Below are positions 1 to 64,000 of a DNA stretch of 64,000 bases, one piece after another. Both the position numbers and the translations under genes were made by a program. Source of the DNA: Gonapodya prolifera JEL478 (Eukaryota; Monoblepharomycota; Monoblepharidomycetes; Monoblepharidales; Gonapodyaceae). The notes below the pieces were generated by a model. That model made no database searches. It worked only from the letters and a program-made list of their open reading frames with translations, and was not told the origin of the DNA. Positions within the stretch are counted from its first letter, which is position 1. The number at the start of each line of letters is the position of its first letter. The stretch spans positions 133,641 to 197,640 of the forward strand of contig KQ965768.1 in NCBI GenBank assembly GCA_001574975.1, written 5' to 3'.

Positions 1-558
1 CGCCATTTTGGAATTCGCTACTCACGGGATGGAGCCATCAAATCCGACACACACCATCAGCCTGGAAAGGTTTTAGCTGGATGGTCAGACGCGGATTGGG
101 CCCAGTCGGATGCAGGAAGACGATCCACTGGAGGTTACTGTTTTGCGTTGGCGGGAGGACTCGTTTCTTGGTCGTCCAGGAAGCAATCACGGGTAGCCCT
201 ATCCACAATGGAAGCGGAGACAAAGGCTCTTGTGGAAGCAGGACGTGAAGCGTTGTTCATCCGCGACATTTTGAACAACCTGGGGTACAAGCAGGACATG
301 GTCACAATCTGGACAGACAACCAGGGAGCCATACACACTGCAAACCAACCTGGAGTNTTTCATGGAAGGACGAAGCACGTAGAGATGGACACGTGCTGGA
401 TCCGCGATGTGATCAAGGATGGAGAAATAAAACTGGAGTTTGTGGCCAGCACGGATAACNTTGCCGACATGTTAACCAAACCGCTCAAACGCCCAGCTTT
501 CAGGAAAATCAGGAGTCTCATGAATCTCTCAAATGTTGGAGACAAGAAAAGGGACTGA
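1..558 (+). mobile_element. Ty1/copia retrotransposon, 3' end of pol (RNase H region)
   Basis: The frame is open from the window edge to the stop at 556-558. It encodes the end of a copia-type polyprotein: the reverse transcriptase tail and RNase H, with the typical segments SDADWA, STGGYCF, SWSSRKQ, LSTMEAE, the aspartate in WTDNQGAI, and the closing KHVEMD and ADMLTKPL. Only this 3' part is inside the window; gag, protease, integrase and most of RT would lie to the left. Two bases are uncalled in the assembly. The visible part reads as one frame, so the copy may be fairly young, but whether the whole element is intact cannot be judged here. A polypurine-like stretch and a probable LTR follow. 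Confidence 0.9.
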
Positions 559-585
559 AAATATGGATGTCGTCAAATGGGGGAG

Positions 586-731
586 TGTTGAAATTCTGCC
601 GGACATCCAATCATATTTGACCACGTAGAAAACACTAGTTTGATAAGCTACTAGTTTATCCCTTTTTTTCTGTTGTCTTCGTTCTCGGACATAATCATAT
701 TGACGAGTGTGGACCGGCTACAATTCAAACA
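586..731 (+). repeat. probable 3' LTR of the copia element (right end uncertain)
   Basis: A purine-rich stretch (tgggggag) ends directly before TGTTGAAATTC at 586, the usual junction of polypurine tract and copia LTR, which starts with TG. The right end is a guess: TTCAAACA at 724-731 roughly mirrors the start and ends in CA. The 5' LTR is outside the window, so the boundary cannot be tested here. From there to 828 I see no further feature. Confidence 0.4.
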
Positions 732-828
732 CGTTCTTGCATCTTCCCATTCTTCTCCTTCAACCGTTTTGCAGGACAGTTCCATGTCTAATCTAGATAA
801 TGGCAGAGTAGAAAACAAAACTATGACG

Positions 829-3222
829 TTACACCCATGCTTGGAAGATACCCTCCTCCTCGAGCGCCAGCTCAACCCGTTTTATGATCTCTGCTCCGTA
901 CTGCGCAGAAAGACTATCGGCACGGTTGGGAGCACAACCACCAGAATTATTGTCGGTCAATAACGCGATCTTACGAAGCTTTCACTCAGCCCGCTTACCT
1001 CTCTTCGCGCCGGCTGAAGTGCTCGTCAGCCTCTTTTTTCGTGAGACACACCACATTCTTGGTCGATATAGGCTCGTCTCGTCGCCAACGAACCAGGGTC
1101 AGGTCACGCGCCTCGCCGGAAAGCGCTGATCGTGTGCGGTAGAGGTCGTGCAGGAGATGTGAGATATGTTGAGGAAGTAAGAAAGGAGGCGGCGATCTAA
1201 AAGAAAACCCAGCATAGGTTCGATTTGATATCATTCACCGAAAGCTGCTCCCGTCAGCCAACAAGCTTCAACACTCACCCGCCACCAAACTTTCTTTCTC
1301 TTCCCTCCACATCGCGCCACAACTTATCGTGCGCCTTCGCATCCTTCCTCCTCGAAACCTCCCTACCACCCATGCCGCCCTCCGCGAGGCCCCGCAGTGC
1401 GGTGGCCACCTCGTCTGGTTTCGTCGCTTCCACGTCGCTCTGCGCAACCATTCCCGCAATCTTGGCGACACACCACCCCGCAGCGGCGCATCCAAACGCG
1501 GCGGGAACAGTGCCGAGAACGGGAAGCACGCGTGCCCGGAAGTTGGGAAGAGGCGCCAGTTCCCTGGGTTCGTGCGGACGGGACGGTATCAAAACGGTGG
1601 ACAGGTCCGACGGGGCTTTCGAAGGGTCGGTATCAGAGGTGGCGATAGACGCGGGGTCAAGGTCGTCGGGTAATGGAAGAAGGTTGGCAGCTGGCCGCTC
1701 AGGAGAAAACAGAACTAAATGGTAGCAGAACAACAACCTCGTTGTTCACATCGGACAATCTCATCATCAATTCATTCCCCGACGTACCATTCACGCCATC
1801 CTTTCCGGTCCCCTCTGCGGCATCGGACGCAACCTGCTTCTTGATCAACCCACGAGACCGCAACTCCCGGCGCATCCGCTTGGACAGTGGGTCGTCCTGT
1901 GTATCTGAAATATCGGCGATTTGGATTTGCGTGGGGTCACTGCGCGGTGATAAATTACGTCGTGCCGATGACATCGCGGTTTTGAATCATGTCCATCGGG
2001 ATCTGTGGCATCGGTCAGGGCACTCACGCTTTCCCACCAGCCCCCATGACACACAAAAACGGTATCGAGCGCTTGATACACGCTTCGACGAGGTCGAGTT
2101 TTGTGGAGAGATTGTCGATGCAGTCCAGGAGCGCCGTCGGCGGGGGATCGAGCAAGCTGGGCGCGAGGTCTTTGAAGTGTGTGTGGGGTCTTAGATCACC
2201 GCAATCAAGCAATCGCGCGGGGTACATACCAGCGTTGAATAAGGCGTTGATGGGCTCGATTTGAACAAAGGGGGCGATGGCGGAGAGGTGTCGTTGCATG
2301 ACCGTGACTTTCGGAAGGCCGACGTCCGCGAGGGTGGCGACTGGTTTGGAGTAAGAAGGGAGGCGATGAACGAGAGACAAATGTTAAGGGGAGTCCGTAT
2401 GAACGGCAATCCAGCCAACATTCGACGAGCCCCAACACGTCGTGAGCAGCAGCATTAAATGACATGAGCACCGAGGTCCTCAGCCACCATAACAAGCGCA
2501 GGTATAAAGACTTCATTCGTTTGATAGCTCGGTGCTTGCGGTTGATACGTTGTCACCAACTCGCCAGTTGCGGGGTCTGCCGCAACCACAACACTTGTCT
2601 CCCACTCACCAGCATGTCTATTCAAGCTTGACAGCGTAACCTGGTCAAAGTCCACGAGCGTGAGCTTGCCCACTCCTGATCGTGCCAACATGTGCGCTGC
2701 GTGGGATCCCACGCCTCCAACTCCCACAACGACCACGTGAGCGCGAAGGAGATTTTCGAGCCGCTCTTCGCCCAGGAAAGAGAGGTTCCGCGTAAGCTGC
2801 TCCCGTATGAGGTGGGGTGGATACGTTGCTGGTGTCGAAACGGTGGTGAATCCAAAGCTCCCGTTCCCATTTAAGTGTCCGTTCACTCCTCCCACGCTCC
2901 AGCTGCGATCGCCCACGGTGTCGACGGCTCTGTGAGATCCTCGGGCAAATGGGGCCACTGAATTCGATCCGTGAGCACCATCGTCCCAAGAGTCCCATTC
3001 GGGAAGAGAAGTCTTGATTCGCTTCTTGAGTTTCCTCACCCTTCTCAGCTTGGCAAACTCAAGCCCGCCGAGGATCGCCACAGCCGTGAGCGTCGACGAT
3101 GCTAACGTGAGCGGGAGCGCTGGATGGATTGCAGCAAGCGGAGCTATCACATGAGAATCCACGAGTGAAACGACACTCGACACGAGCGATCGGGCGTTTG
3201 GAGTGAGTGGTGTCGCGGCCAT
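829..3222 (-). CDS. tRNA threonylcarbamoyladenosine dehydratase (TcdA/Tcd1-Tcd2 family), 6 exons
   Basis: This is an E1-like ThiF-fold enzyme that would convert t6A37 of tRNAs to cyclic ct6A; fungal members sit on the mitochondrial outer membrane. Exons on the minus strand are 2610-3222, 2341 as intron end with exon 2028-2340, then 1788-1939, 1279-1714, 999-1196 and 829-913, joining to 598 aa. Seen in sequence: a hydrophobic N-terminal segment (residues about 30-60), the nucleotide-binding [10 protein letters not shown] near residue 170, the SSLNRHA junction spliced to [37 protein letters not shown], and the late family motif [13 protein letters not shown]. The C-terminal exons carry [11 protein letters not shown] at 3222 was preferred over an in-frame upstream ATG because it directly precedes the membrane segment. 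Yeast has two paralogs, so no symbol is assigned. Confidence 0.88.
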
Positions 3223-3416
3223 AAGTTTTTCTTTCGGACAAGCACAAGTTCGTTTTGAAGGCACCCGTCCACAAGCTTCGACCATCACATTCATTCAACA
3301 GAGATCCGTCCCAGTCGCTACCACCTCTCCCTCCTACATTCAAATATCCTCACTAAAAGCTACACCTTCTGTGCGACGGATCCTTCAACAACACCCATCA
3401 CCATCACCATACCCAC

Positions 3417-5279
3417 TCACACCGCCTTCACAGCCGACCACCCCGCTGCAACCACGGGCGGCCCGGCGCCTAGCATCGCAAGTAGTCTCCTCGACTTCTC
3501 CGCCAGATCGTCCGCGGCGGACCCAGTCAGCTCCATCCCACCACTTCCAGCACCCGAACCCATCCCACTTCCGACTCCCTCCATTCCTCCACCTGCAGCA
3601 AACACATCCCAATCTGAACTTCTCTGGACAAGCCCAGCACCGAACGGTAGCGCAGGTGCAGGCGCGGGGGCAAATACGACACTCGACCCACTCTCCGCAC
3701 GCGACCTCGTTCCACTCAAGAAGGCCGGTGGCGGAGGCGGGCGAGGCGGGTAAGAGGATGCGAGCGCGGGTGGGGTTGACGAACCGGGCGCTCCTGCTCC
3801 TCCTACATCACTCGTCGTCGCGACAGTGCTAGACGCGGTCGATCGTCGGGTGAAGGCGGGCACGGGGAGCGCGGCGGGGGAGGGCGACTTTGCGAACGCG
3901 CCGCCTGCGTAGTAGTGGTCGAAGCGACGCGGGGAGGAACTCGGAGCAGGGGTGGACGGCGTCGCGTGGGTTGAGGGAGGTGCGGGAGGGTTGTTGGAAG
4001 GCGAGGTGGGGACGTTCTTGGGCAGTGCGGAAGGCGTTGATGGCGCGCGAGTGCGTTCGCGGTCCACTGAGCCATGCGTTTGCTTGCCCTTGCGTCTTTC
4101 GCTCTGGCCCTGGCTCTGGCTCGGGGTATTCTGTGGATGTGTTGACCCGGCATCAACGGAGGGTGCGCCAGCCGAGGGAGAGTTGCGGGGCAGCTTGGCT
4201 TTGCCCAGAGGAGGCCTCTCCTGGCGTTCCTGGGTGCTCGGAGGAGGGGTTGCAGGGTCGGTCGATTGCGATTGTGGTGTGGTGCCATCATGTGCATGAG
4301 GAGGTGGAGATGTGATCCCAATACCGAGCTTTTGCTTAATCAGCGATTCAATCAAACGACCGTGGTTTGCGTCAGGTTGGGTGTGTGTGGAAGGTTCAAA
4401 AATGTTGGGGAAGGAAGAGTGCGCGGTAGTTGTGATGGGGTTCGGGGCGGGTGGCAATGTGGTGGTGGCAAGGAATGTGGAAGTGGGAGGGTATGAGTGT
4501 GCGAAGGGGACGGTTGAGGACGGGGAGGGGGTGGTAGCTGATGGAACACAAAAAAGGGAAACAAGAAACAAAGTTATGAGAGGAATACGAAGTGTTTCTC
4601 GTATCTCCATCCTTCCCCTTTCAACCCCCAGCAAGTCCTTCCCGTCCTTCCCGTCTACCGTCTCGCATTTCTCACCTTGTGCCAAATCATTCAAGAAAGG
4701 GTTGGATCCTTCATCCACAAGTGCAAATGATGATGTTGTCGCAGTCTCGCCGTCCCTCTTTGCAGAGCGCTTGCCGCGCGGCGACCGGGGGTATGCAGCT
4801 CCTTGGTTCTGTCGCTTGGGAGCGTCGGTGGTGGTGTTGGTATTGGACGAGCTCGAACTCGGTTTCGGCGGGAGGGTGTCTTGTTCCGATTGTTGTTGGT
4901 GCTTCTTGTTCTCTCGGGGACCCTTCGCATTCCCTCCGGTCCCCTGTCCCCTCCCACTCTTTGCCTGATTCTGCAACTGTCTTTGTTCAGACCTCCTCTC
5001 TCCCGCGAGCTCTCTCCTCGAGTGCTGCGAGTTGCGGGGTCCGGGTGAGGGCGATGGCGAGAGCTCTCGTCCTGCCACGGCGACGTGGGCGATGGAGGAA
5101 CGCGGGCGCGGAGTGGGGGATCCGGTGTGCTTTGCGCGGGCCGAGGGTGATAGGGGGGCGTTCATGGGACGAGGGCTGGTGGAGGGAGATGTGAGCTGAG
5201 TTTTGCCCTCACTACCCGACCTCAAACGACACAAGACGGATCCCCACCTGCGCCTCGCTGCTATCTGGGTCGAACTCAT
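3417..5279 (-). CDS. PNRC/Edc1-like decapping activator, proline-rich
   Basis: One long open frame of 620 codons, rich in Pro, Ser and Thr. The diagnostic part is YAGGAFAKSPSPAALPVPAF near residues 456-475. It matches the PNRC/Edc1 short linear motif: YAGxxF contacts the Dcp2 active-site region, and the following LPxP stretch binds the Dcp1 EVH1 domain. The end carries an amphipathic piece, DDLAEKSRRLLAMLG. Expected role: cofactor of the Dcp1-Dcp2 mRNA decapping enzyme in cytoplasm or P-bodies. A stop-free 138-nt stretch at 4538-4675 has GTGAGA and CAG ends and odd hydrophobic content; it is probably an in-frame intron, giving about 574 aa. The start is uncertain: a downstream ATG begins MNAPLSP. 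The rest of the protein is low complexity. Confidence 0.72.
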   Translation of the reverse strand: MSSTQIAARRRWGSVLCRLRSGSEGKTQLTSPSTSPRPMNAPLSPSARAKHTGSPTPRPRSSIAHVAVAGRELSPSPSPGPRNSQHSRRELAGERRSEQRQLQNQAKSGRGQGTGGNAKGPRENKKHQQQSEQDTLPPKPSSSSSNTNTTTDAPKRQNQGAAYPRSPRGKRSAKRDGETATTSSFALVDEGSNPFLNDLAQGEKCETVDGKDGKDLLGVERGRMEIRETLRIPLITLFLVSLFCVPSATTPSPSSTVPFAHSYPPTSTFLATTTLPPAPNPITTTAHSSFPNIFEPSTHTQPDANHGRLIESLIKQKLGIGITSPPPHAHDGTTPQSQSTDPATPPPSTQERQERPPLGKAKLPRNSPSAGAPSVDAGSTHPQNTPSQSQGQSERRKGKQTHGSVDRERTRAPSTPSALPKNVPTSPSNNPPAPPSTHATPSTPAPSSSPRRFDHYYAGGAFAKSPSPAALPVPAFTRRSTASSTVATTSDVGGAGAPGSSTPPALASSYPPRPPPPPAFLSGTRSRAESGSSVVFAPAPAPALPFGAGLVQRSSDWDVFAAGGGMEGVGSGMGSGAGSGGMELTGSAADDLAEKSRRLLAMLGAGPPVVAAGWSAVKAV

Positions 5280-6229
5280 CGTTTGATTATCGTCGTCGTC
5301 TTCGTCTTCTTGGGTACCTGGTCCGTCGTCAGTCTCGTTGGTGGGCTGTTCGCATGTGTACCACCCTCCCAGTCAGGGGACAAGGCTCTCTTTGGGAACA
5401 TCGCCAGAACGGCACCAACCAGGTTCGTTCTTCTCAACACGTCTTCTCTTCCGCTTGGACTGTTCGCTTTGGCTGTCCCGCCTTCCGGTCTGTTTCGCGT
5501 ATCGTTGTTCAAATTTCGGTCATGCGACCAAACGGGGCGCAGCACACCACACCCTCTTTTTTGCGATTTTTTGTTGCTCTTCTCTCGCCGGAAAGACGAT
5601 TGGCAGATATGATTTGCCAATATTTTCATTTCACTAATAGAGCGTCAGGACGAAGAATGCTGATACTGCAGCAAATACGCCGAGACTACAGCAAAAGGAG
5701 ACGTAATTTGCGAGTACAAAAGTAAAAAGTACACTTGGCCCTTAAATTCCTATTATTAGTGGTGTATATGAGCACTGTTACGATGGAGGTGGGGGACAGC
5801 CAAACGGAGGGCGAAACCGGTTCTCCTTTCTCGCTCAAGTGATACAATTAGTGCAGGGTATTTCTTTCTCTCGCCTTGGCAACGGTAATTCGCCTCACCC
5901 AAGTATACTGTTTCTCCTCTGTGTGCAGCCACCGTCCCGGCAAATATATCCCGGCAATATATCCCGATGGAAGCGTTCCACGCCCCCTGTTGGCACCGCG
6001 AGCTGTTCTCTCGACTTCCTCCTCAAAAATAACGCAGTCCTCGATCAAATAGCGCACTGCAATCGCATCGTGCATCTGGCTGCGACATCCGTTGCATTCC
6101 GAGTCATCACCTCCGCCTTCCTCATTCCCTTCAACTCATGCCCTACCGCATTCCTCATCGCGACCCAGACAGACAGTCTAATAGAGGTACGCATACGCGC
6201 GCTCATAAAAGACCCCCTTCACCAACTCC
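5280..6229. other. bidirectional intergenic region between the PNRC-like gene and family member A
   Basis: About 950 bases between divergent genes. Short reading frames occur on both strands but none has a recognisable motif. At 5936-5965 a short direct repeat (CCCGGCAA followed by TATAT, twice) stands out. Both promoters must lie here; I see no clear TATA box placement. Confidence 0.5.
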
Positions 6230-7810
6230 ATGCTTACGACGCCGCCCATTCAAGGCTTCGACACCGCCGTGCATGCACCGGAGCCCACTCTGCGAACATA
6301 CCTCCTTTCTGCGACCGAGCTGGGCCTGTCCGATGTCGCAAAGCCAGTGTCGTGTCCCCGGGCGGGGTGCGGGCACGCTGTGATGCTCAAGTTTGTCGAT
6401 CTCGGGTGGGCCAGCGAGCGCAACCTGTCGGCGTTTGAAGAGGAGGGAGGTGCGGAGAAGGAGGAGCACGATCACGAACAGGACCAGGACGAGGCGGAGG
6501 TGGACTACGAGCCCGACATCCGGCTCGTGATCCAGACCTGCAACGCCAACAAGAACGGGCGCAAATGCAACGGTCGTTTCCTGACACCGTCCTGGTGGGA
6601 GGGCGGCACGATCGACTACTCGACGCTGCACCAGAAGCTGCGCAAGAACGGCGTCATCGATATCGGCGCGACAAAGGGCGGGCGCAGGCAGCAGCAACAG
6701 ACGCAGCAACAGGAGAAGGAGAAGCTGGTCCTGGACCAGGCTGAAGTGCGGCGGACGCGTAGTCACTCTAAAAAACAGCGGCGAGAACAACCCGACACGG
6801 ACCGACACGACACCCCTGCTCCCGCTGAGGCGCCACAGCCGCCGCCTAGCCCCACCATCTCCGCGACGACGTCTGCCTCCGGCTGGTCCGGCGCTACGCT
6901 CTCGCCCGAAAGTTGCACCGTGTCGCCCGTCGGGTCGCGGGCTGTGTCTCCTGCTCCTACCGTCTGGGCAAACTCACCTCCGCCAACCGTGTGGGCCACT
7001 TCACCGTCTCCGACCGTGTTTGAAGACCCCATCACAAACACGTATAGTGCGGACTTTGGAATGCACGCATCGATCTCCCACACCGCTCTCTCCCCACCCA
7101 TGAACCCTGTCCCTTCGACACACCAACAACAACAACAACAGCAACACGACTCCCTCCCCTCATACCACCAACCGTTTTACTGGACCGACATGTCCACACA
7201 ACTGCACGTGCCCGCCACGCATGCACAAGCGCAAGCGCAGACGCAGGTGTACGGATACAGCAGTGAGCAGCCTGCACATGCACAGACGCAGGCGCAGGTG
7301 TACCGCTGTGCGCTGGACGCGTCCTATCCTTCCAATTTTGTCTTACAACCCACGACCACGAGCACATTCCCTCTGGTAGTCCTGGGCAATACCAGCGGTG
7401 TGCCAATCCACGAGACAACATCGTACTACGCCCCCCACACGCACATACCCGCTGCGTCGTTGCTGGCACTGGCACCTCGGCTTATGCCCTCCACCGCCCC
7501 TCCCACCACCTCCGCCTCCGCCTCCGCACCTCACTCAGACACGCGATACGACCCTTTGAACCCCTTCACGTACGGCGCGCTGGACAAGTCGGCGACGCTC
7601 TCCATCTCTGTCGCGTCGCCCCCTCCCTCGAGTGTGAGCGTGCCGGACGCGTCAATGCTGTGGGGGGGAGATGGGGGGTTTGGGTTCGGAATGGGAATGG
7701 GAATGGGAATGGGAATGGGAATGGGAATGGACGATGTGTTGTGGCAGCAGAGGGACCATTGGGCGGGAGGCGGAGGCGAGGTGATGGTGATGGATGGTGA
7801 TTCGTATTGA
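6230..7810 (+). CDS. family A-D protein, member A: unrecognised Cys-containing core domain with low-complexity tail
   Basis: Single exon, 526 aa. Residues about 20-140 form the domain shared with the genes at 11148, 13133 and 32997. It has TLRTYLLSATELGLSD, then CPRAGCGH and VMLKFVDLGW, then DYEPDIRLVIQTCN followed seven residues later by KC, then WWEGGTIDYSTL and LRKNG. The conserved cysteines and histidine suggest metal binding, but I do not recognise the domain. The tail is rich in Gln, Pro and Ser, with a CAA/CAG-coded Q run, AQ-rich repeats and a Gly-Met run. YDPLNPFTYGAL near the C-terminus recurs in member C. The N-terminal Cys-Gly-Gly motifs of C and D are absent. The tail looks like that of a regulatory nuclear protein, which is inference only. 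Confidence 0.75.
   Translation: MLTTPPIQGFDTAVHAPEPTLRTYLLSATELGLSDVAKPVSCPRAGCGHAVMLKFVDLGWASERNLSAFEEEGGAEKEEHDHEQDQDEAEVDYEPDIRLVIQTCNANKNGRKCNGRFLTPSWWEGGTIDYSTLHQKLRKNGVIDIGATKGGRRQQQQTQQQEKEKLVLDQAEVRRTRSHSKKQRREQPDTDRHDTPAPAEAPQPPPSPTISATTSASGWSGATLSPESCTVSPVGSRAVSPAPTVWANSPPPTVWATSPSPTVFEDPITNTYSADFGMHASISHTALSPPMNPVPSTHQQQQQQQHDSLPSYHQPFYWTDMSTQLHVPATHAQAQAQTQVYGYSSEQPAHAQTQAQVYRCALDASYPSNFVLQPTTTSTFPLVVLGNTSGVPIHETTSYYAPHTHIPAASLLALAPRLMPSTAPPTTSASASAPHSDTRYDPLNPFTYGALDKSATLSISVASPPPSSVSVPDASMLWGGDGGFGFGMGMGMGMGMGMGMDDVLWQQRDHWAGGGGEVMVMDGDSY
7688..7730 (+). repeat. (GGAATG)n microsatellite coding for Gly-Met
   Basis: About seven copies of GGAATG inside gene A, read as alternating Gly and Met. 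A related GGGGAT array coding the same dipeptide occurs in member D at about 34706-34763. Confidence 0.9.
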
Positions 7811-10128
7811 GCCATTTTCATTTTTCAATGTGAATAGAATGAAAATCGTATAAATGAAAATTTTATTTTTGTGTTCTTCCAATAATTGGTGGTGGTCCAA
7901 CTCAACAATGGGAGGTCTCCAAGGCGGGTTTCAAAGTTCGATAACGATTGCAAGCTTGCCAAGTGAAGTGAGCTAGTGGCAAGCTTCCTAATGGATCTCT
8001 ATTGCTATCTCGGTTGAAAGCTATTCTCCAAAGACATTTCGAACTGCGAGTGGTATCCGCACTCCACACTCCCTGAGCTCCTCTGCCACTCTGCCACTAG
8101 ATCTCACTTTTTTTGTTTGCGCCCAAGGCCTTTCACGAGTGCTCCTGCAGTGCCCAAGTCTCCGATCCCATATGAGCCCAGCCAACGTACTTTCACAAAA
8201 TGAAGCATGGCTTGTCAGAGGATGGACGACCTTCCCAAATACGTTCTTTGTATAACCGTGCGCATATCACCAAGGAGACGAGGCTGCGACCAGAGTTTTC
8301 TGGTTTGCTTCGAGAAAGGCATGACGAATGTAGCCCCGGTTCGATCTGGGATGAAGAGTTGAGGACTGCGTTCGGACAGAGCGTCGCACAGCGCATCAAG
8401 TCCCCCTCCCACGTCAAAGCAAGGACGGAGGACTGAGTTACGTGTCGTTCTGATAATGAAAGGGTGAATTTGATTCGGCATGCCCTCACTCCATGCTCTC
8501 ACGGGACTTTGCTGATTCGCCGATTGCCGACCCCGCCAGCCGAAACATGGTCACGCGGACAAGCATCCCATCTCATTAAGTCATTTGGAACCGAACGACC
8601 AGTACAGTACGTTTTGTGCTATGCTCGTGCTCGTGCGCTGGTAAGTATATTGCCCCAGCCCCACACGACACGGATGACGGACTGCCAAGCTTCGCCGACC
8701 GAGGTCGGAGATTTAACGCTCTTTATATCTTGATGCATGTTCATGGCGATCGGAAACTTGGTTTGACAAGGTGTGTTTGGTTGGTCGTTGTATCATGACG
8801 ACTTCGTGCACGTCCAAAGATGAACGTTTTCACTCCTCTTTTCTCTCAATCCTGGGGCCACCTCATGTGCCCTGTGTCCGAGTCCCTCTCCGCACACACA
8901 CACACAAAAAGCGGGCGCACACGTTCTTTTGCAGTAATCTATCACGTTGGCGAAGGGTAATGTTGCACAACACAATTGCTCTAGGATCCCTTTGCTGTGT
9001 TGGTTGAAGACTTTCGTGAAATATTAGTCTGCGTCTGGGACATATCTTGCGTAAAGCATAGCATTTTTCGACGCCTCTATCTTCCTATATGCTCCTCAAC
9101 ATCACATCAATTTATTTCACCGCCAACAAGACACGATGAAACATGAATCAAATGAAGGGAGCGGCATTTGCGTTGAATAAATGTCAGGCTCGTAGCATCG
9201 GTTCAAAAAGCTGTTTGGCACATGCCACTCTTGCCGGTGTGTGATGGGTGGGAACTGGGAAGACTGACGTCCGGTCTTGCTGGAGCTTGGAGCCTGGAGC
9301 CTGGCGCCTGGACCTCGGTCCGACGTGCTCCATGTGGGCGATTTGGGTTCAAGGACCGCTTTTGGCGACCATATACCACGTGAAGCTGTCGGTAGCAAGC
9401 AGCTCTTTATTGGAAAGCAAATTTCGATCGTCGTTATAGAGCTATGACTGTCTGAAATACGTCCACGGACGACGATGCCTCTTGTGCTGGAGTTGTGACG
9501 ATGGATGGCATCATCTGGTGATTTCTCTCTTGCATGTGCAGACTCGGGTGCACACCACCGGACCCGCACTCGGCACTTGGCAGTCGGAACAGAACTGACC
9601 GACCACGGTGGCGGACATCGCATGGGAACAGATGCGTGCAATCGGCGAATCTTAGGTTTCCAGAACGGGAACTCGTGTGGACCCCTACCAACCCCGCGTG
9701 CCTCCTGGGACCCACCCACTTGCCAAATTCGGTGAGACGCGGTGCATCGCAGAGAGCATCGTCGGGCGAATCTAAGCCTTGTGATGTGCGTGTGGCGTGC
9801 GCGTGTGGTGTGCGTGTGGGATGTCCGAAAATGGATGGAGATTGGCACCCTCCGATCCCGGCAGAGGCTCGCTGAGGACAATAATTCCACATTGAGCAAG
9901 TCGAGTGAAATAGAGAAAAGAGCGTTGGCGTGCGCCGGACTTGCGAGCGCGTGTCTCTCACCCGCAGTCCGCTCAAACGCGCAAGCATCGCCAACCTTCC
10001 AAATGCGCATTCGACGCAAAACAGCCCTGCACCGCCTCTGTCTTCTATTATGCTGCTACTTGCTGTATCAGCAACCTGTGTATATTTCTCGTATGTTTTA
10101 GCTTCGGCCCTCAAGCGAGGAAAGTGCG

Positions 10129-10183
10129 ATATCCGCGGTTATCCCGAAGTGCGAGGTCCCGGCCATGGGATAACCGCGGATAT
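10129..10183. repeat. perfect 17-bp inverted repeat, 21-bp spacer
   Basis: ATATCCGCGGTTATCCC at 10129-10145 is matched by its exact reverse complement at 10167-10183. The arms contain CCGCGG. The structure lies about 1 kb upstream of gene B. It could be a binding site for a dimeric or paired regulator, or a hairpin; no terminal repeats or transposase are nearby. Confidence 0.9.
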
Positions 10184-10751
10184 ATACGGTACCTGCACAG
10201 CATCACTCCACCATTTTCGGAGCATTGGGCTTAAGAAGACTCCACCGCACTCAACGCGGTCCCTTCCACTGCCACGCGCTCAGGCGCAACCGCATCGTCG
10301 CATCCCGGACTCTCTTACCCCGCACTGCTGCCAAGCGCGCGCCGTCTTCACCCGCCAAACCGATCGATTGGTCACGGTTGGCCACTACATCCAAGCAAGC
10401 ACCGGTACAGTCCGGATACAGAAGCAGCGGGCACGACCGAGTCGTCGTCCTGCTCCCGCTCCTTTCCCTACCTCAAACCCTAGCACCACACGCGCATTTC
10501 ACCGCGCTACGCTGCGATCCCTCGTCCGCGGTTCCACATTGATCGTTTTCCATCTCATCTGGAAGGTACGTGCTCGCGCTCTTGCTTCCCGACTCGGCCA
10601 TTCGCAGCCATGTCCGGGATGTCTGTTTCCCGTGTGAGACTCCCCCGACTGACGATCCCGTTCCGTTCCAAAAACCCACAGCTTCTCGTTTGTCCTCCTG
10701 TGACAAGTCCTTCCTTCCACGACCCACTTACGCATCGCATCAGACACGGGA

Positions 10752-11092
10752 AAAAAGGTGCCGTACCCATCATCAGCCGCTCAAGCCGTTCCCAATCGCT
10801 TATAATTTCATCACGCCCCCCGCGACCAGTAGTCCATACGCACAAGAAAAGACCTTGTGCATCAACCACTGACAAAAAGGTACCGTCCGGATTGCCGACG
10901 ATACTCAATCCGTTTCAATTTGCTCACATTGTACATGTCCCACCCCCGCGGCAAGCAGACCCAAACGACAATCAGCTTCCGACAAGGAGCAACTTACGGA
11001 TCAAAACAACTGAAAAGGTACCGTCCCATCATGGTCTGCTGCATGCCATTTCCATTTGTTTACATGTTACCTGTCCCCCGCGGCCAGTAGCA
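10752..11092. repeat. three imperfect tandem units upstream of gene B
   Basis: Three units start near 10752, 10874 and 11014. Each opens with AAAAGGT(A/G)CCGT and later carries a CCCCCGCG block followed by (C/A)AG(T/C)AG. Spacing is about 120-140 bases. The middles are diverged, so the duplication is old. They end about 55 bases before the gene B start codon. Confidence 0.65.
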
Positions 11093-11147
11093 CCCACCCC
11101 ACCATCCCACCTTTTCCACCCTCCAAACACCACCCAAACCACCCAAA

Positions 11148-12666
11148 ATGGCCTCCCTCAAAACCATCCTCCTCACCGACGCCCAAATCGGGCTCTCCGG
11201 AATCGCCGACAAAGTGACCTGCCCAAGACCGGGGTGCGGGCACAAGATCCGCCTCAAGTTCGTCGATATGGGGTGGGAGAAGCAGTCTCCTCCACCACAG
11301 GGGCAGCACCAACAGGGGCAGCAGCCAATGCAGTACGAGAAGGATATAAGATTGGTCATCCAGACCTGCAACCGCACGCAAAACTCCAAAAAATGCAACG
11401 CGCGGTTCGAGAGGCCGAGTTGGTGGGACGGCGCCGTGATAGACTACTCGACGCTGCACCAAAAGTATGTTGTTTTTTCTTTTGCGGGGAAAAGGCCTCG
11501 GTGCTTGCTTGCGATGAGCTTGAGGTCTAAAAATACCACTTCCTCTTCCCACACCCATCCACCACACTCCCACTCACACTCACACTCCCCTCTAATCCAG
11601 ACTCCGCCGCCGCGGCCTCATCGAACCCTCCCGCTCGCGCATGCGCGGGGGCGGGGGTGCGTCATCCCGGAAAGACTCGCCGGACAGCCACAGCTCCGAC
11701 GGGGACGAATGCAACTCCCAAGCCACCTCTGGCGGCACGGGGACCGTGGCGGACTTCCCCGTGGCGACCGTTTCGGAACCGTTTATCAACTTTGGGTTCG
11801 GGCCGTTCGCCGTTCCGCTTCAAGTCCCGCCTTCGCCGTCGCTGTCGCCGCAGTTTGGCCAAGGGCACGGCACGAGCAACAGCCCTGTGCCCATGTACCC
11901 GACCAACGGCTTCACACCGCGGTTCTTCCTGAACGACCAAGGGCAGGCCCAGGGGCAGAACCAGGCGCAGGGCCACGGCAGGTTCAAAAGCGTATCGCCA
12001 TACCCGCCCCAATTCCCGCCCTTCCCGCCACACCTGCGCACGTCCACGTCGGACCCGGACATCAGCACTAGCCCCGTACCCCCGCGCACGCACGCGCCCT
12101 TGACCCGGCTCCGCACACGGTCCTACTCAGGAGAACTCGCGAGCCTCCTGGCACTACGGCACGACACCAACACAGCGGACGTGGACGTGCACCATCTCGG
12201 GCCCGACTCGCACGGCCCACGGCGCGTGCACAGGGCGATCACGGACGGCGTGCTGTGGGGGCCGCCGCTTCGGGGGACCAGCATGAGCATGAGCATGAGG
12301 ATCATAGGCGGCCCGATCGGTGGGTCGCCGATGGGAGGGTACGACGGGGCTGTGTGGCCGCAGAGTGTCGGTGTCGGACCCGGGGTTTACCAAGGGTACC
12401 ATCTGGACCCCACGATGCTTCGATTGCGGGAGGGGCCCTTCCAGCATTACCAGTCAATCGCGGCGGGCAGCGAGCACGAGCATGAACATGAGCAAGGAGC
12501 GGACCAGATCGCGAGGGCAGAGTCGCAGTCGCCGTTCTTGGGGTACGCTGGCGGTGGGGAGGGTGATGCCAAGACTGAGTTTTTGATGTCGGATTTGCAG
12601 TGGAGTGGTGTGGTGGGCGTGGACGTGGATGTGGACGGGGGTGGCGATGAGTTGGCGGGGTGGTAG
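11148..12666 (+). CDS. family A-D protein, member B
   Basis: Two exons, 11148-11464 and 11601-12666, joining to 460 aa. The protein begins almost at the shared core: MASLKTILLTDAQIGLSG, then CPRPGCGH and IRLKFVDMGW, then DIRLVIQTCN with KC after the spacer, then WWDGAVIDYSTLHQK. The intron (GTATGT to CCAG) interrupts that last segment, which continues LRRRGLIEPS after splicing. The other members have no intron there. The tail contains HSSDGDE, SEPFINFGFGPF, a TRSYSGELASL block, a Met-Ser run and a Glu-His run, and ends with an acidic Val-Asp stretch. Spacing between the two Cys motifs matches the other members. Function unknown. Confidence 0.75.
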
Positions 12667-13132
12667 ATGGTGGGAAGTAAGGGAGAGATGGCAGGGAAGC
12701 CGGACTGTGGGGAGAGAAGGCAGGAACTGAAAATGGACTGGACGGACGGACGGGCTGCGTGAACGAAAACTATTCCTATTGTTGTAAAAAGCTTTGTGCA
12801 TAGATTTGACTACGTTTTTGTATGTTTGTCATGGCGTAGAATATTATATCAACTTCAAGAAGACTGTCAATCGAGTGTGCAACAATCGTTGGTTTGTGTT
12901 TCGCAAAATTACACGGCAATTTCTTGCCTCCGTACAGTGCGCACTAACGAACAAAATTATTTGTTTGAACTTCACCAAGACCGAGTTTCGGAGTTTGGCG
13001 ATGATGAACTTGTGCCTCCTCCGCTTTACGAACTCCAGGCGGCGCACTCACCACAGCACCGATTATCCCCACGCAACCAATCCACTTTCCGGCGCCTCAC
13101 TCCGCGTGCACGTCACTTAACCCCACCTGCCC
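12667..13132. other. intergenic region between members B and C
   Basis: About 470 bases, AT-richer in its middle. Small overlapping frames only. It should hold the 3' end of B and the promoter of C; no clear motif seen. Confidence 0.5.
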
Positions 13133-16100
13133 ATGGCCGCAGCTGCATCGGCTCTGCTGGCTCGGGCCTCGTCGGCTGGAACCCACGCAACAGCGGACAG
13201 CTGGGTCAATAGCTATGTGGCGGACTATGACATGGACGGCGGCGAGTCCCCGGCACTGCACCCAAGCGAGGACAACGTCGCCGGAGTGGTGGTCAAGCAG
13301 GAGCAGGAGCAGGAGCCGTACTTGGGTGACTCGAAAATTACGGTATCGGCAAAGAGCGAAGGGAGCTCGGCGGGGACTCGTGGCGGCTCGCGTGAGTGCT
13401 CCGACGCGAGGAAACATATCGCTGGTGCTTGACGTGTGAGGTACTTGCTCGGAGATTGGGGAGTAGCGTCGCTGTGGAGTCAAACGTAATGTTTGACAGG
13501 ATATTGTGGGGACACTCCACATGATGGGGATTCCAATTCCAATTTATGCACCGCTTTCAACTCTACTCGGACGTCGAATGGTCCTCACTGACGCTTCTCG
13601 CCCGTTTCCAAACGCAGCCCCAGTTCGCGATACCCAACGGAAACCCTTCCCTGCTTCGTTTCAAGAGGACTGTGAGGCTGGTGGACGGATTGGCATTGAA
13701 ATTCGTAAGAAGAACGAGCCAAAGTACAGGGAGGATTGTAGGATTGGTGGCATCAAAGGTGGGTTGGGTGAAAGGCGATGTCAAAAGACAAAGGTTGGGT
13801 GGACAATGTTCCGTCAAAGTCCGAGCTGCCGATACACGGAAACGAATGAAGGCTCTCGAAAGGAAGGCGGGAAGACCTCAGTTGTGGTGCATTGCATGGA
13901 GCTTCGAAGGACCTGGTGTGAAGTCTGTATTAAGAGTGATACTTCTGCTGAGGGGAGCTCCGCCAAGACTTCTTCGGGGCTGTCGAGCACCCCAAACTTC
14001 TCTCTCACCTACTCTCCCCCGTTCGTCCTTCTCAAAGTACAGGTGCCAACTCCAAACGAAACCTCCGCCACACGTCGCTTAAAACCTTTCTCCTCTCTGC
14101 TGCCGAACTTGGTCTTTCCGATATTGCCCGCCCGGTGTCGTGCCCCAAACCAGGATGCAACCACTCGGTCATGCTCAAGTTCGTGGACCTTGGGTGGGCG
14201 AGCGAGCGCAACTTGATGGCTCACGAAGAGGATGGGGACGGTGAGGAGGTCGACTATGAGCCGGACATTCGACTCGTCATTCAGACGTGCAATGTGACGT
14301 CGGGAGGTAAAAAGTGCGGAGGTCGCTTCGCAAAGCCCGACTGGTGGGATGGTGGCACGATAGATTACTCCACTCTCGATGTGCGGCTCAAGAGGAATGG
14401 ACTGGTTGAGAAGGCTACCAAGAGGGAGATCAACGAGGACCCTCCTGCGAGGGCTACAGGCTCGGGGACTCGTGGAGCGACCAGTAGCCCCCCTCTGTTT
14501 CCCTCGCCGACCACTGCCACTTTCCCTTCGTCCGCGCCTGCCACGTTCTCTCTCCCCGTCTTCGACGATCCCCTCAATGAATTCTTTGATTTCTCTGGAG
14601 TCAGGGACGAGCTCGAGGCGTTCCACCTGGCGAACGCGGAGTTCGCACATGCGGCATCTCCAGCAACAGAGAGGGACGATCCCATGGATGTTTCGAGCCC
14701 ACCAAGACCTTCTTCTTCGGGAAACGTTGGGAGAGCATCTTCATCAGAACCGCCTACACCACCCGCGCCCCCGCCGTACCTGCCCTTTTTCTCTCTTCCG
14801 CCTCTTCCGCCAACTGCTGGGCCTTCCGCACCGCCATCATCCGGTTCTGCCGCTGGCCCCTCGGGCCGTGCCCGCCGGGTCAACTCCCTCCCAATCGCGG
14901 TCCCCCCTCCCCCAACAATCACGCGGTCTCTCTCAACATCAGCCCGGCGGCGTGTCTCCTCCCCTTCTCGTCCTGGAGCGCCGTATCCTATCCTTCCCCC
15001 ATCCCCGTCCTTGTCTCCCTCAACGGCCTCCCCTCTTTCTGCCGCAACAGACACAACCGGTCGGAGTGTGTTTGACTTCACCTTGCCACCACAACCCAAC
15101 ATGGTGTTCGAGATGGTCATGAGGGAGTTGACCAAAGGTGTTCCACCTTTGCGGCATGCAGCTCCTGGCGATGGACAAGGAGGTGATGCGACTGGGCTTC
15201 CGCCAATGTTCGCTCCGATGGGAGGGCTTCAGGGACACTTTGACAGCCACATGGGAGATCCTGGACAAGCAAGTTCCGAAAACGCGGCGTTTTCGGATCC
15301 AAATCATGTGTTTGAGATGGTCATGCGGGAACTGGCAAAGGGCATCCCCCAACTCCGTCATGCGGACCCGTCGATCGCAGCAACAACGAGCGCGACGCCT
15401 CAATTGGACCCCTTCGATCTCGTCCTGGCCGAGCTTGTTCGGCACCCACCCCCACTCCGGCCAGCACCGCACCCACCCGCTCCGGCGGATTTCACCATGG
15501 TGCTCACCGAATTGGTACGCAAGCCCCCACCGCTACGTAGAACGGGACAGCCGAGGGTAACGCCTGCTCACCGTGGTCCGGCGCAGTACGAGACGGTCAT
15601 GAGGGAGATGATAACCCGTCCTCCGGTGCTGAGGACACCTGGGAGGATGCGTGGAGGTGGCGGTGGCAGCGGGAGCTTGGGTGCAGGTGGAGTGTCGTAC
15701 GCACCGGCGGTGCCTAGTCCGTTGGGAGGCCAGGGAGCGAGCGGGGCAGGGCAACATAGGAGAACATCGAGTGGCGCCGTGAGGGGTGTGGGAGTCGCTG
15801 CTGCGGGAGGCCACGGAAGGACTACGTCGACCGCGAGCGGTGGTTATGATCCGATGGACCCTTTCACGCATTTGAATTTAGGGGCCCCCGGTCTGAGTGG
15901 AGTAAGCGGGACCGGGGTGCATGGAGAGGGAATGCTAAATGGGACAACGGGGAATGACGGTGGGGATGTGTATTTGTTGCCTCCATCCGAAGCTGGAGCC
16001 GTGCATGATGGAGCTGGTAGTGCGGGGCATGGAGCCGTGGGTGGGTCTCGGGACGAGGACACGTGGATGGAAATGGTTGAGAAAGTGGCGATGATGGGGG

Positions 16101-16138
16101 GCGCGGAAGAGAGGGCTGGGTGGAACGTTGGAGTGTGA
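13133..16138 (+). CDS. family A-D protein, member C, with Cys-Gly-Gly motifs and fivefold PPLR-type repeat
   Basis: Proposed exons 13133-13391, about 13618-13758 and 14043-16138, giving about 831 aa. The first exon is the least certain. Exon 2 encodes EDCEAGGRIGIEIRKKNE and then EDCRIGGIKG, a duplicated Cys-Gly-Gly motif also present in member D. The next intron falls at the same codon and phase as in D. The core follows: KRNLRHTSLKTFLL, CPKPGCNH, VMLKFVDLGW, DIRLVIQTCN with KKC, WWDGGTIDYSTL, LKRNGLVE. Residues about 485-666 hold five copies of a motif of the form F/Y-xx-V-M/L-x-E-L-xxxx-P-x-L-R. YDPMDPFTHLNL near the end recurs in A. A possible polyadenylation signal AATAAA is at 16203-16208. 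Confidence 0.72.
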
Positions 16139-16502
16139 TGGTGGTGCATTTTTGATGGTTGGGAGCTTCAATGTATTGGAAAGGATCAATTCACTATTTG
16201 CAAATAAAGGTTAATAGATGCATAGTTGTGGAACCAGTTTAACAGAGACAGTGCTGTTTCAAAACAAATCAGTTGCGTCGGCAAATGAGTACATACATCC
16301 ACTGATATGAGCAGACCTCGCGTTATCCGTACTCGCGTTATCCGTACGCGAGGTGTGGATCTTTATACATACACGGCATGATGGTTTTCTCAGGTTGCAG
16401 GCTGCCTATTTCCCTGATCGTGGGGACATTTCATTCCCAAGAGCGCAACGATCACAACAGCCTCCGTCACTCTGCAGCTGCATCGTCATCTGCATAGCAT
16501 CC
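16139..16502. other. intergenic region with iterated palindromic element
   Basis: Holds the AATAAA at 16203-16208, 65 bases past the member C stop, and the repeat element at 16315-16354 described separately. The remainder is presumably the promoter of the first 7TM gene. Confidence 0.5.
16315..16354. repeat. 40-bp element: direct repeat inside an inverted repeat
   Basis: ACCTCGCG at the left is the reverse complement of CGCGAGGT at the right. Between and overlapping them, the 15-mer CTCGCGTTATCCGTA occurs twice head to tail. The element lies about 150 bases upstream of the first 7TM gene, a position suited to an upstream activating site. Confidence 0.85.
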
Positions 16503-18432
16503 ATGGGCGCTTCGAATGACACCGCTGCCTACGAATCCTTCCCATATGCGCTCAGTCAATCCGACGTCACTCTCGGACTCATCGAGCTCATCGTGTGCTC
16601 CCAGGTGAGCAGGATTTAGCCATGCCCCAACCATCCCGATTGTAAAATGGGAGCAAGGGGTAGCAATGATTGCTGAGCTGCGTTTCTGGATCGGCGATAT
16701 GTTCATTCCATAATCCCATAGGGTGCGTTTGTGAACTTCGTGGTGTGCTACAACTTCATTCAGCTGTTCAGGGTGAGCTTCTGCACGTCGCTCTGACCCA
16801 TGAAATCGACTGATCAAAGCCGTGTTGACCAGCGACGGGGTACCAAACATCTTGACGAGATGATCCAGATGACATGCTTTGTGGTAAGAGATCTTCACCA
16901 TCTTTTCAACCACAGTAGTCACCGGATTGCTTTACCCGTCCAGGCCAACTTCCTTGCCATGTCCGGTCGCGTGATCCTCAAAGGTGCTATTATATTCCAT
17001 GACAACCCAACCATAACGCACAGCATGTGCCAAGCCCTGTCTATGTCTGGTATGTCACCCGGCACCCATTCAAAGATGAGATCTCGTCGCGCTATGCTTG
17101 AAATCTCATATGTATGCACGTGACCCCCTCTCGCTCGTAGCGTGCGTGCCCTGGGGAGGGACGATCATCGCCCACGCTCATTTGGCGATGGAAAGACTGG
17201 CAAAAAAGAGGAGTATTATTGATCCAAGAGTGAGTTTCCCCACAGCTACGGGAGGGAAAGAACACTTTGGTATTCGCCTTCTCAAATCTTCGCACTGAAT
17301 ACATATATGATCCTTCACTCTCTCCACAACACTCAACTCGAAACCACCAGGGCAGCCTTGACGCAGATCGCGGATATTTTGGCATGAGTCGTAAGACAGC
17401 CTTCAGAACCGTCATCCTCGGCTATATATTTTCAATTCTGTGCGGGATCATATACATGGTGGTGTCGCCTGACGGATGTGAGTCGATTCAAGGACAGTGA
17501 GATTGGCGACATTAGACAATACTCATCGTGCAGACGTATTGTCATCTGGACATTTGTCGTGTAATTTTTACTTGTAAGTGCGCACAACCTTTGTATCACA
17601 GGGATAAAGAGTTCGGGGCGTCAGAAACTCTTCAGCCGGAAGCTCAAGATATTATTTTCATCAACCAACGTACATCTCACCCTCATCGCCCACAGCGCCG
17701 GTTCCCACTGGTCCCACGTCCTCTTCGGTTTCATCACGCTCTTTTGCATTGGGGTCTCCCTGGCTACCATTCTCGGATGCACTCTCCAAGAAAACTACGC
17801 CGCCGAGGCCTACTCACGCGCCATGGTGTCGATTGCAGGGGACTTTAAAAAGCTGACGGAGATGAAAAAGAATGAAAGCAGGCATGAGTCAGTGGAACAG
17901 AAGATTCTGATGGCGTTTGTGGGGTGGGTAACAGAACTGTTTTGGGGGGACCACTACGATTTTGTCATCTTTTGGAGAGCTGATAAATCACGGATTTGTT
18001 TTTGCTGACCTTCCCTGTGTGATGTCACACTCTTCCTCATGTCCCATACATCGTCCACCACTCATCCTACCAGCGAGTGGATCCTGGAAACCATTGTGAT
18101 CGCACAGGAGATGATTACTCGTCAGCATGCCGACCCCGGTCTCTCTGTTGCTGCATTCCTGTGCATCAAAGTGTTAGTACTCTCTCATCTCCCGTGTCCA
18201 GGTCTCGTCCTCATTTTGGGACCAAAAAAATTCCCAAAGGTCAACCACAATCCAAGCACTCTTGGTGTTATACTCAAAGCACGAGTTCTACGCCAGTAAC
18301 GATGATAATCTCTCGGGCAGTCACTTGGAGGTATCACCGACAACAGTGACGGTGGGTGGCAAATCGTTGGAAGCCTCGCCAACAATGGCGACTGTGGGAG
18401 GGAGGTCAATGGCTTCGAGTAAATATAACTAG
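16503..18432 (+). CDS. putative seven-helix membrane protein, tandem copy 1, 10 exons
   Basis: Exons: 16503-16604, 16722-16772, 16833-16883, 16944-17049, 17141-17229, 17351-17477, 17534-17573, 17696-17923, 18074-18172 and about 18240-18432; 361 aa. Starts MGASNDTAAYESFPYAL. About seven hydrophobic segments can be seen: around LGLIELIVCSQGAFVNF, MIQMTCFVANFLAMSG, ACVPWGGTIIAHAHLAM followed by ERLAKKR, VILGYIFSILCGIIYMVV, VLFGFITLFCIGVSLATIL, MAFVGEWILETIVIA and FLCIKVSTTIQALLVLY. The layout resembles a G-protein-coupled receptor, with a charged ER after the third helix, but I cannot place it in a named family. The C-terminal tail is Ser/Thr-rich. Exon sizes and phases match the second copy downstream. 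Confidence 0.75.
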
Positions 18433-19123
18433 GACAGGCCACATGCTCATTCGATCCTCATGACAACAGCACAATCGTCGTGTATTTCAGGACTGTTATG
18501 TAAATAATGTAGTAGATACTGATATTGCGAGCAAAGGTGTGTCGTGGGTGGAAAATACAGAGCCTTTTGTACGTTGATCCATGGGATTGATTAGTGGAGC
18601 GTATGTATTTTGGGGGAAGGTCAATTTATCCCCTTCCATTCTCGGAACCAATCCATGTGGACGATGTTTGTACGTGGATGTGGAATACTGAATGAAAATT
18701 TTGCGGAATTTTCTGGTTGTTTCCGTAAATTTTCTTCGATCTTCTTTTCGTTTTCTTTGTGGGAAACCTCCCCTTATAAACAACAGATTCCGGCACACAT
18801 CCCATTGAAAAACCTTTCATGACCTTTTCCCCCCAAAAATCCTTGGCATTCCAGATAGCATGCTACTATTTCGCGAAAACTTTTCAACCACGATTGATGT
18901 CAAAGGGATCCAACAATATGCTGGATATCTAAATTACCTTGAAACCGGCCAATTTATCATCCAGCGTGTGAAGTAAATGTTTATTTCTGAAAATTCCCGC
19001 AGCCGATTCACTCTCCTTATATTCAAAGTGGTCAGATTTGTCTTATGGCTACCTTTCTCCATGATCGGTCAGGGGTGTTCCGATCCCACGAGCCTGCATC
19101 TAACAGCTGTTGTCAGCACGGAT
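18433..19123. other. intergenic region between the 7TM copies
   Basis: About 690 bases without a convincing frame. The first copy's 40-bp repeat element is not present here, so the two promoters appear to differ. Confidence 0.5.
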
Positions 19124-20899
19124 ATGGGCGCTTCGAACGATACGGCGGTCAACGAATCCTTCCCTTATGCGCTCAGTCAATCCGACATCACTCTAGGCCT
19201 CATCGACCTGGTCGCGTGCTCCCAGGTAAGCAGGATGGAATCATGTCGAAATCGTCCTGATCGCGAAGGGAGCAAGTGGGAGTAGTGATTGCTGAAATCT
19301 GCTTCTGCCTTGACATTACGTTCATGAGAGCCATTCCATCATCCCAGGGTGCTTTTCTTAACTTCGTGGTGTGCTACTACTTCATTCAGCTGTTCAGGGT
19401 GAGCTTCTTCTCGTCAATCGGAACCATGAAACTGACCGATCAAAGTCGTGTTGACCAGCGACAGGGTACCAAACATCTTGATGAGATGATCCAGTTGACG
19501 TGTTTTGTTGTAAGAGATCTTCGCAAGCCACTCAGGCACTGTAGTCATCAGATTACTTCAACGACGTTTATTCCTCCAGGCCAACTTTCTCGCCATGTCC
19601 TGCCGCGTGATCCTCAGAGGCACTATTATATTCCGTGACAACCCAACCATAACGCACAGCATGTGCCAAGCTCTTTCCATTTCTGGCAAGTCACTCATGC
19701 AAAAGTGAGATCTCTCCACGCTACCTGGACATCTCACCCTACACTCTCACGTTCAGCGTGCGTGCCCTGGGGAGGGACGATCATTGCCTATGCTCATTTG
19801 GCGCTAGAAAAACTAGCTAAAAAGAGGAGAATTATCGATCCGAAGGTAAGTTTCCCCACAGCTATGGGACAGAAAGAGTACTTTGGCATACCTCTCTCAA
19901 TTCTTTGCTCTTACAATATGATTCTACGCATGTGATGCACCCGTCGCCCTCTCTACGACACCCCATGAACCACACCAGCAGGGCGGTCCAGATGCTGATC
20001 GCGGTTACTTCGGTATGAGCCATAGGACAGCCTTCAGAGCCGTCCTCCTCGGCTATGTATTTTCCTTTTTATGTGGGATAATATACATGTTGGTTTCGCC
20101 CGAAGGATGTGAGTAGGTTCACGAACTGCAAAATTGGCCACATTGAACAGTACTCATCGCGCAGACGTATTGTCGTCTGGGAATATGTCGTGTAACTTCT
20201 TCTTGTAAGTGCACACAACCTTTGCGTCACGGGGATGAAGAGTTTTGGGCGTTCTGATCTTCATCAATCAACATACATCTCACCCTTATCGCCCCACAGC
20301 GCTGGCTCTCACTGGTCTGACGTCCTCTTCGGTTTCCTCACACTCTTTTGCACTGTGGTCTCTCTGGGCACAGTCCTCGGATGCACTGTTCAGGAGAATT
20401 ACGCCGCCGAGGCCTACGCACGCGCCATGGTGTCAATTGCGGGGGACTTTAAGAAACTGACGCAGATGAAACAGAACGAAAGCAGGCATGAGTCGGTGGA
20501 ACAGAAGATTCTGATAGCGTTTGTGGGGTGGGTACCAGGTATCGGGGGATGGGGAGGAATTTGTCATCTGGGGAGTGCTGATCTCAAATCACAACACTGG
20601 TCCCACCAGTGAGTGGATTCTGGAAACCATCGTGATCGCACAGGAAATGATTACCCGTCAGCCCGCCGACCCTGGTCTCTCAATTGTCGCCTTCCTGTGC
20701 ATCAAAGTGTCAGTCACACTCAATCTCGGGTATTTTTCGTCCTCATTCTTTTCCTTTCCCACCAAACCCCAGGTCCCCCACAATCCAAGCTCTCCTGGTG
20801 CTATACTCAAAGCAAGGGTTCTCCACCAGCAACGACGAAAATATCTCGGGAAGTCTCTTGGAAGTGTCACCGACAACAGTGTCGGTGGGTGGCAAATAG
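19124..20899 (+). CDS. putative seven-helix membrane protein, tandem copy 2, 10 exons
   Basis: Exons: 19124-19225, 19348-19398, 19459-19509, 19580-19685, 19757-19845, 19982-20108, 20165-20204, 20300-20527, 20610-20708 and 20773-20899; 339 aa. The first nine exons have exactly the same lengths as in copy 1 and the protein is closely similar throughout (MGASNDTAVNESFPYAL, GTKHLDEMIQLTCFV, ACVPWGGTIIAYAHLAL). The last exon is shorter because the frame stops earlier in the Ser/Thr-rich tail. The intron after exon 4 starts GCAAGT instead of the GTATGT used in copy 1, so it would be a GC-AG intron. Function unknown; a receptor-like role is inferred only from topology. Confidence 0.75.
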
Positions 20900-21754
20900 T
20901 TCGAAGCCTCAAAGCCTCACCGACAATGGCGACGGTGGGAGGGATGTCATTGGCTTTAAAAAAACCATAACAAGGCCACGTCGCGTGCTCATCAGATCCT
21001 CATGACTATTGTAGAATCACTGTGTATTTCAGGGCTGTTATTATTCCCCTGCGTATTTAAGCAATGTACTATCTGTCCGCTTGTTGGAAAGGTCACTCTT
21101 CATCCCCCCCCCCCCCCCCCCCTTCCAGTGGACGATGTAGGTACGTGGACGGGGTGTTGTGTATGGTGACCTTGGGGAATTTGTGATTATTGTTTGCCCA
21201 ACTTTCTCTCTGACCTCGACCTCGGCTTTTTCTTTTTTGTGAGAACCGCAGCATGTATGGAATTCCGAACAAGCACGGCTCATTGAAAATACGCGACCGG
21301 AAGGCTTAAAGTACGTTTGCGTGTGTGTAAGTGTGGGGTTTGGTGGGGGTTAAGACTTTGCGGAAGTCGGGTTTGAAGGGAGGACGAAAGGCGGACTGAA
21401 CCTGCCTGGCTGGGCTGTGGTGCGGTGGGTGGGGCCAACAGAAACCGCACAAGAACAGAGAGAGCGCGAGTAGAATTGAGGGAATCGGACTCCGCGGAGC
21501 GGATTGAGGAAAACGGAAAACTTGGGCGGAGGGTTGCGGAGGGGGAAGGTGGGTTGGTGTGGGGTTGGGTGGGATGGGTTTGGGTACGACGGAGGGGAGG
21601 AACTCCGGAAGGAGGAGGGAGGATGAACGGACGGAAGGAAAGAGTGCAGGGGAGAGAGCTAGGGGGATTTGATGGGGGGGAGAGCGGGAGATGTGATTCG
21701 GTTGAGAAGTAGAATGACACCGAGAAACGAGGGCAAGTTGCGGAACGCGGAGAC
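20900..21754. other. intergenic region with 19-base C tract
   Basis: A run of 19 C lies at 21104-21122. A minus-strand frame of 224 codons across 21280-21954 is compositionally biased (Pro, Ser, Thr) and overlaps the start of the RRM gene; I treat it as a shadow. Presumed promoter of the downstream gene. Confidence 0.5.
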
Positions 21755-24700
21755 GTGGACACCCCGAGGGCAGCCAGCGAGCATGTATCGTGGTATGCCG
21801 CGTCGCTCACCGTCCCGCACACAGCACAGATGCGCAAATCCGCAATGCAGCACCAACACCCATCCCATCCTCTCTCCACGCTCTCCCAACTCACCACAAA
21901 CACATCGCTCGATCCCTCCCGCCCCACCGCACTCCACCTCCCACCGCAGGCCATTCTGGGCCGCCTCGCATCCCTCTACCACTCGCTACGTCGACATCAT
22001 GCATTCCACCGCCTTGTGTTCCACCCGGACCTGTCCGCCCATGTCTTGCTCGCGCCAATGCCACCCGGCGCGCTAATCGACGACTCGGTCAGGTCCATTG
22101 TCGGGAACTTGGCGTCGCTCGACCCTTATTATCCCCCGCATAAACCGCCAGTGGTGCCAGAGGGCGTGCCGTCACCACTGGTGTTGCTGAGATACGCACC
22201 AGCGTCGCTGCCACCGCGGGAGGTCGAGGAACTCATTGTCGCGTTTGAAGGTGTCAAGGATACAAAGTACTCGGGAGCAGCGGGTTTGCCGGCTGGGTCG
22301 TCCCTGCCACAGTCTATCTCTTCGCCAAACGCGGGGTCGGAGTCGCCCTCGCCGGTTCAGCAGCAGTCTCAGGGCGGCGACATACCAAAGAATGGCCAAT
22401 CAAACTCGGCTCAAGGTCCATGGGGTCAATCGCAGCCTGGTGCAGGACAAGGGCAGAACCAAAACCCGTGGGGTCAGACCCCATCCGGCGCGAACCAGGC
22501 CCAGGGCGCTTGGAGCCACGGACCGCCCGGCATGGCGTGGGGCCAGCCTCAACCCAGTCCACCTCCGGGCCATGGTGCATCGCCGTGGTCCCACCCCTCA
22601 CCTGCACCGGCTCCCGGCGCGTCACCGCCCACATCTGCACCTCCCGCGTGGCCCGTTCCCTCTCCCACATCACACACACCTCCCATTCCCTCACCGCCTC
22701 CTCCCGGACCTGGAGCACCGTCCACCCCGCCCCCTACCAGCACAGAACCACCGCCGACAGCGCACTGCCTCATCCACTTCGACTCGCTGCACCGCGCACG
22801 GGCATTCTTGTCTGAAATCTCACGCACAACGTCATGGAGTGCGTCCTACGTTTCTCCCACTGGTCCTCTTCCTTTATCCACGCCAGCAATGACCCACCAC
22901 GTTGCACCCGTGGGTCCTGCTGTTATGGGGGTGTCTCCCAACTCCCTGCACACCTCCACGTCGTCATCTCAGACTCCTGGACACCAACAGCCTCCCACGC
23001 AGGGACAGCACTTTCCGTATCTCCTCGTCCTCGTCACGCACCCTGCCACCCTCTCCCCTGCCTCGGTCTCATCCTGGCTACGCTCATCGTCGCCGGGGGT
23101 GGACTCGTGTATGGCTACCGAGACACAACCAGGGCCTCTCTCGAGCGACGGTTTGCGTACCACGGAGGTTCGAGTTGTCTTTAGGTCCCAGGAGGCGTTG
23201 CGGTCCTTTTGCATGACGCCGCCTGGGTCATCCTTGCCACCTGTATCGGTCAGGCTAAAGGGAGACCCACCCCAGCAGCAGGGTGGGCAGGGTGGCGCAT
23301 TCCCGCCTTCGAGGGCACCTGGTATGGGTGGGGGAGGACCGCAAGTCCAGCAACAGGGTTACCCCTACTATACGCCTCCTACGGGCCCGGGAAGCGGCTC
23401 AACCCCAACCGGTGCTGCACCACCATGGGGCCCACCACCACCCCCCTCTGCTCCACCCGGCCCGTCCCACCTGGCGCTACACCCGCCATTAGGCCTAGAC
23501 CCCGCTGATCTGCGCCGCGTCATGCGGCTCCTACCCGGGTTCCGTCGTCTGCACATCGTTTCAGAGGGCGGGTTCGTTGCCGGGTTCGACGACGACGGAG
23601 CGGCTCGGCGTGCAGGGGACGTAGTCGCTGGATTAGGGCATGGCGTTGTTAGTGCGGCCTTGGGTGGACCGGCGGCGGCGGGGATGTGGGGAGGAGTGGA
23701 CGCATGGAGGGGCGGATGGTGGGGCGTGGGCGGTGTGAGTGTTTTTAAGGGGTGGGGGAACCAGTATAGCTGGTGGGGTTCATTGGTGCAGCACGGGAGA
23801 TGTGGTACAGAGGGGAGGCAGGAGGTGTGATTCGGAGATGACCAGAGTGGCACTACTGACGATCAATATTTTCCCCCCTCAAACCACTAGACTCCACCCC
23901 CGCCTCCACCCGCCCCACCCACGGCTCCGCCCACTACGACCATTGTCGCTTCAGTCCCTGCCCCCCCTGCGGGTGCACGGTCAGACTACTTCTCCCGCCT
24001 TGCCTCCGACCACGACGGTGTCATTTCTGTGCATGCCCTTGGCGATGCCTCGCGCCCCTCCGGGTACGCCATGAGGTTCAGAGACGTCGCGGCCGCAGCG
24101 CGGGCTGGGCGTGATCTTGTCGAGGGCACGAGCGTCGCGGTGCGGTACGCAAACGAGGGCGAGGATCTCGAGAGCTTGCTTGTCCCCATGGGGGGCGGGA
24201 GTGGGCAGACAGAGGGTGGTGAGGATGACGTGAGCGTTTGGGAGGACGAAAAGGAGCGAGAGAGGAGCGGAAGTAGGGGAAGTCGAAGGAGCTCGGCGTC
24301 GGGCGGGGTTTCAGATGGTGAAGGTGAAGGTGGCGCCAGTGCGGGCCAAGGCGGCGCAGGTGGGCCCAAAGGACATCTGGTAGGGATTAAGCAACGTGGC
24401 CGGTCTCACTCTCAATCAAGCGCACACTCTGCTACATCGGCCTCTTCAGCGGGAGGTGGAACAAGAGTCCCCCGCGCCACTGTACACATTACCAACCTTT
24501 CCGCTCCCGGTAACGGCCTTGACAAAGCCGATGTGAAGCACCTCCTCTCGGGATACCCCGGGTTCCGACGCGTGGCGTTCTATCGCGACTGGATCTTTGC
24601 TGTGTTCGAGTCCACCGCAAGCGCGGCCAATGCAGTTGGCAGAATCAATACGGATACAAAAATGAGAGCGAGTTTTGCACGTGACGAATACGCGCCCAAT

Positions 24701-27700
24701 TATGTCGTCCCAGAGGCTGGGGTGCCGTGTAGTGTCTTGTATGTGTGTAACTTGCCGTGGGATGCGACTAATCTGGAGTTAACCAAGTTGTTCAAGTGAG
24801 TTGTTTTCGGGGGTGGGTTGATGGGGTTTGTGCAGGGAGTGCGTGGGAGAAAGGCAAGATGGTGCTGGACGGACTGACACTCCGATGGCCATTGAATTTT
24901 TCTAACTTGTACGCCCTTCCGCACCAACTTCTGCCAGGGCGTATCCCGGCTACCGGGAGGTCTACTTCTTCCGCGAGGCTTGCAAAGTTTACTTTGAGGA
25001 CATCGAGTCCGCAGAGGCGTGCATGCTTGACGTGAATGCCACCACGAACCTCATCGCGACCTACTTCAAAGGCGAGACGGCACCAGGGCAGCTCGAGGAC
25101 GCCGCGCGGGAAGAAGGGGACGCCGTCAGTGTTCGCAGCGGCCGGAGCGCCGCGGAGGGGCAGGACATGAGTGCAGGTCAGGGCAACGGCCCGGCGGAGA
25201 GCAGGCCGGGGCCAAAGTGCACCCTGCACGTGTCGAATCTGACTCGAGACAGGGCGGACCTTAAGGTGCACTTCCAGTCTTACCCAGGGTTCCTGCGGAT
25301 CGCGTACTACCCCAACTGGATCTTTCTGGTGTTCTCGGACGCTTCTGGGGCTGCGCAGGCCATCAACAAGATTCACGCCACGACCAGAATGCAGGCGAGC
25401 TTTGCTCAGGTCGAGTACACGCCTGGGTTTGTCAGGCCGGATCCGGGACCACCAGGGCAAGTGGTCCGGGTGGGAAATTTCCCGAGCGGTGCGGGAGAGG
25501 GAGAGTTTGTCAAGTTGTTCAGGAGCTACGAGGGGTGAGTTTCGTGGCTCGTGGGGGTGTGTCCTGCATAGGTGGTTCGGTTATTATCGATTCTGTCCGA
25601 GCTCTTTCCTCATCGCTGCTTTCCGCTAACACCACAACATCCTCCTTTTAGATGTACCGACGTACGATTCGGAAGAGAAGACTGTCTCGTGTGGTTTTCC
25701 TCTCGGGAAGCCGCGACACGATGCCTCGACGACGTCAACAGGACCACCAACTTGTGCGCGGTCTACTACAACCCAGCGGCTGTCCAACCGGCCCAGCCGC
25801 CACTTCCTCAACAACCTCGTATGCCCGCACCTGGTCCTGCAGCCGGTGGATATCCCCCAGCTTTCCCTGGCCAACCACCGGCACCACCGCCAGGGTTCGC
25901 ACAGTTTAATCAGCGGCAGCAAATTCCTCCACAGCAGACAGAATTTTGGGAGGATGATGAGCCCTCGGCGTCAATAAGCCACTCGATTCCGAGCTCCCCT
26001 GGTGCATCCTCTGGTGATCCAGGTGGCCGAAGTTCCGCGAGTTCACCATTCCCCTCGTCAGAGCGTTCCTATGGGGCGGACAGTTTGGCAAGCAGTCATG
26101 GTGCAGTGGTTGGACCTGGTGCAGGGCAGATGGGTGTACCGGGACTAGCACAGGCGTATGGCGGGGGCGCAGGATTCCCCCCGGGACACCCTCCAAAGAC
26201 GACGTTGAAGATTGGAAACATCAATTTGGACCGGTCCGATTTGAGGAAGGTTCTGTCGAGTTTGAGGGGGTTTACCAAAGTAGCGTTTTATCGGTGAGCA
26301 TTTTGCGTGTGTGGGCGATTACCAGAGCAGCCTTTGACCCCGTATTTGGTTCTGGTTCTACAGGGACTATGTCTATGCTTGCTTCGCGGATGTTGAATCT
26401 GCCAGAGCAGCCATGGACCTTCTTCACACGTCGTCTCGGATGCGATGTGTGTACCCCAAGTATGACTACACAACACATAACGACCGACTTGACGTGGGAC
26501 AGCCGTGTCCGATCTTACATGTCAGCAACATGCCCTTCAATTCGAATTCCAGCGAGTTTGTGAAGATGTTTGGCGCCTACGAAGGGTATAGGGAGACACA
26601 GTTCTTCAGAGAGAGTTGTTTGGTGTTCTTTGCCACCGAGCGTGATGTGAGTGGAGCGAAGTGAAGAGGTGGATACAATCAAAACTGAGTTCTCCGACAT
26701 TTTTAGGCTGCTGCGGCGCTGCAGGACCTCAACAAAACCACAAACCTTGTGGTCGTATACTCCAAGAAAGGGCTTTCTGCTCTTCAGGCCCTGCAGCAAC
26801 AGGGTATGATACCTTACGGAAACGGCCCGAATCCACTTCAAGGGTACCCGGGCGGGGACTACCAGCACTCCTTGCCTACGGATCCAGCTCTTATGGAGCA
26901 GTTCCTTCGCTCAGTATCTGCATCTATGTCGGATCAGTTTGAAGCCGATGGTCGTCGACCTTCAGGGTCCTCCAATCTCACTGGCGGCACTGATTTCGGA
27001 AGGGATCGGCGAACTTCAGAGAGCGATGCGCGACTTTGGCAAAATGGTGGTGGCTCCGGGTTTGGACGGTCGCCCAGTATGCCACTCTCGAACTTTGAAG
27101 GAGAGGATGAAGGCGAATACAAGCGATATGCCAGAACTCCAGACAGTGTCTACCAGGATAACCCATCAGGGTCGATGGGCTACAGCAAGCCCAATGACAT
27201 TCCCGATTATCTTCGGCAATACATTGAGAAAATGCAGCTCCAAGCGGCGGAAATGGATCAGCGCTTCCACGTAATGCAGCGGCAGCTCGCTGAAAAGACT
27301 ATGTCAGAGCAACGACTCAAAGAGGAAGTTATACAGCTAAGGGCCGCGCTTTCTCGGTTCACCGGAGGCAGGGGACATGAGATCCGCCGAACTGAACAAC
27401 AGGTTGCTGGAAGAGGAGGGTACGGAAGGTTCACTCCCGATCTCAATGGAGGACCTCCCGGGCCTGGGTTTGGATCTGCTCTTGGGCTGACGAGGTCCAC
27501 TTCCGGACCTCCTCAACGGAATGTAGGCTTTGCACAATATGCAGAGGAGCAATATTATGCTCCTTCGCCGACTGCCACGGTCTTTCCCCCGCAAGCACAG
27601 CAATTTCGGGGTGGCCCAAATGATGGTTCGTACCCGAACCAGTACGCACCATACGCTCCCCAACCTCAACAGGGACAAGGGCCTCCTTCATTCGAATTGA

Positions 27701-27930
27701 GCACACACGATTCAATTATAAGCATGCTAGAATCAGACAGCGACCGCCAGGAAGCTCGCCGTCAACAGCAACAGCAACAGCAGCAACAAGCTGATTACGA
27801 TGCTCGAGACGCATGGAATAGTGTCACGTTTGGTCCCCAGGCGGGTCAAGGCGGAGACGCGGGAGCCGGAATGATGGGAGGTATGGGCAGGGGATTTGGT
27901 AGCAGGTTCGGGAATGGGTCTATCTGGTAA
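21755..27930 (+). CDS. giant multi-RRM protein made of repeated RRM doublets, 6 exons
   Basis: Exons 21755-23734, 23891-24795, 24938-25534, 25652-26293, 26364-26646 and 26707-27930; 1,876 aa. From about residue 857 three doublets follow. Type A units open like TVHITNLS, contain SGYPGFRRVAFYRDWIF and end near MRASFA. Type B units open like SVLYVCNLPW, contain YPGYREVYFFRE and end NxTTNL. A pairs with B at about 857/941, 1056/1136 and 1344/1423. A weaker pair lies just before (LDPADLRRVMRLLPGF, then SDYFSRLASDHDGV), and further degenerate pieces lie near the N-terminus, separated by a Pro/Gln/Gly-rich linker. A predicted coiled coil is at about 1637-1690 and a glutamine run near 1823. RNA binding is expected. 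The start is uncertain; a second in-frame ATG is at 21845. Confidence 0.82.
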
Positions 27931-28387
27931 TCTGGGATATTGTTGTCGGTCCACTTGTTTTGTGCACTACACTTGCTGTCGCACCGTATGCCATTATGCC
28001 ATTTCCCGGCCGCAAGGCTTTTTAAAGTACTAGTAGAAAGGCTCTTGTGGAGCGCTGTGCTTCGTTGGAGGTCTTCGTTTCGTCACGAAGTCTCACCGTT
28101 GTTTTTCCGTCGAATAGCGTGAGATGTACATAGCTCGTGTCATCATCAGTTACGAAAAATTGTGGAAGTTCAACCATTATAGTTGTTGCAATACTCATTG
28201 GTGAATTTCCGTCCAGTGATCATTTACTTTTTGACTTTCTATGCAGTTTTCATTACGTTCTGAATAAAACTGCTTACAAATATAAACGTGAGCAAACGCC
28301 ATGGTTGAGAAATGAAACGAGTATTCCGCCTTCCCCATAAACATCCTTATGGAATCTAAGGTTGATCGGGTATGTATATGTCAATTT
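27931..28387. other. convergent intergenic region
   Basis: Lies between the 3' ends of the RRM gene and the LRR-like gene. AATAAA occurs at 28263-28268 on the plus strand, rather far from the stop. Otherwise AT-rich with nothing recognised. Confidence 0.5.
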
Positions 28388-29881
28388 TCAAACTTCCTCC
28401 CATGCATCCCACCTGCCTCCGGCACCTTCCAAATGCTTTGGTCCAAACCTCTGCACCATCTTAACGACAATCTCTGGTCTGGGTCCTTCAGTGCCTTTCG
28501 GTACTTCGTATTTGAATGATCCAAGTTTCGGATGTCCAATGATTGCCTCGAGTGCAGGTCCAAGCTCCTCTGGCTCACAAACAAGGGCTACATCACGCAA
28601 ATCTCTGCACCTCTTAAGCAATTGCTCGAGTGCTCGAGCATCGGGGTTGCTGTTAGATGACAGGTGAAGAGTGCGCAGGCGAGGAAGCAGTTCTGGCGCA
28701 GCCACAAGAGCGTCGGTGTATGATTCACTGTCGGCGCCCGGAAGAACAGCAACAACGTTTCCTTCTTCATCGACTTCGTCACCCCCACAGTCAATTCTTC
28801 TCCGAAGACGAAGGGCTTGCAGGCTTGGCCAAGCGGAAAGAATTGAGAACCAATCGGCTTCCTCCATTGCATCGTGGTCAGCAAGAGTCACTTCTCTCAG
28901 TTTACGTAGTCCTCGGAGCTTGTAAATAGAGCGGCGAGGTATCGGGACAAAGGGAAGCCGCTCTATGACCTTACGGCCATCCCAACCACCTCGACGCTCA
29001 AAGGTCGGGGATCCCCAGACCGCGACTTTCTCGAGTCCAGGAGCAGTATCTACTACAGCTCCCATGAAAGAGTCCAAATGGGCTGCCGAGGGAAAACGTA
29101 GGCCGCGGAGGTGAAGCTCTGATAGTTTGCGAAGTCTGTCAAAGAGGTTTGTGGGAGGCTCGGGCCATGGAAGTCCACCACGGGCACTACAAGACACTCT
29201 CAAAGTGCGCACATCATCAAATGTCCGAAGGGCCCGGGCTGTGACACGTCTAGCGGGATCCAGAGGTGAGGTATCATGTGGTGATTTTGGTCCAGTCGGA
29301 GAAGCAGGTTGGTCCACGTCCGGGTCAGCAATAGACACGTACAGTCGTCGCACTGTCCATGAAACAGCGCGGTCGGGAATGAGGCTGGATTGCTCTTCCA
29401 GTACAAGCATCTCTGCACCGGACACATGGAAGTGAATCCCTCCCAGAGCCTTTGTTGAAACAGCAGATCCAGGACTTCCACCAGAGCGTCCCCCAATGCC
29501 CCCCACTCGTCTTTCAGGCTCTTCAAAGAACACCGTAAGTCCAGCCAGGTTTGGGAAAGCTTCGAGTGGTACTCGCATTGCTTCCACCGCGCGGCGCACT
29601 TCTTCGGGTCCGTTCCTGGCATTCGCCGCGGCAATCGACCAGAAAACATCCGCGGCTGCGCGGTCGGCGAAGGTGATGTGAGTCGCTGGTAAACGGGCAG
29701 CGGATAAGGAAGAACGTTGGGCACGGAGGCGGAGAAGAAGTGATGCGGGGTTGGTGGAGGACCATGATTTGGAGGGTGCACGTGCAAGAGAGGGAGCGGA
29801 GTTGCGTGCGGCGGACCAGGTGTTTGTACTGCCCAGGGCGATACAAGAGGGAAGGGTTAAAACGAGTGTACCGACTAACAT
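28388..29881 (-). CDS. leucine-rich-repeat-like protein (possible F-box/LRR relative)
   Basis: Uninterrupted frame of 497 codons. The C-terminal two thirds show irregular leucine-rich repeats: LRKLSELHLRGLRFPS, LRGLRKLREVTLADHD, WPSLQALRLRRRID, LPRLRTLHLSSNSN and CRDLRDVALV. The part around LLLRLRAQRSSLSAARLP and ITFADRAAADVF resembles the region after an F-box in fungal F-box/LRR proteins, but I cannot see a clear F-box; it may lie in an upstream exon or be lost. The proposed start gives a short hydrophobic leader and is uncertain. A substrate-adaptor role is possible but not shown. Confidence 0.6.
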   Translation of the reverse strand: MLVGTLVLTLPSCIALGSTNTWSAARNSAPSLARAPSKSWSSTNPASLLLRLRAQRSSLSAARLPATHITFADRAAADVFWSIAAANARNGPEEVRRAVEAMRVPLEAFPNLAGLTVFFEEPERRVGGIGGRSGGSPGSAVSTKALGGIHFHVSGAEMLVLEEQSSLIPDRAVSWTVRRLYVSIADPDVDQPASPTGPKSPHDTSPLDPARRVTARALRTFDDVRTLRVSCSARGGLPWPEPPTNLFDRLRKLSELHLRGLRFPSAAHLDSFMGAVVDTAPGLEKVAVWGSPTFERRGGWDGRKVIERLPFVPIPRRSIYKLRGLRKLREVTLADHDAMEEADWFSILSAWPSLQALRLRRRIDCGGDEVDEEGNVVAVLPGADSESYTDALVAAPELLPRLRTLHLSSNSNPDARALEQLLKRCRDLRDVALVCEPEELGPALEAIIGHPKLGSFKYEVPKGTEGPRPEIVVKMVQRFGPKHLEGAGGRWDAWEEV

Positions 29882-29972
29882 CTCCCAATTAAACGGCTGA
29901 AACTGCGAAGTACAGTTTCTCTTCTCCCCTTTGCACCAGCGCCGTTTTGAAATAATCTCTCGTGAAGGTTCT

Positions 29973-30555
29973 TTACGCTGAAGAAATTATCACATCATGA
30001 TTGGTGTATTGAATGCAGGATTTGAGTCCGAATCCATCCTCCAGCTCCGATCCATAGCGCCCTTGCAGCCTGTACATTTGCATCTCTTGTGCGAACTCAC
30101 CGTGACAGACCTCCACCCAGCGTTTCCGTCCCTCTTCGCTCAGACCCCGCAGCAACTCTCTCAGAGACATTTCTGCGCACCAGCGCTCCACTCCGGTACC
30201 CTCCCGATAGCGTCAGGGTGTAGTTCCTTGCGAGCCGTTTCACGAGGGGGGCAGCCGCCCGAAAGACATCCGATGTCTCGGGCAATCGTTCCAATCGCTT
30301 CTCGGCCTCTCGGGCCTTTTCACCCCCCCACTCCCGCTCCTCGCCCTCGGCAGCAGACGCCGCATCATCGTTGTGTTCGGATTCTGGTTCCTCAAGCTCC
30401 CGCTCGCAGGCCTCGATAGCGCGGCGCAGTTCTGGTGTTCGGTGTTCAGGCCGGACAGAGAGTGCACCCGAGTGGAATAAGCGCAGGAGAGGGAGACTGG
30501 GTGACATCCCGTTGTGCGGGGGGAAAGTGTATCGATGGCCAATGCGTTGCTGCAC
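29973..30555 (-). CDS. hypothetical protein, weak model
   Basis: A minus-strand frame covers 30097-30555. The first ATG in it, at about 30507, gives roughly 135 codons, beginning MSPSLPLLRLFHSGAL and containing an acidic stretch and EAEKRLERLPE. A GTGAGT near its end and a TACAG about 60 bases on would splice to a short second exon ending at 29973. An alternative frame there reads SLRELLRGLSEEGRKRW, which looks protein-like. I recognise no family, and the correct frame is undecided. Between this and 30808 nothing else is evident. Confidence 0.3.
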
Positions 30556-30808
30556 CTTTGTGTTTTTCTCGGGCGCCTTGGTTTGCCTGACGGATGATCC
30601 TTCACACTTGGCGAAAGGTTCACCCGAGCTGCCACATCTCCCTTCCTCCTCTCTCCAGATTTTCCAGGACCAGTTTTAACGGTGTGCTGGATATACTATC
30701 TGAGAGGCCCAGCGGATTGCCACCTCGGTCACAGTCCATTCCTCATCAACAAAAATGGAAGGTCATCTTCAAGCTCCCACAACAGTTACATAACGAGTTG
30801 CCAAAACC

Positions 30809-32183
30809 ACTAAAAGTTCTCCTCCAAGAACTGCGCCGTCCGATGGAAGCAATCCAGCGCATTCCGCTTCACAGTCTCGTCCGTAAAGTCACCCCTTACA
30901 AGAGAAGCAGTGAGGGGTGCGGTCACAAGCGCACAGCAAAGGTTCAATCATACCTCGCGGTGCAGAATCCATGCGGTACCTCTTCGTAGCGATGGTGCAG
31001 CACCGTCTTGCACTTTGGGTTGTCTTGCATTGCCTTGATGACTTCTGTAAAGTCCGGATCCTGTACAAACAAGGAAACGATCAAACGGGAGTCGGGACCA
31101 CGTCATAGACATGCGGTACTGGCGGGTAGGGGCGAGTTTCAACTCACGTTGTTTCCCGGTAGGAGCGCGACTGGGATCTTGACGTTCTCTCCGTCCCGGA
31201 TTGTGATGAATGCGGGATGGATCCCAACGACGACTTTGACGTCGCCGATGAGATCATCGTCTTGTGCCGCCTTGATGATGATCTCGCCTTGGTGGGACGG
31301 GACCAACGTGGTACCGGTCAAACACAAAGGCACGCCACCGTCCACTCTGGTTGACCACCCACCTCCATAACAGAACCCAACAATCCCAACTTTTTCCACT
31401 CCGTGCGTCTTCTTCAAGAACGCGATGGTGTTGACGAGATCGTTCTTGACAACTTTCTGGTACGACCCTGCGCCCTTTTGGGTGAACTCGACGATCCTGT
31501 CCCAGACGCGGCGGGTGAGTCCAAGCGAGGCGATTTCGGCGTCGGGGGTTCCGGGTTCGGGTGGGTCTAGTGAAGCACTTCGTCAGACACCTTCCGACCT
31601 GTAAAAGGCTGTTTGAAAAGAAAACAGATTGACCACGCACCAGCCATGAATTCTGCGACTGGCACACGGCGCCTGAACACGTCAGGCTGGACTGTGAGCA
31701 GGCCGGTGTGGTTGGCGAGGTAGTCGCACGCTTGTTTGTTGTTTGGGTGTCCCGTTCCCTAACGTATTTTGTGAAACGCAACCGTTTCAGTTCACCACCA
31801 GCACCCGCCTGTGTTGTAAGAACCTACCACAATATCATAGATGACAATCAAGGCTTCCTTGGTCGACTTTGGGCCGCCTTCGGGCTCGACGACGTAAATC
31901 GGGAGTTCGCCCAACGTATCATCTTTGCCGCGCGGTTTGAACTGCGGCATCGTCTGCTCAATGCACCGGCGCACACGTGCCACAAAAATGCGCGGGAGTT
32001 GGCACTGTACTCACAAAGTTTGGCGGGACGAGAACGGGCTTTGCGTAAGCGGCCCCACAGCAGGACCTAACAACATTTGATTGAGCGATCGAAATCGCTG
32101 CGGTTTCGGCACGTCGAGCCCCGCGATTCACGCATCACTTACTCGGCGACAAGAAGCTTGTCTTTGGGGTCTTCGATGGTCAT
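30809..32183 (-). CDS. dienelactone hydrolase family protein, 7 exons
   Basis: Exons on the minus strand: 32143-32183, 32015-32066, 31828-31953, 31641-31758, 31148-31566, 30954-31060 and 30809-30894; about 315 aa. Signatures: LIVIYDIV followed after splicing by GTGHPNNKQACDYLA, the nucleophile elbow GFCYGGG with Cys near residue 179, GIHPAF, the acid region VALLPGNND, and the histidine in VPHGFC near residue 285. The triad Cys-Asp-His of dienelactone hydrolases is therefore present. Fungal members are cytosolic esterases, often of unknown substrate. The N-terminus MTIEDPKDKLLVA is a short first exon supported by splice phase. It is divergent to member D, with 0.8 kb between them. Confidence 0.85.
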
Positions 32184-32996
32184 GGTGGGGGAGAATTGGC
32201 TTGAGTGTCGGTTTGGTTGTTGCCGATCGCAACTAATTAATTGAAGGGTCATCTACCATCATGTGTAAAATTTGAACATGCCTAAGTACGAACAAAATGC
32301 CTTCATCTCTCTCCGCGCAAAATGAAACTAGACGGTTCAATGAAGGAGCTCATTTCCGCTGTCTCCTCTCCCAACACGACTGAATCTGCCAAAACAAACA
32401 AACTACCCCATCGTGCCTTTTCATTATGGAGTGAAGGGGGTGATTAGGATGGTTCTCCGGCATTTCTGTTTGTACATAACAGTATTTCAAGATATTTCCA
32501 ACGGATTTCAGCAGGAGAGGTAACCACCCAAAACACACTCGAGAACGCTGTTTTCTCCAGTTAGAAAGCGTCCGTCTTTTCAGAACGTCTCTAAGAAGCT
32601 AAATAACGTGACAGTAGTCAAGTGACAACTTCTGAGAGGTACCTCTCCTGAAGTTTCATCATCACGGTCTTCTTCTTTTCCCATGTCATAAACGTACCCT
32701 CTTTGTCAACAGAGGATACCTACGTCTATATCTAGTGAGTTAACGAACTAGAAATCTAATAAGTAAACTCGAAGATGATGTTATATTCTTCAATGAGTTC
32801 GACCCAGCTTCTTCGGTCTGACCGCAGGAGAGAGAAAGACAGCATCGAGAGACACAGGAAGAGCAGAGGATCGACAGGAGGAGAGAGCGCACATCGGACG
32901 CAGCGGAGAATCGGAGTGGGAGAGCGCGGGCAGAGCGGGACAGCAGACGCAGCGGGCGAGCGAGGACACACACACACACACAACAGATTGGCAGCC
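32184..32996. other. bidirectional intergenic region
   Basis: Between the divergent DLH gene and member D. A perfect 14-bp palindrome GAGAGGTACCTCTC is at 32634-32647. The frame of member D is open upstream to 32775, but that stretch is GA-rich and ends in a CA run just before ATG 32997, so I take it as 5' leader. Confidence 0.5.
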
Positions 32997-33932
32997 ATGG
33001 AATCGGTCACCTTTGCAAACCCGCACATCCACTTTGCTCATCTCCCGCTCACACGCGCGGATTCTGCGCCCGACGACGACTTCGACGCAGACGACAACGC
33101 GCTGACTGTCCGCGCCTCGCTGTTCCGACCCCGCCCCCGCTCGCCGCCTCCGCCAATCCCGCCCTCGTTCTTTGCCGCGCACACGGACGCGTCGGACATC
33201 GATCCGGGATACCTCGACGACTCAGAGTCGGGCGACGACGATACGGATCCGTTCGGGAACGAAGTCCAGCTCGACCCATCAGACCCCGTCCCCCCACCGC
33301 TCGTCCCGCGCACAAAGCCCGCGCTTGCAAAGAGAAAATATACGCGTACTCGCCAGCAGCACGCGCGCAGATCCCCGCCCGCCTCGCTCTCATCCTCGTC
33401 CTCGTCCTCGTCCCTTTCTGCACTCGAATACACCCCTCTCCAAGCAGAATCCTCCTCCGCCTCCTTTTCCTCACCCGCCGCTCCGCTCTCCGCACCCACG
33501 CAAAAGCCGCGACCCAAGAAATGGGCCTCGGACTGCGTCACGGGCGGGATTCATGGCATTGAGAAGCGCAGGGAGGACGAGAAGAGGTACAGGACAGAGT
33601 GCTCAAAGGGCGGGATTAATGGTGGGTGCAGCCGAGACGGAGCGACCGAAACAACAAGCAGAAGTCGTGCCACGGAGGACGCAGGCAAAAGTCGCAAGGA
33701 CGGGGCCAGATGCGAAGTCGCGAGGAAGAGTGGGAAGTATGAAATGCCGTGTGCCGGAGGCAAATGATTCTACGCGGAGCGTAATCTGTGTGAAGCATGA
33801 AAGGCTGTGCCCGGAGGCGAACCAACCTTCGCGCAGAGCGACGGTGACGAATTAACGTGTTACGCGGAGCACATTGCGAGGTCTGGAGTGCAGAGCTGGG
33901 ATAGCCGTCAAGTCTGCTGCGTGTTCAACTCT

Positions 33933-33963
<31 letters not shown>

Positions 33964-36900
33964 ACTCACCTACCCCCCGTCCCACTTTCCACAGCAATCT
34001 CCGCCAAACGCAACCTGCGCCACGTCTCGCTCAAAACCTACCTCCTGACCGCGCCCGAAGTCGGCCTCTCCCACCTGGCTCGGCCCGTGCCCTGCCCTCG
34101 CCCCGGGTGCGGACACTCTGTGATGCTCAAGTTTGCCGACCTCGGGTGGGCCGACGAGAACCCCGAGGCGGGCGCGGGCGGGGGAGGGGGAGAGGGAGAG
34201 GGAGACTCGGACGCCTCGTACGAGCCTGACTTGCGACTGGTCATCCAGACGTGCAATGCCGTGCGGGATAAGAAAAAGTGCGGCGGGAGGTTCGCCGTGC
34301 CCGACTGGTGGGCCGGCAGGCCGACCATTGACTACTCGGCGCTCGATTCGCGACTTAAGCGAAACGGTCTCGTCGAGGTGTCCCGCCGCAACGAGGAGGG
34401 CGACGCAGCAGCCGCCGCCGCCGCCGTGCCGAGGAAACGCCGCAGGGGGGGGGCTGGTGGAAGTGGAGGTGGGGGCGCCAAAGCTGCCACGGGGGCCGAT
34501 GGGTCCGCACCTGCCACTGCCGGTAACCTCCCGCCGCCGCCTCCGCTGGAAGAGCCGGGTTCGTCCGGATACGAGAGCGGGCAGAGCAGTTGGACGACCA
34601 TGACGGGGACTACGGCCGGGTGGGACGGGGACGGGGATGGCGACGCAAGGGGCGCGGGGGGAAGGAGAGGTGGCGGGGCGGGCATGAGCGATGACGATGA
34701 CGAGGATGGGGATGGGATGGGAATGGGGATGGGGATGGGGATGGGGATGGGGATGGGGATGGAGAACGCGGTGAACCTGATGGATCTAACTGGCGAGCGC
34801 GGTGGAGGTCAGTGGGGGTGGGACGCGTGGGCGGACGGAGGAACGGTGTGGGGCGTGGGAGCGTTGCCGAGCGGGATGGGCCAGCAAAAGCAACAGCAAC
34901 AGCAACAGCAGCAGCAGCAGCACAATATCTTGACCTGGAGTGTGCCGGTCACGCAGCATCCCGCGACGATGGGAAGACCCGCGACCGCCCCGGTGGGCCC
35001 GCAAGTGATGGCCCAGTCGCAGGTGCAGGTGCAGGTGCAGGTGCAGCAGCAGGCGCAGGTGCAGTCGCAGTCGCAAGTCCAAATGCAGGCGCAAGTGCAA
35101 TCACAGCAACCACTGGCGCAGGTGGCTGCGCAGATCTCGCGGTCCATATCTGCACTTGGAAGCGGCGGGACCGGTATGGGCATGACGCCGGCCGCTCCAG
35201 CGTTCCCCGTGCGTCCCGCCAGCCAGCCACACGCACAACCGGCGCCCCCACCCGTGACGCTCGCATGCAGCGCACCCCCGGCGGCGGGTGTTAATATGAA
35301 AGTGGAGGCTGTGGGCGTGCGACAGTACCAGATGATGGTGCAGCAGGCCATGTTGCAGCGTATGCGGGAGCAGGAACAGGAGCAGGAGCACAAGCAGGAG
35401 CAGGAAAGGTGGGGTGCGAGTGGAGGTGTAGGGAGCGTGGGCCATCCCGTTTCGACCTCGAATCCGACTCACCTGCAAGCACACATGCTTGGGACGGGTC
35501 CCGCACCCCTCTATTTGACTGGCCCCGCTCCCCCGCACGGAGCCGGTCCCTCACCGGGGGGTTTGTCTGCCCACACTCCTCTTTTGCACCCTGACGCGCC
35601 TGAGATGCTCCGCCGGGCGCGGTCCGTCCCTGTACTGGAGGGTGACGACGGCGCGGGGCGGGCGGGGTGGCATGAAGCTGTCTCGGGTGGACAGGCGGGG
35701 ATGCACGGCGCTGTCGCGGCCCAGGGGGGGCATGTGGGACTTCATGAGGCACGGCAGGGCGCGACGGGATTGCGGCGGTCGGTGTCCAATGTAACTAGTG
35801 GCGGAGGAAGACGAAAGAGCGTAACGTCACCTCCCGGAGTGCACGTGGATGCGGCGGGTGGAAGTGCGGGGGCGGGGAATCACGGGCACCCACACCCACA
35901 CCCGCACCCACACGCTCACCCACACGGACACGCCGCCCACGTCCACCATCCTTACTTCCACCCGACGTTCCACCCGTCCCCCCTGTCACACTCGCTGGAC
36001 CACCAACCACGGCCGGGAGATGCCCAACACTTGCAGGCAGTGGGGGTGGTAGGCGGAGCGGGAACGGGCACGGGCCCCGTCCGGTCGCGGCACTCAAGAA
36101 CCCCATCAAGAGCGCATTTGACTTTAGCGATGCCCGGTAACGCTGTCGGTGGTCCCGGATCGCCCAGTCCGCGCACCGCGAGCCCCGCGTCGGCTGGGTC
36201 GGGTAGCGTGGGGCAGGGCGGTTTGTGGGCGGGGCCTGTGGGTGGAGGGTTTGTGGGAGTGCCCGTGACGGTTGGAGTGAGCCACGCGATGCAGCACGTT
36301 CCCGTCACCCAGCAACAGCACCCGCACACGCTCCAGCACCCGCATCAGCATGTCCACCAGCCGCACATGTCGCCGCAAGCTCATCATCCGCAGCTGCACA
36401 TGCCTGTCCCGATATCCATTCCCCTGGCGCTGTCGTTTGCGAGCTCCTCTACGTCGTCAGTGGGGTCCGAGAGGGACACTGCGTCAGTTTCGGCGTCCTC
36501 GTCGGCACCGGCGAGTCCCGCGTCGAGCGTGTCCAGCTCGGTCTTTTCGCAGTTTCAGAACGTACTCAGGATCGCGGATTGGGGCCCGCCGGCACCGCAG
36601 GGCGGGCACAACTTCTCGACGCAGTTTGGAAACCCGTCTGTGTCGCCGTCGCCGTCGCCTGGAGCGTTGCATCTTGCGCAGGGTGGGCGAATCCCCAACG
36701 GACCCTCCGTCAATGCAATGTCGCAAACTTCCTCCACTCGGATGGCCTTTCTAGAGCTTTGGTCTGTCGTGGACAGGGACCAACTCGACGCCGTGAACCA
36801 GTCTGGTGGTGGTGGCGGCGGCGGTGGGGGCTCCGGGGTGTTTGATGAAGCTGCCGCGGCGGACCTGGCTGAGCTGCTGCGCTTCGATGGAGACTTTGGT

Positions 36901-37335
36901 GACGACGATGGAATCGAGACAGGCCGGGCCTTTGGGATTGATCTGGGCTTTGGAGCAGGACTGGATGGGATGGGGCGCACCAGTATGATCGAAGGTATCG
37001 ACCCAGAACTGGCAGAGGCGGCTGCGGCGGCCATGGCTGGTGTGGACGGAGTGGACTATGGGGATGCTGAAGGAGGCTCCGGGAACTTTTTCGGTGCGTT
37101 TGCTGATCAAACGAACACTGGCCAAGGCGAGCATGTCGTAAAGAACAAGTACTCCGAACAAGGCACTTTGGTTGGGGTGGTGGGCAGCGGTGGAGTTCCT
37201 GTCAGTGGCAATGAAGGACAGCTCGAACAGGGTTCAGACGATGAAGAGGTTGTGATGCAAGACTCGGACACGTTTGAGTGGGTTGCGATGGAAGGAGTGG
37301 AGGGAGAGGATACGGGACCGGACTTGTACGGATGA
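32997..37335 (+). CDS. family A-D protein, member D, the largest member
   Basis: Exons 32997-33621 and 33995-37335, 1,321 aa. ATG 32997 has good context (GCAGCCATGG). The N-terminus is acidic, followed by a Ser-rich stretch. Near residues 178-205 the duplicated motif reads SDCVTGGIHGIEKRRED then TECSKGGIN. After the intron comes KRNLRHVSLKTYLLTA and the core CPRPGCGH, VMLKFADLGW, DLRLVIQTCN with KKKC, WWAGRPTIDYSAL, LKRNGLVE. The tail of about 1,000 residues has a Gly-Met run, a glutamine run, VQ repeats, His-Pro repeats and Gly/Ser stretches, and ends acidic (DSDTFEWVAMEG). Such tails are common in fungal transcriptional regulators. Function is unknown and DNA binding is only inferred. Confidence 0.78.
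33934..33963 (+). repeat. 30-base C tract in the intron of member D
   Basis: Thirty consecutive C, about 30 bases before the 3' splice site (CCACAG at 33989-33994). It may act as an extreme polypyrimidine tract. Its length may vary or be misassembled. Confidence 0.95.
34706..34763 (+). repeat. (GGGGAT)n microsatellite coding for Gly-Met in member D
   Basis: Array of GGGGAT-like units, some GGGAAT, read as alternating Met and Gly. A CAG/CAA array for glutamine follows at about 34886-34921 and a CAGGTG array (Gln-Val) at about 35017-35046. Confidence 0.85.
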
Positions 37336-38154
37336 CAACGGGTGTTATTGGACATTGTGCTTTCAGATTGTGGTGTGACTCTGTCCCAACTTCAAGGAGA
37401 GAAAAAAAGGCCAGTTGGTCGTTTTTGATTCATGTATTTCATATTACGATTTTACCAACGTTAACGTGTTTGACTATGACACAGTAACTTTTTCAAATGT
37501 TTGAATTACAATTGTGCTGTCACAACATCCCAATGCACTCCAACATCACTTGGTGTAGCGTGGGACTGTTCACCTGTCTTCTCCATTCTTTGCACCACCT
37601 CACCTGCCTTTTGTTCTCATTCACGCACATGTGTTTGTTGCAGACAGATGCAAAGCAGTTCCCATGCCACCACCCCACTGTCGAAACACAGTCAGAAGAA
37701 AAGTTTTGTGCGAGCAACCACAAATAGCCCCTCACCCCCAACACCCCAACCGATCGGTATTCCGCAACTAGACTCAAAATCACATGCGGAAACTGTCGGA
37801 AATATCTTTTTGCAGTTTGACAATTACGAGTTTATGGCCGCAAAGGTCCGACCATGGCCAGCCCAAAGAGACGTCCAGGAAGTTTCCGAGGAATTCCTGT
37901 GGGCATTAGTGGACTGCTTTGTTTCCTAACTTGCAAATTGCGAAGGCGTTGGAGGAGAGTTTGCCACCAAACCCTGATACCTGACAGGGCTGTATCCGCG
38001 TCTCCCAATTTCTTGTGACCCAATGCGGCCCGGAGATAAAAGTTCTGTTATAAAAACACCGGTCCCATCGGAACGAATTCTGTTCGAACAGTCCTCCACG
38101 GATCGACAGTCACCTCCGTTACTTCCATCAACCAACACCACACCATCACACATC
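37336..38154. other. intergenic region upstream of the permease
   Basis: About 820 bases. A plus-strand frame of 142 codons at 37501-37929 has no recognisable motif and is not called. A TATAAAA is at 38049-38055. Confidence 0.5.
38049..38055 (+). promoter_or_regulatory. possible TATA box of the permease gene
   Basis: TATAAAA about 100 bases upstream of the permease ATG at 38155, a normal distance for a fungal core promoter with a short leader. Sequence match only. Confidence 0.4.
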
Positions 38155-40622
38155 ATGGCAACTCTCAGCGAGGACGAGATCCGTCTTGCAAAAATGGGAT
38201 ACAAGCAGTGCGTTCCGCTGATGGCAACATGGATTCAGCTGATGTAACACAATTCTTGCAAACAGAGAGTTCAATCGTGGATTTAAGTTCATCCACGTGA
38301 GCACACAGCCAGCTCCTTTTTGAAGAGAACTCAACTAAGCTCTCGCCTCCCCCAACAAACTAGAACTTTGGTGTCTCGTTCTCCATCCTCTCGGTCATCG
38401 TAGGAGTGAACACACTGCTATCGTACGCTCTGGTTGCTGGTGGAAGTGCCGGAGCAGTGCTGGGATGGATCGTGGTGTCTTTCTTCACTATTCTCGTCGG
38501 TTACTCGTAAGAAGGCATTCAGAATCTCTCTCAGTTTGCGCGGTGGAGTTCTAACGTGCTCGGGGCTCTTTTGGCACAGTCTGACGGAAATTTGTTCTGC
38601 CATGCCCACGGCAGGCGGTCTCTACTTCTGGGCCGCCAGACTTGGGGGTGAAAAGTGGGGACCCGTCTTGTCTTGGTACACTTCTTGGATCGTTATTATC
38701 GGTATGTCAAGCGTGGATACACCCTCCAATTGTCGGCGTCTTCACCCTTCACAAATCTAGGTGGTGTATGCGGATTTGTGTCTGGCTCCTACTCGATCTC
38801 CCAATTCGTTTGGAGCTTGGTCATGGGTGAGCGTCATGATATGGACCAGCCTTTGACGGTTCGGTCCGTATTGGTTCCACAAAACTCACACCACTACTTG
38901 CAGTTTGGAAACCCGACCTTCAAGTCACCATCGCGATGGTTGCCGTTGTCGCCATCGGGACCATTTTGGTTGCCGCCATCCTCAACTCCATTCATGAACG
39001 GGTGCTCGGCCTTCTAATGGAGATCTCGGTCTACACCCACATTGTCGGCACGGTAGGTTCAAAGCAAGCACGAAAAACATCTACCGATCGTTGCTGATTT
39101 CATTCGGTTGCCGAACTAGGTTTTCGTCATCATTATGGTGCTCGTCAAAGCCCCTACCAAACAATCAGCGTCGTTCGTTTTCCAGTCGTTCAACAACTTG
39201 ACTGGTCAAGACTCGATGGGTTACGCAGTTCTTTTGGGTTTCCTTTTCCCGGCTTGGAACGTGAGTTTTCACTTAGAGTGATGATCCGTATCCATATTTC
39301 ATACCCACTGATTGGAATTACTGACACTTCGTTTAGTTCTTGGGATTCGATGCTTCCGCACACATTGCTGAGGAGTGAGTTGAAAGTTCGTGTCCATTGA
39401 ACAACAGGAGGCTCACAGACAAATCCATCAGGACCGTTGACTCTCACATTCACGCTGCTCGTGGAATCTACACCTCCATCACATCCGCCGTCATTTTGGG
39501 ATTTGCTTTCCTTCTCGCACTCCTCTTCTCCATCCAAGACTTTGACGCCATTCTTGCGTCACCGTACCCCATTGGGATCACCCAACTCTACATGGACGCT
39601 TGCGGACCCATTTGGACAACTGTTGTCTTGATTCTTGTCCTGATTTGCGGTATCTGCAATGTTGTTTGCTCCATGATTGCGAACAGCCGCGTTGTGTACG
39701 GTACGCCAGAGTCGAGTCTGTTCAGCCCTTCAGAAGTGATATTGAAACTTTTCTCTCTCACTTTCTAGCATGGTCGCGCGATGGTGGATACGGTGTGAAG
39801 CTTTCCAAGTTCCTCTACTATGCTCACCCTGTCACAAAGCTTCCTTTGAGGGGAGTGTGGATGACTGCTTCCCGTGAGTGACATCCCTTTGCATTTTCGA
39901 GCTGTGTTGAAGGATTCGATGCTGACATCACGATCGATCAATTTTAGTTGGCATGATTTTGTCCTGCATTGGATTCGGAAGTAACGTTGCACTGACTGCC
40001 TTCTCCTCTGTTTCAACAAGTGAGCGCTTTTCCCCTGGGTGTTCCGGTTTGGATACTTACCTTCCACTCTTCACTTTAGTCGGATTGATGGTTTCGTACA
40101 TGATCCCCATTTTTGCCAAGGTTGCTATCGCGGGGGACTCTTTCAAACCCGGTCGTAAGCCATCTCCGCCTTTCTGACGCCATGAGCACTTCTGACAGAG
40201 GGTTTCTGTTCCAGCATTGAACCTCGGAAGGTTCTCCAACATCATCAACTGGATTTCCGTCGTCTGGGTTGGTTTCCTCGCCGTGCTGATGTCGCTGCCG
40301 TCCGCGTACCCGGTCGTCGCGGTGAACCTCAATTGTAAGTCCATTCGTACAGTCGACGGTGTGTTCAAATGTCCAACGTCATATGTCTCCTCCTCCATAG
40401 ATGCCCCAATCATCTTTGTTTTCTGGGTCGGAGTCATCACTGCAATTTGGTTCGGGGTACGTAGTGCAGTTTTGCAATGTGCGGTCGAATTTTGTATTGA
40501 TGGCTGTGTTGTCCTTCCAGTCCGCCAAACACTGGTTCCGGGGTCCAGTCGTCCACATCTCGGAGGAAGACCTCGCCAACCTGGAGGAGAAGTTGTCTGA
40601 CACCAAAGCGCAGAAAGTGTAA
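38155..40622 (+). CDS. amino-acid/GABA-type permease (APC superfamily), 15 exons
   Basis: Exons: 38155-38207, 38266-38296, 38364-38506, 38580-38701, 38761-38826, 38904-39052, 39120-39260, 39337-39374, 39432-39700, 39769-39873, 39948-40019, 40080-40154, 40215-40334, 40401-40456 and 40521-40622; 513 aa. Family signatures: MGYKQEFNRGFKFIHNFGVS, TEICSAMPTAGGLYFWAARL with KWGP, WKPDLQVT, PAWNFLGFDASAHIAEET, SRVVYAWSRDGG, PLNLGRF and KHWFRGP. These place it with fungal GABA/choline/amino-acid permeases of the Uga4/Hnm1 type, about twelve membrane segments in the plasma or vacuolar membrane. The substrate cannot be told from sequence. The start of exon 9 was placed at 39432 because it restores the conserved AEET. 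Several exons are under 60 nt. Confidence 0.88.
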
Positions 40623-40881
40623 TTGGAGATAGTTTTGATATTTTCTGTATGTAGCATGTATGTACCATCCTTTATATATTTCAATCTGCAAGTCGCATTA
40701 TGCGTCCCCCTGTCGGACTTTACCGCCATCTCGGAGCGCACTGCATCATGGCTTCGTGTGGCGCTGTTCTGGACGGCCCGATTGGAGTTTTGGTCAGCAG
40801 GAGTTGACGTTGTTCCGTCTGTGTACCTGCTCTTTCCTTCCTTCTCCCCTGGCCCCCGCTGGTCGAAGAGCCATACTTACC

Positions 40882-42639
40882 ATGTCACATGAACTGCCTC
40901 ATGAGGTGATCGTGAAGGCGTTGGGCACGATCGGACAGAATGCGAATCCAGCAGACCCATCGGTGTGCTTGAGTTTTCAGACGCAAATTCCGTCAAATCG
41001 CAAAGAAGAAAACGAACTGATGCCTCTCTGTACTATTCGTAGATCCACATTCCCGAAACGTGGCAGCAGGAGGAAGAAGTCATTGGAATGAGTAGGCAAG
41101 CCTTGGGCTTAGGTACGCCGGATTTCACTGAATCTGTTCTGCGAGATTGTGTTCTAAAGTTTCTCATATCCCAATACCAGAGTACGAGACAAATTTCAAA
41201 CAACAGAATCACAAGGAAAGGTTGATTGCTCTCCGGGAAATGTGAGACTTTCAATATGAGTCACTACTCAATATGTGCTGAGCCAAATTGTTGTGTCCCA
41301 CTATATGTGCTTTCAAGGCTGGCCGCGACTCCGGCCCCACCGATGGAAATAAAGGACGGGATTCGATTTACACCCGTTGTCATACCACGTTCCTCAGTTG
41401 AGGGACTTGTGGAAATATCAAACCCCGGAGATGTGCTCGCTGGAGAATGGGTTGAGGCTGGCGAGCAATCAGATGGCAAAGGAGTTGTATTGTTTATTCA
41501 TGGAGGGGGAATGACACTCGGGACCATTAAGTCAAACCGTGACAGCACTCAAGAAATTGCACTTCGGGGTCTCAAAGTTCTTATTATTGACTGTGCGTTC
41601 GTACTATGTAACTCTTTTTGCTCCTTAGAGACTTATTGTTTGAACCCGTGTCCAAACCAGATCATCTTAGTCCTGAGGCTCAGTACCCTACCTCTCTCAT
41701 GGATTGCGTGAACGCGTATAAGTGGCTTCTCGAGGAGAACAAAGTCCCTGCATCCAACATCGTCATTTCTGGTGACTCGGCCGGCGGAAACCTTACCATT
41801 GCTCTTGCTTACTACATTCGGGACCATGGGCTTCCCTCTCCAGCTGGCATCGCCCCACTCACGCCTTGGGTAGACTTGACGCTCTCCGCCCCCACTGTGA
41901 AATCGAACAACCCAACATTCAATGCCTGCATGTTGGCGCCTGTGAATAAAGATTTTGGGGGATGGCTTCCGGACTGTGTCAGGGGTTACGCTGGAGAGGA
42001 CAGGGGAAAAGATAACAAACTTGTCAATTTGCTTTTGGACGACGTGAACCCTGAGAAGCATCTACCACCAATGTTTGTAAGTATCAGTTTGTCTTGCGTC
42101 TTGCTAAGACACTAAAACACGTCGGAACCAGCTCTCAACGGGTACAGTCGACCGCTTCCTCTCTGAAACACTCGCCTTCTTCATCAAAAGGGCGCAAGGT
42201 GGAGAGCATGTCCACATTGTCATATTTGAACATGGCGCACACGTAAGTTCAGGATTTGCCGCCCAAGCAAAAATTCAAAGTGCCCTCCACTACAGGTCTT
42301 CCAAATTGCCATCGGCTCTCCTGCTTCGACCCAATTCTTTGACGATCTCGGACGCTTCATCCGCGATGCTATTGCGAAAGCTCGAACCGTCCAGACATCG
42401 AGCTTCACATTTGTCTCGGCGGGACCTGACGTTGATTATTCGCCACACACCAGCTTGACGATCAAAGATGCCAAGCTCTATCTCAAAGGCTTGATTAATG
42501 CTGTCAAGGAGGAGGGAGCTACGTTTACCAATGGTTCGGAATATGTGAGTTGGGAGTGAATCTGATGTATCTTGGATGCAACTTTCTCACTCACATTCTT
42601 CACATTTCGTCCCAGATTTATGAGGAACTGGCAGTATAG
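40882..42639 (+). CDS. alpha/beta hydrolase, hormone-sensitive-lipase type, 8 exons
   Basis: Exons: 40882-40962, 41043-41112, 41182-41242, 41318-41592, 41661-42076, 42132-42242, 42296-42544 and 42616-42639; 428 aa. The oxyanion motif LFIHGGGM is near residue 132, the nucleophile motif GDSAGG has Ser near 201, STGTVDRF supplies the acid, and EHGAHVF supplies the histidine near 337. DYHLSPEAQYP is formed by splicing to 41661 and matches the DYRLSPE box of this family, which is why that acceptor was chosen. Expected activity is hydrolysis of short-chain or steryl esters. No signal peptide is evident. It starts about 260 bases after the permease stop, same strand. Confidence 0.85.
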
Positions 42640-42755
42640 ATGTAAGCACCGTGCTCGGAGATGTTTTCATCGAAAATCACACATGTATGAACAACTGGTT
42701 GCATAGATGTTAGCACCACGCATTGGTGCATTCATCAAAAGTTATCGAAAACATA
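42619..42755 (+). repeat. partial tandem duplication at the 3' end of the hydrolase gene
   Basis: A segment starting TATGAGGAACTGG at 42619 is repeated in diverged form from 42686 (TATGAACAACTGG), including ATAGATGT(A/T)AGCACC and a TTTCATC/ATTCATC part. The offset is 67 bases. The first copy contains the stop codon of the hydrolase. Confidence 0.7.
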
Positions 42756-43005
42756 TGTGTAAGCTATTTTGAATCACAAAGAGATACGCTACTTCCAAGT
42801 GACGGAATCGCACCCGTACTTCTGGCACAACGCTTGTCTGGGAACGGAAGGAGGTATCAGCTCCGTTGGTGTACTCCCACTTCTTATTATTCATTCAACC
42901 ACCAATCAGCTTTCCTTTTTTCCCCTCAGAACTACGTAACTTCAATCTAAAAACACCCATAGCTCCTTCCGTCTCTATCGTCTGCCCCTTCACACGCACC
43001 GCCCC
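42640..43005. other. convergent intergenic region
   Basis: Holds the second copy of the 3' duplication and then about 250 bases of pyrimidine-rich sequence before the end of the GH16 gene. Nothing else recognised. Confidence 0.5.
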
Positions 43006-44608
43006 TTACCAACACTCAACCTTAACCCAGCCGACCTTTACCCAATACTCTTGCCCCGCATCCCCCCAGTCCACGAACCCTCCCGCCCACTCCCGTGTGC
43101 CCTCATTGCTCGATCCCCCGTCCCACACTCCGATCTCCACGTCTCCCCGCCGCGTGGGAAACAGCCATCCACCATCATACGGTGGGTCAGGGCGGGGGTA
43201 CTGGACGCGGTAGATTGTGCGGACAGGAACCGAGTCGACTGACCATCTGCCGAGCGAAAGGGGGTAGGACGTACGTGAGGGCAAGGAAGTGGTGGGGTTT
43301 ATGGAGTTCGAACATCAGGCGACCAATTTAACCCATTGTGGGCGCCACGACTCCCGTACCAAGCGTACCTTATCAAGTCCTCAGTCCACTCGATCCCGTA
43401 CTCATGCGACCCTCCCTTGTCAACACCTGGAATCTCGTGCGCCATGCCGCGACCGTACTCAGGAATGCCGGAGCGAAACCAGTTGGTCCAAACTTGGGAG
43501 GTCTGAGCGTGTCGTTGTGTGTGCGGTGGGAAAACGTTGAGAGCGAGGTATGAAGCATGGTAGAAACATGTGCAGTAGTTAGATTTCGACCCGACGTTGG
43601 TTTCGAGGTCAATGGAAGGTGGCGTTGTAAAGGGAGATGGAAAACGCCATATTATCCATTGTGGTTTCGTCCGGGAGAAATGGGAACAATCACGCCAACG
43701 CATGGAATCGTAAAGTCGAGCTCTTTTTCCATCATCATCCAACACTCAGGCAAGTAGATGTGCACTTCAAACTCACGTTCGCCCCGACCCACTCGAAATC
43801 GATTTCGTCACCCTCGGGCGCAGCAATAACCATCGCCCCAACCACTCCTGAAGCCTTTGTCATTCCGGCACACACGCAGAAAAAATGTAAACAGCAACGT
43901 GACTATCTCCAGTTTAATCTGTGCCAGGCTGTTCACCGACTCACCACCCCTCCCACGTCCATCTCGGCCCTCACTTTCCCAAACCCCACCCGACGACTCC
44001 ACCCCAATGTTGTGGCCACACCTTCATACCGTCCCGACGTAGCCGGAATGAGAGAGTGGCGAAGTACCATCGTAAGGGCGCCTGTCGTCTCGTTGATGGA
44101 GTACTTTCCTATAGTGTGAGATCCGTGAGAATAGCCACGACAAAGTACGGTATCTACTATCGGAGTCCAACCTTCGGGGTTCACGCGCCAAGTAGATGCC
44201 GGGTAGATGGTTTCGTTGAAGGGAGGAGGGTTCTGGTGGGGTAACGTTGCCCATTGAAATTCTTGAGAGCTTGCACGGCAAACAGGACAAACAGGCACAG
44301 CTCACCGTGACAGGTTCCCGCACAATGGTTGTGGCTCGTGTTACAATTGCCCAAGTATCGTTCATTCCTGTTCCGTTCACGTCCGTTTTGTTTCCTCCCA
44401 TCGCGATCCCCACTCCCGTCCCATTCAAAGCCAGCGTCGCGTTCCCGAAGGTATAGTTGCCGCTGACGCACGCGTATCCGTCTCCGGCTCCCCTACCGGC
44501 AAGTCTCGGTCGCATCAGTCGAAGGACGCCTGGGCGGGAAGATCGGGACGGAACGGGCAAGACAACGATGGGGAGAAGAAGGAGAGGAACAATGGATGGG
44601 ATACGCAT
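43006..44608 (-). CDS. GH16 CRH-type chitin-glucan transglycosylase, 5 exons
   Basis: Exons on the minus strand: 44306-44608, 43945-44232, 43777-43854, 43369-43502 and 43006-43246; 347 aa. The N-terminus MRIPSIVPLLLLPIVVLP is a signal peptide, so the enzyme is secreted. RRVGFGKVRAEMDVGG is followed by ASGVVGAMVIAAPEGDEIDF with the catalytic ExDxE (Glu about 214 and 218), then WVGANTSQVWTNWF, HEYGIEWTED and EIGVWDGGSS, EWAGGFVDW: the usual order of the CRH subgroup that cross-links chitin to beta-glucan in fungal walls. No GPI-anchor signal is visible; the protein ends VKVGWVKVECW. The first 100 residues have several N-glycosylation sites. The exon 2 acceptor was chosen by frame. Confidence 0.82.
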
Positions 44609-45010
44609 GACGACACAAGTGCCACGGTAGCGAGTGACGATTGTGGTGTGGTGGGGTTGCGTTACTTTGCTGGAAGGGACACGTCAGCTCTGCTTTTCCG
44701 AAACCTCTATTATCAGACCCAACTCCGAACATCACCAAAGGCTCGGAAATGAAATAAGGTCAAACAAGCATAGTGACATAGCGCTGGGGTCCGGGCCAAA
44801 GATTATGTTAAAATTGACTTCAATCAGTAAACAGTCTCAAGTAAAACATGCACACGCCCCTATACACTGTCAACTAATATCATTCCCCCTGTCGGCCTTG
44901 CCTCGTGTGAATTTTAGGTTATCAAATGTTCTAGGTTGTACCCAACGTCCGGGATAGTTTCCCCTTGCCCTCAAATAGATATTTGAAGATATAAAGGATG
45001 ACTAGCGGGT
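44609..45010. other. intergenic region upstream of the GH16 gene
   Basis: About 400 bases, AT-rich in its middle; no frame or motif of note. Confidence 0.5.
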
Positions 45011-46880
45011 CTAATTGATATCACGATGGTCCTCAACAAGCTGGGGGAGAGGGACAACAGTCAACCAATGACAAAAGAGAGAGAGGGGAGCACAAACATA
45101 CCTTCTCGAATTCGTCCCTCAAAGATTCGCAGAAGTCATCAATGGGAAGGCTAAACGAGGTGATAACGGTGGTGAATGAATAACCGAAAGGCGAAAGCAG
45201 ACACTGAAGTTTTAAACTCACTCGTTTTCGTCTGTTTGAAGCAAAATGAACGTGGAGGAAACCGGGGAAAGAGAAAACACAAGCAATTATACACAAGCAA
45301 TTTATTAAGCAGATACCCAGCGAACTGAAGCCGACAAGAGCTCACCGTATCTATAAGCGATTGGAAAAGATTGCCAATCCAACACGAATTATAGTTCAAA
45401 AGTTGCCCATAGCTGTCTCAACGCCTGCCAAATCTACTCACCCGAAAGGCATCTCCAACTGACGAGCAATCATCTCCACACCAAGCAAACAGTACGCTGT
45501 GATTGCGATTACGAGCACCATCCACCATCCGAGCTTTGCCATCAGCTGAATCGGGAGGGAGAAGCAATAAATGAGCAGAATTTGCTTCAAGTGGATGTTA
45601 TATGCTTTGGGTCTGAACAAAGAAAAGCCGTGACCACCATGGAAGTGAGCGTTGTGGTCGGACACCATGAGTGTAAGTCATAAGCTCCAGACATCCCAGA
45701 CGACTCCCAGCAGCACACCAACCCACATTGGTGTCGTCGCGATGCGTTCGAGCGTCGTCGACGCATCAACAATACCAGTGATCATGCCGTCCAACGAGTT
45801 TCCGTACGGAAGAAGCACCATAGTTCCCTGCGCGATGTTGACAGCATTGTGTTTGGCGAGCGCCTGCGCAATTCGGACTGATAACATGACGGAGGGAAAC
45901 GCGGCGGGCATCCGTGAGCTTCATCCCAATTTGCGGACTTTTGGATGGATCAAGACCCACATGGCAGCTTATCCGGGTAAAAGTTAATATTTGAGTCAAC
46001 ATCTACAGACGTGGAAAGTCCTTTCTTGAGCTCAGTGGTGGAGCCGGTTGTGGAAGTTGCTACCAGAGCAGGGTTAGACGCATTGGTGGGATCTACAGGA
46101 CCGTTCTGTGCCGCATCGGGGACGACAGCGGGGGGTATAACATCCAGCACGTCATTCATATCCTCCCATTGGGATTGGTCATTCTCTGTCGGTTGCCGAC
46201 GACGAGTAAGTTTCACCCGAATTTCGCTTCCCTCCAACACACATACCCGCGCGAAGATAGTGTTTCATGGAGTACATAAAGGCCACAATAAGTTTGTAAC
46301 CCTTTTGTATAGCTTCGTCACCCGCAGGAGTCGGGGGGTTGATCGTAATTCCTGTGACTAAGAGCCGCATCACGTTCCGCATCTGTGCTGTAAGGGTTCC
46401 GTACACTTTGCGACCTTCACTGAAGCGCTCATAGGCCTGGTTGGACCGGAACGCTAACAGCAAACTGAGGACGACACCAAGCTTCGTTTGAAAGTGTGAG
46501 GAATATGGGCAGGATATCGAGACAGCGATGTTCTCACAAGTGTAATAAATGTCTCGGAAAGATAGATTTGTGCTGAATTAAGAAAGGGTTTTTTGGAAAT
46601 CGAGGGAGGGGTGAAATGTGTATGAAACGGACTCACCTCCGCCATAGTAGTTCAGAACCGCGATAAGAACCGACCATACGGTGAGAAGAAACACAGATGG
46701 AAGAACTTGAGAGGCAATCGAGCCCCTGTGCTGAAACAATGCTTCCCAGAACCAGCTCTGAGTGGCAAAGAGAACGGTTGAGACCACAAGGGAGAGCGAC
46801 GGCCACCGGCATTATCCTCGACGTACGCGTTTCACTCGTCGGATGTGTTTTTTGACAGGATGAAGAATCGGGGCCGCCAT
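45011..46880 (-). CDS. bestrophin-like anion channel, copy 1, 11 exons with two micro-exons
   Basis: Exons on the minus strand: 46827-46880, 46637-46757, 46538-46572, 46247-46481, 45961-46185, 45727-45877, 45442-45612, 45346-45350, 45222-45231, 45102-45150 and 45011-45040; 361 aa. Typical bestrophin/RFP-TM features: SWFWEALFQHRGS with VLPSVFLLTVWSVLIAVL, LLLAFRSNQAYERFSEGRK, TTLERIATTPIPKAYNIHLK, LLIYCFSLPIQL, LLGVEMIARQLEMPFG. Exons of 5 nt (ATACG) and 10 nt (ACGAAAACGA) restore FGYDENDLPIDDFC, a conserved motif of the family. Predicted pentameric chloride or bicarbonate channel. An in-frame ATG further upstream is possible. A protein-specific acidic and Ser/Thr-rich insert sits in exon 5. 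Confidence 0.82.
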
Positions 46881-47087
46881 CCTGAAGAAGTGGGTCCGGA
46901 TGTGGAAGTGAGATTTGGGTCCCCACCGCACTTCATTGCACAGCAAACCACAGTAACATGTATTGCTTCCGACGCAGGAACATTTATGCACAAACAAGCT
47001 TTTGTGTTATGCAAAGAAATAGAGTCTGGTGAATTGATATGTCTTATTTGTGTGAGGCGATGAGCTATCAACGCACATCATTATCTG

Positions 47088-48842
47088 TCAGAGCACGGCA
47101 AACGTTTCAGAGAAAGCATCAACACAAACCCGTTGCAATTCGTCTTTAAGCACTCCGCAGTAAAGGTCAAGGGGAAGGCTGTGTGGCAAACCGCAGGATG
47201 ATGACTGACTTAAACAAGAATTGAGGAGGAGGTACTCACTCGTTTGGATCTAAACGTTTACCGAGACGACGTTAGAAGTGATAAAGATAAACAATCAGTT
47301 GTTATGAAGCGCTTTCAGAAGTGTCTTAGGTTCCTCACCGTATCTGAATGAATCCATTAAAAGTTTAGTGACGCGTCGTACAAAGTACGAACCGCTGAAC
47401 ACACTCACCCAAAGGGCATTTCGAGCTGCTGGGCAATCATTTCTATACCAAGCAGACAGTATGAAACAAGCCCAACAACGAGAATCATCCACCATCCCAG
47501 ATCTTTCGTCAACTGGATAGGGAGAAACGCGCAGTACACGAGGAGAATCTGCTTGAGGTGAATGCTGTACGCTGGTGGACTGTCGTAAAATCATCGAGGA
47601 GGTTGGACAGGTCAATCCGTACTTCTGGGTGGAGTCAAGCTTACATAGGAGTTGTGGCAATGCGCTCAAGCGTAGTACAACCATCGATGATACTTGAAAT
47701 GAGCGCATCAGAACCGTTGGTGAAAGGACCCAGAGTCATCAATTTCTTGTCAAAGCAAGATGCAATGTGCTTTGACAACGCAAGAAGAATACGGACTAGC
47801 ACACAGGAAGATGTGAGAGTCCGGAAAAAACAAACATTGGATTTCCCAGTGTCTCACAAGGCATCCGTGGTGGGAAGACTTTGATGTGATCTTCTTTTCC
47901 AGCGACTGCTCCGTTTGCTGCCCCGTTTGTAGCACCATCGACATCATTTCCTCCATTTTGATGTTTATGAAGTACCGCGGTTGGGATCTTGATGGGCCCG
48001 AGGTGGACAGTGGTGGCGATATTGCTCGTAGTCCGTACCAAATGTAAGAGGTGAGTTTGCTTTGGAAGCGGTACGACATCCATGACATCGCTCATATCAT
48101 GCCACTGCTCTGGGTCATGTTCTACGAGAAGAAGAACGAAGACCAATGAAATAATGTGATCGCAACACCTTAACCATAAAAATATTCTCACCTGCGCGCA
48201 GGTAATGTTTCAAGGAGTATATGAAAGCTACTTGGAGCTTGTAGGCTTTTGTTATCGCGCCGCTGCCTGCCTCGGATGGGTTGACGGTCAATCCGGTCAC
48301 ATAAAGGCGGGTCATGTTCCGGAGTTGAGATGTGATTGCCGCCCACGTCTTCCGACCCTCGCTGTACCTCTCATACGCTTGACTCGAGCGAAACGTCACC
48401 AAAAGACCCAGAACAACGCTGAGCTAAGTGGGGACAGAAATTTAACGTGGGAGGGTGGGCGTTTGGCGACAGGAATCTCACCAAAGTAATGAGAGATTGA
48501 GGGAGGATCACTTGAACAGTGGTATAGTTGTTGATTACTGCAATTATTGTTGCCCATATCACCAAAATGACAACAGATGGGAGCTTGAGACCAGAATATG
48601 TTGCGGTGGGTCACAACGTATGGATCCTCGCACGTGAAGACACAAAAACGTACCACTTGGAACGTAACGGATCCTTTGTAGCTGAACGCCTCTATCCACA
48701 GGTTCTATTTTCGCGTCGTTACTTGTAAGTCGGAAGCTTTCCATAACCGGACAAATGCACGTGGACGCACACGACGACGAGTCCGCAACCGCTCCTTCAC
48801 CGGATAGGCGATGAGGTCCGTGTAATCATGACTGCCAGCCAT
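47088..48842 (-). CDS. bestrophin-like anion channel, copy 2, 10 exons with two micro-exons
   Basis: Exons on the minus strand: 48771-48842, 48654-48704, 48482-48583, 48192-48423, 47858-48121, 47645-47795, 47409-47579, 47339-47343, 47240-47249 and 47088-47178; 382 aa. Features: NLWIEAFSYKGSVTFQV, LPSVVILVIWATIIAVINN, LLVTFRSSQAYERYSEGRK, TTLERIATTPIPPAYSIHLK, LLGIEMIAQQLEMPFG. The same 5-nt micro-exon ATACG and a 10-nt one (ATCCAAACGA) give FGYDPNDLPLDLYC. The intron that copy 1 has after its first membrane segment is missing here, and the conserved part otherwise has the same exon lengths (151, 171, 5, 10). Exon 5 carries the most divergent segment. Same orientation as copies 1 and 3. Confidence 0.82.
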
Positions 48843-49129
48843 CGCTCCACACGACCGCAACGAGTATGCTATGCGCCAAAAAAAAGCCACACACTGCGGC
48901 CACCCATCCACCAACACATTTCATTTTCATTTCGCTGCGTCACCATTTGCTCGCGTGGATTACTTGCAATCTTCAGATGGGTGAGAAACCCATCTTTTCA
49001 TTCGGAGGCTCACACCTCTGTTTTGCGTTATTCACTTCAATGCCGGACTGTGACGGAGGAGGCAGAACCACCTCACTCCAGTTACCATTACCATAACGCG
49101 ACGCTCAATAAATTACAAGTTAAAAAAGA

Positions 49130-50644
49130 TTAAACATATGACGCCACCATTGTATCAATTTCTTCTCGCAACGCATCACACAAAGCGTCTAATGTGATGC
49201 TGAGGAAGATGTCAGCACACATGCCATAGAAGGCTATGACGTTCAACTCACTCGTTATCATCTGCAAAAAGAGGAAGAAGACGAAGAATATCCGAGAGGT
49301 ATGAGATTGTTTCGTCAAGAACGTACGGCATGTTTTGATTCACGAATGAACACAAGAACACGCACCATAGCCGAAAGGCATTTCAAGCTGCCGCGCAATC
49401 ATCTCAATGCCGAGAAGGCAGTAAGAAACAAGAAAAACGACCAAGACCATCCACCAACCGAGGCCTTGAACGAATTGTATAGGAAGGAAAGCGCAGTAAA
49501 TGAACAGAATCTGTTTGAGATGGATATTATATGCCCTGGGTCTGGAAGGACACCTTTAGTGCTTGCGATAGCGGAAAACAAACAGTACCAACATTGGGGA
49601 TGTTGCGATTCGTTCAAGCGAGGTCATGGAGTCCACTATGCCATTGATAAGGCCTTCAATAGACGAGCCAAATGGATTTGCAGGATACCACTTCCTTTCT
49701 AAGCAGTCGCTGTTCACACGGCTGATACATTGTGCTATCCGGGCTGTGACCATAAAGGGCATCTCAACGTGGAGAAAGAAGGATCAAATATCGTGGTTTA
49801 CTCACCAGCTAGCTTCTCCGGATATTCAGGTTTACTGTTTATTGTGTTGGTGACATGTAGGTACTTTTCCGCAAAGTCAGCATATTCCTGAAGCGGCAGG
49901 TAGTCTGACACATCATCCAAGTCACTCCATGCTGACGGATCATACTCTAAACATCCAGGGGTCAGATGGTCTCCTTCAGCGCAACTCCTCGCACTAAGCG
50001 GTCAGACACACCTGCCCGAAGATAATGTTTCACCGCCCTCGCATATGCTACTGCCAGCTGTGCGACATTGTAGATGACTTCCTCCTTTTCGGGGGATTTG
50101 ACCACCGAGAGTAGCGTGCAGTACATGCGGACTAAATTTCGCAGTTGCCCTGTCATTGTGCCCCACGCTCGACGTCCTTCGATAAATCTGTCGTATCCCT
50201 GACTACTCCGGAAAGATAAAAGTAGGCCTAGCACTACACCGAGCTGGAATAGGTGGGCCGATCGCGCGGTAAGTGCACGTCTTGAACAAGGTAAGAGGAA
50301 CCTCGATTTTGTTGGGATATCTCACAAGCGTGGCAAACGATTGAGAGAGTTGGAAGGTCGTGTTCACGTAGCGATTCACGATGACGACCAGTATGGACCA
50401 AATTAACATGATAATGAGTGAAGGGAGCACCTGCAGTTTTTTGGATTAGAAGCATCGATTGTCGACCTTGGTAGGAGTTACTTCTGACTTGAGACAACGC
50501 GGAGCCCTCTATTTCAAGGGCCTCCCGCAGAAAGCTCTGAGCATTACAGATTTCATGTTCGATTCAGGTACCGTGAGGGATGGGACAAGGCAACAACACC
50601 TTATTGCTCGCAAACAAATGCTCCGCGTATGCAGTTCCGGCCAT
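49130..50644 (-). CDS. bestrophin-like anion channel, copy 3, 9 exons with one micro-exon
   Basis: Exons on the minus strand: 50600-50644, 50489-50536, 50326-50430, 50012-50243, 49806-49946, 49593-49743, 49366-49541, 49252-49261 and 49130-49199; 325 aa. Features: SFLREALEIEGSALSQ spliced to VLPSLIIMLIWSILVVIV, LLLSFRSSQGYDRFIEGRR, TSLERIATSPIPRAYNIHLK, LLGIEMIARQLEMPFGYG. The 10-nt micro-exon ATGATAACGA is present. The 5-nt one is not separate: exon 7 is 176 nt, equal to 171 plus 5 in the other copies. The donor of exon 6 (GTTGGT) is weak but agrees with the homologous position. The first exon MAGTAYAEHLFASNK is short and tentative. Confidence 0.8.
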
Positions 50645-50763
50645 TCTGAAGTCCGCCGCCTCAATCGTTCGTGGATGGGCAAGTTGTGAGGATTGCGTTC
50701 GGCCAAACTTCAATCAGATAACACAAACCAAAGTGGCTGAACCTGCAACAATATATCTACAAT

Positions 50764-52062
50764 TCACAACATGGTATTTAAAATCATGCCCAGCACGAAG
50801 TCGGCTCTCCAAAGCGCTCTCCGCAAAGTCATAACACTGAGCAACGCTGCCAACAACGACAGTCCCGCAGTGAGAAACATTGACCAGACTACCCATGACG
50901 GTAGCTTGATGTGCTTCATACCGTCCAACTCGATCTGGAGTGAAACAACAGATCGATGGCTACGTCCAGCTCGACGATTGCTGACGAGGAGGCTTTCATT
51001 GTCCCTTTGTGGCGCTTTGTTTGATGACGAATTCCGTTTCAGAATTTGCTGTGTACGTCGTCGACTGTTTTCATGTTCTCTCAAAATTTGACGTCCATCT
51101 GATCCACGTAGACTGTGCGCTCGGGAATGCGAATGCCCATGGACACTAACATGACGGAGTCTGGAGTTGGTGGGATGAGGTGGTGTTCCCATACGATTTG
51201 ACGGGCCCACTCGAGTTGTAGGAGCGGAATTGGAATTTGGAAGCGTAGGTGCAAAACGGCGAGGGGGGGATATGGAGGATTCAAAACCGGAGGAGTCACT
51301 CCCGTCCTCGCTCTCGTACGTTTCTGAAATGACAGTGGAACCAGATATTGAGAGAGAGTTCAGCTCCCCCACCGCTTCCTCTTCCACATCAGCCTCCCGG
51401 AATTCCTCCTCCTCGGAGGGAAGAGAGCGAGAGTGTACACGGGATAATTCAATGAACGCAAAGGCTTCGTCACGGCGGAGAAACGAAGTGAAGACATACT
51501 GTGTGCAAGGTTAGCCATTTCCCTCGTTGAGAAGCCGGCGTCAGTAACACACCTTTTGGTCTGCGGTGTTGACCTGAAGCGAGTTCGGTATCACAAGAGC
51601 GGTAGCTTTCTTTTCAACAGTCGTTATTGTCGACGATGGGATTTTAATGGTTGTCGTGTATCCCAGAATGTTGGAGTGGAAGCATATCCAGGAGTCAGAA
51701 ATGTACAACTTGCCCTGCACTAAAAGGGCGTCTTTCTGCAGCGCGCAGACGAAGTCCTCGACAAATATTGGTTCTGTATCCTCGACTATGTTGAACAGCT
51801 TCCGTAAATCCCTGGATTTCTTCGCCAAAACTGCTGTCTGAGGTGAACTCTGGTGCATTTCACCGGTGTCGGGTTCAGACAGTGTATCCTGTATCAACGT
51901 CGCACTGGAGTTGAGACGTGAATCGACGACGGTTGACGGAGGTCGCAATCTTCCCGAATCGGACAGGGTCTCCGTTCCATCCTTCGTGGACCCCGCGAAG
52001 CTGACTGGCCTCTCTTCCTCTTTCTCTCCATTTCGTCGGTTGAGTGAGAATTTTCTGAGCAT
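50764..52062 (-). CDS. GRAM-domain protein with C-terminal membrane anchor, 2 exons
   Basis: Exons 51553-52062 and 50764-51498 (minus strand), 414 aa. Residues about 85-190 form a GRAM domain: SRDLRKLFNIVEDTEPIF, ALQKDALLVQGKLYISDSWI, then FHSNILGYTTTIKIP and, after splicing, VFTSFLRRDEAFAFIE. A long Ser/Arg-rich disordered region follows, then a hydrophobic segment LPSWVVWSMFLTAGLSLLAA near the C-terminus. The layout is like fungal and animal GRAM proteins anchored in the ER at membrane contact sites (Lam and GRAMD types), but no VASt/StART-like lipid-transfer domain is visible. A role in membrane contact or lipid sensing is inferred. Confidence 0.78.
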
Positions 52063-52412
52063 TGAGCTGCCGTCCTGGGTCCCTCTTGGCTAGGTGGCAG
52101 ACACCTACTATTGCGTTGTCAGGTGGTCTGAGTGGGAAACATCCGTTTGATTAGCCGCACCGTCTTTCCTTTTTCAGCGTGGATTTTAATCTAACCCCAA
52201 GTGTACGACAGCTCCCCCGGCCTAGATCTCAGGCAGGCTGAATTGGAATGGACCCCGAGCTGGAAGATTAGTGGTAACGACAGTTTATGAAAAGCGTGAA
52301 AATGTTATGTAAAAGCGTCTATAAGTCTAGTGATTCGATCTAACGATGAAAAAACACTATTCACAACAGCAAAGGGGTGCAAGTGGAGATGCAAAGCCCC
52401 AGTGGAATGTCA
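52063..52412. other. intergenic region
   Basis: Between two minus-strand genes; presumably the GRAM gene promoter and the 3' end of the next gene. Nothing specific seen. Confidence 0.5.
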
Positions 52413-55314
52413 TCAATTCAACAGGAAATCAAGACCAATCCTTCTGGGTGCTGGTGCGTGAATGACAACCTTCTCGTCCTCTGGTTCCTTCGAAATGTGA
52501 TCCCTTTGAGACGTGTTCGCTTCTGCAACGGGAGTGACGACACCTAAACCCCTCATGCCCAGAGCAGGACTCAGTTTGACTCTCGATCCGGGGCCCCAGA
52601 GAGCTGGTTCCACTGAGGCTGCAGGAGCGGTTATCGCTGGTACGACGGCAGTGAGAGGCGGGAGTGCAAACATGCCAGGGCTAGCACTGCGGATCCGTGA
52701 CACAGGGCTGAGGCGAGAAGCTGCTGGGTGATGGGCAAGGACCGGGTCCGGGCTGCGAACAGTGCCAGGTACCCCTAGTGCCGGAAGTGCCGTGGCTGCA
52801 TTGGCGATGGATGGTCTACGGATCATCGCTGCGGCAACGAGGTCATCCAAGCTGTGGTTGTGCCGAGGGTTTGGTACAGGAGTTGCGCTACAAAGGTTCC
52901 AAGGGTGCACACACAGATTAAGACGACGAAGCACTCTCTTGAACACTCTTCCAACATACCTGCCGGAGGTACCTGTGGTTTCAGCACTGCCTGTTCTTGC
53001 CTTGACACTTTGACCGACAGCACCGGCGTCGGAGCCAACAGATCCAGCTGAAAACTCCGGACTGGGTGTGTGCGGTGGAACAGCTGGGCTTGGCACCCTC
53101 GGTGAAGGCATCTGGGGGGCAGGAAGGTGCAGTGGGGGCTGAGGATGAACTTGTGCGGGTGCACCAGGTCCCATGGGCGGGCTCTGATAAGGTGAATATC
53201 TATGCGTGTGTCGAAGTTGCAATGCCGGCTGCCCAGATCCGTCTACAGAAACAGCATGCAACGGTGAAGTCGGGCGGTTTGATCCCCTCAAGTGTCCACT
53301 CGAGTTCGCGGGCCTGTGGCGAGTGTTTGAAGCATGTAGAAACGCACCAACACCAGGAGCCATAGGTTGATGGTGAGGCTGAGGGCGACGCATTGATGAT
53401 TGTGGATCCAAATGGAGTACACCGGGCCAGCTACCAACGCCCCTCGTTTGCTGTTGGCCGTGATACTGAGATTGCACCAGGGCAAGATGATTCGCACTGC
53501 GTGAGGTTGGAAGTGTCGGTGGTTCAGTTGCTGGCGCTGCATGACTTGCTGACTGTGAGAGTGGACCTGGAGCAGCTCCCATCATTTGAGCCTGCTGCCC
53601 ATTGAGGTACGGTCTCGGCGAGTTACGCCCGGGTAGTTGCATTTGATGATGCTGGTATGTCAGAACGGTATTCGCCGTGTGTGCACTCCGCCCGAGTGAC
53701 AGCGCGGACATGCGAACATCTTGAAGCTCCGGTCCTGGCGTTCGTGCGCCAACTCGGGCTGGATCGTCTCCACCGCTGCTACTTCCAGGAGAAAGAGGCG
53801 TGGAAACGGGGTCGTGCGAGTCCTCGTCCGAATCAGAATCCATGACAAATATCCGCCCCGACTCGGTCCGCGAAAGGCGGTGAGATTTCGCATGCGGCTG
53901 CTGTTGACCAGGAACTAGATTTTGAGGTGGCGCTGGATGATAGTGGCCGGGAAGGGGCGCATCCAAGTCCATCATTCCACTGGAAGGAGGTGGTCTCGCA
54001 GGAACCGGCGTGAGGATAACTCGCTGGATCACCGTCTCAGGGGTCATGTCGGCATTTTCAGCTGAGCGGCGCTGCTTCTTGTGCGGGCCTCCGTCGCCTT
54101 CCATATCCACATTGTCCATTTCCTGACTCATCATTCCGACATTTACATCATTCCCCCCAGACCGCGATCCTTGCACTTCACCCGAAGCTACAAGAGAGTC
54201 CCACACGCGATTAACAAATGTGCTTGTCACGCCATCGGGATTGTTCCCAGTCTTTGTAAGCACCGCTGCCCAAAGAGTGCGCAAATCCTGCGGGGTCTTG
54301 GCGAGTCGCTTCAAGGATCGGCAAAGGCGCTCGTGGGAGGGTTGTGATTCAAAGGATTCAAGAGCCTGCACATGGGCAAACTGTGAGAAACAGAAAACTT
54401 TGTCGACGGTGTTTCGAATGTGCCTCACCTCTAGTACTTGTGCGCAATCAATGAACCTGTAGACCTGAGCTCGAGAAATTTTCCAGACCTCTCGGAAGTA
54501 CGCCTCAAGACTGCAAAGCATTCGAATGACATCATTTCCGTGCAGTGGGGGACAGGTGGTTCCATGTGTCATGCAAGGATACAATAAAAGCAAGAAAATC
54601 ACGTGCTCACCTCGGTGCTTTTGCCTTGTACAGTTTGCCCTTTACGATTGCGTCCGCCGCCATGACAGTCTTGCGGAAGCGCTCCTGCTTCTTTGAGTAG
54701 TCGTCCCTCGACAAGTAGTGAAATATTTGACTGTCAATCTGAGATTCGAAGTGTTGCAACTCCGACGAGCCGATATCGTCCTTCTCCATTAGCCTCTGGT
54801 CCCGGGGTATCATGGCATGTATGTGAGGTGCTGATGGAGGGGAGCCAGAGAGAGGGGAGGGTGCAGGACTCCCCGCCACGTGTCGGAGGTCACCATTGGT
54901 GACAAAACTCGGGGGCCGGGGCAGGGGGCTCCATCGGCTATGGAGTGAATCCAGCACGGCTTGCGAGTCCATTAGGCGGAAGTTGGGCCACTGTGTGGTT
55001 TGAGTGAGGTTTTTTTCGGATGGCTTGGGAGGCTCGGTACTCGGGGAAATTGCGAGATATGCCTGGGACGGATTTCGCGGGAGGACGTTCCAGATATCGG
55101 ACGATAAGGCACGATAGATGCCGGACCCACCTGAAAAAGCGTCGTCGAGTGCGCTGGGAGACCCTTCGGAGTTGATGTCAAAGCAGCCCTCCGTTACCCT
55201 TGCTCGATTGGTTCCGAGGGTGGACAGATGCGACGGCTCGGACGGGTTGCTGCAGAGGCCTGTGGCGAGTGTGCAGGCGTCGACTCCGCTGTGCGCTGTG
55301 CGATGTGTTTGCAA
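52413..55314 (-). CDS. conserved fungal protein with putative helix-turn-helix-like region
   Basis: Exons on the minus strand: 54611-55314, 54429-54510, 52960-54380 and 52413-52887; 893 aa. Residues about 205-320 look conserved: SKKQERFRKTVMAADAIVKG, LEAYFREVWKISRAQVYRFI with DCAQVL, SHERLCRSLKRLAKTP, LRTLWAAVLTKTGNNPDGVT. The SRAQVYR plus RLCRSL pattern resembles helix-turn-helix regions of ParB/KfrA-like DNA-binding proteins; that likeness is from memory and tentative. The rest is Pro/Ser/His-rich and disordered, with KKQRR after an acidic piece. The last intron (52888-52959, 72 nt) is in frame without a stop but has GTATGT and TTTGTAG ends. The start is uncertain. Confidence 0.65.
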
Positions 55315-56157
55315 GTGAAGTCCCGTCTGCCCGCGGGAGATTTTTTTTTTCGAATCGGGTTGGCGGCCTCCGCCCCCTCATTATAAGGGCGCACGTCTTA
55401 TCAATCGAAAGTTGGACACGATAACACTATGAAAGCCAGCGGAAATACGCTCTAGTATATCGCTCGCTCTCCCTGCTCGCTTGCTGCCCTGTTTCGTATT
55501 GTCGGGGGAAAAGGGAACTCTGTCCCCCACTGTCGACATTTGGCGCCCTTCCAAAGTCCATGTGTGCAGAAGATAAAATTGTCGATTACAGGCAACCATC
55601 CTTGGTTCATTTACCCTTTTGCTTAGCGCTAACGACCGCACCTTCCACATTCTTGTCCCGAAAATGGGCAAGAGCTGTGGATCTGTCAGATTAGTGAAAT
55701 GGTGACAAATGACATGATACCTTCACCGATGAGCTGAGCGAGAGTCGGCCCATGTTTCTGTGGGGGAGGTTGTGGGCTTACAAAGGCTCACATACATAGT
55801 TATCATCAGGGAGACTGTGGGAGATAAGCCTGACGCCATATGTACGTAGCCTGACACAGATTCCTTAAATGTTAACTTACCAGAGACAGCTTTTTGGACC
55901 CTGCGTGGACTTTACACTCTGTATTTTGGGGCCATTCTCATGTTTCGTGTGGCCTACCTGCTAAAATTGCAAACGTGCTGCATTAGTGGAGGCACAAGCA
56001 AAGTAGATAGAAGGTGCGCCCCGACAAGGAAGAAAAGGTGGGAAGAAATGAGGATGGGACAACAAGCGGGGCAGCGGGCGGTGACCGGCGGAGGGGTGGG
56101 TGCTTTGGTCAACTTTGAGGAATCCGGCAGACACTTTCCGTTTGAAGCAACATACGA
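55315..56157. other. bidirectional intergenic region
   Basis: Between the divergent HTH-like gene and the rhamnose mutarotase. Small frames only, no recognised element. Confidence 0.5.
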
Positions 56158-56670
56158 ATGGATCGACGTCCAAAGAGATTCGGATCGGTCATCAAACTTC
56201 GTGCGGACACTCTTCGCCGCTACCACGAGTGGCACAACGCACCGTCGGAGATTCGCTCAGCGGTACTTGCCAGACTCAAAGCCTCAAACGTCCAAAACTA
56301 CGTCATCTACCACACGGTTTTGGAAGGGCTGGGAGACATCCTTTTCTCCAGCTTGGAATGGTGGGGTGCGTGGGACGAATCCAAGGGGGATGATGGATGG
56401 AAAGAGGGCTTCAGCAAAGGTAAAGTTATTCTGTTTCCATCGCGCTTACCAACTCAAGTTTAAATCACAACGCGGTCAGATATGGCTGCAGTAGCCGCTG
56501 ATCCTAAAACCCGAGAGTGGTGGGCCATCATGGAAGAATTTCAAGTCCCGTTCTCTTGGACTGGACCAGCACCATCGCAAGGTGGAAAGGGCGATTGGTG
56601 GCAGCCCATGTCCGAAGTATTCCACATCGATAAGGATGGTATTCCCTTTCCGTCGGAAACAAGCAGTTGA
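56158..56670 (+). CDS. L-rhamnose mutarotase family protein (RhaM/DUF718), 2 exons
   Basis: Exons 56158-56419 and 56480-56670, 150 aa. The sequence follows the family closely: KRFGSVIKLRADTLRRYHEW with H, LKASNVQNYVIYHTV, LFSSLEWWG, then after splicing DMAAVAADPKTREWWAIMEE and WWQPMSEVFHID. RhaM interconverts the anomers of L-rhamnose and related sugars; eukaryotic members are small cytosolic proteins of unknown exact substrate. Other rhamnose-pathway genes are not adjacent. Length is slightly above the bacterial enzyme (about 104 aa) because of loops and a longer C-terminus. It converges on the next gene, with 140 bases between stops. Confidence 0.85.
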
Positions 56671-56811
56671 AAGGTGTTGTGACTACCAATAGTGACTACC
56701 AATACATTATAGGATTTCGCATGTATGCCACTTTTGATGGAGCACATCGATTTTGTTCCAACTTCAGCAAGTATTAGATTAATTAAGTTACAATGTACGA
56801 CCGGCGTACCC

Positions 56812-58711
56812 TTAAACCATGCGCCCCTCATTTGTTTGGACCTTGTTGCCCTTTGCGGGCGTTTGGTCGCCGTAGTCCGAGCCCAGATATTCACTGTCGT
56901 AGGGATCGTACGGGTCATGTTCGGGTAAAGCATACCCATCTTCGTCCGTTTCGGCAGGGTCGTTGTAGTCCATTGTGTAGTTTGCGGCGTTTCCAGGCTT
57001 CTTCTTCTTATCCTTTTTGCTGCCCTTCCGCACGGCGCCCTCGTCCATTCCTGACTCCTCCGCCATGTACCCATCGCCCGAGCTCTGTCGTTTCGCCTTC
57101 TTGGATTTGCTGCCTTTGGGCTTTGGGCCCCGTCCGGGGATCGCATCCTGACCCCACTCCATTTCCAATTCGGCTTCGTCCTCCATGACCGACACATTGG
57201 GACCGTTGCCGCGAAGGTTACCAGGCAATCGCGCAGGCGAGTCGGGTGGGCTGGGCATGACGTTGAACAGAGACGGTGCCCGAACATCACCCTTGGTCAT
57301 CCAAGGCGGGGCGGGGTTGCCATCAGTGAGATGCCGGGGCTCCTTGGGCCCAAAAGTATCCATTTCGCGCATCTTCCGTGTACCGTCCTGCCCGGCAAAG
57401 GCATCTCCCAGAACCGCCATGGGCTTTTGTCCTCGAGACAAGCTTCCTCCTCCTCCCCTGTCTCGCCATTGCTTCCGGCTAAAGGTCATTGTGAAGAGGC
57501 GCTTGCGAATGCGCATAATGACCGACGGGTGGCGGCGTTGCACATAAAACACAGTCGCCACTACAAGACCAAGAAACAGAAGGACTCCAATGACCGCGCC
57601 AGCAACAGCTCCAGCGTTGCTCCCTCCCGAGCCGTTCACTTTGAGACTTGCTAGGAACAGCGGGCTGGCAGAACCCGATCCGAACGAGGGACCGTATTGC
57701 GGTGCCGTGTTGGAGAGTGAGTCGCAACAAGAGCTGCGGTTTGATGATCCGGAGAAGGCGTTGCAGTACGCAACCGCGACATCGTAGTTGACAAATCCTT
57801 TCACGATTTTTGGCACCGGTTAATTTTGGGAATCATTTTGCCCTCGATCACTGCACTCACCACATCTTCCCACTTCGGCGGCAACGGCGGGAATACAAGC
57901 AGGATTTGTGGAACTCGCTGTGCCAGATGCGCAAATCTTGGCGACATCGGAGAGCACAGCTTGGCGTGCCGCCTGGACTGTGTCACCAGCAGAAGGGCAA
58001 ATGGCAGCAGAATTGATTATCGTTCCAAGTGAATCAAGGTACGTGAGGCACGCTGTGCGACACATTGGCTGTTGAACGAGAGGGTATTGTCGTGGGTCAG
58101 GATGATTGAATGCCCGCCCGTGTTCACTTTACTCCTTACCGGGCCACCAGCTGGCTGGCATTCCCTATGTTGTACAATAGCAACCGCACAGGCATAGGTA
58201 AGCTGGTACTGAAGGCCCGCTCCATCCCAGCTGACGTTCGGTGGCCATTACATAAAAAGTGAAGGTTTTAGTGCCAGAGAACGACAAAGCGCACGGGGAC
58301 GGAGTGACGCTCACTTGCATCCCAGCTTAGTGTTGAAGTCGGAAATTCCGGATGTGCCAACGGCCCAGTTTGCTAGAGCAGCACTGAGAGCGGTGGAATT
58401 TTAACAACCCCCATGGAAACGCTTCCTTCCATCACCGATCGCACAAAAACTCACTCGAAACCCTGAAAACTCGCAGCGGTGGTTCCGTTTTTCAAGACCT
58501 GAACGGAATTACTGCCCCAAACGTTACAAATCGCAGCCGTGTTGTTCACAGGGACGCAACTGTAGGCCGCCGCCGACGTAAAGGTGGGAACTGGGTCGAC
58601 CAGGAGTGATGCAGCGTTGGACGAAGCCAGAAACAGAGAAAGTGACAAGGCCCGAAAGAGGAAAACGGCGAAGTGCGATTGCGTTGATCGAGTTTCCGAC
58701 ATTCCCGGCAT
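56812..58711 (-). CDS. single-pass membrane protein with Cys-rich ectodomain, 5 exons
   Basis: Exons on the minus strand: 58455-58711, 58315-58383, 58140-58230, 57861-58068 and 56812-57797; 536 aa. A signal peptide (AVFLFRALSLSLFLASSNA) is followed by an ectodomain of about 250 residues with paired cysteines (YSCVPVNNTAAIC, LTYACAVAIVQHREC, MCRTACLTYLDS, VAKICASG, VAYCNAFSG, SSCCDSL). Then comes the membrane segment GAVAGAVIGVLLFLGLVVAT and a basic, then acidic, cytoplasmic tail of about 260 residues rich in Lys, Gly and Asp. I do not recognise the ectodomain; even cysteine spacing suggests disulfides and a cell-surface or wall-sensing role. ATG 58711 was chosen; a second in-frame ATG is three codons on. 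Confidence 0.72.
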
Positions 58712-58904
58712 TATGACCGAGTGACAGCGAGGCAAGATTCTTCAGGTCCCCGCTGTGTGCCAACCAGGGGAACAGGCAACTCGGAAGTTGGAAAGTTGGA
58801 GAGGGAAGGATGCTCAGGTCAGTGTGGCGTTTCACAAACTCAAAAACTAATGAAAAATGTATAGATTCCAGAAATGTATTTTTATTGTAAAATGAGTAGC
58901 ATAT

Positions 58905-60500
58905 TCAAAAGGTATTTCCACTTCTGCCAGCCCCCGTCAATTTCTTTTCTTTGTGCAACGCGGCCTGATTCTCCTTGCCCTCGATACCACCGCCATCTTT
59001 GCTGCGACTGTTCAATGACATCTTCTGCATCCCATTAATATCACGTGTTGATGTACGATTCGAATTGCTTTGGCGGGACAGAGTGTTTGAGAAACTCGTC
59101 GAGCGGATTCGCCTTTGCCCTCCATTCGGTCCAATTAGGTACTGGTCTGAAGTGGGAAGAATGAAAGAATCGATCAAGAGATTGCCCACACAGTACAAAT
59201 ACTCGAAAGGCGTACCTGTTATTTGCTCGGCAGCAACTTGCGCCGCCCGCCTGGATGGTCTCAACTTTTTCGGAATGCCATACGTCAAACCTCCAACATC
59301 AGTGTCCTCTGTTGCAGCCACCGAGCGCTCGTCAGCAGTATCATCGTCATATCCCTCAGGGTCACGATGCTCTAAGAATCTTGATTCATAACCGTGGGAA
59401 TGAATAGGGAAGGTGGAGGGGTCGTGGGTCGAATCGGAATGGTGGTTGTGCGATTCAACACCAAAGAAGTCGATTTTCTCATCAGAATTTGTTCGGGGGT
59501 TGAGAGGTGCTTCAACGGAACAATCAAGTCCTTCGTGGAGTTCGAGCGACTTTTGAGCCTCAGCCAATCGATCCCATTCCTCCCATTCCGGTTCTCCCTC
59601 CACCACGTTGTCTTCCACCTCCACGGCTAAGACGGGGACGTATTTGAGCTGGAAATCCTTCTCTCGGCGAAAGAGGTAGATGTGTGGTTCGGGACCGTGA
59701 AGCAGATAGTGCTCCCAGCCAGGTGATTGCTGAATGCCTAGTTGGTTCAACGAGAAAACATTATTCATGTTTGAAGGCTTATGGCGTCTGCCAACAATTC
59801 GTGCGTACCTAGTGCTCTCCATTCAGACTCGTTGAGTAAACGATTCCGAAACCTGTCCGGGATGTATTGGCACAATCGTTTGGGTAAAATAACATGACTG
59901 AGATGATGCAAAAGAACAAGGGTAAGAGTTCATAGTTTTCAAAGTGGTATCCACATCAAGTATAATGATGGCTACTTACCGGTATTCGTGGACATCGTCC
60001 GCATATTTATCCGCGTAGAATATCGACTCCTTCAATTTAGAAATAGTCATTTGCGTGTTCGAATCATATTCTTCAAATGGATCAGGTAGTTCGACAGGTG
60101 GTTCATAAATGAAGGGTAGCGGCTGAAGAGGCAGCGCTTTTTCAATTTTCCCCGTGTCATGCCGGCTAAGTGTCTGCTCTTTTGGCGGAGGATTGAACGG
60201 ATTGAACGAGTCTTCACAAGTCTCTGTCGTCCTTCGGGATGGAACAGAACCCGCTCCACGGTCAGACCCCAGAGAAGTCTCCATTCTCCTCTTTTTCCCG
60301 TCCCTCGAGCGCACAACGTCAAAGTTCCGATTATCAGTGTCGTCCCGCACCGGGTCAGCCATCAATGAATCAACGAAGCAATGGCGCCTTTTTAGTTCCC
60401 CATCCCGAAGTGTCGGTGCGGTATCAGACTCAGATTCTGCAGGAAGAGTTGGTCCTGAAAGGTTTCCTGATGATATTTGTGGGTATGCGTCAGATTTCAT
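58905..60500 (-). CDS. CKS1: cyclin-dependent kinase regulatory subunit (CKS) with long N- and C-terminal extensions
   Basis: Exons on the minus strand: 59980-60500, 59809-59897 and 58905-59737, about 480 aa. Residues about 157-232 are a full CKS fold: [40 protein letters not shown], and [13 protein letters not shown] with the conserved HxPEPH. CKS proteins bind CDK and phospho-substrates and set cell-cycle phosphorylation. Normal length is 75-150 aa; here about 155 residues precede and 250 follow, both low complexity with acidic and Ser/Arg stretches. A 69-nt stop-free stretch at 59147-59215 has GTACGC and TTCAG ends and is probably one more in-frame intron, giving about 457 aa. All residues I know as conserved in the core appear intact. 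Confidence 0.85.
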
Positions 60501-61725
60501 GATGGAAATACAGGAAACGGAAGAGAAATGGAGGGTTCGAGTGGGTAGTAGGGTTGCTGAAATGTCACAGGGGGGCCGATTTCGAGGGTCGATGGGAATA
60601 CGTGGCTCGTCAGGGAGTCGACCAGTATCGCGGGGTGGTCGTGCGTTGGGTGAATGGCGCGAATCAAAGGTGGGAACACTTTGGGGTGGTCGGTTTTGAA
60701 CCGAGCGAATCCACAGTACAATACATTACTATTATTGTTGATTATTTCCTTTCCCCAGTCCACGCCCACGTCAAACAATGAATTGAAAATTTTTGACTAT
60801 AAGAACGCTCAGAGATTCGTTTCTGTAAGGTGATTTATAAAAACGCTTCATTGGCGTGCATAGTTGCTAGGATAGATAGCCGATACATTGTAAGTCACGT
60901 TTCAACGTTAATTTGTTGAGGAGATCCCAAGAGATTGAATTCTTCTTCTTATGTATGTCGTAGCTTTCCAAGAAACGAAACATTGCAAGGGGAGACGTCC
61001 TGCAACGAACGAAATGGCCAGCACTTCTTGAAATCCCTTGTTGCTTGTGCCATGAAAGTGTCTGTGCCATGCAAAATAAAGTCCGTCGTTGTTTTCATGC
61101 TCACGTTCGGGGCAAATAGTCTCCATTCAAACGCAACCCTTGTGGTCGTGGAACGACGCTCAAGATACTGGCGTTTCCATTTCATTGATTCATTAAATTC
61201 GACGTTCCACTACCGAAACGGAAAAGCTTTTTACGTCGGCCAACGAGTTGGCTCAACACGGTTCACACTGGCATTCTCCAGTTAAATACCAAAGCAACAC
61301 TTTCTGTGACATGAAGAGTCGACTGGAATGGGGAATCGATGTGCTCGGAGTGACATCCGAGACTCTGTTTCCGAACAGAAGCGCTGATCCGACTTGGAGG
61401 GCCAAACAGGCGAATCACGCCAAGGGTTCTATAAGCGTCACATTGTAGCATTACCAGTCGTTGGTTGATGCTGAGAAATGCAGCAGTTGATGAGCTTTTC
61501 GTTGATTTTTTGGCCGGACATTTCACCTATGTTCCCCTCCACTTTCCCATCCCAAGCGTGGGAAAACAGCCTTGCTTGTGCGGGCGGCACCTCGCATGAT
61601 CCTACTGGAGCGATTGATGTGAGAAAATCAGGGGGTCGTCGGTGTTTTGGATAAGTTTTTAGGGAGGGATGATGAGCAAAATTTGCCGCGGGTGAACTTT
61701 GAACACACGTTCGTTCCTTTGGGCG
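60501..61725. other. bidirectional intergenic region
   Basis: About 1.2 kb between the divergent CKS and F-box genes. Frames at 60554-60781 and 60935-61285 show no motif and conflict with other frames. Presumed promoters; nothing specific recognised. Confidence 0.5.
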
Positions 61726-63253
61726 ATGGCTGCCCAGCTGCTCCCAGGATCTTCGTTGCCTACAGAAGTGTGGAGTTCTATTTTCCACTATCTTCCCCTT
61801 GGAACGCTGATCACCGTGCGTGAAGCTTCCCATGTATGGAGTGGCTTGGCGAGTGCGGAGTTTCTCAATCGAACGCTCCGATACAAGCTCGATTCGGTCG
61901 AGGCCAGTGAGCGAGATTGCGCTGAAGCTCTCTCGAGCTGGCGCTTTGGGTTCGGGACTTCTGGGACAACCGCGTTCAGACGCGACAGGATCGCCCTTGT
62001 CTTCGATCGAATATGGCGAGAATCTTTGACTGCGGCGTGCCAGCAGCAGCAAAAGAGGGTGAAGAGGAGCAACAGCTCCCAGAAAACACGGGCAAGTGCT
62101 CCCCGCGTTCAAAATCAAAACCATAATGATGGTGATGGGAGTGGTCGGAAGTCTACACGAAATGATGTGCCTCCAAAAAGCAGTGACGAAAGAAGGAAAG
62201 GCAAAGCTAAAAAGAGGGAATTCAATTCCGACGTTGAAGGAGATGGGAAGAAACTGGAGGAAAGGAATGATCCTGTCGAAATTACGACGACGATCCTTCT
62301 GGACCCAATAGAACTAGCAGCGGTGACGAAAATGCATACGTTCGTCCAAGATGCTGTTGCGGACGAACTTGGAGAAGCACCATTCAAAATGACGACCGAA
62401 CGTAAGGCATTGAAGACAAGCTTCGTCGTCGTCGTTTTGCTGAAAAAGTTAACATTAAATTAGTGAGCGAATGGGCACTGTACTCAGTCTCAGCCAATTA
62501 CGTGGACGTTTTGGATGACTTCCGACGTGAATTGGCGCACAACCGAGGAAGGGGCGTTGTTTCGCGTGAGTACGCGTCTTGGGAACAAAGAACCGAACTA
62601 CTGAGGGCAGAACTGAGAGTGAGTTTGCTTGAGTTCCACAACCACGATGAAGTCTAAACATTTTCGCCGCCCAACAGAGAATTATCGCTCTGTGCTGGGC
62701 AGTGGGTGCTCGCAGGATGTTTCCATTTGCTCCACGCGAGAACAAGGAGTGGAGAACCCGCAAGCAACTTCGCCTCGCGGTTGAGGAGGCTCCCCCTGTC
62801 TCGCGCCTGAGTGCAAACGAGATGTTCCACCGTGCAATCAGTTGCCTCGATGTGGTGACTGCTGGAACGTATGGATTGGAAGAGTACACGCCCCAACTGG
62901 AGCCCACTGTCCTCAGCTCCTCCCCACACGACTCCGATTCCTCCCTGAGCGATGTTGAACAAGAAGAGCTGGCAACCTCTTCTACACCATCGGCAGGGAA
63001 GGGACAATCTTCCGAAACCCAAGATTGGGTACTACTTCTGTTCCGCTTTCTCAAAGACACCTCACCGGCTGCTCGCGTTCTTCGGTTCCCACCTGGTTTG
63101 ACCAATCGTGAACGTAAGCGCATCCACCAGTGGACAAAAAGACTTTCAACGAAATCAAAATGGGGTAAAGGCGCCAAATCTATGAGTTTTGGGGAAGGGC
63201 AGGACCGCTTTGTCGTCGTCGTCAAGCGAGGAGTCGATGTGAAAATGATGTAA
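61726..63253 (+). CDS. F-box protein with C-terminal R3H-like domain, 3 exons
   Basis: Exons 61726-62401, 62464-62618 and 62678-63253, 468 aa. Residues 8-50 form an F-box: SLPTEVWSSIFHYLPLGTLI with VREASHVWSGLAS. F-box proteins link substrates to SCF ubiquitin ligases through Skp1. A Lys/Ser-rich charged region follows. The C-terminus, LRFPPGLTNRERKRIHQWTK, then LSTKSKWGKGAKSMSFGE and DRFVVVVKR, fits an R3H domain, which binds single-stranded nucleic acid; the R-x3-H pattern appears as RKRIH. The combination is unusual. ATG 61726 (GCGATGGCT) starts close to the F-box. Confidence 0.75.
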
Positions 63254-63331
63254 ATGTAATAATGACGGATAGACGAATCGACAGTTGCAGTCTACGAATT
63301 ATATCCTTCCGACTCCTCACACAACCGTGCA

Positions 63332-64000
63332 CTACGACGATCCCCGCAGAGCAGTTAATCGAGCCATCAAGTCGTCCTCTGGAGACTTCACAGCGCTGGG
63401 TTGTGCCGGTAGGATGGATCCTTTGAAGGCATACCGATGCAGGCATAACGAGTTAGTTCTAAATTTACGAGAATACAGACAGACACATTGGACGCCTCCA
63501 TGCTCACCTGCTACTGGCATATCTGTTTTCAGTTCAAGGTTATGTTCGTCCGCCACCTGCTGCATCAGCTGCTCAACCTGGTCCAACGGTGTTGATGTCG
63601 CGGTGGTGTTCTGCATTGTCTTTTCCATCGTCGCAGATTGGACCTCGAGATTTTCCATTTGCTTTTCGAACCCGTCCATTACGGTTGAAATCTAGAGGAA
63701 GGTGTGAGCCAACATGTCTCGATAAGCAAGCCAGGCCTATCCTTTCAGATCCCATCCTCACTTGTTCCAAATTCATGGTATTCATGGCCTTCTCCATGTT
63801 CTTCGTCACAACCCCAATGTTCGATACCATCTGCCGCGTCATTATTGCGTTCTGTATCTGCGACGCGGCCGCGTCCATTCGAGATGCCAAACGGATGTAG
63901 TTTGCTTGCTCGGACTGCTTTCGTATGGCGTTGGCGGCATGAATCCGAGCTATATCATTTTGCCCCTTCTCAATAGCCTTGATTGTAGAGTTCCAAGAGC
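63332..64000 (-). CDS. DID2: ESCRT-III subunit Did2/Vps46/CHMP1, 5' end outside the window
   Basis: Exons on the minus strand: from the window edge to 63762, 63508-63691 and 63332-63420. The visible protein starts in STIKAIEKGQNDIARIHAAN and continues AIRKQSEQANYIRLASRMDA, QMVSNIGVVTKNMEKAMNTM with NLEQ, then ISTVMDGFEKQMENLEVQ, TSTPLDQVEQLMQQVADEHN, and ends DDLMARLTALRGSS. This is CHMP1 in order and spacing, including the C-terminal MIT-interacting helix with DxLxxRLxxLR. It recruits and regulates Vps4 in endosomal sorting and cytokinesis. The bases nearest the edge may belong to an intron. The gene converges on the F-box gene, with fewer than 80 bases between stops. Confidence 0.88.

Follow-up and report, generated by a model that had tools for sequence, protein, structure and literature searches.

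Four genes in a 64,000-nucleotide stretch of Gonapodya prolifera DNA (hereafter the window) pose a two-part question: do they share a domain that belongs to no named family, and what might such a domain do? An earlier note on this DNA had proposed that the genes, here g1 to g4 (Table 1), share a core of about 120 residues within proteins of 460 to 1,321 aa, and the gene models agree with it on both points. Three of the genes had been described as tandem and co-oriented; the co-orientation holds and extends to the fourth gene, all being on the plus strand, while other coding stretches separate g3 from g4. All four proteins are models from the DNA alone with predicted introns removed. The g3 model has two predicted introns (13392-13617 and 13759-14042), the first with two alternative in-frame acceptors (intron end 13623 or 13665), and the predicted intron of g2 interrupts the last helix of the core. 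By the exon lengths of the models, the intron preceding the core is at an identical place and in phase 1 in both g3 and g4. A run of 30 C (33934-33963) lies within this predicted intron in g4.

Table 1. Positions of the family genes and their parts in the window
Feature	Positions	Strand	Remarks
g1 gene	6230..7810	+	526 aa; open without any intron
g1 core	6287..6664	+	motif and alignment
g2 gene	11148..12666	+	460 aa; one predicted intron, 11465-11600
g2 core	11154..11628	+	divided by the predicted intron; end worked out by hand from the exons
g3 gene	13133..16138	+	831 aa in the model used; exons 13133-13391, 13618-13758, 14043-16138
g3 N-terminal module	13668..13758	+	C-x2-GG motif twice; phase-1 intron at its end
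g3 core	14075..14413	+	motif and alignment
g3 PxLR-ending repeats	15107-15634	+	residues 489-664; motif count
g4 gene	32997..37335	+	1321 aa; exons 32997-33621, 33995-37335; predicted intron 33622-33994
g4 N-terminal module	33531..33621	+	homologous to the g3 module, with which it shares the position and phase of the intron
g4 core	34027..34380	+	motif and alignment

The four cores are homologous. All six core-to-core pairs match by tblastn far above chance (E 1.6e-32 to 1.7e-53, with g2-g4 the weakest), and identity to the g3 core in a MAFFT alignment is 68% for g1, 67% for g4, and 53% for g2. The blastp score of g3 with g2, one of the three pairs that include the most divergent member, is 133 bits, compared to a maximum of 18.9 bits over 100 shuffles of g2. 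The cores are 113-126 residues long, with 44 of 102 gap-free columns invariant, and in a six-frame scan of the window just four sites, each on the plus strand, combine the motifs CPxxGCxH, IQTCN, W[WY]xG, and LKFxD. A search of the window by tblastn found no fifth copy, residual matches having E values of 0.016 or worse; one extra match (E 4e-4) is the second half of the g2 core itself, behind its intron. The layout of the core is CPx(2)GCxH, a strand, a variable loop, D[IL]RLVIQTCN, and then KC. An invariant set of three cysteines and one histidine had been described, of which the histidine (that of CxH) stands and the cysteine count does not: there are exactly four in every core, and none of them varies among the members. 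These form the ligand-like pairs C31/C36 and C80/C89, which supply the two pairs needed for a zinc ribbon. Outside the core there are 2, 1, 2, and 3 Cys in g1, g2, g3, and g4, respectively.

The core is not recognized by any protein family library searched, as the earlier note had supposed. None of the four cores matches a Pfam-A family at E ≤ 10 or an NCBIfam model up to E 10; matches in PHROGs up to E 10 are at chance level (best E 0.22), and two profiles run against PDB sequences gave no match to the core. A profile hit to a named domain, which would have spoken against a new family, was thus absent from these libraries. In whole-protein Pfam scans up to E 10, for which the input was only the first exon of g2 and the last exon plus a few preceding intron codons of g3 and g4, the two matches of g1 (E 0.14 and 2.5) fall outside the core, at residues 296-360 and 453-483. 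Pattern searches, each run twice, confirmed 0 of 48 and 0 of 40 pattern matches in viral contigs and 0 of 11 and 0 of 24 in prokaryotic genome contigs, and the g3 core had no tblastn match in plasmid and phage collections. Since the collections searched for relatives are viral and prokaryotic, this empty result says little about distribution; the lack of a library match is meaningful with respect to named domains rather than to distribution. In the literature, the core domain is not described in the titles or abstract openings among the matches listed, and five motif strings had no match.

Several known domains nevertheless invite comparison. Like the zinc ribbon, the core has two Cys pairs; by the secondary structure of the model, a beta hairpin would link them and bring them together at one end. 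Zinc ribbons usually have C-x2-C pairs, whereas the core has C-x4-C-x-H and C-x8-C, adds the invariant WWxG...IDYSxL and N-terminal LxTxLL...GLS segments, and lacks a Pfam or PDB sequence match. The WRKY-GCM1-type domains (WRKY, GCM, and FLYWCH) are comparable in size, are zinc domains built on a beta sheet, and in some cases belong to expanded families, but their ligands end in HxH or similar, while both halves of the core carry Cys pairs. In the GRF-type zinc finger, the run C...C-G-x-F...W resembles TCNx(6)KCxxRFxxPxWW of the core, but the first ligand pair and the spacing differ. Pfam contains models for WRKY, GCM, FLYWCH, GRF, and CxC, and the four cores match neither these nor any other of its families at E ≤ 10.

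The proposal of a small metal-binding fold is plausible, given the four Cys in each core with one to three elsewhere and the secondary structure of the better model, but the structural models are of middling quality and no significant fold match was obtained. The input to AlphaFold was limited to alignments of the four sequences from the window. The full-core model (126 aa) has a mean pLDDT of 67.4, a pTM of 0.55, short strands, and two helices. The best trimmed-core model (96 aa; pLDDT 73.6, pTM 0.53) has strands at 13-24, 46-58, and 61-69 and a helix at 81-90; the remaining four trimmed models have pLDDT values of 64.1, 56.9, 53.6, and 50.6. If a two-residue turn joins strands 2 and 3 of the trimmed model into a hairpin, its DSSP string places C55 opposite C64, and if strands 1 and 2 are paired end to end, the same string sets H13 against residue 57 and residue 15 against C55, which leaves C11 and H13 at the same end. 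The Cys pairs would then meet at one end of the sheet, in the layout of a zinc ribbon, insofar as a DSSP string from a middling-confidence model can indicate. Judged by secondary structure, none of the AlphaFold models appears to hold the cysteines far apart, which had been named as grounds for doubting metal binding. In Foldseek searches of the PDB, nothing reached E ≤ 0.001 for either the full-core model (best E 0.23, DNA ligase 1, probability 0.11; best 50 of 102 matches) or the trimmed model (best E 1.0, a poxvirus RNA polymerase chain, probability 0.25; best 50 of 151), and the trimmed model had no match at that level in BFVD (best E 0.15 among the best 50 matches listed). Similarity to a solved zinc ribbon was therefore not found by Foldseek, although a poor model could miss a true match. 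Paired spacings such as C-x4-C and C-x8-C, with few other Cys, are typical of a structural zinc site. In our judgement the core probably binds zinc, and a zinc-ribbon-like layout is slightly favored.

Outside the core, the proteins had been described as disordered and unrelated in length. They are not wholly unrelated there: g3 and g4 share an overlooked N-terminal module (57 residues, 44% identity, E 2.6e-13) that tblastn did not find upstream of g1 or g2. Its C-x2-GG motifs are spaced 22 residues apart, its net charge is +6 in g3 and +8 in g4, and its two Cys account for every non-core Cys of g3 (105 and 127) and for two out of three in g4 (180, 202, and 633). In the C-terminal arm of g3, the 16-residue motif [FY]xxVxxE[LM]x(4)PxLR recurs five times, at residues 489, 557, 591, 617, and 649, and could be a repeated docking motif. 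All of the proteins are rich in G, P, S, and A; by a crude count made without a disorder predictor, the residues G, P, S, Q, A, T, N, D, E, K, and R make up 71-76% of the arms compared to 65-69% of the cores, a modest gap. Gln accounts for 6.4-6.8% of g1, g2, and g4 as whole proteins and for 2.1% of the g3 arms. Basic clusters lie behind the cores, including RKRRR in g4 (355) and KQRR in g1 (182), but several of the clusters are inside the core helix. The last 40 residues rank among windows of sequence in the top 0.2% for g4, 1% for g2, 6% for g1, and 17% for g3 by an acidic-aromatic score that was devised ad hoc and is not a validated activation-domain predictor; the tail is thus strong in g4 and g2 and weak in g1 and g3.

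These features suggest a locally expanded fungal family of nuclear regulators, in which long low-complexity arms carry a zinc-ribbon-like head, a reading to which we give an even chance; for the nuclear regulatory role on its own, our judgement is just as evenly balanced. In the mechanism that we infer, from the zinc and the details of the fold to DNA binding, location in the nucleus, and activation, CPx(2)GC would be one knuckle and C-x8-C the other, and the four Cys would hold one zinc ion, with the histidine of CxH as a possible alternative or second-shell ligand. A beta hairpin with a freely varying loop would connect the two knuckles, and the conserved WWxG-x(1-2)-[TV]IDYSxL would run into a helix that packs against the hairpin. 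The head may contact DNA, or else a chromatin or transcription partner, while the low-complexity arms, which bear basic patches and, in part of the family, end in an acidic-aromatic tail, may recruit the transcription machinery. The net charge of the core is +4 to +8 without the variable loop and -8, +8, -4, and -2 in g1, g2, g3, and g4 with the acidic loop. The negative values in three of four members lend DNA binding no support, but because the sign in these three depends on the loop, charge alone cannot choose between DNA and a protein partner. It is possible, if doubtful, that the family is an undescribed class of fungal transcription regulators, one that has a novel DNA-binding domain dependent on zinc, has expanded within a single lineage, and in two of its four members has a second, basic Cys/Gly-Gly module ahead of the core. 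Conserved uncharacterized domains are common in fungi. If the reading is correct, a family that would probably be annotated as hypothetical acquires a defined domain together with an alignment and ligands open to testing. In a census of fungal transcription factors, the entries are listed by known InterPro domains (PMC5415576). A class of regulators without a profile would therefore be absent from it.

The chief alternative is a zinc module for contacts between proteins: the core as a zinc-ribbon adaptor on low-complexity arms that does not bind DNA and works, for example, with RNA polymerase, the ribosome, or ubiquitin. Zinc ribbons do fill many roles other than DNA binding, the core is net negative with its loop in most members, and the non-significant Foldseek matches of the full-core model include several small-subunit ribosome chains (e.g., 7osm_eS26, E 3.1, probability 0.06). 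Those matches are at chance level, however, the cores are net positive without the loop, and local expansion with highly divergent arms would suit regulators more than constant machinery, making an adaptor rather unlikely. Still less probable is a fold without metal, in which the Cys are structural or redox-active and a sheet-helix unit binds the partner. Consistent with this, 39 of the 44 invariant columns are neither Cys nor His and the AlphaFold models were built without metal, but the C-x4-C and C-x8-C pairing with few Cys elsewhere is what a structural zinc site typically has.

A further alternative is that the copies derive from, or were carried by, a fungal mobile element. The multiple copies of a Cys-bearing core in a fungus recall Pleurotus, where cysteine clusters of the CxC2 and CxC5/CxC6 types are reported next to KDZ and Copia elements, those of CxC5/CxC6 in 44 to nearly 60 copies (PMC7641404). 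Both are Cys-containing domains that have multiplied, those of the report in a mushroom genome (PMC7641404), but the copies in the window are few and old, have no profile match (no core has a Pfam match at E 10), and are not marked by element repeats. The window has no inverted repeats of at least 40 nt (seed 14), a setting that shorter terminal repeats would escape, and direct repeats of at least 40 nt in the family genes cover only the cores (D1, D4, and D12) and low-complexity, mostly Gln-coding stretches (D6). No transposase family matched among the 24 proteins or pieces scanned. Pairwise dN by NG86 is 0.25-0.50 over the six pairs, while dS is 1.07, 1.10, 1.23, and 1.47 in four pairs, giving dN/dS of about 0.2-0.5 with dN well below dS; it is not computable in the other two, which we read as saturated. 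Judging constraint by NG86 counts alone, the copies look old and constrained rather than recently amplified. Local expansion, which had been claimed from the gene arrangement, is thereby supported, though by old copies. Because these repeat searches showed no element repeats around the copies and no such profile matched, an origin in a mobile element is improbable.

The GC content of the window is 48.5-61.7% in 4-kb steps. Neighboring genes above the Pfam cut-off have a ThiF domain, an F-box-like domain, and a PNRC motif; LRR and RRM matches are below the cut-off, and an alpha/beta hydrolase is also present. The window also holds a tandem duplicate of about 1.9 kb (16480-18450 and 19100-20980, about 2.6 kb apart, 77-78% identical by blastn), and a piece of its protein joined by hand matched nothing in Pfam at E 0.01; by eye, the duplicates seemingly encode a multi-exon plus-strand protein with hydrophobic segments. 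The PNRC-motif protein at 3417-5279 on the minus strand (E 1.5e-4, 22.1 bits; Pfam cut-off 21) is perhaps decapping-enhancer-like.
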